A stretch of DNA of 64,000 nucleotides from Deuterostichococcus epilithicus. Taxonomy: Eukaryota > Chlorophyta > Trebouxiophyceae > Prasiolales > Stichococcaceae. Positions 1 through 64,000 of this stretch are shown here, in pieces. The translations under genes and the position numbers were made by a program. Location of the stretch: the NCBI GenBank assembly GCA_033439295.1, contig JAVTLE010000016.1, forward strand, positions 248,001 to 312,000. The letters run 5' to 3'. Numbering within the stretch: position 1 is the stretch's first letter; every line of letters starts with the position of its first letter. The notes below the pieces were generated by a model. It saw only the letters and a program-made list of their open reading frames with translations. It had not been told where the DNA came from and made no database searches.

Positions 1-3000
1 GGCCATGGGCGTGCTGCGCGTTGCGCTCTTCGGTAGGGTTTCTGCAGTGCCCTTCGGAAGGTTGTTGACCGCCGATCGTGTGATGCAGAGTGCCTGAGCC
101 GCTGCCCGTGCTGCATGTCGTGCAGAATATGACGCCTGGCACGTGAGCATGGCATGGTGCATTGCCGTGCCGGGCCTGGTGTCGCCGGAAGGGCAAGTTC
201 CGCTGCAGAAGCCGCTTCGTGGATGCTGAATCCAGCATCGCTTCTGCTGCGGCAGCGGCACTTGACGCAACCTCTGCTCCGGCTGCAGGCAGCCCCATGG
301 TGTGGTTCGGCAAGCACCTCGTGGCCTACGCCATCTACGTGCCTGCTGCACTCGCCGGCCTGCTGCTGCCATACGCCGGCATCTTTTCGCGGACGCCGCC
401 CCCGCTCACAAATGGCGCCAGGGCCGCGGCGCCTCCGCCGGCGCTGGCGCCATTTGTGAGCGGGGGCGGCGTCNGCGAAAAGATGCCNGCGCCGGCGCCG
501 GCAGCCAAGCTGCTGCCGCGGCAGCGGCTGCCGGCGGCGCTGCTGGGCTGGGCGGCCGGCGGCGGGCGCTGGCGGCGGCGGCGACGCTCGGCGCGGGCCT
601 CGCCTCTGGCGGCCTCTTCGCCATCTGGGGTGGCATCGCGCTCGCCGCGTCCCTCCTCACTCGCAGGGTATGAGCGTTTGCGTGTTTTTCGTGCAGTTCC
701 GATCAGTTCCGGTCATGTACTCCAAACATGCAGCCTAAGAGATGTCTGAAGCTTGCAAGCTTGCCTGCACCCCTTCTGATTGGGTTGAACTCTATACCGT
801 GTTCCCCAACAATACAAGTGGATACTGGCCGCAGCAGCAGCAGCAGCAGCAGCAGTGTTGCAACCAACCGACTGCATTCGTCATTGCTCCACCGTCACCG
901 CTCATGTTCACTCGAACTCGAGGTGTTCGACCCTGTCGAAAGTGCACGGCATGCAGGTGGCGGTCCAGTGGCAGGCGCCGCTGGTGGCGGCGCTGGCGAC
1001 GCCGGCATCGCTGCTCATGGTGGCTGGCGCCATCAGCTACAACACCCACGTCTTGGACAAGGTATGTTGCTGCAACTGCTGCGGGGCGGCGTCTCCTCGG
1101 TGCTTCAGGACGATCCCTGGAGCCACGACTCGCACGTCCTGCACAAAGCGGTACTGGAAGCTTCCTGCGGGGCGTGCGCCATGGCCTTGCTGGCCTGTAA
1201 TGCATTTAGTGAGCGCAGTGACCAAAAATCGCTCTTTCTGTTGGAAGTCCCAGTTGAACGGCCATTCATTGTCGGCAGAGCCCAGGTTGGAGCAGCGCAT
1301 CCTGCGCGCATTGCTGCAAAGCCACGTGGTGTCCGCGCGCAGGTGACCATGTGCGGCAGCCACCCGCCGCCCGTGGGCCCTTTTGTCGCCGACATCGCCG
1401 CCGGCGCGCTGCAGGGCGTCGGCGTGCTCGCGGCCGTGGGCCCTCTGGCACCCGCCATCGCCGCCGCCTTTGGTAGCCGCTTCAAGGTGCGCGGGCGGGG
1501 CCTGTGCGGCGCAATCGTCTTCCCCCTGATCTTTCCCCTGGGACCCACGGATTCTTGCTGTTGTGAGTGCGCTGTCTCCGTCTGGTCGACTGGAGCAGCG
1601 GTGTCGGGCTGCCTTTCAGGCCGTGCCCGACCCACCCACCAGCAGCGAATGCCACTGGCGCGCTCCTTGCATGCGCCTGCAAGCCTTCGAGTGACGACTG
1701 CAGCAGAGAGGCATGGTGACAGACCGGGGACCTAGCGAACCCTGGTACCCTGTCTCTGGCCGCAGGTGCTGCTGACGAGCCTGCTGCTGGTGTCGGGCTC
1801 CGCCGCCGCCGCCGCCTCGCTGACGCTGCGGCCGTACACCGTTCTGGCACCGAAGAAGATCGTGCTGAACCACCTGCACAGCCACGGGCCCGGCGCCACA
1901 CCCGCAGGCAGCTTCGCAGCATGTGACTCGGTCAACAGCAGCAGCGGCACATGTGCCGCCGCCGTCGGCGGCGGCAATTTCGAAGACGCCGTGATGAGGT
2001 CGGTGTGGAGCATCACGTCGTTTGATTCGGGGCCCGTGGAGCTCGCTCTGCCGACGGGCCTGGACTGGGAGCCTGTGCCCACGCAGCCGCGCGAGCTGCA
2101 GGTGCGGTGTGCCCGGTGCTCTCCCTCAGCAGTGACGTGGAACTGCAGGCGGAACTGGAGGCGCTGGCTGGGTGCGGGTTATGCAGGAGTGCATGGCTCT
2201 GTGCACGGGCTGCCCTAGCACCCTGGTTGTGCAACCATGTGCTGCCCTTGCAGACGCCTGCTGCACCGTGGCTCCCGCTGTGCACGTCTCAGGAGTCGTC
2301 CCGCAGCCCCAGCAAACGGCGGCCACATCCTGCCTGACTCCGCGACTCCCGACCGCAGATGATGTACCCGGTTTCGGAGGTGTGGCGGCCCATCAGCTTC
2401 GCCGCGCCGCCGCCGCACCCGCGCCTGACGCGGCGGCTGCCCGCAGTGGTCCTCCTGCACACGGTGGCCCTCCCAGCCGCAGCCGATCAGCAGGCCTGCG
2501 GCGGTGGCAGCTGTGCGGCGGACGTGGGGCCCAGGAGGCGGCTGCACCTCGAGCTTCGGCTGCAGGTTTGTACGTCCGGTGACGTGACTTCGTTCCTGTC
2601 CGCCCCTCGCCCTCATTCGGGCCCTGTCCCTGTAGTTCTCGGTCGGCTGCACCGGTTCCTGTAGGCTTCAATCAACGCTCATGTGGGCGGGCACCTGGCA
2701 GGCAATGAGGATGGGGTCGGTGAGCCGAAGACCCATTGAGAGCTCACTGTTGAGGACTCTTTACTGACACTCTCGATCTTGGCGCCGATGTTGACCAGAA
2801 CACTGAACACTTCATGTTCACGCAGTCAATGGGCTGGGGCGTGATGAACGTCACGGGGCCGCTGCTGGCATGGAGCTTCACCGATGCGCTGCCGACGGCG
2901 CCTGTGCCACATGTGAGACCATTGCTATGGCACGGCGTGCATTCATGCATCTGTGTCCACGACTTCAATCGTGTGCGAGGCTGACAGACCCTGCACCGAC

Positions 3001-3552
3001 CTGTGCATGTTGCCGCGACTCCCGCATGATGCGCCAGCGATGCTGCCAGGCAGCCTTTTGCAGCTGGGGCTGAAAGGCCGCTCTGGCTGCAGCAGTCTCT
3101 CTGCAGCATCTGACATTGCTGTGTCACGCAGCGCCCTGCGATCTTCTTGAACATCTGCTCGATTGATGTTGCAGCGGCCATGGGCTCACGAGGGCAGCAG
3201 CCTCTTGTGCCAGCGTCAGGAAGCCAGGATGCTTAACACGTTTTGCGTGTGGTGCTACTCCGTTGGATTCACAAACATAAACACTTTCGCGCAGGGCGGC
3301 GGCCGCATGCACAATGTGGTGCGCTACGCGGGCAACGAGGGATCCGAGACCTGGCCCTTCTGGCTGGATGTGCCGGCCTCCGCCCCCGCCGGCGCGCTTC
3401 GCCTGGAGCTGGCGGCCTCTGTCAAGTCGCTGTACGTCAACGGGCCGCCAGAGGATGAGACGGCGGACCTGCGGGACGTCGCGGGCCGCATGCCTGCCTG
3501 GACGGCGGTGGCGGCGACTTCCAGCTTCCAGTCCGTGTGGCACTTCCCGTGA
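1..3552 (+). CDS. ERMP1/Fxna-like ER metallopeptidase, C-terminal half (5' partial)
   Basis: Endoplasmic reticulum metallopeptidase 1 family: an N-terminal M28 zinc peptidase domain followed by several membrane helices and a lumenal C-terminal domain. Only the membrane and C-terminal part is here; the peptidase exons would lie upstream. Exons visible: about 285-400 (GKHLVAYAIYVPAALAGLL, helix), about 950-1061 (helix), 1344-1486 (PFVADIAAGALQGVGVLAA, helix), 1766-2101 (LLTSLLLVSG helix, then APKKIVLNHLHSHGPG), 2359-2565 (MMYPVSEVWRPISF), about 2832-2911 (MGWGVMNVTGPLLAWSF) and 3295-3552 (SETWPFWLDVPASAPAGALR to SFQSVWHFP, stop). Exons are bounded by AG and GT. The order KRVxLxH, WxFWxxV, then a terminal PxW and F matches the ERMP1 C-terminus as I know it. 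Exact limits of the first exons are uncertain because a 46-bp palindrome with Ns sits beside one. Confidence 0.72.
375..490. repeat. Perfect 46-bp palindrome (foldback) containing Ns
   Basis: Bases 375-420 are the exact reverse complement of 445-490, apart from two Ns in the right arm, with a GC-rich 24-bp loop. The left arm overlaps or abuts the end of an ERMP1-like exon. It could be a real intronic hairpin or a foldback sequencing or assembly artefact. Confidence 0.9.
832..855 (+). repeat. (CAG)8 microsatellite
   Basis: Eight uninterrupted CAG triplets lie between two ERMP1-like exons, presumably in an intron. No reading frame of the host gene needs them. Confidence 0.85.
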
Positions 3553-6066
3553 AAAGGCGGAAGCAGGGCGCGGCGTGCAGCAGGTCGGCATCAAGGCTGC
3601 GACTGCTCGCGGTGGGAGCAGCCTGGAATGGGCAATCAGGCACAGCAGGGCGCCAATTGTGGCACCAGCTGGGCGGCGCCACGGAATCGCAGAAAGGATC
3701 GCGATCGCGCTTGAAGCGGCCCACCGCATGCTGAGCTATGAGGCTCCGATAGACCTCGGGCAGTGAAGACTGCGCACATAGCTGGTGGGCAGACGATGGC
3801 TACTTTGGGCCACAGCAGCGGCTTGGGCTGGTGTGCCGCACCAAGCGGAAGGTTGCTGGCGGCGGAAAAGCCGATGGCACAGCCGCAGAACCATATTGTT
3901 CAGGTGCATCAGATACCTACCTACCTTGGGAGGTACCTCGAAATCATGTGGAACGCTGCAGGCGGGTCAGCTGCGGCGCCGGCAGCATAGCCGCTGAACC
4001 ATATGTTCTGTCACAGCATTAATTTTGACAATGGGCCATTGCCTGCAGCTGCCACTCCTCGAGCATGCCTGTGCTACCGCATGTTGCAAATTGTTTTTGG
4101 CTTTCATTGGCGGCAGCGCCAGTTTGGTGTTAAAGCATCGCCAGCGTGTGCATGACTCGGGCTCATTCTTGAAGCACATGTGGCAGTGGGACACAACTGT
4201 GTATGATGGTACACTCGGCCGAAATGGGGGTCATTCACGATTCACCGTCCGGGAGGTTTCCTTTTACCCCCGGAAGTCCCCTGCAGGTCCAGTGGAGTAA
4301 ATTCCCAATTCTTAGGGAAGACGTGTTGATTCTCCAGAATGCCCTTGCCGTTAGACAGTTTACTGGGCGGGTTCTCGGGCAGCTACTCTCTACTCCACCT
4401 CAGACAATTTGCGCCCGTTGTGTTTGTACCACTCTGTTCACGCTGCCTCCGGTCCGCACGGGCCTTCCCTCGCTGACTATCTTCTGGAGGACGCCTTGGG
4501 TATCTGCCCAGCACTGTACCCGCAGTTCGAGTTGTGTTGACGGCTTTCGCGAGCCGAGGACAGCGGCCGGCATGGGGTGGGCGCAATTCGCCAGGGCGCA
4601 TCGCAGCAAGAGCCTGGGATCCGTGGAGGTAGACGGCGCTGGCGCCCCGCTGGACGGCCGCCTGGCTTCGGACGACTCGGTCTGCACCGCTCAGGCCTGG
4701 GCGCCGCTCGCTACTCTATCAGGACAGACGTGCACATCCGGCGCGTCGAGCAGCACCGCTGGCGGCTTTCTGTCGCAGGCAGAATACAGGTGCGCCGAGT
4801 CAGTTTGCCCGTCTCCTCCTTGCCTTTTGATTTTGCTCTGCCTGCAGCACCCTTTTCTGGCGCTTCCGGGCCTCCGCGCCTGAGGCGTTGCGGGGCTGCC
4901 GTTGGGCATGATCAATCGCCTGGCGCGCAGCAGATGCTGCCCGGCGCAGCTCCGCGCATCCGCCAGCCGCCACCGGGCGCCGTCAGCCGGACTTGCCGTG
5001 CAAGCGTTAGTACAAGTCCTTAGGCCCGTCCCCCGAGGCTGCACGACGGGGCGACTAGTATGGCGTCTGGCTGACTGACTTGTCTTGGGGGTCTATCTTT
5101 GATTTGCCGCCGCCGTCCTGGCTGGCATCCAGCCAGGAACCCGGGCCGCGCCACTTGCTCCGACGGACACGGGCGACGAGGGCAGGCGGCCGTTGCCCGC
5201 AGGCGTGGCAATCATTCGTTATCGTGTAATCACGCAGTCGGCTGCATGTGTGTCGCCGGCTGCGGGCATTGCTGCCCGCCCGGCTTCCAAGAGGTGCTCG
5301 CGACACAGTCAGCAAAGCAACCAAGAGCCGGCACTACATCCGTGAGGTGCTCGCGAACGGCCTGTGCCCGCCAGACGGCAGTAACAATGTCTCAGAAGCC
5401 AAAGTAACTTACTAGTCGAAGCCGCGCAGCTTTGCGCTAGGCCAACAGCGCAGATAGACATGTTGTAGGAAGTTCAATAACACCTGTTCTGGAATGAACA
5501 TGACTTGTAACACTGACTGCCGTGACCACGGGCGCGCCGCCCGCAGCTCGCGCGGTAGCACTCCTGTGCGTCAGTCTCCAATCGTCATGTAGTACCTGAT
5601 CGGGCGACCGCTGCCTGCGATACATCTGCCGGCGCCACTCTCACTTTTTGAAAAGGCAGCACCGGTGCACCTTCGGGTTTCTGGTCCTTTCAAGCCCCGC
5701 AATTTCTCATCGGCTCCGGCGGCCGCTAAGGCCCCTAGAACCTCTGTCCCTGTGCTGCTCCGACCGGTGCACGCGGCGCAAGCGAATGGCCACTGGCTGG
5801 CCCCGCGACCTTGCAACCGGACGGCAGCCCGCCCCCTGTCGCGTAGGTTGCCGCATCAGCACGACGCTGCGCAAACCAGCGTTTCGCGGTCTCTACAAGT
5901 AGTCCGCGTCAATGCGCGGCTTGCTGAACGAGCAGCAGGCCGCAGAAGTGAAGCGTGCACACCAAACCAACAGGAGTTTCGAACGGCAGCAGGTATCTCA
6001 AGCTTATCTTATACCAATCGCAGCCTCAACGGCTCGCAACCGGACGGCTCGGAGGCCGGCAGCGCC
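3553..6066. other. No confident gene: ERMP1-like 3' flank to kinase 5' flank
   Basis: This interval holds the probable 3' UTR of the ERMP1-like gene and the upstream region of the kinase. Several open frames of 90-226 codons occur (for example 4203-4883 and 5665 onward). None gives a family-like peptide or a chain of exon-like blocks with consistent phases, so no gene is called. Confidence 0.5.
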
Positions 6067-9000
6067 ATGGGCGGCGCTGGCGCGCCGCTCGCGCCGCCTG
6101 TGTGGCCGGCGCCGCCTCGGAGCGAGGCCAGCTGCGGCACTGCCGTCAGCGACTTTGCCGGCGCGGCCGCAGCAGCAGACATGACCGGCGGTGCCGAAAC
6201 CGGCTCTCCGCTTGCCAGCATGGAGTACAGCTCTGGTGGCGAGGCAGACTATGTCCAGCACGCCGTCAGCGGCGGCCGCCAACCGGCGGTCATCGCGGGC
6301 GGCGCCGGTGACCCGGCGCGGGCGGGTCAGCCCGGCGGCGACCCGCTGGAGGGGCACCAGCGCTACCGCAAGATCCGGGACCTCAATTGGTGACTTTCCA
6401 ACATTCCTGCCGACCACCGAGCAGTTGACCTCAAGTGACGCACTTGCCATGCCCAGTGCCTGTCCACAGCGTCCCCGGTCACGCCATGTGATCCGTGTCC
6501 TTGATGTGAGACTTTCGAGAACGCGGGTGCCTCGCTCATTCGACGCCGCCTCCCCGCCGCAGGGGCACCTCCGGCTTCGTGCAGCTGGCGCTAGATCTGC
6601 AGACGGGCACACACCTGGCCATCAAGTTCATCAGCCGCGGCCGCCAGCACGTGGACGTCAGCATGAAGGAGATCTCACGGGAGCTCCTGGTGAGGCGAAG
6701 CCCCTCTTTGTATCAAACGTCACGCCTGGTGTTTGGCTTTGCAGCAGAAGCTGCAGACACGCACCAGCCTCCGCAAGACCCAGAGATGCATGCTGCCCAG
6801 TGATCATGTCTGGACCACAAGCCCCCGTGGCTCCTGCTGGAGGCAGTTCAATCCGCTTACACCACCCGTTCGTGTCGCTTTGCAGAATCAGCGCATGTGT
6901 GCGCTGCACCCCAACATCGTGCAACTGCGGGAGGTTTTCCTGACGCAAGACTACCTAGCAGTCGCCATGGAGTACGCCGATGGCGGCGACCTGAGCGAGC
7001 ACATCGACCAGCAGTACCAAAAGGGGGTGGGTCCCTTGAAACGATGTAAACCATCCTCTGTCAGCTTCAGGCTTTCATGCTCTCATGCGCATGTCTGCCG
7101 CGTGGGAGTCTCTCAATGCCCTACGCTGGGTAGCTGCTGCCTGTTTGAAAGACATCCAGGTGTGCTTGGGTGTGGCCAGTTGGCATGGCAGCATACGTGC
7201 TCCAGGTGGACGTGAGAGTTGCTGGTACACATCTGCTCAACCTATGTGTATCTCTTGTGCAGATCGACTTCATGTCGGAAGATGACGCCCGCTGGATCTT
7301 CCAGCAGCTGATTATCGCCGTGGACTACTGCCACCGCCTGGGCATCGCCAACCGTGACATCAAGGTCAGGGCTTGTCTGCGCCACTTCTGCATGTCCCTG
7401 CCGCAGCTGCCGGGAATGGCCACCTTGCAGCCCCCCCCCCACCCCGGGGGGCACTAAACCCTAAAGCCCCCGGGGGCCCCCTAAACCCTAAGGGGGGGGG
7501 GGGGGGCTGTCTGACTGCACCCACGAGCAGCGACAGGCTAGTGCTGTTAGTTGTCTCTGGTGCCCACGCCGGGGCACGTGCCAAACAGCCTGGCGCCTCG
7601 CCTGCAGTTGGGCTGACGCATGACAAACTGAACATGCCGAGTTCCCCATGACCCGCAGCTGGACAACATGCTGCTGCACGGGCCGTGGCCGCGGCCGCAG
7701 CTCAAGCTGTGCGACTTCGGCTTTAGCAAGAATGAGGTGGTGCAGTCGGTGTCCAAGTCTACGTGCGGCACCCCCGAGTATATGGCGCCCGAGGTGCGGC
7801 TTCTCAATGTTCCAGTACATTCAAACGTTTCAACAGTGAACCCCCTGCTTGCCATCTCCACCAGAGTTTTGGGTAGGTGATGGCGACCTAGGATTGTGCT
7901 GCGCAGCAAGTGTTGGCATGTCCTGCGGGTTTCTATCAAAAGATCAGATCCTGTTATCAAACCTTTGCAGCTGTTGCATCTCCACTTTGCATCTGTTGCA
8001 TCTTATGATCCTTCCAAGGCACTCCAGGAAACTAGTGTGTCTGCGCAGGTGCTGTTTGAGATGAAGTACAACGGACAGGACGCAGATGTGTGGTCCTGCG
8101 GCGTCAGGTGCGAGCCTGTCCGGCGGCCTGAAATGCACCTGATTGTTTTGTGGCCAACTCAGTTTGCGGAAGTCGTCGCTGTTCGCCTCATCGCGGTGCT
8201 CTTGGCTGCTGGAGACCACCCAACTGCTGACGACTGGGTCGGTTCTGCTGCGCAGCCTGTACGTCATGCTCACCGGGGTGTTCCCCTTCAGCCGCCCCAC
8301 TGATGAGGTGCGCTCATGGTGACTGGCTTCTGGGACCATACTCGTGATGGACCTCACCAAGGCTGCGGGCACACAGTGCCACTGCTTCGCTGCCCACCTA
8401 CGAACGGTTGTAGTCGCGCAGAGGGGCCTGAAGTGTTGCTCCCACCTGTCAACCGCCGTCACTGTCCCTGCGACCCTGCAGACTGACTGGCATGCTGCGT
8501 GTCGCTGTTGCCACAGGCAGAAGCAGACAGCGCTGGCGGCGGCACGCGTGTCATGCGCCACATGTTCCGCCGCATCATCGCCGGCGACTACTTCCCCGTG
8601 CCCGAGGTGCCGCCGCCGCCCGTGCCTTCTCGTGTCCCTGCCACTCCATCGGTCGGGCTCTGTTGCGGTGCTGTGTCTCACCACGGTGAGGCACCATGCA
8701 ACTCGCCAGGGGAGACCCAGTCCATCTTGGACTTAGTATCCTCTGGCCTCTTGCTATTACTCAACCACTCGAGTGTGATCCCATTCTTCGCCGTGAAGCC
8801 TGGAACCCTCGCCCTGCGCAGCTGTCCGTGGAGGCGCAGCACCTGCTGCACCACATGTTCCGGCCGAACCCCGCGGAGCGGTGCACCACGGAGGACATTA
8901 TGGCGCACCCTTGGTTCACCAAGAACCTGCCGCCGGAGCTGGCCCAGCTGAACGACCGGCTGCTGGCGGCGAAGGCGGCGGAGCACGCCGAGTGCCGCCG

Positions 9001-9311
9001 CTCCCTCGGCGAGCTGGACAGGTGCGTGTGGGTGTGTTTGTGTTTGTGATTCTGCCACACGTAGAAGAGCTGCCTGACGCAGTTTTGAAATTATGCTGCT
9101 GTGCTGGCATGGGCCTCATGCTGTGCCCTGCCGCCAGTGACACAGCCCCTGCCGCTCTCCGGCCGTGTCAGCCATGATAGCATCTGCCCGCCGCATGACT
9201 TGCGGTCCGTCTGCCTCACACAGGTTTGTCGGCCCGCCCCCCTCGCGGCCCGGCGCCACCCAGCCCTTCAGCAACCCCTTCAGCACCGCCGCCCGGCGCG
9301 GCCTGTTCTGA
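6067..9311 (+). CDS. SnRK2-like serine/threonine protein kinase, intact copy
   Basis: Predicted cytosolic or nuclear Ser/Thr kinase of the plant SNF1-related group. Ten exons join without frame conflict to 438 residues: 6067-6389, 6563-6689, 6886-7026, 7263-7364, 7659-7793, 8049-8107, 8256-8307, 8517-8606, 8822-9021, 9224-9311. Start is the ATG at 6067; a second in-frame ATG is at 6181. Motifs: glycine loop NWGTSGFV (first Gly replaced by Asn), catalytic Lys129 in HLAIKF, catalytic loop NRDIK (His of HRD replaced by Asn227), Asp250-Phe-Gly in [19 protein letters not shown] at 268-276, then DADVWSCGV and [11 protein letters not shown]. The SnRK2 character rests on LCDFGFSK, the GTPEYMAPE activation segment and HPWFTKNLP. 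The first about 100 residues are Ala/Gly-rich and the tail is charged and helical. SnRK2 kinases act in osmotic and nutrient stress signalling; that role here is inferred. A degraded second copy lies at 37690-40964. Confidence 0.88.
7425..7508. repeat. Telomere-like CTAAACCCTAA motifs in C/G tracts, kinase intron 4
   Basis: Two CTAAACCCTAA motifs, matching plant/green-algal telomere repeat CCCTAAA, are embedded in C-runs and G-runs. The equivalent intron of the second kinase copy (about 39200-39240) lacks this insert, so it was gained by copy 1 or lost from copy 2. Confidence 0.7.
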
Positions 9312-12300
9312 GCAGCGAGCCGCCATGATTTGGGGAGCGCCGCTCGCTTGGCTGGCGGCCCTTGGCCGCCGTTGCCGCGAGGCCTACTCCGGCCCCATGA
9401 CCACGCAGCGGGGATTGCTGTGCTGACTGCTGCGGCCTGTAGCAGTCAGCGCAGCGTCCCTTGCGACGCGTGCCAGGGCCGGAACCCCCGGTGCACGGCC
9501 CAGTGCCCGGATTTTGGAGCGGCCACAGTGTCGGCTGGCCGCTGTGAAGCGCGGACTCCACACCACAGGCCCGCAGCGTCGCTGCCGCAAGGAGCCGTCG
9601 CGCTGGGGGGCCACGCAGCTCATCCGCGACAATCGCCCGTGGTTTACGTCTGCAAGACCCTTCATTTTTTTGGAAGCCACGTCCTGCTGTAGATAAGGAC
9701 AGCTGGGGGGACCGCGCCGCAGCCTGCTGCGCGGCGTCGTCCCCTTGCACATTTTGCAGAACGCCAACAGGCGGCAGCTGCGGCAACTCCACACCTATGC
9801 CATCACATGACACGGGCAAGGCTGGCTGGTCGGCGCTGCTGGCGGCGGCAGCGCGTGAGGGCTCATGTCGGCAGGCGCAAGCCTGCCCAGGAGCAAGATG
9901 CCTGCTGCCAGCAATGGCCGATGCCGCTGAACCCCACCACCGACACTCCAGCTGCAGAGAGCTGTCAGACGAGGTTGTAGGGCAATTGATTTCCTTGGTT
10001 CTTGGCGGTCGGCACGGGTGTCCAATTCCCGCCGCACCTGCAATTGCCGCTCTGTCTGTGTCGTCAGCATCTGCCTGACATGACACCGATCTAAACAGAA
10101 TATGCTTGTCTTGCATTACCAGCTAATGCTGATTGTGTGGCGCCCTCGACACAGCCACGGCTGAGTTTGTGGCGCCCGCGACGCTCCCTTAGGGCAACAG
10201 GGGTTGTCATCCGGGGCATGTGCGGCATGTACATGCTGCATGAAATTGCTTTACACACTGCAAAAGTATCGAGACCGATAAAATTTTAGAGATTGCAACA
10301 TTCGATGCGATTCGTCATATCATGTGCTGTGCAAGCCGTGTAACCCAGAAGAAGCACCTGCACCGGTCTGCACAATTCCCCTTGGTCCATCAGAATCGGT
10401 GACGGCGGCCTTACCTTCACTTCTTCCACTTCAAGTGTCTGCGACACCTCTACCGTTCTCAAGGACTACAGGTTCTGCTGGCCAGGTTCAGTAGTCATAC
10501 TGATGTTTGCATCACAGTATATGTGGAAACCGGTTTCAGCAGCGACTCTTCGCAGTTTTGCACTCTGGTCCAGGGCGGGCTGCACACACGCATCTGTACT
10601 GCAGTTATGTAGGGGATCTTAGCCCATACTGGAAAGGGGTACCTTTCGTGAGTGGGAAGAGGCCCGACTAGCAGATTCCATGAGGTCTTGCCCCGAAACC
10701 GTGAGCAACCGCAACGCCATTTGCGGCCAACTCCGGACGTTGCAGCACGCGCCACCCCAGTAGGATTGCAGTGTGAGAGTTAACTGAAGTCTCTGTGGGC
10801 TCGGTGGACGAGATTTTCTCGGTACGCACAGGTTGGAAGCGTCTACATCCGGCCCGTTTCCCCGCCAATCACCGTGTGCAGCGCGTCACTGCACGTATTT
10901 CGGCGGTGCTGACCTGCAAAGGCGCCTGAGAGGTTACAGTCACTCCGTTCATGGTGCGCAAGCTTGCGTGTTTGCTTTTAAGCACGAATTTTGCACTTGG
11001 GCGTGCATGCTATGCCTGGCTCGCACTCTCTTTCCAGCAGGCTTGGAGCTCATCAGAGTGTACTTTCCTGCCGACTGTTGCTGACTCTAGCACGTGTTAC
11101 GCAGGCAAGAAAGAGGAAAGCTACAGTGCAGACTGCCTCTAGCCGGTCAGCAAGGCGGCGGTGTCTGGTGGTGGACGCAGCTACGGGCAGGCTCGTGCCC
11201 GTGGTTCAGCCTCAGCGTGCTCAAAGCGGTGCCATACATCCCGAGCATGCAGCCAAGGAGCCTGACGCGGCAACAACGGCAGAAGCGGCGCTGCCGCCGC
11301 TGGCCACCATGCAATGCGACGGCGGGGCTGCCGCGAATGCAGACTCAGCTGAGCAGCCGGGTTTCGAGGCAGAGCCGCTGTTGCCGGAGCCGGACATACC
11401 TTCTGATGTCGAGGGCGACGAGTGCTGGCTCGGCGCTGACAGCCTCTGTGATGCTGACGACGATGATGCTGGCGGCTCTGCAACGCCGCAACATTCGGAC
11501 CTGGCCGCAAATGGCATTGCGGTGGAATCACGGACTCGGGTCAAGACCTCACGGAATCTGCTAGTTGGGCCTCTTCCCACTCACGAAAGGTACCCCTTTC
11601 CAGTATGGGCTAAAGTCCCCTACATGACTGGCATGCGGGAAACCTGGTCTAGTGCTGGCCGACGACAACACCGAGGTATCTGATCGTGCTTGCACTTTGC
11701 CACAGTCCTCTGCCTTTTGGCACTACAACTCTTCGGGTGTCTCATCGACCTCGAACACACCATCATCAAGGGTGTGCAGGCACACGTAGGATGGCAGCTG
11801 CAAGTCTGAAACTGAACATGCTTTCGGCAGCAGCTCGCGCAACGAGCAGCGCAGCTGGAGGCAGATGACCGCGCGATGTTCTAGGTAAATTTGGAAATGC
11901 CGTGTCTTTGCGGGGAGAATGAGTCGGTGTCAGTTCAACCTGGTTTATACCAACAACGTGGCATCCCTGTGCTCTCCACGCCCCTGCGATGTCGACTCTT
12001 TCACGTAAAATTCAGGCATGCAATGTAGCGGCGTCCTTTTTGTTGTTGAGTATGCTGTGGGGCAGGACGCACAAGTCAATATGGGCGCTCCAATGCAGGT
12101 GGCCGGCTCGTCGCTAGGCGTCTCAGCACACTCTCTCGCCTCGCAGCAGGTCTGCATCAGTCAAAGTCCGTGGCGCTTTGCTGCAGCACTGTGCGGACTG
12201 CTTGTAAGCTGTGACAGCGAGCTGCATGGGCCAAGCATGTGCAGGTTGCCGGCCGCATCGTAGTCACCACCATACGCGCACAGCTCTAACGCTGCGCTGT

Positions 12301-12616
12301 CTGCCACGCGCCAGGCCGGACCCCTTTCCAGGGCGCCGCCGTGCCCGCGGTCACTGGGCAGCCCTGCAGCCGCGGTCAGCGCGCGTATCAGGTGGGTTCG
12401 CAGCACAGTCGGTGGCCTGAGCAAGCACGCCATGCCTGTGTAGGCCCCGCCACAATTGCGCGCCCGATTCTGCGGACCCTTGCCCCTGTCAGTGATGCAT
12501 GGCCAGAGTGGGGGTCAGAACCGGAGGCCTGCAGTATCTGGGCTCACTCTCATCTCCAAGCCGCCATTTGGAAGGCTGCCAGGCGCTGCGTCGCCGCAGC
12601 GGACGGTCGCCGCCCA
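9312..12616. other. Kinase-reductase spacer, unit 1; no confident gene
   Basis: About 3.3 kb is nearly identical to 40965-44245 (about 97-98% by eye). It holds the kinase 3' UTR and the reductase upstream region. Open frames here (for example 10991-11683 + and 9280-10116 -) are not preserved as frames between the copies: small indels break them. This argues against a conserved protein apart from a short protein-like motif in the inverted repeat described separately. Confidence 0.6.
10602..11630. repeat. Inverted repeat, arms about 145 bp, unit 1
   Basis: Left arm 10602-10745 matches the reverse complement of right arm 11485-11630 at roughly 85-90%. Each arm, read from its own strand, encodes LLVGPLPTHERYPFPVWAK with mostly silent or conservative differences, so it looks like an inverted duplication of a former coding exon. 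The same structure is in unit 2 with arms 42246-42390 and 43121-43264, so it predates the segmental duplication or was carried by conversion. Confidence 0.85.
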
Positions 12617-14786
12617 ATGCATCCAGCTGACATGCACCTGCTGCCCCCACAGGTGCGCGCCGAGAGCGGCGGCAACGGCACTGGCAATGAATCCGGCGAG
12701 TACGACTTCGACCTGTTCACGCTTGGCGCCGGCAGCGGCGGGACCCGCGCGTCCCGCATGTCCGCCCAGAATCACGGTGCGCGGCGGTGTGCCAGCTGTG
12801 ACTCAGGCGGCCATCGCTGCTTTGCCACCAGGACCTGCCAAACTGAACCGCCGGACGGCGTCGACGGCGGGCTGCCAGCGGGGCGCTGGGAAGCCAGGTC
12901 GGACGATGCTGGCCGCGCCGCTGCAAGCCCTAGCCTCGTTCCTGCACGCTGTGAGGCGCCGCCTCCACGCAACGCTCCCGGCGCTAAGGCATCGAAACCC
13001 ACCAGCGACTGCCGCCGCGCAGGCGCTAAGGTGGTGGTGTGCGAGCTGCCCTTCGGCTCGTCAGCAGCAACGCCATTGGCGGCACCTGCGTCCTGCGCGG
13101 CTGCGTGCCCAAGAAGCTCATGGTGTACACTGCGGGCTTCACCCAGGAGTTCCGTGAGAGCCGCGGCTTTGGGTGCGCTCTTGTCGGTCCGGGTGCGGAA
13201 GGTTCAGCTGCCCAGGGCGTCCTGCAACCATGCAGAAATGAAGGAGAGCTGCTTCAGTTCGCTACTTGCTCGTCTTGGCCTGAGCCAGGGTGCAGATTCA
13301 GTGGGTGTTCCAGCTGCGGTGGCAGGGCCAGGGAGCTGTGGCCGCCGTGATGCTGACACGCTTAAGCCAGTTCAGCTGGGGCACAGCAACGCCAACTGAC
13401 AGGCGGACGCTCGGCGGCTGCTGCGGGCAGGCCGCCGGCAGCGTGCAGGCATAGTATTCCAGCTTGACCCCAACATGCTGTGTTACCGCAAGACAGCCTC
13501 AGGCGCATCGCGGGGCGGGCGCCCCCAGCAGTGGCCTTGCAGGAGATGTGACCTACCCAGTGCTGTGAACTGCGACCGATGCCGGTCCCCTCAGGTGGAA
13601 CGTGCCAGACGGCCTGGAGATCGACAGGGACAGTTTCATGGAGAAGAAGAACAGCGAGCTGAAGCGGCTGAACGGTGTCTAAGACAAGCTGCTGGCCAAG
13701 GCGGGTGTGACCTTCATCGAGGGCCGCGGCAAGCTGATCGATGCGCACACCGTCGACGTGGACGGCAAGCGCTACACGGTGCGGCTGTGCTTGCTTTCCC
13801 TTATTGGCAAAGCGGCTGACAACGTGTTGCCGAAGCCTTACTGAAGGTTGCGGCAAACTGGTCGATGTGCATGCCATCGATGTGGACGGCAACCGCCACA
13901 CGGTGCTGCAGACCACTCACTGTCGAGATCATCCTCAGGCATTCTTCTTCGAGGTCGCCTTTGTGTGTTGACTAGCTGTGCACATGAGGTAACAGGCTGC
14001 GGGAGACGCATTGCCGCTGCTGAGCAACCTGATGCCCATGTGGATTGCAAAGCTCAAGCAACCTCGAGCATTCTGCCGAAAGTCGCGCGCGGCATGCAAT
14101 GAAAACGCACTATCCGTCTTCGTGGCAACACTGGCAACACGGACGTGGAAGCGGCACGCAAGGCTGGAAACGGTTTGGAACGGTCTGGGCGGTCTGGTCA
14201 ACAATCTTTTGCATTTGTGTTCTGCAGGCGAAGAACATCTGGATTGCCGTGGGCAGCCGCGCGGTGCGCACGCCCATTGATGGGGCGTAGCACTGCCTCA
14301 CCTCCGACGAGATCCTGGTCCTGCCCAAGGCAAGCACTTCCCCCACACCCGCCCGTTCTCCATTCCCAACCCCGCAGCGCCTTTGCATCTCGTAGGTATT
14401 CGATCTGAACGCCTGCCTTTGCTTGCTTGCTGCAACAGATGCTTTGGGCACAGCGCAGGGAGCGACACAGCCCCAAAGATGCTTACCCGGCCCCCGCAAC
14501 CCGCCGCCCGGCATTGCCGCTGTGTGCCTTACGCAATCCTTGGCTGACTGCCAGGTCAAACGCAGCGTTTCGCCCGCCAAGTTGCTGGTACAGCAACATG
14601 GCGGTACGAGTAACTGACATTACGACCTCTCATTCGAGATTTTCTTGTAGGTACCTAGAAAGCTGGTGGTCATTGGCGGCTGCTATTTTGGCCCGGTGTC
14701 CACGTCATGTTCAAAATCCTGGACATGTGTTGGGTTCGACCCTGACCCCTGTTCTGCGCCGTTCTGCACAGGTGCCCAAGAAGCTC

Positions 14787-14819
<33 letters not shown>

Positions 14820-16405
14820 TTCGCCTCCATGTTCAACAACCTGGGCACGGAGGTGGACATCTTCATCCGCGGCGTGGGCCTGCTGCAAGGCTTCGACATG
14901 GAGGTGTGAGGCTGACACCGGAGCTCCCCAACTCGCGAGCTTCCGGCAGACACCAAGAAGTGATGCAGCAGCACCCAGGAGCGTTCACCGAAATGGAAGC
15001 CCCTCTGCACACACAGGTCATGGCGTTCGCCAAGAACGTCTTTGGTCAGGACGCGGACGCGCGGCCGGTGTACGAGAACGTGGCGTCGGCTGTCTTTACG
15101 TCGCCGCAGATCGCGACGTGCGGCCTCACTGAGGAGGAGGCCGCCGAGCAGTGCGGCGACCTGCTCATCTTCACCTCCACCTTCAGGTGTTTGATTGCCC
15201 ACTCCAGTCCTCCACTCCGGTCGTCACATCCGGTTGTCCGTTCCGGTTGACCACTCCGGTTGTCCATTTTCGAGTGAAACCTCATTCTTCTTTCCTGTGC
15301 TCGGGGCACGCACCCTGCCACCTGTGACGCCGGTGGAGGTGGCAGCGGTGGCAGCGCTGCAGCTCTTCACTCTCGCCATGGATGCCAAAAGACTGTTTTG
15401 CCTCTGTCTGATCTGCCTGCAGCGGCAGCGGGTGGCACTGCCTCCCCTGGTGGCTGATGGAAGGTTCCACCTTGGCAGCCATGCTCCTGCGCGTGCCTGC
15501 TGCCCAGGTTCTTTGCCAGGGCAATTCCATCAGCCATCACATCGCGACTGTGGAGGGGCGAAGGCTGCTCGTTCCTGCAGGGGGAGCACCCGCGCCACGG
15601 TCTCGCGAGCCCTTGCAATGAGGGCAAGGGCTCCATCATGCTGGTCGTGGCTAATTAGGGTCTAGGGTGTGTCCGATTCGGTGTCTTCTCTGGCGCAGGG
15701 GCATGCGGGCGACCATCTCTGGCGACGAGGGCAAGGGCTTCATCAAACTCATCGTGGCCAAGGACACGGACAAGCTGGTCGGCAGCCACATCGTCGGCTC
15801 CGAGGCCGCGGAAATCATGCAGGCGCGCACAAACATCTCACATCATATTTCTATTAATTTCAGGGAATCATCCGTCTGTACGTCCATACGGACGTACAAT
15901 CGCTGCAGGCACGCATTCGCACAAGAGGCCCAAAGGCCTGCTGACATGGCAGTTGCCTGATGTGGGCCTGCTGAGCACTGCTCCTTCCATGCGGCGCCTT
16001 CCATGCGGCTCCTTCCATGCGGCGGGGCTCCTTTCATGCGGCTGATCGCCTTGATGCGGAGCTTCAATCCGAGAGCACAGCCGTGTCTGGACCTGACAGG
16101 AAGCGGAGGTGCAGGCGTCACTGCGGCAATCAGCCATACTCAGGCATCAAGATTGTCACAGTGACAACCAGCCTGCATCCTCGTGGTCCGGTACTTCGAG
16201 GTCTCACCCTGGAGCGACTCCCGGCGCCCCCTCCCTGCAGGGCATCGCGGTCGCCATGAAGATGGGCGTCACCAAGAAGCAACTGGACAGCACGGTGGGC
16301 ATCCACCCCTCGTCCGCGGAGGATGTCGTGACGCTGCGCGACGTCACCCACGAGGTGTCCGCTAAGGGCGCCGCCGGCAGCCAGAAGGCGACGCAGCACA
16401 CCTGA
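12617..16405 (+). pseudogene. Glutathione reductase pseudogene (unit 1 copy)
   Basis: Exon remnants match the intact copy at 44246-49246: 12653-12776 (FAD-binding [16 protein letters not shown]), 13023-13172 (redox-active [13 protein letters not shown]), 13595-13778, 14228-14329, 14772-14903 (NADPH-binding [16 protein letters not shown]), 15017-15186, 15699-15822 and 16241-16405 ([12 protein letters not shown], stop). Lesions relative to the intact copy: one base missing in exon 2 just before the redox disulfide; TAC changed to TAA at 13680-13682; GAG changed to TAG at 14288-14290; and loss of the two exons for the rest of the NADPH domain and the second FAD segment, with a junction near 14935. 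No full-length enzyme can be made. The surviving catalytic cysteines and His motif suggest recent decay. Confidence 0.9.
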
Positions 16406-17551
16406 AGCTCTGAAGAGAAAGATGGCGATCTGACATCGTTTTTGGGGTGGAGCTACGATGCCGCGGCAAGGGGCACGGTTGGCTCCTGCCACGGGTGGTG
16501 ATGGTGCCACCCTGGGCGCGCTGCCAGCGCTGGCAGCTGGCGCTGTGGAATCACGCGGGAGACCGGCCGGCATGCTGCGCACACCCGATGATACACAGCG
16601 CCAGTGGTGTGCTGGTCATATATACTCCGAGCGCTCTGCTGGGCTGGGTGTCTTGACGGCTCTGCGCTGGCGAACAGCAGCACCTCGCAGGCTTCGGTCA
16701 TGGGGGTGTATCGTCACCGCTGCAGGGCAAAGAGTCTCGAAAAGAGTGACTGAGCAGTCGCGGTACCAAGCGGCGCCACTGCTGCATAGTGTAGCGCTGT
16801 CTGGCAGCGGTCAACCCTTTGACCTGTTTCTCCTTGCCGGGCAACATTGATGCATCAGCATCTTGCAGCGGCCGTTGTGTTGCCTCAGTGGCAGATCGCT
16901 TGCACTTGACTTGTCGTGTGGGCGCAATATGATGGCGGGGACCCTGACCTGGCAGTACGCTATTGTATCATTCATGAGATGTGCTGGCGGCTTGGCCCAG
17001 CGTCAAACGGTCTGCCGGACACTGTGAGCTCATCTGCAAGACTGGCCTGCTGATCGTTGTAGCACACAGTTACGCGTGATTACATGCTGGCTGATGTTCT
17101 AATACGAGTATTTAGCCTGTCGGGAATAAAAAGCAATGAAGTCACCTCATGCACCTTCAAGTGGGCAGCCACATTCCAACTAATGGAATGTGCTTTTTTG
17201 TGTGAGAATGTGAGAACCTAGCCCGCAACATGAGATATCAGATTATCAATTCTTTCGCAGTGGCACGTGCTGTTCATCCTGCCAAGCTAAAACAACAACC
17301 ACACATGCGATGCTGGCTCCAATAAGTTTGAGATGTAGAGGATCTCTGCTGAAGGCTGCCACGCCCTCATACGCTCTTCAAATCGTCCACAGTGAAGTGC
17401 GCTGATGGCTGACAGCAGTGCATCCACTGCAGCTGCAATCCCCTCTGAGCAAAGCTGCAATCTGCGGACCCCCCTAGCCTGCATCTTGTCAAGAAACCGC
17501 TTTGCACATGACGCAAACTGGTGCTAGGCAGGGTTTGCCACCCTTCAGCGG
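16406..17551. other. No gene seen: reductase 3' flank and convergent 3' region
   Basis: The first about 470 bp matches the 3' flank of the intact reductase (49247-49705), so it is old UTR/flank. The rest, up to the stop of the large minus-strand gene, is more AT-rich and shows no supported exon. A 13-base CTCAGTGGCAGAT at 16884-16896 recurs at 36728-36740. Confidence 0.55.
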
Positions 17552-20500
17552 TCAAGGCACTGAAGCAGGTCCTTGTGGCGGTGAGGAGACGGGCAGCCCC
17601 TCGTCGTTGCCTTGGTTGCCGCGGCGGCCGGCCACTGCCGCGATGACGTTGCTGATGCTTCCGCGGCGCTGTAGCGGCGGCGTCAATGCCATGCCTGCAG
17701 CGCTGGCTCCTTGTGGACAATCGTCCGCAGCGACGTCGCCGCTGACCTGACGGTCGAAGAAGGAGACGCCCCGCCGCATGAACGATGGCCACGCGCTCTG
17801 TGCCGCGGCCCGGGTATTGCCCATTGTGCCCGGCATGGCTGCTGCCGCGACGGCTGCGCCGCTGTTCCCGGGCTCTGCATCCAGGAAGAGCGACGCAGCC
17901 GAAGCATCCGGCTGCGAGGCGGCAAAGGGGCTCGCAGACACCGGGGCCTGGGGGCTTACGTCGACGCCGCTGTGGGCCGAACCCCCGCCGCCAGCCTGGC
18001 TACCGGCGCCGGCCTGACTGCGAGTGACCGAGTCGCCGCCATTGCCGCCGCTGCTGCAGCGTGCCGAGTGGTGGCTGGTGGTGGTGCTGGCCGCGGCAGG
18101 CGTGCTGATTGTTGTGCTGTTGCAACGGGTGCCGTTGCTTGCGGCCGCCAGGGCAAGAAAGCCGGAAGCCGAAAGTCCCAGGACCTTGCTGACGCCCTTC
18201 CCGCCAGAGCCGGCGCCAGCGCCGCTGCCAAGGCCGGACCCGCCGGCGGCGGAAATCGGGTGTCCACTGCCATGCGCATGCGCTGACGGCGAGAGGCCGC
18301 CGACTTGCACAACAGTGGAGCCGATGAACAGCACCCGCAGGCGGGGCGCAATATGCAGCTTGATGACGGGCCACCAGGTGATGGGCCGTGTTATGATAGC
18401 CAGCCAGATGGTCGCTCCCTGAAGCAAGGCGGGGAGTGCTCGGGTCAAGCCAAGCTTCTGCTGCAGCAACTTTCCAAGACGTGCATGTGCATGTGCACTT
18501 CGTGACTCACAGGCAGGCTTCCGTTCGTGGTTGCAACGCCAAATGACAAACATCGGCGCCATCAAGCACATGCATCACAGGTACAGGCGCCGGAACAACA
18601 ACAAGGCGTCACCTGAGAGGCCACCATCAGCTGGCCGATAATCAGGTTGTATTCGACGCTCGACGTTGGCAGCAGCAGCAGTGCCAGCGCGCAGGTGAAG
18701 GTGATCGTGTCGCCAATGGCGGCAAACACCTCAATGCCCTGCAATCATGACCGTACCAGAGCTCAGCCCCTGGGCAGTTTTGAGCCTGGCATCCCGCGGC
18801 TGTCTGCTGGCCTGGCTATCGGAACTGAAAGGGTGTCCGACTCTATCCGACTCTATGAACTGCGACGCTGGGACTGCAACAGGGACTGCAAAGTCCCAGT
18901 TGAGTCTGGTTACTGCTGGGTGGGCGTCTGCGCAGCCATCCTGGCTGGTTCAGAAGCTTCAACCCACCAGACCGAGCCGGCAAAGCCATTAGGGACACGG
19001 ACGCAGCCACACATGCTGCTGAGGATACCTGATTTCCCACCGAGAGGGAAAGCGGGTAGTGAACATGGTAAGTCACCTGTTCCAGGCGGTCACGCATGGG
19101 CAGCAGCAGTCGGCTGTAGGACAGCCACAGCAGCGCGACTATCACCACCAGCACCACCTGCAACAAAGGGCACACACAGAATGATGTTGAGTGCACCGGT
19201 CCGCCTCTCAGAGCCATTGAACCAGTTCAAACAGGGTCAGCCCGCCGGCGCGCCGCGGAGCGCCTGCTGTGCCCTCGTGTGCATTTCTTGCCACATGTCC
19301 GCACACCAGGGCTGCACACCGGATGTGCCGCACTCCATTGTGTGCAAAGGCCGGGATGTTCCTCGAGCACATTTGAATGTGAGATTTTCGGGCAGTCATC
19401 TGCATGTCCGCCCACAATCCCTCAGGGACGGCATGTGACTTCAAGGTTGCAGGGAAAGTCGCCAGCACAGGGGCTTTCCAGCCTAGGGAGTCACGCGCAC
19501 CGGGCCAAAGCCGCCCTTGGTGGACAGCGATGTGATGACGTAGCCGACGATGACGGTGCGCAGCACCCACAGCAGCGTTGAGTACGTCCGCAGCTCGTCC
19601 CATCCCAGCGACACGCCGCACAGTGTGGCCATCGACCGCCCTCGCACCAGCTCCAATGTGCCGCTGCGAGGTGAGACGCCAATTCTTCAGCACAGCAGCT
19701 GCGAAAAGGATGCATTCGCTTTTTCGACTGCATGCACTCTGCCTGTCCGGGAGGTCATGCGGCCATGGAATACACGCCGATGCTGAGAACAACAGAGGCA
19801 GACCCAACAACGTCTTGAATATTGGTCGCCTGCTGAACTACAAGTGTCTCAACGCCACTGGGGTCGCTCTTGTGTGCAACCGCAGTCGACCTGCCGAGCT
19901 TGAGGAAGGGACTGCAGCACACGTTGTTGCACAGGATGCAATGGTGCAAGGGAGTGATGCCGCCTGATGCTCACCCATCAACGGCAGTGCCCACATGCGT
20001 CTGCAGCGTATTTCCGCCCCGCGAGTGTGTTGACGCGGCCGCGCCGCCCCTGGTGCTTCCCACCGCGGCGCTAGCGCTTGCAGTTGCAGCGCCTCCGGCG
20101 CCTCCGGCGCCCCTGGTGAAAAGGTGCGCCGTGCGCAGCGGGTCACTTCCGGCGCTGCTGCCTGAGCCATCAGACCGCACGACGGCCGTCTGGTTGGCTG
20201 CCGCCGCGGCCTGCGCGGAGGCGTCGACCGCATTGCTGCCGGCGAGATGGGCGGACAGCGCTGGCGTGGTCGCGGCAGCCGGCGGGGCACGGGGGGGTAA
20301 TGTTGCGCCTGCAGCGCCACCGTGCCCGCTGCCAGCTGCGGTGCTGCCCAGCCCATTTGCTGAGCCGCCCACGACGGATGCTTTGCCGGTGCTCCTCGCC
20401 AAGCTGTCGATGGGGGCGATCGAGGCGGCGGGGATAGCGTTTCCCTGCAGGGCAGGTCGTCACGGTCATGCATGGCTGTCTTGTTGATGTAAAAAGGTGG

Positions 20501-23500
20501 TCAGGGTGACCCGCTCTGCCACATTGCAAGCAGTCGAGCAACAGACACACTGCAAGCCACACACGGTGTGCTTGGCTAGCATTATCATCCAGCAGCCGCA
20601 GACAGGCTCTAGCAGGCAATCACGGCAGTTCAGCATGACTGTACGGGACGCCTCACAGAAGCTCCACCTGCGAGCCGTGGTCCTGAAGGTACTTGTCGCG
20701 CTGGCTGTCAGTCAAGGCGGCAAAGATTGGCTGCGCAGGCGGCCGGGCGGTGCGCGCAGACTCCTGCAGCGGCCGCAACAGTGCATCTCGACTTCAAAAC
20801 TTCTCGGAAGGAGCACTTGTGGGCTTGCAGACATGGCCTTTGGGCAGCCCAGTCCGGGCCCAGATGCCGAGTCGAAGCCTCTTAACTCCTTCTCGGTTTC
20901 CAGACACCCTGACATAAAGCATGCTCGAGCGGATTCAGGATCAGGGTGGGCGGCTGAAAGGCCCCACCTGGGCGGCGACGGCCAGCTTGGGGTCGTCAGA
21001 GAACGAGGACCCAGAGCGTGGCGTACCATCCTCGCTCGCCACCACGTACCGGTATGGCGGGCCTGTGTACGTCCGGGCACGAGTTTGTTGTGCTTGCAGT
21101 TTCTGTTGCACCTGTTCCCTGATGCAGTCAGCCATTGCAGTGCTGTGCATTCAGGTGGCAGCTACTGAAGCCAACAGTGCGGCGCATGTGAATGCCAGCA
21201 GCTGTCAAATGCAAGCATGCCTTTGTTGTCTTCGAAGAGGGCGCCGTGGCGCTCCAGGAAGCGCAGGTGCTTGTGCTCGTCCACGTGCAGCCACTCCGCC
21301 TCCGGGTATGGCTTGCCCCCAAATGGACGTGCGATGCAGTACTCCCACAGCTTGCCAAAGCGGCCGGGGTCTGGCTGCAAATGCAGAGCCACAACACAGC
21401 AAGTCAAATGAAGGCGCGGGCTTGCGAAACGTGTTGCACTGTCAGACGGCATCCAGGCCGTATTGGGCCTCAGCAGCCTGCGAAGGTGCCGTGTCAGCGC
21501 ATGGATCGGCACCAGAGCAGGCTGGTTGCGCAGCAGATAAATACCAACCGTGCAAGTTGCAGGAAGCGCGACGGTTCTAAGGCGGAAACAACCCTGCTAA
21601 ATCCCACGCATAGCTATTATTGGCGGCACCCCTGCTGCCATCCCACCATTGTGTCTACGATGCATGGACTCTGAATGCAACCTGCAGCCTCGCAGATGTT
21701 GCGGTGCCCTGCATGCGCTTTGGTATGGCTCCAACACCCACCTTGGGGTCTTCAATGGCAGGCAGCACCCAGCGCGCCTTGCAGCTGCTGTGATGGTGCA
21801 CCGACCTGAACACCGTCCAGGCGCCAAATGCCAGGAACGCCAGAACCCCCAGCACAAAGATGCACCTGCGGGGAGAGTGTAGGTACACAGCGTGATGCAG
21901 CGACCCTTCGCGGCGCCAGGGACAGGATGTTGCTCGCTGGAGCATACCTACCAATTGATGACTGCCTCTCATCGAGGGAAAAGAGTGCAGTAGCACAATT
22001 GTGCGTAAGAGGCCGAGCTGATTGAATGGGAAGTGCCTGTGGCAAAAGCACTTCTTGACTCACCATCCACCAATCATGCCGCCGTGGCTGCCAGATGCAA
22101 TGAGCTCTGCAAGCGGAAGCAGTACCGATATCAGGCGTTCACAGAGGGACGAGAGCAATACAACAAATGTGGTCGACTCGTTGCCCCATGGATGCGTATG
22201 TGTACACAGAGAACCTCGCCACCGCACAGCGTCACGTCACGCGTGGGTGCTTTCTGCTGCCTATCACATGCGAGCCTCCCCACTATGCAGGTCCCCAACA
22301 TGGCGCCAGGCATGTAAGGGCAGAGTGCAGGCAGAGTGCAGGCGATGCAGGCGAAGCTCACGTCCAGCGCATTGGGCGATGGGCTGGACCTGCATCCACA
22401 ATTCAGGGTTGGTGCCAGCTCAGATCGGAGTACTGAGGACCTTGCGCGGGCATCCTCCGCATACATGAGCGCAGTCGAGCAGGATCAGGAAGTGGACTTG
22501 TGCTGCAGCAGCACGCTCGCCAAGGCATGCACACGAAACGAGGAGGGGATGGTCACCATGAACAGCAGCATGAAGAGCTCCAGTCGTGGAAACTCCAGGA
22601 TCGCAGGCGGGTGTCGGTGGAAGCAGCGGAAGGCCAGAACCAGCAGGACGTGCGCTATGACGCACGACGCCGCCAACACCGCAACCCAAAATGCGATCTG
22701 GGCGGCCCTACCGCAGCGACGAGGCGAGGTCAGATCGGTCACATCACGTGGCGGCTGAGCCGTGGCTCACAAGCCTGCTCATCAACATTCCTCTCTTTTT
22801 GCTTGAACTGCTGCCCCCGCTGACGTTCAGTCCGGCTTCGAGGTCATGCAGCGCTGCTGGCGCCCAAGCCTTTGCAGCGTCTTTTAGCACAAAAAATAAA
22901 GCAGGAAACAGGAGAGCTGGCGACAAGGAGAGCAGGTGGCAGCCTGCACTTGTTCAGGAAGTAGCTGGTGTCGTCGCTGCTGAAGACGGCGAGCAGGTCG
23001 TCGACTGAGTTGATACTGGTCTGACCGATGGTGTCAACAACGCTTTGCGCTTTTGCCGAAGGCCTGGGAGGCGGTGCAGCGGCGACAGTAGGTCCTTTGC
23101 CCAAAGAGGCCGGGCCAGGAGGTGTTGTCGTGGTCACGTTTGGATCCATCCCATTTGTGACCTGCAAGAGCCGGAGCACATGCGTGTGGTCCAGGGTATT
23201 GCCAAGCTGCCTCGGGTGCCAGGCGTTGAAATCTTGTCGTATGTCAGGAAAGTATGACATCGTTGACACTTTTGTGCAGCTGGCCAATCGAAGTGGCGAA
23301 GGCCAGCACAACAAAACCACACGTGAGACTCTTGCTGCATCCAGTAAGTGTATGCCAGAAGGTCCACGGCTGGAGGCAGAGGCCGCCACACCTGGCGCAG
23401 AGCTGGGCGGAACAACAGCGGCTGAAAACGCATTCTGCTCACCGCAGTGAAACCGCTTGTCGATGAGTTGACTGCCGACAGCACAAGATACGACTTGTGC

Positions 23501-26500
23501 GGGCCCGCGGGGATGACCGTTGGGAGGCCCAGTTGCTGGGCAGCCTGGAAGTCCTGCAGGGTGGAAGACACAAAACATCGTTAGACAACATGCAGCGCCA
23601 GGTTTCTTGTGCCACCCTGCTGTGCAGGCAGCCTGGCCAAGCCCAGCGCAGATCCTCGTGGGACGACGCAATAGGCAGCGTGCAGCATTTCGAGCTCTTA
23701 GTGAAGCACCAACGCACAGGTGCTGTAGGGTTGACGATCATGCGGACGGTCGGAGGGGGAGCCTGCGCCGCCGGCGCAGCTGCAGCCTGTTGCATGGAAA
23801 GCAGGATCGAGTCAGCAGAAGCTGCATTGTGCCTTGTTCAATATTCATTCGAAACCGAGCAAGACGCTGCCGACCCCTGGGCAAAACACTTCTCTGCCAA
23901 AACAGGCGACCCTGTCGGGTTCGAAGCCTCATGATGTCGCTGCAGTGCCCATGCATGGCTGCATCACACAGGCATGCGAGTCACACCTGGTGCAGGCGGC
24001 GGGCCGGGGAGGCAATTGCATCCGCTGGTGAGGCGTCCTTCAGCCGCCGCCCAACGGTCTGCCTGCCTGAAGGAATGTAATAGTGATTGTGCATCAGCCA
24101 GCCAGCATGTGCGGTGAATCTGCCGCCGTCTGCGACCCTTGGAGCTGCCGGCATGCTGAAGTAACGACCAGACCTTGCACATCGTAGGGATGCGAAGGCA
24201 TGGAAAAATCATGTGTGCAGGGCCAAGGACTGCACGGACATCCACTAGCATCGTTTGGGGTGCGAACCGGAAAAGTACGAGGGAGGCGGCTGCGGTGGCG
24301 GGAACGGCAAATATGGGCCAGGCGGTGGCAGCGGCGGCGGCAAGGGAGGAGGTGGAGGTGGCGGCGGCATGGGCGGCGGGGGCGGATCCGGGCAGTCGTC
24401 GGGGGCATACAGGTCTTCTCGGTAGCAAAGTGACGAGTAGGGGTCCAGAGTGTACCCGCTGTGTAGCAGCAGGCGAGAGTATGGAAGAGTATGCCGCTGA
24501 ACCTCTCAAGACCTTGCAAAATACATCGAGCAGTATGTCAAATGGCTCCTAGAAAGCATCAAAGAGTCTCGATCGGAGTCATGGCGGGAGGCGGCATCAT
24601 CGCACCATTGGCACCGGCTGCAAGTGTCGGTGCGGTCAGCACATTGATCACAGAAGAAGACGCCCTGCGTGGCAGCATTGAGACGTCGCAGAAGTCAGCA
24701 GCATGAGATCGGCTTGTACCAAATCAGCGGTGGGACCTCAACCTCATCGGTCCCATTGCAGAGCACAGCATCCGACGGTGCAGCAAACTGGCAGCCTGCA
24801 CAATGTGCGCCAGCCGGGGCCCAAACTGATGTTTCTGCCAAACCTGCCGCGGTCCACTTGCAAAAGAGTACCCGGATACGCTCGCACCGGGATGCACGTT
24901 GTGTGGTTAGAGAAATCGACGCCGTCCTGGTAAAAATCAAACTTGTCTAAAGTCAAAAACCCGTTGGTGGAACCCGTTTGAATGAGGTTTCCCCCGTTGT
25001 CGAGCTGCGTGGCATTCACGTCGTATGTCGCATCGCCGGCAGAGTCTGCGTGCAAAATGGCAGCACTGAAGGTCAGCCTCCTGTGGCGAAATGGCCGCCA
25101 CACCACCTTCGGGCTCTAGCAGGTGCCTTAAGCGCCCACCCACAGGGCAACCTTCCTAAATGTTATAAGTCTGTGGTCCGCTGGGAGGACGTTTTCTCAG
25201 CAGGAGATTACACAGATTTGTGTTGCGGAAGGCATAGGCGCGCCTACTTACTCGGCAGCTCAGCCAGCATCAGCGCCGCCGCTGGAGCCGCCCACCACAG
25301 CGGCTGCATGGTGAGTTGCGGCAGCAATGCAGGTGCGGCATTTAGGGGGTAGATACAACAACTGCTCACCAATGACCATGTTCAGTTGGAATGAGAAGGT
25401 TGGATTGTCCGGGTCGTTGGGGTCTCGACCTAGTGGCATCATTTGACCAGCGATGCTGATGTTGGCGCCCGCAGGCCTGCGTCGCGGCACTCAAGCGACA
25501 CTCTTATTCCTAGTCCAGTGGGATCGCAGCTCCCAGCCCTGATTGGAAGAGCCTGACATCATGCATGCCGATAATCTGGGTGACCTACAGTTTACCGCCT
25601 GAAACTGCGAGTTGGACTGCCGTGCAAAACAGGGTCCGGCAGCAATGGCATGCCCATGGCTGAGCAGCAGCAAGTAACAAACCACTGCTGCAGCACATGA
25701 GCTGCAGCAGACAAAGACGGTGGGGGCCGACGCACTCTGTCGGCAAGAGCAGAATCTGATCGTAAGACGTGGCTCTGAGGTTGGGCACGTCGAGGAGGTC
25801 AATGTTGGTCAGCATGAGGGTGTTTGGCACAAAGCGCGTATGTTGCGCCGCCAGACGTACGCTTTGTGCAAGCCCACGGCGCCTGACCGAGATCGCAGGT
25901 GGTATCTGCAGGAAGCAGCGGCCACCACTTGGAATCTTACGCCAGTGGGTGCGCAGCCAACATCTGGGAATTTTGGGTGATCAGCGTGCAGGCGTCAGCT
26001 CGGCAGGTTTGCTGCAATCAAAACGAGTGCAGGGGAGAAGAGGTGCTATGCTAGCTGTTTGACGCCAAAGGCATAAACAGGCGAGTCCTTTGCAGTGTGC
26101 ACAACACACACGTTGCTGGACCATCCATTGTATATACCTGCTCAATCGCAGCATAGAGAACAGCAGTGCCGATGAAAGCGCCCTGACCGACAAGCGAGCT
26201 GCGAAAGGCGGGTGGTGGCATGGAAAGCGGCTGTGGAGGGAGGCTTGGAGGCGGCTGAGAAGGCGGCTGGGGAGGCGGCTGTGGATGTGGTTGGGGCGGT
26301 GGCAGGCTCGGCAGCGACTGCGGCAATGGCGACGATTGAGGTGGCTGAGGAGGTGGCGGTGACGGCGATGGGCTGGGCGGCGGCGGTGGTGGTGGTAGCG
26401 GTGATGGAAGCGGAGGTGGTGGCGACGGAGGAGGGGGCTGCGGCGGCGGCGGGAGAGGGGCCTGCGGGGGCGGTGATTGCGGAGGCGGCTGGGGATGCGG

Positions 26501-29500
26501 CGGTGACGGCAATGGGCTGGGCGGCGGCGGCGGNGGTGGCGATGATNGAGGCGGAGATNGNANCGATGGAGGAGGGGGCTGCGGGGGCGGCGATNGCAGG
26601 GGAGGCGGCGGTGACGGCGATGGTTGGGACGGCGGCGGACTGAAGGGGGTGCCTGGTGGCGTTGCTGGCGTATTTGTTGGGGCCTTCGTGGGGCTGCGGG
26701 TGGGCGCAGGGGAGCCCGCTGCCGGCGGTGGCAGCCTTGGCCGCCGGGAGCGACTTCGACGCGAAGAGAAGCCGCGACCGCCAGCTGTGGCGCTGCCATT
26801 GCTGCTGATCGTCCACATTGCCGCGCCTGATGCATCGAACAGCGTCATCTTGATCTGCAGAGACAGCATCGGAATGGTACGAGCTCGGGGGCAACCCTCC
26901 TTAGGTTTTGTTACAAAGGCACAAGTTGTTACCAAGTCAGGAGACCGTGATTTTGTAAAGCTCGATATGCCAGGCTTCGTCAGAAGCTGCCTGCGAGGTA
27001 CGATTGCCCACCAATCCATCTGCTTGTGGCAGGCAGCGGCTGCCTCCACATGGAAACAGCTTGGCCTTGCGGCAGATGACGCAAACTAGCTGACGATGCT
27101 ATCCTCTGCTGCTATGACTTGTGCAGTGGCTGACAGGACGCACACCTGGTCTTGGTCTGGGAAACTGCCAGCAGCGTAGCCCTCGATGGTGTAGGTGAGA
27201 CCTTCAGCAGCGGCATTGGGGCCGGACACCGGCCCTGTGGGTGCCGGCGTCAGTGGTGCCGGTGCCGGTTGCTGCGTCGGGTCAGCGGCCGGCTCGGATG
27301 TGGGGGTTGGAGTGGGTGCTGAGGTTGACGCGGTGCTCGGCGTGTCGGTGGGTGAAGCTGCGGGCTGTGAAGTGGGCACCTCGCTTGGTGCTACAGTCGG
27401 CTCAGCAGTCGGTGCCTCGGTCGGCACAGCGGTGGTTGTTGCCGTCGGCTCAGCGGTGGGCGTATTGGTCGGCTCAGCGGTGGGCGTTGCCGTCGGCTCA
27501 GCGGTAGGCATATTGGTCGGCTCAGCGGTGGGCGCATTGGTCGGCTCAGCGGTGGGCACATTGGTCGGCTCAGCGGTGGGCGCTGCCGACGGCTCAGCGG
27601 TGGGCGCATTGGTCGGTTCCACGGTGGGTGGCGCCGTCGGCTGGGCGGTGGGACCGACCGTAGGCGTGGCGGTGAAAAAGCGGACAGGCGGGGGGGCGGC
27701 AGAGATGACGGCGCTGGAGCTGACGATGAGCTCGTCAAGCGTAAAGCTGGTCGGGGTCGCTGAGGCAGCCTGCAGCAGCTTGCGGCGAGCCGCGGATGTG
27801 GTAGACTGCGCGGTAGCGTGCAGAAAGTCAGTGGCAAAAGCTGTACCATGCACGCAGCAATCTCTGTGGTCATATTCCAGACTAGCTTTGCGCCCCAAAC
27901 TTCACGGGGTCACACCTGCCACGCAGTGCATGGCGATATGAGCAAGTGCGGTGGATGCTAGGGCTAAATTACATACCACGAAGGAGATCTGGGTGCAGCC
28001 ATTGAAGGGCTGCACAAGCGTTGGGCCCAGGTTGGGAGGGAGGTTTATTGTCTGCGTCTGGCCAGTCGGCTGCGACGGGAGACAAGGTGCTAAATCAGTG
28101 GCTGGTTTGGTGCTCATCAAGTGCACCAGCATTAAGCGCATGCAAGCGCAAGGAAGATGTCAGCCTCGACTGTAGTGGATGTCGATGGTCTATGACATGC
28201 CCAGCAAGGGTCTTGGCTTGAGTTGCATGCTGTGCAGGTGGTGCACGAGGCAGTGCACCAGGCAGCGAGAGCATACCCTGCAGGTGATGACCAGGGTCTG
28301 GCCGGTTGCAGGGTTGGGGTTGGCGTAGTAGAAGCCCTGGATGTCAAAGGGCGCAGGCGCCGTGAGGGTGGCGGGCAGGCCGTTGACGTTGGTCAGCACC
28401 TGTGCAAAAAGGAAGGAGTCAGCAGTGCGCATTTGTCAGTGATGTTGCAGCAAACTGTGTGTTTGACCGGAGATCGTCATGTCACAACGACAGGCAGGGC
28501 TGCTGAGGGGTGCTCTACCTTGGCGCCAGACTCTGCACAGCCGGCGTAAATGCCGTTGGCGGGGAGCAAAGTGTCGACTACGGCAAAGCCGGAGTAGGTC
28601 AGACCAGGGACACCACCGTAACCAGCCTGCGCGTAGTGGCAAATTCCAGTTGCTGCAGGGACGATTTCACTTCAGATGCAGAGCGCTGCCAGCAGTACAG
28701 CCGGGAGTGCAGCACACAAACGCCTTAGTCGCCAAAAACACACTGGAGGCGTGGATCCGTCGGGCAGGTCCTCAAAGTCCCCCTGTGTGACGCCCAGCAT
28801 CGCCCGACGGCGGGCGGGCGTCGCCATCGCCGATGCAGTGCCATTGAAAAAGAAACTGCCCAAGTCGCTGCCTTCCTGGTCCAGGGGGTCATAGATGAAC
28901 TCCACTGCCTCCACGCTGGTGGCCACGATGCTGGTGAAACCAACTGCAGTGGAAATGGCGCGCAAGAAGTCGCCGGGCACAGTCAGCAGCTTCCTACTTC
29001 CCGCATGCACTGCTGCGCCTTCCAGCAGTCGCCGCCGCGCTAGGTCGCCACTGTACATCGCGCCTGTCGCTGACAGGCTGACTGCCACGGATCCGCCCTG
29101 CCAGGCGAAGGTGTTCGACCCGTCAACCATGCCGTCACTGGTGCGCAGCGGCGGCGCCGGCGTCGGCGCTGTGGGCCGCGCCGTGGGTTGCACAGTGGGT
29201 GCTGCGGTGGGCGCATTCGTGGGTGCGGTCGATGATGTGGGTGTGGGGGATCTCGTGGATGTTGGCGGTTCCGTGGGCGTGGGCGATGCGGAAGGTGTGG
29301 GGGCGCCGGCTCCAGGTGGCCGGCGGGTGGGTGCTGGCGTGCCGGCAGAGGGCGCCACCATGGGAGATGCAGCCTCTGTCGGCGTAGGCGGCGCCATCGG
29401 AGTTGCAGCATTTTTTGGTGTAGGCGTGGCTGTCGGCGCGGCAGTGTCTGTGGGCGCGGGGGTGCCTGCGGGTGCGGGGGTTGCTGCGGGTGCTAGGGTG

Positions 29501-32500
29501 CCCACGGGCTTGGGAGCGGCAGTGCCCGGCGTCGGTGCCGGCGACGAACCAGCCGGAGCAAGCGTGTCGGCCGGTGAACCCGGTGAAGTAGCGTCCGTGG
29601 GTGTTGCCGAAGGGGCAGGACTTGGCTCAAGCGTGCTGGGGTTGGCAGGTGTCGGCGTTGCTACGGTGTCCGGAGACGAGGCAACTTCTGGTGCAGTTGG
29701 CGCCGGCATTGGCGCTTCCCCTATCAGCGCAGGCGCTGGGGGGGCAATGTCCGGGCTGGTGGCAGGCGCGGGCTCAATCAACATGGGCGATTCCTCCGGC
29801 GAGGGTGCTCCTTCCGTCTGATCATCGGCGGTGGGGGCATCGGTGCTGGGCGGTGATGCCAGTCGCTCGATCGGAGTGGGCGTCGTGGGGACAGCGGATA
29901 GCATTGCTGTGGGACCGACGGATGGCTCAGCTGTGGGGTTGACGGCTGGCGTTGCTGTGGGGCCGTTGAATGGCGCGGATGTGGGGTTGACGGCTGGCGT
30001 TGCTATGGGGCCGTTGAATGGCGCGGGTGTGGGATTGACGGCTGGCGTTGCTGTGGGGGCGTCGGATGGCGCGGCTGTCAGTGTGGGGTTGACGGCTGGC
30101 GTTGCTTTGGGGCCTTCGGATGGCGAGGCCATTGGTGGCAGAAGCGATGCAATCACTGCAGCAGGCAGCAGGCAGTGGCTCAGCCTCAGTTGCAGAAAGG
30201 GGGTTGTTCTCGTTCAAAGCCACTACTGCAATTGCTGCTGTACGACGACAAGCGCACACGATGCAGCATTGCAACCGAAATGAGGCTGTCAAACTATGTG
30301 CCACTATCAAAAGACACTCTTCTGCCCAGAAGACAAGCAGGCCCGTGCTTTGAAAAGCGCTGGTTTTAAAGGCGGGAGTAGTACTCACCAGGTGGTCTAT
30401 CAGGCGCGCTGACGGTTTTGGTCGGTGCGGTCGAGATGTTGTTGAACGTGACGGCTGCAACCAACAGGGCCATGTGCGCGTGTGAATAGCATGCCTCGAA
30501 GGGTGAGCTCAGAGAAGCATGGCTGCTGCTCGGCTACAATCCCTGGCGTCATAACAACAGCACCACTGCACGCTGAGAAAACATCATGCTGCAAGTTGAA
30601 CGACATAATTGTATCAAAATGTATCAAATATGATGCCATCGCTACGAGCAGACGCAGAAGTTGAAGTGTTGCCAGCATTCTGCTGCCAGACTCATGAGCC
30701 TAGGGCCAGCGGCTCATGCATAGGCCTGCATGCAAGCGCGTCAGTGCTCGGGAAGGACCCTGAGAAAGAATGTTGCAGTGCCTCACGGTAGAAGAAGGCC
30801 TCAGGGTCCGAGCCCAAGGTCTCGATCAGCAGCCCCGGCTCGTTGAAGCCCGTGTTGTTGACAAATGCACCGTTCTCGCCCGCCGATAGCCGGGTGTCAA
30901 AGTCTCCGACGTCCTGGAATGCCGGCACCCTGCGCCATGGGAGTGGTTTCGGCTGCTCAGCCAAGCAGAGACTGCCATATATACGAGCGGCCTCGTGGTG
31001 AGGCTCCAGGAGAGCCGAGCATACCGTGCGGTGCAGGAGCCAGCTGTGTTTGGCATTGCGGCATGTGCCGGAAGCCTTTCGGACTCTGCTAGCCAACAAC
31101 AGCCGGCACAGCCATGCCTTGTCTGGTTAGAGCATGCAGGCACCCAGCTCAAATCACAAACCGTATGCCCAAGTTCAGAACCGAGGTTGCGCTGCGGTTG
31201 CTGATTAAACCTAGCACAAAACATCCTTGGTAGGTTTAAGCTGCGTAATGGTCCAGACGGCACATTGGGGCTGTTCAGGGCGCGCCTGATGTTGCCAGAA
31301 ACCCAACCGAGCTGGCTAGTGACGTCTCGGAAGTTGGGCGGTACCCCTGGCAGATAGCCGCTCACGTAGATGGTCTGCGCCGTCAGCACTGCCCCCAGGA
31401 TGCCGACACCCAGGGCAGAGCCTGCAGAAATGGGATGGCGGCAGCAGGGTTGTTAGCAGAGCAGCATTGATGCAATGCTGCTGCGGTCAAGTTCTGCCCG
31501 TCAAACGCGCTGCAGGGGTGCAGCACTGATAGGCCGGTTCTGGACCCTTTACTGATGATGCCGCAAGCCGCAAGCTGCCCGATGGAAATTGCATGCTGCT
31601 GCTGATGCTGCTGCTGGGCCCTCAGCCAGCAGTGCGTCGTGGGGCGGGCTCGGTGTGCTGGTGCAGCTCATGCTGACAGCCCTGCTATGGACAGGTCATA
31701 AGCTGCGCAGGGCAGTGCCTGGGGTTGGATCCTGAGAAAGTACTGCACATCGGCGACAACACGCACCTGAGGGTCCCGGTCTGGTTGCGGAGTGGGATGC
31801 GCCCGGAAGCGGCCGCCCCTGCTGATCCACGCCACTGACGGCCGCTATGTCGCCGGCATTGAAAAAGCTTTCGGCCAAGGCAAGCAGCCTGCACGGTGGC
31901 ACGACTGCTCTGTTACCCTGGCCCACAGACACATATCGTAATGCAAGGACGCGATGACAAAGGATCACACGGGCCGCCTGCCAGCAAAAAGCACGCGAGC
32001 GAGGTAATCCGCCAGTGGGGAGGGTGCGTGTCAGAGGTGAAGCCATGTCGACTGGGCTTCTAGCGAGGCTGTCCTGTCCATGCGCCGGCAGATCAGGGGC
32101 TGGAAGGGGCCACTGCTATTAGGACCTTGTGCCAGCAAGCATTGCGCCCTCTGCCACGATTGTCTGTCTGAGATGGCCCCGCCGCGTGGGCGCTCTCGGC
32201 ACGCAACGGTTGTAGTGCAGCATCAGGGCAGCAATTAGCGCACGCTGCGAGCGCTGCAGGCGCCCTGCTGTCAGAGAGACTAGTGCTCACGGGCTGCAGC
32301 GCGCTGTGCCTCTCGGTTTTGGCACATTAGTTTGTGTTCACGGGTGCGGGCGACGCACCCTGTCAGGGCGACGGTGGCCAGCAGGAAGAATGAACTGACG
32401 CGTCCAAAGTGCTGCAGCGCCGGATTCTCCGGCACATAGTGCAGGTCCAGCGTGACTGGCGGCACGATGACGCCGCCTACAGGAAAGCAACAGTCTGTTT

Positions 32501-34601
32501 TCAACATTTTCTGACTGACATTCTCAAGTCGAGATCACAAACCTGATGAGCAGCACACCAGTTTTCATCCCTTCAAATATTTGGAGGCATTGGCAAGGGT
32601 CTGCAACCCCCCAGCATTGCATGTCATACCTGCGAGCCACCAGCAAGCTATATCGTGCAGTCGTGCTTGATTGTGCAAAAGATGCCTGTCCCACAGCTGC
32701 ACTGCAGTGTCGGATCTGTGCTGCAGAGGGGCAGCGCCCGTCAGCATGGCACACGTGTTCAGCACGACGTCCTCTGCTTCGCGTGCAGCTTTCCCACTTA
32801 GCGTGCTCGCAATGGTCTTTAGCATCTGGGAGGAAGGCGGGGCACGGGGCCCAGGAGCGGGTCCGTGTGTGTTGAGGCGGGCTCACCCCAGCGGTCCCTG
32901 GAGACGGTCAGAACGATGTCTCCGCGATGTGCCTTGCTGGGCACCGCCGCTGAAATGTAGACGATGCCCTCGTTGACATCGGCAACCACGTTGATCCTAT
33001 GGCGCGAGCATCCACTGTCGTCGGGTTGGCAGCTCAGGGAGCAGAGGCGCGCGAAGCGGCATCGCTGGGATGTGGCTGCGGCTGCAGCGGTGTTGGCGGT
33101 CCGGCCGGGCGAGGGGCGCATTGCTGACTAGCGTGAATGAAGTGCATGACAGGCACAGGTTGCAAGAGGTGCCAGCATGCAGGACTCGAACTACTGACGA
33201 GACAGCGGCTCTGGCAAGATTGAGGTGCATGTCGCTGCCACCGCACCTGTTGGTGCCAGTGATGGCGAACAGGCTCAGCGGGTCCTTCAGGCGCGTCGCA
33301 CCGCCAAAGTCGATCCTGAAGAACATCGTCTGCACTCCATAGCAGCAACCAACTTAGTTTCCAGTGCCAAGTGAGGTGAGTCCGGGTTGAGGTTGAAAAC
33401 GCCGGGACAAGATGCCAGCTGTAGCAGTACGCCACTATGAATCAAATGCAGCCTAGTGTCAAGCGGCGCTTCCCAAGGTAAGAGTAAAATTTTTTGTCTT
33501 GAACTTTGTTTTTCAGATCTGACAGGGACAGTCTTGCGTGCCACTGTGGGACGGTAGTCTAAGACAGAACACACGACACCATGAGACAAGTCCGTCTCGT
33601 GTTCCATCGCAACTCTTTGAGGCAATTCTGATCTCAGATCGTCAGATGTGACTGAGTGAATCGTGTATGACGGAGGTACTGCTGAAGTTACAAACGCAGC
33701 TGGCATGTACTGTGACGTCACCATTTATGCGAGCCCCGCCTGAGTGCCACGAGTCCAGTACCTGTTGACTAAGGCTGAGCTCTTACGACGCAGCGGCCAA
33801 GACTTGACTCACCAGAAATTGATTGATGCGCTGCTGCGGCGAGTACAGCTCGATGCCGCCGCCTTCCTCCTTCTCCGTCACACCGCGGCCCAGTAGCCGA
33901 CGCGTTGCAAATATGCCCGGCACCGGCAGCTCCTTGCCAGACGCATTATTTTTAGGGTCCAGTGCCACGAGCGCCGCCGCCCATGCTGCGGCATCGTCTG
34001 CTGATGGCACCAATGGCCGCTGACGTGCTGCCGCGTGCGCCGTGGTGGCGTTGCCACTGGAGAAGCTTGCTGTGGATGTCGCCGCTGCAGCCGCCAGTGC
34101 GCCCTCCGAGGCTGCCGCCATATATTCCGCTGCGGGGCCAAAGAGGGTTGATGCGCCCGCTGCCTCTAAAACTCGACTTGCGAACCCCAGGCTGCTCGTG
34201 CCCTGCTGCAAAGCCTCGGTTGCTGCCTGCTGCCGCTCTGCCCGTTTGCGGCTGCCGGGCTGGCCGCCAATGCCGTCAAGCTCGCTGCCTCCTGGCTGCT
34301 TGGCACGCTGCCACCCGCCTGCCGTGGCTGCGGCAGCCTGCGGCATGACGACGAGCAGCAGCAACATACTGAGCGGCACTAGCGCCGCCACTGCAGCGGA
34401 GCAGGATGCTGTCGATCTGCTTGTTTCAGTGACGCGGCGCTTGCGGCTCCTGTCAGGCTGCTGCTCGCATGCGGAATGCTGATTGCTGATTGGCCGCTGG
34501 AAACTCGGCTGCTGTGCAGGCAGCGACCCATGGATTGTATGCCGAGCGCGACACGGCTGGCGCGGCAGCGCTGCGGCAGCGTGATTGCAGTAGGTCACCA
34601 T
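17552..34601 (-). CDS. Large stalked multi-pass membrane protein, TRP/Flc-like channel candidate (one gene, possibly two)
   Basis: Read on the minus strand, exon-like blocks follow one another with AG/GT borders. The N-terminal block (33813-34601) has a hydrophobic signal or anchor (AALVPLSMLLLLVVMPQA) and a perfect GTGAGT donor. Extracellular-type blocks follow near 33290, 32940 (INVVADVNEGIVYISAAVP), 32410 (helix SSFFLLATVALTGCVA), 31740 (VRVVADVQYFLRI), 31340 (PPNFRDVTSQLGW) and 30850. Then come a Thr/Pro stalk (28740-30158), two short domains, a second stalk (27140-27895) and a Pro/Ser stretch (26135-26862). Further lumenal blocks lie near 25830 (NTLMLTNIDLLDVPNLRATS), 25420 and 25020. 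The C-terminal half has helices near 22700, 21870, 19600, 19150, 18680 and 18410, a LFED-containing loop near 21250, and a 290-residue Ser/Ala/Gly tail ending at 17552. The topology and the FRDVxxxLGW and RxGALFED motifs recall green-algal TRP/Flc-like channels. Function and gene number are inference. Confidence 0.45.
26190..26720 (-). repeat. Poly-(Pro/Ser) hydroxyproline-rich-type coding repeat with Ns
   Basis: The minus strand encodes a run dominated by SPPPP, PPSPP and PPQPP motifs, followed by FRSSLVGQGAFIGTAVLYA, a possible helix, and a GT donor. Such stretches are typical of HRGP or pherophorin-like wall and flagellar proteins of volvocine and chlorellalean algae. Several Ns (about 26534-26594) fall in the repeat. 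Confidence 0.8.
27187..27690 (-). repeat. 24-bp coding repeat: PTAEPTNA stalk
   Basis: The minus strand encodes tandem octapeptides of the form PTAEPTxx, with x mostly Asn-Ala, Ala-Thr or Asn-Met. The DNA period is 24 bp in the most regular part (about 27440-27620). Such Thr/Pro repeats form extended O-glycosylated stalks. The block sits in the same exon as the downstream TYTIEGYAAGSFPDQDQ. Confidence 0.85.
28950..30158 (-). repeat. Thr/Pro/Ala-rich stalk with 48-bp repeats
   Basis: The minus strand encodes a long Pro/Thr/Ala-rich segment. Its first part (about 29890-30130) repeats every 48 bp as TPAVNPTxAPFNGPxA. The exon opens after an AG acceptor at 30159-30160, in phase with the preceding exon (TFNNISTAPTKTVSAPDRPP), which supports joining the stalk to the upstream N-terminal exons. 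Confidence 0.8.
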
Positions 34602-34650
34602 CCGCCTAACGCAGTACCTGCAGCCGAGGCAAATGCAACGTCGCAGCTCA

Positions 34651-35325
34651 GAGGGACGTCTGCTGTGGCTGATACTCAGCTGACATGCCTAATGGCTGCT
34701 ACTGAAGTTTATGGTGTCAACAATGCGCCCAAGTCTGTTTGCAACGAAGTGACGCCTGGAACAGCAGCGTTGACACGCTTGTCAAAACTTTGCGACATGC
34801 ATGCTATGTTGAATGCCGTGCACAACACGCCATATTATTGCGCGACCCTCCAATCGTGCGTGTTGCAAACGCTCAGAGGGACGTCTGCTGTGGCTGATAC
34901 TCAGCTGACATGCCTAATGGCTGCTACTGAAGTTTATGGTGTCAACAATGCGCCCAAGTCTGTTTGCAACGAAGTGACGCCTGCAACAGCAGCGTTGACA
35001 CGCTTGTCAAAACTTTGCGACATGCATGCTATGTTGAATGCCGTGCACAACACGCCATATTATTGCGCGACCCTCCAATCGTGCGTGTTGCAAACGCTCA
35101 GAGGGACGCCTGCTGTGGCTGATACTCAGCTGACATGCCTAATGGCTACTACTGAAGTTTATCGTGTCAACAATGCGCTCAAGTCTGTTTGCAAAGAAGT
35201 GACGCCTGGACCAGCAGCGTTAACACGCTTGTCAAAACTTTGCGACATGCATGCTATGTTGAATGCCGTGCACAACACGCCATATTATTGCGCGACCCTC
35301 CAATCGTGCGTGTTGCAAACGCTCA
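34651..35325. repeat. Three tandem 225-bp units
   Basis: Units are 34651-34875, 34876-35100 and 35101-35325. Units 1 and 2 differ at one base. Unit 3 differs from unit 1 at seven bases, all in its first half. Because 225 is a multiple of three, a frame of 333 codons (34476-35477) runs through the array. Six of the seven unit-3 changes alter the amino acid, so the frame is probably fortuitous. Confidence 0.97.
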
Positions 35326-35528
35326 CGCTGGGGTTATGCAAACGAAAGTTGTCTTCTTTAAAGCCAGATTCAGCCACTGGAAAGCTGCGACGATGTGAGT
35401 CCCGGCCAGGAACCTTATTGGCCAGCATAATGTCCGGTCGTCGTTATGCGTGCCGCCGTGTACGCACACGAGCATGACAGCGTCGAACATTAGAAATGCC
35501 CGTAATTGCCATTACGTTTCTGTATTAG

Positions 35529-36402
35529 CTACATATCCGAGTACAATGCTGTTGAAGCAAGCCAAGCCGAGCACGCCGTTAGTGCGCAACCGTGCCGACA
35601 GGCGGCTTCCTGGATGGCTGCGTGGGCTGCAATCCTCATCGACGGACCACGCCCCATGCAGGCCAACGCGAGCTCATTTGCAGTACGCCCAGCCTTGAGA
35701 AAGGCTGTGAAAAGCTTTTTCAATGCAGCTGAAACACCTTGAGGGACATTCACCTGCCCGTCGGCGTCCGGCGGTATGGAGGGAGCAACTCGTCGGGGTT
35801 GTACTTCTGCAGAACCTAATGACAGTGCTTTGCAGACACGCTCTAACGCGCGATCCTGGAAGCGGAAGCCTCTACTGACGTCGCACCAGTCGCGACACGA
35901 CCTCCACCGGGAAGTACCCGGCCAACGCCCGACGATGCGCGCAAGATCGTTCTTGAAAAGTTCAAAAGTTATGTCGTGGAACACTGTCTTTCACGACGCC
36001 AGGATCTACTTACCGTCGTCTGTGCGGCCGGTTCCAGGGGAGGGCCACCTCCGAGGCAGCTAGCAGCAAGCAATGCTCTCTAAGTGGAAGGTAGTCGAGT
36101 ACCCGCCGGTAGCGCAGCCGTCTGTGAGTGACGGAGCCTCTGTCCACGACCAGCGGCGGGTCTGCGCGGATCACAGTGCCTGCATGCTGCGCATATATAT
36201 CCGATTGCAAGACTTTGTGCAACAGGCGAAAACGAGGACCTGGCGTGAAGACTACAAGCCCTGATGCGTCTCCGCCTGGACTGAAGTACAGTATGTAAGA
36301 GTTTTCAAGCGGTGAGATACAAAAAATATTCAAATCCAATAGTAATATACTGTACTTCAGTCCAGGCTGAGCCCAGTACTTAGAATTGGATTCCTCGATC
36401 AT
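35529..36402 (-). CDS. Unidentified minus-strand ORFs, possibly one two-exon gene
   Basis: Two minus-strand frames, 36010-36402 and 35529-35984, have protein-like composition. The first ends beside a perfect GTAAGT donor (about 36005); an AG near 35957 could begin the second exon at NDLARIVGRWPGTSRW. Peptide landmarks are FRLLHKVLQSDIYAQHAG, RRVLDYLPLREHCLLLAAS and VSAALKKLFTAFLKAGRTAN. I recognise no family, signal peptide or membrane helix. The 5' part is built from a 94-bp hairpin (36274-36367), so the true start is unclear. It could be a degraded transposon gene; the neighbouring tandem array and flanking repeats make this a repeat-rich spot. Confidence 0.3.
36274..36367. repeat. 94-bp hairpin with perfect 21-bp inverted repeats
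   Basis: GCCTGGACTGAAGTACAGTA plus T at 36274-36294 is the exact reverse complement of 36347-36367, around a 52-bp AT-rich loop. It may be a very small foldback element or the remains of a MITE. No clear target-site duplication was seen. Confidence 0.9.
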
Positions 36403-36959
36403 GTGTGGAGCAGCTTCGATGATGTGATGCCGCCGCCGCCAACATCGGCGGATGCCGTGCTGTTCGTGCTGTTTGTGCGTACTCTACGCCAATACAAGTA
36501 ACAGAGCCAAGCAAGTCCAGTAAAAGACCCTAGACTGGCAGACCGCCAGTTGGTTTCAAGGCCGCATGTATCCCCCCATGTGAAGAGGTTCAGCCACAAC
36601 CAGGCCACAACCTGCGATTGTGCGTGCAACCTTTGAGAAGGCTTTGGAACCGCAAGCAGGTGGTGTTCGGCTAGATCCGGACACCCACGCAATTCACCCT
36701 TAACACTAGCCTTACAAGTCATATTATCTCAGTGGCAGATAGCCTGCAGTTGGTTTGTTGTACGGAATGATTGCACGACCCTGGCTTAGAAGTGTCAATT
36801 CAGGAAGCTGTGTGTACGGCACCAGCCATCAATGATAGCGATAGCTCACTGGTGCTAGCAAGTTCGAATCTCGCGGTTTGTCAGCCTCATTTGCAACTTG
36901 CATCCAGGGCCGGGAAGGTGGATGCGCGGCACTTTTTCCAGGAACACGTTCTTCAAACG
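36403..36959. other. No gene seen
   Basis: About 560 bp lies between the unknown ORFs and the duplicated eL33 3' flank. It holds no supported exon. CTCAGTGGCAGAT at 36728-36740, and looser similarity for about 30 bp beyond it, match 16884 onward. Confidence 0.45.
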
Positions 36960-37695
36960 TTGCAGGCGTTGTCGCCAGCTCAGCAGTAAGGCACCACCGA
37001 TATGAAGCCTTCCCTTCATGGCCCACCTCTGCGGGGGTGCTCTCGGCAGTGACCGCTGCCACCCTGCCCTTATGGACGACTCTCGGTGTGCGGCCAAGAG
37101 CTTGCACATCCGCGCTATTGCGTCCCTTCATATACACGGTGATTGCAGGCTCGTCCCGAATCGTGTTCGTGGTGCTATGCAGAAACAGGAAGTGCGAGGA
37201 TGACAGCCATCGATGGCTATCGATTTCCACAGCCCGTCCAACACTCGAATGGCTCGCAAACCGATCAATTCTTGTGCAGCGACCTTTTAGGGCGACTCAT
37301 GACCACCATGCCGGATACCAGAGGCTTGCAGATGTTGCAGATGTCGCAGAGGCTGCGGCTCTGGGACTGAGCACGGCTGGCAGCATTGTGGTAGCTTTGA
37401 CGCCTACTGCGGCTGCTGCCGGCATGCAGGCTCAGTGCAGCCGATGCCGCAGCCGCTACCATCCGCCACTCGCTGCCGCCAGCTGATGCCGACTATGCTG
37501 TCGTTGGGTGCGCACCCAATCCTACACGCGGCTTGGGTAGAGCATGCCCCGCACGCGGCCACCTGGAGCGACAGCAATAATGCATCAACTTCAGCGACCT
37601 GCACCATGCAGGAGTCAATCCAACGGGAAGCAAGGCATGTGCAGGCGATGCGCGTGATCGGCAGCCGGAAGTAAAGCCAGACCCGGCGACAAACG
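36960..37695 (-). pseudogene. Duplicated 3' end of the eL33 (RPL35A) gene, truncated
   Basis: This segment is a diverged copy of about 50070-50785, the 3' flank, last exon and part of the last intron of eL33. On the minus strand the last exon is still readable (GRVRGMLYPSRV then TAG at 37522-37524), but one base is missing just after the splice acceptor and the upstream exons are absent. It ends abruptly at about 37690-37700, where kinase exon 1 sequence begins; both parents share a short CGCAAG-like microhomology. It is the tandem-duplication junction. Confidence 0.8.
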
Positions 37696-40600
37696 CAAGA
37701 ACCGAGACCTCAATTGGTGCGTTCCTCGCATGCATGCCAATGACTGAGCAGTTTTCATCCTCAAGTGACGCATCCGTGATGCACGGTGCCTGTGCACAGC
37801 AGGGTTCGGCCAAACGGCTAACGCGTCTGAACGTGAACGCGTTCGGAACGCATTTGAACGTTTCTGTCTCAACGCACCCAAACGCCAAACCCCTCGCAAA
37901 CGGCACACGTGATTGTCATCAGACGAGTCAGTCAGTCAGTTAGGCGACAAGCTGCTGCTAGGAAACACATCTCTTCGTGCAGAATCAAACGCAAGCATGC
38001 TTGGAAAGCTCTGTTGAGCCTCCCATGTATCGTGATAGCCTGCCTCAGTACTCCAACAGCGCCTGTAGCACTGCCTATGTCCGGATTACCTCAGCACCTC
38101 TAGGCTGACTAAGGCTTGCCGGTTGCACAGCCGTTTCAGATGTCGTTTGCCGTTTAAACGCGTTTCAAACGCGGTCAACGGCAGCCAAAAATGCCCAAAC
38201 GCGCGTTTGGCCGAACCCTGGTCACAGCGTCCCCAGCCATGCGCTGGGATGAATTTCCTTGATGCGAGGTTCTCAGGGAAGCAGCTGCCTCGCTTACTCA
38301 ATGTGGCCTTCCCCGCCGCAGGGGTACCTCCGGCTTTGTGCAGCTGGCACTAGATCTGCAGACGGGCACGCACCTGGCCATCAATTTCGTCAGCCGCGGC
38401 TGGCAGCACGTGGACGTCAACATGAAGGAGATCTCGCGGGAGTTCTTGGTGAGCCGAAGCCCCTCTTCATATTGGTGTTACGCCCAGGATTTGGCTTTGC
38501 AGCAGGAGCTGCGGACACGGGTAAGCCTCCGGCAGACCTGGTGACGTTTGCTGCCCAGTAATCATGCACTCTCGTGGCTCCTGCTGGAAATACTTTACAC
38601 TACTTACACCACCCGTACGTGTCGCTTTGCAGAATCAGCGCATGTGTGCGCTGCACCCCAACATCGTGCAACTGCGGGAGGTTTTCCTGACGCAAGACTA
38701 CCTAGCAGTCGCCATGGAGTATGCAGATGGTGGCGACCTGAGCGAGCACATCGACCAGCAGTACCAAAAGGGGGTGGGTCCCTTGAAACGATGTAAACCA
38801 TCCTCTGTCAGCTCCCGGCTTTCATGCTCTCATGCGTGTCTGCCACGTGGGACTCCGTCTTTCAACGCCCTACACTGGGTAGCTGCTGCCTGTTTGAAAG
38901 ACATCTAGGTGTGCTTGGGTGTGGCCAGCTGGCATGTGTTGTAAGCATCATCATGCAAGCTTCAGGGTGGTGGGTGAAGTTTGTTGGTATAAATCTGCTG
39001 AGCCTTTGTGTAAATCTCATGTCGATCGACTTTCATGTCGGAAGATGACGTCCGCTGGATCTTCCAGCAGCCGATTATCGCCGCGGACTACTGCCATCGC
39101 CTGGGCATCGCCAAGCGTGACATCAAGGTCAGGGCTTGTCTGCGCCACTTCCCTATGGCCTGTCGGGCTGCATGTCCCTGCCGCAGCTGCCGGGAATGGC
39201 CCCCTTGCAGCCAGGCCCCCCTGTCACTCGGGTCTGTCTGACTGCATAAGCAGCGACAGGCCAGTGCTATTTGTCTCTTGTGCCGGCGCCGGCGCGCGTG
39301 TCATCTGGCTTGGTAGCTCGCCCGCAGTTTGGCTGACACACGACCCTGCTCCGTTCCCGTGCCCCGCAGCTGGACAACATGTTGCTGCACAGCCTGTGGC
39401 CGCGGCCGCAGCTCAAGCTGTGCGACTTCGGCTTCAGCAAGAACGAGGTGGTGCAGTCGGTGTCCATGTCTACATGCGGCACGTCTGAGTATATGGCGCC
39501 TGGGGTTCGACTTCCCAAAGTGTTTCGCTCATGCAAACAGTGCACAAGCGAAGTCTCTGCTGTCACCTGTACAGGGTTGTGGAGACCCAAGGCTGTGCAG
39601 CGCAGCAAGTGCTGGCACATCCTGTTGATACCACTCAAACATTGGCAAAACATATGTGTGCCGCCAAGTTGCTACTGATCATTCTTACGGCACTCTAGAA
39701 AGATATCGCGCCTGCGCAGGTGCTGTTCGAGATGAAGTACAATGGCCAGGACGCCGACGTGTGGTCCTGCGGCGTCAGGTGCGAGGCCGTCTAGCAGCCT
39801 GACATGCACCCGATAGTTTTGTGGCCAGCTCGGTGGGGTGAAGTCGTTGAGTGTGAAGTCGTTGTTTCATATCCTCTCATCGTGGTGCCCTGACTGCTGG
39901 AAATCACTCAGCTGCTGACAACTGCGTGGGTTCTGCTGCGCAGCCTGTACGTCATGCTCCCTGGGGTGTTCCCCTTCAGCTGCCCCACCTATGAGCTGTG
40001 CTCTTGCTGACTGGCCTTTTGCTGTGAACCATACTGGACCTTACCCAGGCCATGTGCACACGATGCAACTGCTTTGCTGCCCACCTATGCATGGGTGTAG
40101 TCTTGCAGAGTGGCCTGGACAGCTGCTCCCACATTTCGACCGCCAGCACTATTGCTGCAACACTGCAAACTGACCCACATGCCGTGTGTTGCTGTTGCCA
40201 CAGGCAGAAGCAGACAGCACTGGCGGCAGCACACGCGCCAAGCGCCACATGTTCCACCGTAGCATCGCCGGCGACTACTTCCCCGTGCCTGAGGTGCTGC
40301 CGCCTCCCGCGCCCTGTCTTGTCGCTGCAACTCAATGGCCGGACTTTGCTGTGTGCTCTGTCTTTCCAAAATGCGCCCCGCACTCACATAAGTGTGAAAG
40401 AAATTTCCTGGTCCTTGGCCGTGCTTAACCCTGAAATTTTGTGCTAAAGCCTGAAACCTGCCCTGCGCAGCTGTCGGTGGAGGCGCAGCACCTGCTGCAC
40501 CACATGTTCTGGCCTGACCCCGCGGAGCGGTGCACCATGGAGGATATCTTGGCGCACCCCTGGTCCACCAAGAACCTGCCGCCGGAGCTGGCCCAGCTGA

Positions 40601-40964
40601 ACGACCAGCTGCTGGCGGCAAAGGCGGCGGAGCACGCCGAGTGCCGCCGCTCCCTCGGCGAGCTGGACAGGTGCGTGTGGGTGTGTGTGTGTTTGTGATT
40701 CTGCCACACGTAGAAAAGCTGCCTGACGCATTTTTGAAATTATGCTGCTGTGCTGGCATGGGCCTCATGCTGTGCCCTGCGGCCAGTGACACAGCCCCTG
40801 CCGCTCTCCGGCCGTGTCAGCCATGCGTGATAGCATCTGCCCGCCGCCTGACTTGCGGTCCGTCTGCCTCACACAGGTTTGTCGGCCCGCCCCCCTCGCG
40901 GCCCGGCGCCACCCAGCCCTTCAGCAACCCCTTCAGCACCGCCGCCCGGCGCGGCCTGTTCTGA
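37690..40964 (+). pseudogene. SnRK2-like kinase pseudogene (unit 2 copy)
   Basis: Matches the intact kinase exon by exon: 38322-38448, 38633-38773, about 39014-39127, 39370-39504, 39720-39778, 39944-39995, 40204-40293, 40471-40670, 40877-40964. Lesions: exon 1 is missing except its last few bases; the catalytic Lys of HLAIK is Asn (HLAINF); the exon 4 acceptor AG is lost and an extra T shifts the frame; the catalytic loop reads KRDIK; the APE Glu is Gly (YMAPG); the exon 7 donor GT is CT; and several core residues changed (LTG to LPG, QQL to QQP). A MITE interrupts the first intron. The last two exons are almost unchanged because they fall in the highly similar tract. Any transcript would not give an active kinase. 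Confidence 0.9.
37800..38220. mobile_element. 421-bp hAT-type MITE
   Basis: Perfect 17-bp terminal inverted repeats, CAGGGTTCGGCCAAACG at 37800 and its reverse complement ending at 38220. Flanks GTGCACAG (37792-37799) and GTCACAG (38221-38227) fit a degenerate 8-bp target-site duplication of GTCCACAG, which occurs once and uninterrupted at the empty site in unit 1 (6462-6469). CAGGG ends and an 8-bp duplication are hAT hallmarks. There is no transposase, so it is non-autonomous. Subterminal parts are rich in AACGCGTTT-like words. Confidence 0.9.
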
Positions 40965-43900
40965 GCAGCGAGCCGCCCTGATTTGGGGAGCGCCGCTCGC
41001 TTGGCTGGCGGCCCTTGGCCGCCGTTGCCGCGAGGCCTACTCCGGCCCCATGACCACGCAGCGGGGATTGCTGTGCTGACTGCTGCGGCCTGTAGCAGTC
41101 AGCGCAGCGTCCCTTGCGACGCGTGCCAGGGCCGGAACCCCCGGTGCACGGCCCAGTGCCCGGATTTTGGAGCGGCCACAGTGTCGGCTGGCCGCTGTGA
41201 AGCGCGGACTCCACACCCGCAGCGTCGCTGCCGCAAGGAGTTGTCGCGCTGGGGGGCCACGCAGCTCATCCGCGACGATCGCCCGTGGTTTACGTCTGCA
41301 AAACCCTTCAACTTTTCGGAAGCCACATCCTGCTGTAGATGAGGACAGCTGGGGGGATAGTGCCGCAGCCTGCTGCGCGGCATTGTCTCCTTGCACATTT
41401 TCAGAACGCCAACAGGCGGCAGCTGCGAAAACTCCACACCTATGCCATCACATGACACGGGCAAGGCCGGCTGGTCGGCGCTGCTGGCGGCGGCAGCGCG
41501 TGAGGGCTCATGTCGGCAGGCGCAAGCCTGCCCAGGAGCAAGATGCCTGCTGCCAGCAATGGCCGATGCCGCTGAACCCCACCACCGACACTCCAGCTGC
41601 AGAGAGCTGTCAGACGAGGTTGTAGGGCAATAAATTTCCTTGGTTCTTGGCGGTCGGCACGGGTGTCCAATTTCCGCCGCACCTGCAATTGCCGCTCTGT
41701 CTGTGTCGTCAGCATCTGCCTGACATGACACCGACCTGAACAGATTATGCTTGTCTTGCATTAACAGCTAATGCTGATTGTGAGGCGCCCTCGACACAGC
41801 CACGGTTGAGTTTGTGGCGCCCGCGACGCTCCCTTAGGGCGACAGGGGTTGTTATCCGGGGCATGTGCGGCATGTACATGCTGCATGAAATTGCTTTATA
41901 CACTGCAAAAGTATCGAGACCGGTGAAACTTTAGAGATTGCAACATTCGATGCGATCCGTCATATCATGTGCTGTGCAAGCCGTGTAACCCAGAAGAAGC
42001 ACCTACACCGGTCTGCACAATTCCCCTTGGTCCATCAGAATCGGTGACGGCGGCCTTACCTTCACTTCTTCCACTTCAAGTGTCTGCGACACCTCTACCG
42101 TTCTCAAGGACTACAGGTTCTGCTGGCCAGGTTCAGTAGTCATGCTGATGTTTGCATCACAGTATATGCGGAAACCCGTTTCAGCAGCGACTCTTCGCAG
42201 TTTTGCACTCTGGTCCAGGGCGATCTGCACACACGCATCTGAACTGCAGTTATGTAGGGGATCTTAGCCCATCCTGGAAAGGGGTACCTTTCGTGAGTGG
42301 GAAGCGGCCCGACTAGCAGATTCCGTGAGGTCTTGACCCGAAACCGTGAGCAACCGCAACGCCATTTGCGGCCAACTCCGGACGTTGTAGCGCGCGCCAC
42401 CCCAGTAGGATTGCAGTGTGAGAGTTGACTGAAGTCTCTATGGGCTCGGTGTACGAGATTGTCTCGGTACGCACAGGTTGGAAGCGTCTACATCCGGCCC
42501 GTTTCCACGCCAATCACCGTGTGCAGCGCGTCACTGCACGTATTTCGGCGGTGCTGACCTGCAAAGGCGCCTGAAAGGTTATAGTCACTCCGGTCATGGT
42601 GCGCAAGCTTGCGTGCTTGCTTTTAAGCACGACTTTTGCACTTGGGCGTGCATGCCATGCCTGGCTCGCACTCTCTTTCCAGCAGGCTTGGAGCTTATCA
42701 GAGTGTACTTTCCTGCCGACTGATGCTGACTCTAGCACGTGTTACGCAGGCAAGAAAGAGGAAAGCTACAGTGCAGACTGCCTCTAGCCCGTCAGCAAGG
42801 CGGCGGCGGTGTCTGGTGGTGGACGCAGCTACGGGCAGGCTCGTGCTTGTGGTTCAGCCTCAGCGTGCTCAAAGCGGGGCCATACTTCCCCAGCATGCAG
42901 CCGAGGAGCCTGACGCGGCAACAACGGCAGAAGCGGCGCTGCCGCCGCCGGCCACCATGCAATGCGACGGCGGGGCTGCCGCGAATGCAGACTCAGCTGA
43001 GCAGCCGGGTTTCGAGGCAGAGCCGCTGTTGCCGGAGCCGGACATCCCTTGGCGACGAGTGCTGGCTCGGCGCTGACAGCCTCGGTGATGCTGACGACGA
43101 TGATGCTGGCGGCTCTCTTTCACCGCAACATTCGGACCTGGCCGCAAATGGCATTGCGGTGGACTCACGGATTCGGGTCAAGACACGGAATCTGCTAGTT
43201 GGGCCTCTTCCCACTCACGAAAGGAACCCTTTTCCAGTAAGGGCTAAGGTCCCCCACATGACTGGCATGCGGGAAACCTGGTCGAGTGCTGGCCGACGAC
43301 AACACCGAGGTATCTGATCGTGCTTGCACTTTGCCACACTCCTCTACCTTTTGGCACTACAACTCTTCGGGTGTTTCATCGACCTCGAACACACCATCAT
43401 CAAGGGTGTGCAGGCACACGTAAGATGGCAGCTGCAAGTCTGAAACTGAACATGCTTTCGGCAGCAGCTCGCGCAACGAGCAGCGCAGCTGGAGGCAGAC
43501 GACCGTGTGATGTTTTAGGTGAATCTGCAAATGCCGTGTCTTTGCGGAGAGAATGACTCGGTGTTAATTCAACCTGGTTTATACCAACAACGTGGCATCC
43601 CTGTGCTCTCCACGCCCCTGCGATGTCGACTCTTTCACGTAAAATTCAGGCATGCAATGTAGCGGCGTCCTTTTTGTTGTTGAGTATGCTGTGGGGCAGG
43701 ACGCACAAGTCAATATGGGCGCTCCAATGCAGGTGGCCGGCTCGTCGCTAGGCGTCTCAGCACACTCTCTCGCCTCGCAGCAGGTCTGCACCAGTCAAAG
43801 TCCGTGGCGCTTTGCTGCAGCACTGTGCGGACTGCTTGTAAGCTGTGACAGCGAGCTGCATGGGCCAAGCATGTGCAGGTTGCCGGCCGCATCGTAGTCA

Positions 43901-44245
43901 CCACCATACGCGTACAGCTCTAACGCTGTCTGCCACGCGCCAGGCCGGACCCCTTTCCAGGGCGCCGCCGTGCCCGCGGTCACCGGGCAGCCCTGCAGCC
44001 GCGGTCAGCGCGCGTATCAGGTGGGTTCGCAGCACAGTCGGTGGCCTGAGCAAGCACGCCATGCCTGTGTCGGCCCCGCCACAATTGCGCGCCCGATTCT
44101 GCGGACCCTTGCCCCTGTCAGTGATGCATGGCCAGAGTGGGGGTCAGAACCGGAGGCCTGCAGTATCTGGGCTCACTCTCATCTCCAAGCCGCCCTTTGG
44201 AAGGCTGCCAGACGCTGCGTCGCCGCAGCGGACGGTCACCGCCCA
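40965..44245. other. Kinase-reductase spacer, unit 2; no confident gene
   Basis: Near-identical partner of 9312-12616, including the inverted repeat (arms 42246-42390 and 43121-43264). A small + frame of 81 codons (43652-43897) differs by a single residue from its partner at 12018-12263. In such a uniformly similar tract that is not evidence of selection. Confidence 0.6.
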
Positions 44246-47200
44246 ATGCATCCAGCTGACATGCACCTGCTGCCCCCACAGGTGCGCGCCGAGAGCGGCG
44301 GCAACGGCGCGGGCAACGGGTCCGGCGAGTACGACTTCGACCTGTTCACGCTTGGCGCCGGCAGCGGCGGGACCCGCGCGTCGCGCATGTCAGCCCAGAA
44401 TCACGGTGCGGAGTGGTGTGCCAGCTGTGATTTAGACGGCCATTGCTGCTTTGCCACCCTGACCTGCCCACCTGGACCGCCGGACGGCGTCGACGGCGGG
44501 CTGCCAGCGGGGCGCTGGGAAGCCAGGTCGGACGATGCTGGCCGCGCCGCTGCAAGCCCTAGCCTCGTCCCTGCACGCTGTGAGGCGCCGCCTCCACGCA
44601 GCGCTCCCGGCGCTAAGGAATTGAACCCCACCAGTGACTGCCGCTGCGCAGGCGCCAAGGTGGCGGTGTGCGAGCTGCCCTTCGGCTTCGTCAGCAGCGA
44701 CGCCGTCGGCGGCGCCGGCTGCGTCCTGCGCGGCTGCGTGCCCAAGAAGCTCATGGTGTACGCTGCGGGCTTCACCCAGGAGTTCCGTGAGAGCCGTGGA
44801 TTTGGGTGCGCTCCTTTTGGTCTGGCTGCGGAGGTTCAGCTGCGCATGGCGTCCTGCAACCGTGCAGAAATGAAGGAGAGGTGCTTCAGTTCGCTACTAG
44901 CTCGTCTTGGCCTGAGCCAGGGAGCAGATATAGTGGGTGTTCCAGCTGCGGTGGCAGGGCCAGGGAGCTGCGGCCGCCGTGCTGCTGACGCGCTTAGGCC
45001 AGTTCAGCTGGAGCACAGCAGCGCCAACTGACAGGCGGACGCTCGGCGGCTGCTGCGGGCAGGCCGCCAGCAGCGTGCCAGGCATATTTTTCATCAGCCT
45101 GGACCTAACATGCTGTGTGGTCGCAAGGCAGCCTCAGGCGCATCGCGGGGCGGGCGCCCGCAGCAGTGGCCTTGCAGGAGATGTGACCTGCCCACTGCTG
45201 TAAACTGCGACCGATGCCGGTCCCCGCAGGTGGAACGTGCCAGAGGGCCTGGAGATCGACTGGGACAGTTTCATGGAGAAGAAGAACAGCGAGCTGAAGC
45301 GGTTGAACGGCGTCTACGACAAGCTGCTGGCCAAGGCGGGTGTGACCTTCATCGAGGGCCGCGGCAAGCTGATCGATGCGCACACCGTCGACGTGGACGG
45401 CAAGCGCTACACGGTGCGGCTGTGCTTGCTTTCCCTTGTTGGCAAAGCGGCTGGCAACGCGTTGCCGAAGCCTTACTGACGGCATGCACAAACTGGTTGA
45501 TGTGCATGCCGTTGATGTGGACGGCGACCGCCACACGGTGCTCCCCTTGCAGACCACTGGCTGTCGAGATCATCCTCACGCATTCTTCTTCGAGGTCGCC
45601 TTTGTGTGTTGACTAGCTGTGCAAATTAGGTGACAGGCTGCGGGAGACGTATTGCCGCTGCTGAGCATTTGATGCCCATGTGGACTGCAAATCTCAAGCA
45701 ACCTCGAGCATGTTCTGCCGACAGCGCGTGCGCGGCATGCAATGAAAACGCACTATCCGTCTTCGTGGCAACACTGGCAACGCGGACGTGGAAGCGGCAC
45801 GCAAGACTGGAAACGGTTTGGAACGGTCTGGGCGGTCTGGTCAACAATCTTTTGCATTTGTGTTCTGCAGGCGAAGAACATTCTGATTGCCGTGGGCGGC
45901 CGCGCGGTGCGCGCGCCCATTGATGGGGCGGAGCACTGCCTCACCTCCGACGAGATCCTGGTCCTGCCCAAGGCAAGCTCTTCCCCCAAAACCGCCCATT
46001 CTCCTTTCCCAACCCCGCAGCGCCTTTGCATCTCGTAGGTATTCGATTTGAACGCCTGCCTTTGCTTGCTTGCTGCAACACATGCTTTGGGCACAGCGCA
46101 GGGAGCGACACAGCCCCAAAGATGCTTACCCGGCCCTTGCAACCCGAAACCGGCATTGCCGCTGTGTTCCTTACGCAAGCCTTGGTGAATGCCAGGTCAA
46201 ACGCAGCGTTTCGCCCGCCAAGTTGCTGGTACAGCAACATGGCGGTACGAGTAACTGACATTACGACGAGGTTTTCTTGTAGGTACCAAGAAGCTGGTGG
46301 TCATTGGCCGCTGCTATTTTGGCCTGGTGTCCATGTCATGTTCAAAATCCTGGACATGTGTTGGGTTCGACCCTGACCCCTGTTCTGCGCTGTTCTGCAC
46401 AGGTGCCCAAGAAGCTCGTCGTCATTGGCGGCGGCTACATCGGCCTGGAGTTCGCCTCCATGTTCAACAACCTGGGCACGGAGGTGGACATCTTCATCCG
46501 CGGCGCGGGGCTGCTGCGCGGCTTCGACAAGGAGGTGTGAGACTGACACCGGAGCTCCCCAGTGCCGGATCCTGATGGCTCTGATCATTCTGCGGTGGGA
46601 CGTCTTCATCCACGGCGCTGGACTATGCGGCTTCGGCGGCTTCGACGAGGGAGCGTCCCTGACACTGGCTCGTTGATCACGTATCATCTACGACACGGAG
46701 GTGGTCATGGCCGACGGTTTGCTGGCTCCAGGGTGTGGGTGTCAAGTGTGACACAGTGGACTGCACATCCTGCGCAGATGTGTGGTCGCACATGCTGCTG
46801 ACGGCGCACCCTCCTCTGCGGCGTTCCGCCGCGGCCTTGCCGCACAGCTGCACTTTGTACCTGCCCTGCGCAGCATCCCCACCGCACAGTTGTGGGTGCA
46901 TAGCCGATCGGCATGTACATGTCTCTCTGTGCTGACCCGCCTCCCTGCCTCCTGTGGCGCGCATCTGGTGGGGCTTTGGCGCAGTGCAGTACGAGCGAAG
47001 GGGCTGCAGACACACGGATGCGCCAGTCTCGATGCGGGAAAACCCTTCAATGCTCGACATCAAAGTCACGTTTCGAGCTCACCCGCCCTGTGCGGTTGCG
47101 CAGCTGGTGGACTTCGTCACAGAGGAGTACGAGAAGAAGGGGCTGCGGATACACAAGTACACCAGCCCAAGCCAGATCGTCAAGAACGACGATGGCAGCG

Positions 47201-49246
47201 TGACGGTGCACGCGGACAAGCAGAAGGAGGGCGGAGACGAGAAGGACGCCATCCAGGAGACCGCCGACTACTGCCTCATGGCCACGGGGCGCAAGCCCAA
47301 CACAAAGAACCTGGGCCTGGAGGACGTGCGCAGTCTTCCACCCTCCAAAGCCCTGACGCATCCTGTGAGAAGGTGCCGTGCATGGAGTGGCTGCTGTGGA
47401 GGCTGATCCCGGAGGAGCTCTGGATCTGGGATTCTGCACGAGGAGCCGGCTGGCCCGCCGCAGACCCAGAGGCTTGCTTGCGCCGAGCGGCGCTGTGTGC
47501 AGATTGGCGGCAGACCACAGCCTCCACCGTGCCGTGCAGTTCACAACAGAGCCTGCTGGCTTATTGGCAGCTGACCGGTCGTGCGTCACATGGAAGCTCC
47601 TCTGACTGGGAGGAGCCTCGGCCAAGTGCAATCACTGTCCTGGCTCGGCTTCAGGATCTCTGCCAACTCCAGGTCGGTGTGGACCTCGACGACGGCGGCG
47701 CCGTGAAGGTGGACGAGTTCAGCCGCAGCAGCGTGCCCAACATCTACGCCATCGGCGACGTCACCAATCGCGTCAACCTGACGCCCGTGGCGCTCATGGA
47801 GGTGGGGGCTGCGGGGGGCATGGTTGCGCATGGGTTTGAAGTCTCCTTCTTAGGGTGTTATGATGCAGGGGGTGCGCCCGCACCGCCCTTCATGCGACCT
47901 CTCCTTGAAACCCTCCGAAAACGTCCTTCAGGAACCAGGGCGATGAACGAGTGGTGCAGCAGCACCGCCCAGGAACATTCAACAGGAGCAAGGGTAACCC
48001 TGAAGCCCAACCCTTCTGCACAGGGCATGGCGTTCTCCAAGAACGTCTTTGGCCGGGACGCGGACGCGCGGCCCGTGTATGAGAACGTGGCGTCGGCGGT
48101 GTTCACCGCGCCGCAGATTGCGACGTGCGGCCTCACGGAGGAGGAGGCCCGCGAGCAGTGCGGCGACCTGCTGATCTTCACCTCCACCTTCAGGCGAGAC
48201 TGGTCGTCCACTTTACGACTGTCCACTCTGGTTGTCCACTCAGGTTGTCCTCTCCGAGTGGAACCTCGTTCTGCGGTTTGGTGCTCGGCGGCACACGCCT
48301 CGCCACCTGCGGCGCCAGTGGAGGTGGCACCAGTGGCGGCGCTGCAGCTCCACAATGGCGCCGTGGGTGCCAACGACTTTCTTACTTCTTCTGTCTGATC
48401 TGTCTGCATCGGCAGCAGGCGGCGGCGCCTCTCCTGGCGGCATGCTGACGGCATTCACCTGGCAGCCCTGCCCTGCGCCCGCGCATCGCCGCTCCCAGAG
48501 TGCTTCGCCAGGGTGCTGCATCGGCTGTCACACCGTCGCTGTGGAAGGGCAGAGGCTGCTCATTCCTGTCGGGAAGGCCTCTCTGCGCCATGGTGTCGAG
48601 CAACGGGCGCAACGGCTTCTTCGAGTTGGTCGTGGCCAATGTTTCCAAAGCGTTGGTGTCTCGTTTGGAGCAGGGGCATGCGGGCGACCATTTCGGGCGA
48701 CGAGGGCAAGGGCTTCATCAAACTCATCGTGGCCAAGGACACGGACAAGCTGGTCGGCAGCCACATCGTCGGCTCCGAGGCCGCCGAAATCATGCAGGCA
48801 CGCGCACGCTGCACGCACGCATTTGTACTAGTGGCCTACAGGCCTGCCGACATGGTAAACCGTACGTGGGTCTGCCGAGAGTTGTTGGCGGGGTCCCACG
48901 CGGCTGGTCGCCTTGCGCTGGAGCTTCAGACCGAGAGCACAGCCGTGTCTAGACCTGACAGGAAGCAGAGGTGCAGGCTTAGCTGTGGCAAATTAGCCAC
49001 CCTCAGGCATCAAGGCTGTCATCAAGGCTGTTATCATCCACACCAGAGCAACTCACAGCCCCGGCTCCCGTGCCGCAGGGCATCGCGGTCGCCATGAAGA
49101 TGGGCGTCACCAAGAAGCAGCTGGACAGCACGGTGGGCATCCACCCGTCGTCCGCGGAGGAGATCGTGACGCTACGCGACGTCACCCGCGAGGTGTCCGC
49201 CAAGGCCACCGCCGACGGCAGCCAGAAGGAGACGCAGCACGCCTGA
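44246..49246 (+). CDS. GR: Glutathione reductase, intact copy
   Basis: NADPH-dependent flavoenzyme that reduces glutathione disulfide. Exons: 44246-44405, 44652-44805, 45230-45413, 45871-45972, 46403-46534, 47104-47325, 47673-47801, 48024-48193, 48674-48797, 49079-49246, about 514 residues with all phases consistent. Motifs in order: FAD GAGSGG in [16 protein letters not shown]; redox disulfide [32 protein letters not shown]; second nucleotide motif [39 protein letters not shown]; interface CGLTEEEA; and catalytic His-Pro in [12 protein letters not shown]. The start is either ATG 44246 or 44261, both in frame with exon 1. No convincing transit peptide and no clear SKL tail are seen, so it is probably the cytosolic type, whose C-terminus it resembles most ([21 protein letters not shown]). 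Three introns begin with GC rather than GT (after 45972, 48193 and 48797). Confidence 0.93.
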
Positions 49247-50608
49247 AGCAAGGAAGGAGATGCCGATGTGACGTCGTTCCTGGGGTGGGGATGGCATTGG
49301 AACGGTGAGGCGCACGGGCGGCTGCCACCACGGGTGGCGATGGTGCCAGCCGCGGCGCTGCCACAGCTGGCCGATGGCGCTGTGGAGTCGGGCAGGAGAC
49401 CGGCGAGTCTGCTGCGCATGTTTGATGCCCAGCGCTGGCGGTGTGCCGGCCCCTGCCCCGAGCCTCTGCTGGGCTGGGTGTCATGACGGCACTGCCGCTG
49501 GCTGCCAGCGCCTCACAGGCTTCGATTATGGGGCCATATCGCCATCGCTACAGGGCAAATTGCCTGGACGTGAGTGGCTGTCTAGTCGCGGCGCATCGTT
49601 AATCTGAACTCACCCACTGCATGATAGCGTGGCCTTGCCTGGGAGCGGTCAATCCATGACCTATTTCTTGGATGACGTTGATGCATCAGCATCTTGCAGC
49701 AGGTGAGATAGCATGTCTGTCGGGAAACATGTCTGTTGGGAAATGTTGCAGAACTGTCACCCGTTTGCGCACAAATTCAGCTACGGCGGCCGCAAACTTT
49801 GTTCCAGGGGTTCATGGTTGCTTGCTGCTATGAGGCCGGTGAGGGCGGAACGAAGGCGTCTTGAGGCTTGTGTAATGATACAACTTGCATCTCATTCGGG
49901 GGCTGACGGGCATGTCATAAAATGTTGCGGTGGCTGCCTGCTGCAGCCCGCAAGTGGACCGGGCGCAATGCCGCCGAACAGCTCGTATTATTGTTTGTGA
50001 GGCTATTCTGATATGAGAGTAACCGAATGAAACGGGCATGATGTACTCGTACTTGTCGTGTGCTACGTGTCATCAGTCAGCATTTAATGACAGTGGACAG
50101 TTGGACAACGATCTGACGCCCTCCGTCAATAGACCACCTCTAAGTGCGGGGATGCTCTTGACCATGCATGGCCGCTCTACCCTATTGTGGCACTGTAGCT
50201 GCGCGGTCAACAGCTTGCAAATTTTAGGCCATTGCAGCCCCTCATATAGGTTCGTCTAAGCTGAGCACAGACTCGTCCAGAGATAGAATCGTGCGCTATG
50301 GAGAGACAGGAAGTGCGAGAATAAGAGCGGTTGGCTATCGATTTACACAGCGCGTCCAACACTTGAATGGCTCGCAAACCGATCAATTTCTCTGCTTCGA
50401 CGAGACTGGGAAATTCATGACCACCATGCCTGGTACCAGAGGCTTGCAGAGGCGGCGGCAACCTCTGATCCGGAGCGTGGCTGCCAGTGCTGCAGTGGCT
50501 TCGCCGCTGCTGCTGCCGCCGTGCTGTGAGGCTGCTGTCGCTGCCGCTTCCTTCCGCCACTGCCGCCAGCTGATGCCGCCCATGATGCCATTGTGTGCGA
50601 ACCCAAGT
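49247..50608. other. Convergent 3' region between reductase and eL33; no gene
   Basis: To about 49705 this is duplicated reductase flank. From about 50070 it is the eL33 3' UTR, which has a diverged copy at 36960 onward. The piece between (about 49706-50069) is unique here and takes the place of the roughly 20 kb found at the equivalent point of unit 1. No exon is supported. Confidence 0.55.
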
Positions 50609-53011
50609 CTAAACGCGGCTCGGGTACAGCATGACCCGCACGCGGCCACCCTGGAGCGAGAACAACGATGCAGTCAGATGAAGTCCAGCAACCAGCGCCA
50701 CGCAGGAGCCGACCCACAACAGGGAGCGAGGCATGTGCAGGCGGTGTGCACGACCAGCGGCCGTAAGCAATGCCAGCCCCGGCAACAGGCGCGCTGGGCG
50801 GCTGCGCAAGGCTCGACTCCACACACAGGCCTGCGGCACACGCAGCCAGGGCCGGCACGTGCGCCGCAGGTGACTCAGCAATTCCCTATAACAACAAGGT
50901 CTGGCACTCTAAGACTGCAAAGACTGGGACTCACGATGGAGGCTGGCGGCAGGTTCTTGCGGAACTTGGCCCGCACCACGCCCACGTTGCCGTGCGCGCG
51001 CATGACCTGGCATGCGGCAGCAACAGTCTGTGCTAAGGTTTGAGGGTCAAGTGTCAGCAGGTACGTGCATGCGACCGGGCACCATTGTTGACGAGTGGAG
51101 CAACCCAACCATGCATGCTGGCAGTGCACACTGCTCCCTCGCAGCCGCGACATCGCTCAGCCAGTCAACGCATTCTGTCCTTGCTAGCAGGCGCAACGGG
51201 TTAGACAATCGCCGGCGCACTGATGACACTGATCACAGAGGCGTGGTCGGCCAGGGTGCAGCTCTCGGGGCCTCCACTCTGACAGACTGGCGAAGCTGAA
51301 AAGGTGCAAGTCCCCGTCGCAGCTGAGGCGCCCTACCTTGCCCCAGACGGCGCGGCACTGGGCAGTCAGCCTGCTCAAGATGCTGCAGCACGTTCCACGC
51401 GCAGAGAGATTGCAAAACAGCTACGATATGATGACAGAATTTCCCACCTTGCCCCAGATGACGCGGTACTTAGAGCCCTTGCGCTCGGTCTTGGCCTTGT
51501 AGATGTACGCCAGCCGCTTGCCCAGGTAGAAGTCCACCTCCGGCTTGGACTCCACGCCGTGGATCTTGATCAGCGATGTGTGCTCGTGCTGGTTGCGCAG
51601 GCCCCTGGAACAAACAGGGATTCAGTGCGTCGTCAGCAGACGTCGGCAGGCTTGGACCTTGATCAGCGACGTGTGCTCGTGGCAGCTTGCCCAGGCCCCT
51701 GCACGGAGTGAGCTGTTGTGGGCTTCAGATGCTGTATCGCGGCTGTCTGCTGCGCGCAAGAAGTATTGGAAATGTTCGCCGCTGCCCTGCCGGGCGCGGC
51801 AGTGAGGCATCGCCACCTGCGCAGCAGTGTTGATNNACCCCCCTTTCCTTCAGGACCAAAAACCTAAGCGCCGATGAAGCTGACTCTGCACATCACTAGC
51901 TATCCAGCATCCCTGCGGGCGCCAGCTTCTCTCGCCAACGGGAAAGCACTGACCGCATCGCTTGCCACACTGGGTGATGCTCTGCAACTAGATGTTGACA
52001 AGCGGCGCCGGCGGACTGTGCGGATGTCGAATCGTGTCAGGGCAGAACAAAGCCTGAAGGCGTGGCTCTTGACACAACAGTGACAGCAGACCCAGCTTTT
52101 TGACTCGCCGCAAATTAAGCCCCTGAGGAGGGGGCCTACGGCGCACAGACAGCCACATGGCAGCACGAATTGCAGCCAATGCGCTGCAGCAGCTAGCACC
52201 ACTGCTGGCAGCTGGACCCAGGCACGACCGCACCCGAGCTGTAGTTGCGGCAAAGAGCCGGCTGGCGACCGCTGAGCAGAGCATGCAGGGGCCCAGACAG
52301 TTGATTGCCACTGCCCACTGCAGCTCCTCCACCCTCACATGCGCGGCGTCCGCCACATGCCAGTGCTGCGGCGCGTTGACAGCCGGCTGCCCCGTGTGCT
52401 GTGGCAGACGCTTCTGCTAGCTGCTGGAAGGCTGGGGTTGACTGCACCGCATGGCCTGCTCGCCGCTGAGCGGCAACACGAGGCAACCCCGCCGCTGGCA
52501 TGTGCCGCTGGCGTCTCGCTGCCCGGCCCGCGACAAACCCACTGCAAACTATGCTCACCTCTTGTAGCCCAGGATGGAGCCCGACACGTACAGCCTGCAG
52601 GTGGGCACAAAAGCCAGAGTCGAGACCAAAGAATCAGCGTTAGAGCTTATGAGAGCCACATGAAAGGCGAGCCGCGCCCTCGTAGACAATCAAACCCCTG
52701 GCATGCGCATACTTATGCAGGCAAGCTTGGGCTGGGATTGGCTGCGCTGCCCCTGCTGCTGGAAGCAAAACAAGCAAGCCATCGCTGCTGCCGTCCCAGC
52801 TGCAGCCAAATGCACCGCTCCGCTGATGAACAAGTCTCCGGGCTATCTGAAGGTCACTCCGTCGCCCCTGACCACGCAGCGCAGTCATAGCTGATGCTCT
52901 CCGGCCAAGCGGATGTCGCTGGCATTTCGGAGGCGGCTACTGCCGCACGCTCAGGAACTGTCTGAGCGGGCAAGGCTGGGTGGCGACGCACCTCAGCGTC
53001 TCGCCACCCAT
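50609..53011 (-). CDS. RPL35A: Ribosomal protein eL33 (RPL35A)
   Basis: Component of the cytosolic 60S ribosomal subunit. Five exons on the minus strand: 52992-53011, 52559-52594, 51448-51604, 50935-51006, 50609-50650, giving 108 residues, the usual length. The start ATG is at 53009-53011: exon 1 codes MGGETLR and joins in phase 2 to [13 protein letters not shown]. Family landmarks: [65 protein letters not shown] and the C-terminal [11 protein letters not shown], then TAG. The usual Thr-Arg-Pro-His after WGKV is replaced by Met-Arg-Ala-His. All introns are GT-AG. The last exon and 3' flank were copied to 36960-37695 by the segmental duplication. Intron 3 contains a two-base N gap at 51835-51836? 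No: that gap lies in intron 2, between exons 2 and 3. Confidence 0.95.
51835..51836. other. Two Ns before a C-run in eL33 intron 2
   Basis: GATNNACCCCCC marks an unresolved base call or small contig join within the intron between eL33 exons 2 and 3. Coding sequence is unaffected. Confidence 0.9.
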
Positions 53012-54036
53012 GGCGCCGCACCCGCTGATGCTCCTCAGGCCCGTTGCCGTCACGAAAAGGCCGTCGCAGTGCATTCGCAGTGAGAAAGTCACAGCAAAAC
53101 CCTCAGTACGGAAGCAGCATGGGGAAGCCGGAAGTATGCCACCCAGAAAGATTTGATGCGCAAGGATTTTTCGCGCGCAGCATTTTGCCTGCTGCATTCT
53201 GCCCGATCGGCTTGCTCAATCCTGCTGTAGATCTGGGCCCAGCAGCGCAGGGCTCAGTGGGCATCGGACGTATTGACCGGTGTTCATCGCACGGCTCTTG
53301 CCCTCTCTAGTATTGATCTGCCTCGCTGGCCATAAGGTCTTTTGCATCGTGTAGCCCTGTTCCGACTACAAACAACTGGACACGCAAGCCCTGTTTTCGC
53401 AGCGTCCACCGCCCCAGACCCCAGACCCCGAAGCAGCTACGACCCAGATGGTGTGGTGGCGCGGCGGCCTGGCGGGACAGATCGCCGGCTGCAGCACAGG
53501 CTCAAACCTGCCGCAGGCCTCGTCCGGTCCCATCTCACCCGGCACAGGCTCTGACAGGCGCAGGAGCAGGCTACACACGCCGCGATTGCCGCGGCGCCAT
53601 GCGTTCGGCGAGATTGCCCCTGCGCCGCAGCGGCGGCCGGAGCGCTGGCACGTTTACGCTTTTTATGAACCGTGCGCACTCCTTGACTGCATCTTGTGGC
53701 ACCAAGTGCTGTGAACCAACGTTGGAGCACATTGCCGCCCTGCATGGCGCCGTCCCCACCCACTGTATGAGGATATTCGCCTGTTCTCCATCCTGTGGTG
53801 CACCCGCACACCGCTCGTGCTTTGCAAGGCATCGCCTTGCAAACTGATGCTAGCAACCTCTCCAGTCCAGCAAGACCTGTCCCATACCGGCTGCAGCCTC
53901 CCGACAAACCTGCCGCTGCTACCTGCGGCAGCAGAGCATGTGCATGTGGACGTGCAAAATGGGGAGATTGCAACCGCACCTGTGTTTGCACGCACGTTTC
54001 TCCTTCCCCACCGTCTTGCCCTGTGTGCCGCGCAGC
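53012..54036. other. Divergent upstream region of eL33 and the coiled-coil gene
   Basis: Probable shared promoter region, with possible 5' exons of the + strand gene. The best candidate is about 53402-53500, after CGCAG, coding PRPRSSYDPDGVVARRPGG. No start codon could be fixed. Confidence 0.35.
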
Positions 54037-56429
54037 CTGACCTTGGACGTGCGGCTGGAGCTGCGCACCCTGGCGACGCGCTACATTGTGCAGGAGGCCT
54101 TACTGCTGGATCTGGTCCTAAAGGTGCGGGCGGCGTCCAGTTCGTCAACCCCTTGGATCCAGGCTTATGTCCTTACAGCCGAGCCGCTGAGTGCTGGTCG
54201 TGGACGGTTGTTTCGAGACGACATTTGAGGTGTCATTGGCTGCCACGGACGCCGCAGCCTGCCGGGCGCGTGCGGCGCACCCTGTAGCGCGTCTGCAAGC
54301 ACACAGCAGCTGGGCTGATGGAGGCCGCATCGGCTGCGCCTCCACTAGCTGCCAGGCGCAGCCGCTCTGCGCGAACATTGAGCGGAACGCTGGCCGCCTG
54401 CCGCGGGGCAAAGGCTCGGTCTCAAGCGTACCTACCAAATCCCTGTATATCCAGAACCCTCGAAAGTTGGTCCGCCCAGTGGACGACACAATGGTTTATC
54501 CGGTGCCTGGGCGCAGCGACCAATGAGCAGTGCAGCCGCGGCGAAGGCTCAAAGTCTCACACAGTTTTCCGCATTCTGTGGCGTAGTGGGCGTGCCGTCA
54601 TCCGACCCGCTGCCTGGGCCTGGCGGTCAGCTCTCGTGTTGCAGCAACTGCGCAGTCTTGCACACTCCTTCTGTGCACTCCTGCGCAGTGGACGACACGA
54701 TACCCGACCGGCTGCCTGGGCGTGGCGACCCAGGAAAAGTCGAGCCGCGCATGGGATGCGATCGCTGTTGCGACGCTGGGGACAGAGCTACAAGGCCTCT
54801 TCCCCACCGCGCTGTGCGCGATGTACGCCGCGATCTCGCCGGAGCGGAAGCTGGCGGCAGGCATCTCGTCCCGCCATCACAGGGGCGCCAGGTGATTGTC
54901 GGCTCAAAACCTTCTACTCTCCTTTTCTGCCACCCTCTGCACGAGCGCAGCAGCAGCCGCCATGAAGCATATATTGGCCGTGCGTGTGCACGGGGGTGCA
55001 GACCACATAAGCAGCTCTGCAGCCGGCAGGGCAGGGTGCCAGGCCAGGGACTGACTCCATGAGCAGCGGAAAGCAAACCACTTTGCTCTGGCAATAGACA
55101 CACTGCACATGCCAACAAGGCGGACCCAGCCCCGCACAACAGCCGGCAGGAAAAGGCAATCGACGAGGAGGTCGTGGCAGAGCTGCCGAAAAGTTGAATC
55201 CACACATGAGGTAGCATTTGTTGACACTCGGCACGATGCACAAGCGCAAGCCCAACACAGCACTGCACCCGCTGGGACGAGGCAGCGAGCGTGAACACAT
55301 CTACAAGAGCACACTTGCTGTCCAATTTTGACATATGCACGATGCAGACCCAACCAGCACTACAGCCGGCGGGACAAGGCGCTCGACGAGGAGGTCATGT
55401 CGGCGTGGGCAGACGAGCGGCGGCGGCAGCGGCGTGCTGCACGCTCCGGGCAGCGGTCGCAGGAATTGAACGATGCGGTGCGGCTCGGCCGCGCCCGCCG
55501 CCTCGTCGCCGCTGTTGAGCGCGCCATCCACATCCTTGAGCAGCAGGTTTGTTCTTTGATAGCCGTGAAAGGACTCGTCCGTTGTAAGATGCGCTGGACA
55601 GCTGCTTTGAGACTTGGGCGTCCGGCGCTGGGCCTTCGGGCGCGAGCACAGGCGGCGCCTGCGCCGCAGCGCCTGCAGCAACGTGGCGCTCCAGGCCTGA
55701 CAGGCGGTCCGCTGCTCAGCTGGCGCCGCTACTCCGCACCGGCCCCTCACAACCGTGCTCGTGAACCTGATGACTTTACCACCAGCCGCCGCAGGGCACC
55801 GCGGGCGATGCACCCTGCTGTGACGCTCTGTCGGCCATGACACACAGGAGAAAGCGGTACAGCGGGACGCGTCGGCGCTGGGGCCGGCGCAGGCGGCGAC
55901 CGCTGAGGCGCGGTCGGTGCTCGAGGCCGGCCGCGCGCAGCTGGCGTGCCTAGAGGATGCAGTGGGCGCGGCGCAGCAGCGGCAGGTGGCCCACCAGCTG
56001 CCCTCCCCCCGCCCCTGCTGCTGTCGTGCACCGATGAGCAGCGGTCTGGTGCGTGCCTGGCTGTGCCCCTGTGCTGCCGGGCTGGACGTGGGGGCGGCAG
56101 GGGCGGTGGCGCGGAATGGCCGACAGTCCCGGGGATGGATGGGGTGGGGTGTGTTCCCGTGGGGACTGGCGAGCCGGCAGGCCCGGGCAGCGACTGCCGC
56201 TGGCGGGCACCGCTGCGCCGCGGAGCGCTCGCGCACGACTTTGCACCTCGGCCGGGCTTGCGCAGCGCGACACAGCGCATGCGCTCCAGCCAACCCTGCA
56301 GCCGCTCCGCAACAGATCTCATGGCAGTCTCCTGCGGCCTTGTGAAGGTCTCGTGTCTGTTTGCAGGCGGAGCACAAGGCGGGCGGGCGCCCCGGTGGCG
56401 GCACAGCTTGGCAGTCCGTGCGACCGTGA
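54037..56429 (+). CDS. Unidentified coiled-coil protein (5' end unresolved)
   Basis: A chain of exon-like blocks on the + strand: 54037-54123 (DVRLELRTLATRYIVQEALL, helical), about 54739-54891 (ATLGTELQGLFPTALCAMY, then AAISPERKLAAGI), about 55347-55545 (RRDKALDEEVMSAWADERRR and VAAVERAIHILEQQ), 55848-55985 (EKAVQRDASALGPAQAA to AVGAAQQRQ) and 56367-56429 (AEHKAGGRPGGGTAWQSVRP, stop). Borders are AG and GT, and the last three blocks join in phase. The C-terminal half is rich in Ala, Glu, Arg and Gln with heptad-like spacing, so a coiled coil is likely. I do not recognise the family. The 5' exons may reach back into 53.4 kb. Local duplications (54477-54790 and 55110-55200) lie in the introns. 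Confidence 0.5.
54477..54790 (+). repeat. Three diverged tandem units of about 105 bp
   Basis: Blocks resembling CAGTGGACGACAC, then CCGGCTGCCTGGGCGTGGCG, start near 54477, 54582 and 54688. The units are clearly related but much diverged. The third runs into the coiled-coil gene's second exon. Confidence 0.65.
55110..55200 (+). repeat. Partial duplicate of the following exon's start
   Basis: GACCCAGCCCCGCACAACAG onward resembles 55346-55420 (ACAGCCGGCGGGACAAGGCG, CTCGACGAGGAGGTC). The upstream version soon meets a stop codon after GAGCTGCCGAAAAGT, so it is a dead exon copy. Confidence 0.6.
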
Positions 56430-57669
56430 CCCCTCGCAGTGCAGCGGAGACCCGCGCTTCAGACACTCCTTGCACACCTGCCTCGGTCGGGACCAGCCGG
56501 TGCCCCCGCCTGGCGCCCCGCTGGCGGCCCACCTGGCATTCCCCTGCGCATCGATGCCGGACGGCATACCCGCCACCGCTGCCGCAGCAGTGCGCACGCG
56601 CAACCATGAACGGCTGCTGCCGCTGCTATGAAGCCATTGCAGCAGCAGCGGCGGCAGCAGGAGTAGTGGCAGCAGCAGCGAGGAGCGACACGACAGCGTA
56701 GCAGGCTGGACATCCAGCGCCGTCCGATTTGCCGGGTGATACACCGCGGCATGGGGGCGAGCAGCACGCCTTGTCACCAAAAAGCCGTTTGACGCCGGAA
56801 GCAGCGACGTCACCAACTGCTGCCTGGAATCTGGTGTCGTGCAAACCTCCCACGCCTCACGCTGAAGGTGCGACCGCTGCGCAAATCAAGTCACTCACTG
56901 CAGACGCGCGCAGATGTTGGATAACCGCCGAGCATCATGCTGCCAAACGCGCCTTGAAGGCGCCAAGAACAACATGCGAAGTAACGACAGCTGGAGTGCA
57001 TCTCGAGGCCATGGGAAATAGCGATTGAGTGGTGGCTGACATCTGCCGTGCTGCAGGCTGTGGTTCAGGCAGTCTGCTGCAGCAGAGACCGGCAGCCCGC
57101 AAGCCTGGGCAGCACGGAGCTGCTGACGCCAGGTATGCGCAGGCAAGCGGTTGTCGGGCTGCCACGGGAATGTCCAGCCTGAGAAGCATCCGAACTCGTC
57201 TGCACATCCCACAGCGTTTGCCTGTGGTCGGGCAGGCAAGCTGGGCTCGAAGATACGGTATATCAGATAGTGTGTGCATGCTTGATTGTGTCAGTGAAAT
57301 CAAGTTGGGTTTGTACGTAGGGAAGAGAGTCTTCGAGAGCAACCTCGCTAGGAGCTGACCTTTCAACATCCTGCAAACAGGTTTCTCAGACATCTGTTGC
57401 AGCTTTGTCACAGTCTATCAGATCTGGTAGTGCATGTCAATCCCAATCCCAATCCCCAAACCGTCAACTGCAAGCTCAACTACCCCCATGACATCATGGA
57501 ATTGGCCACCCAGACCAACCATTGCTGCGTTTCCCTCATGTCTGGTTCCTTGTTGGTTCCTTGTTCTTGTCAGATCACCTCTGACTGTGTCAATGCCTGG
57601 CCGACCCCGCTTGGGTGCATTCCACCCGCCTACGCAATGTTATGCGTTGTTCAGGAAATCTAATTTCTG
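56430..57669. other. No gene seen: convergent 3' region
   Basis: Lies between the stop of the coiled-coil gene and the stop of the Patched-like gene. GC content falls after 57200 and TGTGTAA/TTGT-rich sequence appears. No exon is supported. Confidence 0.5.
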
Positions 57670-60600
57670 TCATATCGTTTCACCGGCAATGTCTGGCTTG
57701 TGACCGCTGCAGTCGCTGCTTGAGGCGCTGCCGCTGGCCTTGGAGGGTGCCGTGGCGCCGGCACCGTGCGGCTGCACCACTGGCAGGTCCACCACGGGCG
57801 GTCTGGCGCCCGCGATGTAGGCAGGGCCGACCAGTGAAAGCGCCACCGGCAGGAAGACGAGGCCGACCAGCAGGGAGAATAGGATCGTGCCAAAAAGGAG
57901 GTCAAAGAACGTTCTGAGGATCGTAGAGCTTGCCGCTGCCAACGGCAGCGTGCCAATGAGCGCGGTGATGCCGCCAAGTGCGACCGCTGCACCGGTGTTC
58001 TGCATCGATTTGGCGACCCGCTCATTGCGGGAGACGCCCGGCGTCGCTGAAAATTTGACGGCAATGTAGACGCTGTAGTCGACCGCAAGTCCCGTAGCTG
58101 TGATAATGTTGATCACGGACACGCTGCGGTGCACAAGTCAACTTGCCGTCAGTAGTGGTAAACGTCCGGCTGTCCAAGCTGGCGCCCAATGGACATCCGA
58201 TGCAGCCTGCAGGCTTGGCCGTCACTCGATATTGAGTCTTTCCTCAAAGCTCCTTCAAGTGCAGTGGTGCTTCATGATTGCAGGTGGCCTGCCATGCTGC
58301 TGGCAAGAGGCAGAAGGCCCAGAAGACAAGGGTGGGCATCTCACTCGTTGAAGCGCAGGCCCAGGATCCACAGCTCGCCGAACAGGAACACGATGACGGC
58401 GGCGACGCAGCCCATCATGAGCAGCGTCGTCAGCGGGTGCACCAGCAGGACCAGCAGCACGGCGCCGACGCCCACGACTGCATATATTGCGAAGTCCAGT
58501 GCCGCCTTGGGCAGCTGCGCGCTGCCCGCCCTGCGCAGGCAGAGCAGGAGCTGGTTGGATTTGTGAAACACCTGCCCTGTGCAATCGCCACCGCCCGTGC
58601 CCGCACATGTCAGGTTGATATACTTAACCTCTGTCGACATGGAGGTGGTGCAGCCCCTTCAATCAATCCACTGAAAACCATAGACAGCACTACTGACCCG
58701 ACTTAGTCGCTGGGTATCTTTGCGCCTGTGCACTCACCAGAAGATGTAGTCGGAGGTGTACAGGAAGAAGGGGATGTCGTCATCGGACGTCGAGCTGACA
58801 TTGAAGATGTCTCTGTTGACGCGCTTTTGCGTCTCGCGCAGCGCATTGTATGCATTGGAATCGTACTTGCCCTACAGCGGTTTGGTGCCGAAAGGCTTTC
58901 ATCAAAAGTTCTTGCATTGCCCATTCGTGTGCGTCCTCAGGCGTGTGCGTCATCAGGCCTGGAATAACAGTGTGAAGGCCACGAATGGGCACACGCTAGA
59001 AGCCAGGTTCTGTGCAGGTGTGTGTTCGGATGCCAGTGGCGCCACTTCGTATCAGTTGACTTACCTCGCCGTTGGGCGCCGAGTGCACTGCGCCAAGCTG
59101 TGAAGTGACGATCGTGCCGTTGCCCGCGCGAATGACATTGTTGCGGCTCTCGGTGCCGGCCGGCGATGCCAGCCACTCTGTCAGCAGCGGGTAGAAGCTT
59201 GCCTGCAGCCATGAGCGGGCACATGCGGCATGTTAACCCCTGCCTTGGAGAGCCTGAGCGGGGGTCACGGCCTCATCGCGGCAGGGCATTCCCTCTGTCA
59301 GATGCTACGCATCCTGCCTTCGACTGTCGCCACCAGGTCTTCACTCACCCCGCTACCCCAGGGTGTCCGGTTGCGCCGTGTCACCGGCCTTCTGACGAAA
59401 GGCCACGGCAGCAAAGCCGAAGCAGCAGGTCCTCCACCTGACACTGTAGCTGGGTTCTGCAGCGCAGCTTATCGACGGTCTGAGCCGGAATGAGGAGCAG
59501 CATGCCTGGGGCACACAACCGCCGATGGGCTGCGGGTCCGCCAGCGCCCCCAGCGGTGGTTGCACCAAGGCCACATACGGGTTGACACAGCCGTCGCTCG
59601 TCAGCGCCACCTCCGGGTGCTCTGCTTCCACCCACTGGATGAAGCCCAGCAGCCTGGTTGGAAGCGCACATCGCATTCAGCATCGAGATGTATCCTGACA
59701 GCGTGGGGGGACCGGGTGGCGGTCCTCGCTGGTTTGGCGATGAGGCGCCGGCTGCGGCGCCAGCGGCGTGCCAGACTGGCCAGGGGCGGTCCGAGCCCCG
59801 CCTGTGAGGCGAGCGGCATGCAACATGGCCAGGCGACGATGCTCGTTGAACGCGCCCGTGCATGCTGTAACACACGCCGGGAATGTAATAGAGGACACGT
59901 GTTCTTCCAGATGTTGTGATCGAAACACGCACCAGTTGTCTGCAAAGGCGGACAGCGTGGCATTGAAGTAGTCGGTGTGGACCGTCTCGTTGAGCGCCAC
60001 CAGCATGGCGGCCTGCACTGCCGGCGTCGACTGGTCCACTCCGCGGAAGAAGAGCTCCGTGCTGTCGCCAGACTGCACGGGTGAGGCGAGGGACCCAGTG
60101 AGGGCGAATTGACATGAAGGAGGGGACACCCCCTGGCGGCGACATCTCCACTGGTCGGCTGGCAACTTCAGGCTGTGGCGGCTGCACATCCGAAGCATGG
60201 AAGCGAAGCTAATAGAGGCCATGAAAAGGCTCTGCTATTGCAGAGGGCATGCCGAGCTGCTGTATGAAGCTTGCCTGCTTGTCGAAGTAGTCAGTGTTGA
60301 TCTTCTGGAAGGGGATGACGTAGGAGCCGTCTGGGCATAGGTCCTCTATTGGCTGTCCTTGATCCACTTTGAAGATGCCTGAATAAACAGGCAGTTTGAC
60401 GCATCAATCACATGCTAAACAAACCCAGATACGCTGCTGTGTGGGCTCAAGCACAGGTGAGCATGCCATCTGCTTTGCATGGGAGAGCACAGCCTGCTGA
60501 GGCAGGCCGGGTGGAGTTGGCTGGAGTGGGCATCGGCGCGGCGGCGGGAAGTGGCGGGATCCTGCCCCCTGCACGGTCATGCATTCTTTGGGCCATGCGT

Positions 60601-63600
60601 AGCACAGCTAGTACGCACCAGCGATGGAGACGCCGAGGTAGGCAAAGAACACCGCCAGCACAAGCGCCTTGACCGGCTTGGACAACAGGAAGGGCGTGTA
60701 CCTGCGTCACGAGCGCCCGCTAAGATGAGAAATACCGGCAGAACGTCAGCTGCTGCTGCGCGCCGCCTTGCTGAGCGAGCAACGACGCGGCACGCAGCCT
60801 GGGCTGCTGGCTCACGGCTTTGCGCCAAGACGCTCGCATCGGCAACGAAGCACTCACACTCCACAACGACTCGGCGCGGACCTCTGGTCGTGGCACCCCA
60901 AGGTGTGTCTTCCTTAGGGTCCAAAGCCCTAACCCTCCCAGGGCAGAGAAAGACGGGTCGCGCACCAGTTGGAGATGAAGCGGTGGATCCTGCCCTCGCG
61001 AGCGCGTGCGGCGCGGCGCGCCGCCATCACAGATCCGGCCTCCGGCACCGGACCTGCCTGAAAGCGCGGCTGCGGCTGTGGAGCCGCATCCATCGCCTGC
61101 ATCTCGTGGCCTGCAATGCGCAAGGGCGGCCGGCTGGTGAGCTGGAACCAGCTGATATAGAGGGTACGAGGAAGTTGGGCATCATGTGGGTAGATGCAGA
61201 AGCACATCATTGCATTCAGGAGCGCGTCCTGCTGGCATGGCGCCCTGAACTGATGCACATTGCAACACCAGGTCATGCTCGTGGCATACCCTGTGCTCGG
61301 AGCACAGATTTCGGGCTCATGCTCGTGCAAATACCCCTGTCGTTCCAGAATAGTGATGAATCTCTAGGACAGCAGCTGTCGCAGCAGCAATAGCACATCA
61401 CTGCCGGAGGGCGATTTTCACTCCAGGAACGCACCGTCCGGGCAAGCCTCAGCGGCAAAGGCCTCCGCGTCTGCCTTCGCCCTGGACGACGTGATGCAGC
61501 AGCAGCAATCCACCCGATAAGCTGCAATGCGCCGCTCGTTGAGCACGAAGGCCGCCAGGAAGAAGGTGGTCAGCACTACGAAGTTGGTCGCCACGCTGAT
61601 GGTGGCGAAGATGCTGAACCTGCATCATTGAGAGCAGAAAGACTGGTCCATTATGTGACCAGATGCCGAGAGGCAAGTTGTTGGGGGGGTTGGGACTTGT
61701 TGGTTCAAATCCCCCTTCTTTGGGGAGGAAGGGCAAGTTGGAGGGGGGCAAGTTGGGTTGGGAGTTTTGGAGGCTATTACGCAATGAGGATGACTTCCTT
61801 GTTGGTTGCATCCGCGGTGCGAGGTCGTCTGCACATCGACCAATGAGCAGCCCGCCACTTTTTCAATCATTCTCGAAGCCAGTCTGCCCCAAGACCCTGC
61901 CACCGCACCAGTGAATGGCGGGGATGGCGGTGATGGCGCCCAGCCCAAAGGCGACGACATTGGTGGCTGCCACCACAGCAACGGACAGACCGGCGGTCTC
62001 CATGAGCCGCTCGAAGCGCTGGCTCCGCGTCAGGCCCGGCATTGTGAAATCAAGCTCGTCCAGGCCCTGATTGAAATGTCCAAAGTCAGTGTCAGATCCA
62101 GTGATGTGTGCGGCAGGGCAAGCAATGCCGGCGTGGCGTAGCAAGGGTAGCAGTGGTGTGACCCCCGGCCGCGGCGGCGCAAATATCGTGCTGCTGGCAC
62201 GGCAGCGGCTTGCAAGTTGCACAACAGTAGTGCTGATCGCTTCGGAGTCCAATGTGGGGAGAGTGTCCATAAATAAGCACGCAGGGAACCACACCTTGAC
62301 GAGGATGAAGATGACATCGAGCCCGATACCCTCGAGGATGTATGGCAGCGTCTGCGGCAGACCAGTGATGCACCTCACAGCGGCCAGGCGACGAGCAGGG
62401 GTCATGCAGACGACAAGCGACGCCGCGGCATCGACCAAGCCACGCAGCTACCACCGAGTCCACAAAACAACCGACCTGCTGCAGCGAGGTGAAGGGCAGC
62501 CCAATGAGCATGGACAGGCCATAGCCGGCCACGATGCCGAAGATGATGGCCACGATGCCCGTCAGCGCCAGGCTGGTGCGAGTGAACACACTGTCCCGGC
62601 TGCAGGCGGCAAATTTCAAAACCACAGCGTCAGGGATCACAGCCAGACAGAAACGCGGAGCTGGCACGAGGACGAAGACTGCTGTCCCCACTGTGTGTTG
62701 GCGGGAAGCTAGAACTGTGTCGAAAACTTGTGCCTGAGGCAACAGGTAGTTCTGCGGCAAAACACAGCGGTGCGCATGATGATGCAGTCCCAACTGCGCA
62801 GGAAGGCGAAACTGAAACCTGCGTCCGGCTCGGAATTTGCTGCCAAACATACTCAAAACTGAGACGTGCCGGGACACACGAGATTGGACCATCGACCACT
62901 TGGCGCCAAGATCGTAATTGACATCAGGGCGCGCCGGCAGGGCACATCCCCAGGGGTGAGACTGCAGCTACTTTTGGGGGCTGCAGAGCCCTACGAGCAG
63001 CCGATACGCACCTGGACAGAAACACGACAGCGAGCACGATGAAGATGGCGACGGAGATGGCAATGAGGTAGATGTCGCTGCCGATGGAGTCGCCAATGGC
63101 TTTGTCCACTGAGTTGGCGGCCATGTAGTTGAGGGTGACATTGGCAGATGCCGCCGCGCGCGCCTTAAGCAGGTCGGCAAAGGCGTCGTACCTGCGGCAG
63201 AGGCATTTCCAATACTTTGTAATTCTCACCATACTATAAGCTGATCATGCGCATGCTGAACCGCAGTACCATACCTGTGTGCCAGGGCTCTGCATGACGC
63301 TGTGGTGCAGAGTGGCCGCAGCGCGCCATACTTGATGTCACAGCCTCGCTGCTTTGCACTCTTGTTGTGTGCACCGAGGAGGCAGCATGAGCACATGAGC
63401 ACAGCCGGCGGTGCTGTGGCAGGCACGGTAACGAACGCTCACCAGGCGTCCGCGACCCGATCCGGCACTGCCTTGGCCACCCCGTAGCCAATGGACACGG
63501 CGAAAGCGCCCGTCAGCGTCGGCGGCGAGCTGCTGTGGCCGCCCTCCAGGCTCAGACCGCCGAAGATGGCAAGGGGGTTGGCGCTCCTGCGCAGCAGCAT

Positions 63601-63970
63601 GGTGTTCAGCATACGAGTTTGTACGAGCAGGTGTGCAGGCGCAGAGACGACAGCACATTGAAGTGGTGCATCTGTTGCTAGACCTCGAAGAGCACACATA
63701 TCTCGCAAACCACGGACACCCAACCGAGAATTGCATCGTCAGGATGAGCACTCACGAGCCGTCCGGGAACACGAGGCTGTTGACGTCCGAAAGCAGAGCG
63801 CTCCTGTTACCAGCGCCGGGGTCCGCCGCCGAGCCGTGAACTGACGACAGGTATTGCGCAAAGCTGGAATTCCAGTACTGAAGGTACCTGCGCAGTTCAG
63901 CGACAAACGTGTGAGTCACGCAGCTGCTGCGGCTGGCCATGCGGTGAGGCCAAGCAATCCTGTCATGCAA
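57670..63970 (-). CDS. Patched/NPC1-like RND membrane protein with sterol-sensing domain (5' partial)
   Basis: Multi-pass RND-family protein, possibly moving lipids or sterols across a membrane. Minus-strand exons: near 63893-63756 and 63595-63443 (lumenal, N-glycosylation sites), 63195-63010 (helix SDIYLIAISVAIFIVLAVVF), 62600-62476 (LTGIVAIIFGIVAGYGLSML), 62346-62290 (LPYILEGIGLDVIFILV, the sterol-sensing GIGxD motif), about 62070-61915 (TNVVAFGLGAITAIPAI), 61620-61420 (helix and cytosolic Cys-rich loop), 61050-60960, 60700-60615, several lumenal exons 60380-58740, 58640-58345 (GVGAVLLVLLVHPLTTLLMM) and 58124-57670 (TATGLAVDYSVYIAVKF, the second RND GxxVDYS motif; stop at 57670). The two repeats of TM2-6 with GIGLD and GLAVDYS are diagnostic. 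The N-terminus is beyond the window edge. Substrate is not evident. Confidence 0.88.
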
Positions 63971-64000
63971 AAGAGTCAGCGAAATGGGGCTGGCTGGCCG

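Follow-up and report, generated by a model that had tools for sequence, protein, structure and literature searches.

Divergent resolution, in which different lineages lose different copies of a duplicated gene, is the process described in portions of two reports, one on pTAC14 in Mimulus (PMC5896889) and one on duplicated-gene incompatibilities in Arabidopsis (PMC8042742). The locus examined here resembles those systems, as these portions present them, in that it contains redundant duplicates silenced by degenerative mutation. A first-pass annotation had read it as reciprocal decay, with a kinase kept in one duplicated unit and a glutathione reductase (GR) kept in the other, and had proposed that such divergent resolution can cause incompatibility between lineages. 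A literature search returned, among the matches listed, no paper that apparently treats this locus. We analyzed a window of 64,000 nucleotides, the whole stretch considered here, which spans positions 248,001 to 312,000 of contig C14 in a genome assembly of 46.8 Mb and 21 contigs.

Layout of the duplication

The window contains two homologous blocks in direct orientation, unit 1 (approximately 6.36 to 16.87 kb) and unit 2 (approximately 37.69 to 49.70 kb), which are linked, lie about 31 kb apart and each carry a kinase and GR pair (Table 1). Genes rich in introns, a GC content of about 60% and the presence of SnRK2-like kinases are in keeping with a green alga. Self-BLAST aligned 6459-14930 with 38217-46561 at 89.4% identity, 15012-15831 with 48019-48806 at 77%, and 16021-16869 with 48887-49700 at 74%, a similarity far above chance (E = 0 across 8.5 kb). 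With sensitive BLAST used for the kinase start, homology extends from 6357/37683 to 16869/49700. The 3-kb core between the kinase and GR (9312-12290) occurs twice in the 46.8-Mb genome, and no copy besides those in the two units was present among the candidates scored genome-wide. The direct-orientation blocks, together with the damage to one of the two kinases and one of the two reductases, identify the locus as a tandem duplication with pseudogenes. Within the 3-kb middle, an element-like stretch (10602-11630, and 42247-43264 in unit 2) has inverted ends of about 145 bp that are 86-89% alike and was found in the two units only; an ORF at 11091-11564 has no Pfam match.

Table 1. Features of the duplicated locus, in window coordinates
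Feature	Coordinates	Strand	Description
K1, SnRK2-like Ser/Thr kinase gene	6067-9311	+	Intact; gene model of 10 exons, 438 codons
High-identity middle tract, unit-1 side	8813-14924		95.7% non-coding identity vs 76% and 73% in flanks; probable gene-conversion tract
G1, glutathione reductase pseudogene	12653-16405	+	Exons 1-5 and 8-10 left
Unit-1 remnant in place of unit-2 46562-48018	14931-15011	+	Exons 6-7 deleted
R1, left direct repeat	36995-37691		End is the putative duplication junction; 71% identity to 50106-50787
K2, kinase pseudogene	37692-40964	+	5'-truncated at the putative junction; lesions given in text
MITE in K2 intron 1	37800-38220		421 bp; inverted ends CAGGGTTCGGCCAAACG
G2, glutathione reductase gene	44282-49246	+	10 exons modelled, 502 codons; true start upstream
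Altered redox motif of G2	44705-44722	+	V-G-G-A-G-C vs G-G-T-C before first redox cysteine
R2, right direct repeat	50106-50787		Adjoins minus-strand gene reading as eL33

A direct repeat of about 700 bp, R1 and R2, lies on both sides of unit 2. Besides R2, the part of R1 that we searched with had no other match among those scored in the genome. The gene beside R2 is, judging from its translation, one that we take to encode ribosomal protein eL33 (L35Ae). Kinase homology in unit 2 starts at 37,683, that is, at the end of R1 (37,691), which would place the junction of the tandem duplication inside kinase exon 1, near 37,691. The simplest reading is that a block from within this exon to the end of the repeat was duplicated in tandem. 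Between the unit-1 GR and R1 lie 20 kb (16,870-36,994) that have no counterpart in unit 2; the corresponding place there holds 405 bases, and the 20 kb and the 405 bases are unlike each other. A minus-strand PT-repeat ORF (27086-27901) is found within these 20 kb. Also between the units, a 225-bp sequence is repeated three times in tandem at 34646-35320, with 97-100% identity to its first copy.

Lesions in the kinase and reductase copies

The unit-1 kinase, K1, had been called intact, and it is indeed a complete gene in which all nine introns are GT-AG. Its best PDB matches are SRK2E (E = 4.1e-71) and SAPK10, and it has the residues looked for in a SnRK2-like kinase: the catalytic Lys (in AIKF), the catalytic-loop Asp (in NRD), DFG and APE. 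The catalytic loop reads NRD rather than HRD, as it does in 11 of the 12 paralogue regions that we inspected among many related kinase exons elsewhere in the genome, whose counts are lower bounds. Intron 4 of K1 (7430-7510) contains long C and G runs and telomere-like CCCTAAA motifs, with a gap at this place in unit 2.

K2 lacks both the key residues and the open frame of a SnRK2-like kinase. As the first-pass annotation had reported, it has lost exon 1, the catalytic Lys, an acceptor and a donor. Of exon 1 only the last 25-34 bases of coding sequence are present, the catalytic Lys is replaced by Asn (AAG to AAT, at 38,383), the intron-3 acceptor is changed from AG to CG (39,023-39,024), and the exon-7 donor from GT to CT (39,996-39,997). 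We found further lesions beyond these: a 1-base insertion in exon 4, a catalytic loop changed from NRD to KRD (39113), TPEY changed to TSEY (39484) and APE to APG (39502), a MITE in intron 1, and no in-frame ATG upstream of the exon-1 tail as far back as a TGA at 37,655. The MITE, which we take to be hAT-like, recurs elsewhere in the genome at least 10 times at nearly full length (84-92% identity), in addition to at least some partial copies; it may be flanked by an imperfect target duplication of 7-8 bp.

Over exons 2-10, 29 residues distinguish K1 from K2. In the tblastn pieces, Lys129, Ala206, Pro270 and Glu276 are invariant in 12 of 12 paralogue regions and Asn227 is found in 11; K1 retains all five, and K2 has another residue at each. 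At positions 131, 359, 366 and 370 the K2 residue is also present in paralogues, such variable sites being uninformative. By this comparison, the conserved residues of the paralogues side with K1 over K2.

The damage that had been described in the unit-1 reductase, G1, is likewise present: a single base missing from exon 2 near 13058, stop codons at 13680 (TAA) and 14288 (TAG), and the loss of exons 6-7, reported at 1.37 kb, which measures a net 1,376 bases by BLAST limits and 1,363 as the total of two large MAFFT gaps. Although frameshifted upstream, G1 keeps GGT-C at 13081-13089 (GGC GGC ACC TGC). In each unit, GR exon 5 is immediately preceded by a degenerate, incomplete copy of itself (14651-14740 and 46283-46370), which, being common to both, is either older than the duplication or was carried by conversion.

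The modelled exons of the unit-2 reductase, G2, are open as far as the stop codon, and its closest PDB matches are bacterial GRs, followed by trypanothione reductases. In the G2 model, three of the nine introns are GC-AG, with GC donors at 45973, 48194 and 48798; in unit 1 the counterpart of the second is a GT donor. Besides gaps, the reductases differ at 28 codons, two of which are the G1 stops. We aligned them with 11 relatives, comprising a second, canonical GR gene on contig C12 and 10 bacterial plasmid gor-like genes picked by eye for taxon spread, not at random, from the 40 listed among 238 matching records. A wider search for GR loci gave only one relative (L064, Phocicoccus), which was left out of the alignment. 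At 64 columns invariant in the 11 relatives, G2 departs at two, one of them common to G1, whereas G1 departs at three, including the common one, and lacks a full codon at 12; G1's GGT-C codon is left out of this comparison as gapped. At 25 columns alike in 10 of the 11, G2 departs at five, of which three are shared with G1 and two lie where G1 has its deletion; G1 departs at four. The conserved residues of the relatives side with G2 over G1.

Age, probable exchange and constraint

Non-coding identity between the units is 1061/1389 (0.764) on the left, 4844/5061 (0.957) in the middle and 952/1302 (0.731) on the right. The best change points are 8813 and 14924, with a likelihood ratio of 732; 20 permutations on a coarser grid gave no more than 15. 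With an identity of 73-76% in their outer non-coding parts, the copies are old. Kinase third positions agree in direction with the tract (differences at 30 of 236 positions in exons 2-8 and at 6 of 96 in exons 9-10), and the right-hand step coincides with the G1 deletion. The likeliest cause of the step, judged by identity alone, is gene conversion, which probably acted on the middle (8.8-14.9 kb) after duplication.

We hold the following account to be fairly probable as a whole. A block from inside exon 1 of a SnRK2-like kinase, through the kinase and GR, to the flank of the eL33-like gene would have been copied, presumably in one event. The downstream kinase copy would then, most simply, have arisen with neither its promoter nor its first exon, and K2 went on to collect its inactivating changes. 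As K2 begins at the duplication junction, the simplest view is that exon 1 was left out of the copying; its absence does not call for decay. GR would have been copied whole and been redundant with its twin; the unit-1 copy died through the 1.4-kb internal deletion, the frameshift and the two stops, while the conserved sites suggest that the unit-2 copy was kept under selection, and conversion probably homogenized the middle. Several things count against this account: the substitution counts of K2, given below, fall short of those expected of a copy free from birth; the changed motif of G2, considered below, sits badly with a gene that is kept; conversion is read from identity alone; and the 20 kb between GR and R1 are left without counterpart or explanation.

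Strict reciprocal decay, in which both genes were duplicated complete and stayed functional for long, with K2 (exon 1 included) and G1 decaying independently, excludes this account and is possible but doubtful. The first-pass annotation had named dN/dS as a check, and our pairwise values between the copies speak for long function: 0.24 for the kinase (bootstrap 95%, 0.14-0.39) and 0.28 for GR (0.16-0.46), both below 0.5; they count for the account above as well. We compared the counts of non-synonymous changes with those expected from the substitution spectrum of the non-coding alignment (781 mismatches among 7309 sites), the null being one copy free since birth beside a fully constrained twin. 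Of 65 changes in the kinase, 30 are non-synonymous and 35 synonymous, where 38.7 non-synonymous changes were expected (P = 0.02); exons 2-8 alone give 24 of 53 (P = 0.02). For GR, 30 of 62 changes are non-synonymous (36.8 expected, P = 0.053), with 13 of 30 in exons 8-10 (18.1 expected, P = 0.044). Having fewer non-synonymous changes than expected, each pseudogene may have been under constraint for some of its history, and the dead copy is estimated to have evolved neutrally over no more than about 0.58 of its branch for the kinase and 0.64 for GR, again in favor of strict reciprocal decay. For K2, the signal sits uneasily with a truncated origin; the copy may once have been expressed, or exon 1 may have been lost later.

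Against strict reciprocal decay, the statistical margin is small, and GR exons 1-5, in the middle tract, fit one copy that was free throughout (17 of 32, 18.8 expected, P = 0.32). In addition, the 5' end of K2 is the end of R1, so that a single breakpoint event suffices. Of the reciprocal decay first proposed, the complementary pseudogenes in one linked duplication stand, and the decay of two once-complete copies is only half supported, as the missing exon 1 of K2 coincides with the junction.

The altered redox motif and the meaning of the locus

G2 had also been called intact. Its modelled exons are open, but the label is doubtful at the redox motif, where G2 has GGAG-C and each of the 11 aligned relatives has GGT-C. 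The pattern GG-x-C-[LIVA]-x2-GC-[LIVM]-P matches all 11 relatives and does not match G2, and the shorter redox motif of glutathione-disulfide reductases, G-G-x-C-x3-G-C, which we take to be PROSITE PS00076, likewise separates G2 from the 11. GGTC is also seen in the five PDB alignments shown for G2, three of them to near-identical trypanothione reductases. In the C12 gene the motif is GGAGGT-C, its Thr codon split by an intron; from a C12-like GGAGGT stretch, loss of two codons in G2 and of three in G1 would explain both motifs. A strong hairpin as a source of sequence error at the motif was unsupported (z = -0.67 and -0.08).

One reading is that G-G-A-G-C inactivates G2, so that the cell relies on the C12 gene and the locus keeps only its kinase. 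This can hold with either reading of the kinase, and we regard it tentatively, as a minority view. In its favor, besides the motif, G2 scores 572.3 bits with TIGR01424, below the cut-off of 606.05, while the C12 gene scores 613.3. Against it, G2 passes the NF004776 cut-off (527.2 bits, cut-off 480), and the motif is its sole departure unshared with G1 in the 64 invariant columns. Such a lone departure speaks for a lesion of very recent date, for a change that is tolerated or for an error in the sequence, and the data fit all three.

It is improbable that both reductases are broken in complementary ways, G1 keeping the canonical motif and the open G2 having lost it, within a tract of apparent exchange. 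Sequence would then still be passing between a pseudogene and its twin, or G2 would be drifting toward a reductase-like protein with a changed redox center. The altered redox motif in an otherwise conserved-looking GR is the point most worth attention. We reject as very improbable an assembly artefact in which two haplotypes were joined end to end: a few Ns in the window indicate an imperfect assembly, but outer non-coding identity is just 73-76%, the 17-37 kb and 50.8-64 kb stretches match each other only in short pieces (E of 0.016 or weaker), and the junction of R1 with the kinase resembles that of a duplication.

The account that we favor, an old tandem duplication with K2 born truncated and G1 lost later, would mean that the breakpoint of a block may settle beforehand which gene copy will die. 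In this small duplicated block, the better-conserved genes are split between the two units. The wider claim of hybrid incompatibility goes beyond what the data carry: divergent resolution of that kind is unsupported by one haplotype with linked copies, a second GR gene and many kinase paralogues. With the C12 GR and the many kinase exons, further genes of each kind do exist elsewhere; as putative stand-ins, they would reduce the stake of the losses.

In Mimulus (PMC5896889) and Arabidopsis (PMC8042742), according to the portions cited above, the copy of a given gene that was lost differed between genotypes, whereas here different genes are broken in two linked units of a single genome. A second difference from those systems is that related genes are also present elsewhere in this genome. 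The closer likeness is to tandem or segmental duplication followed by nonfunctionalization, with which the locus shares linked copies, one better-conserved copy per gene, varied lesions and signs of conversion. Nothing essential sets it apart from ordinary nonfunctionalization of duplicates; the losses fall on opposite units, an outcome that would have an even chance if it were random which copy of each gene is lost. Beside these systems, the locus is a case of ordinary duplicate decay plus one unexplained motif.
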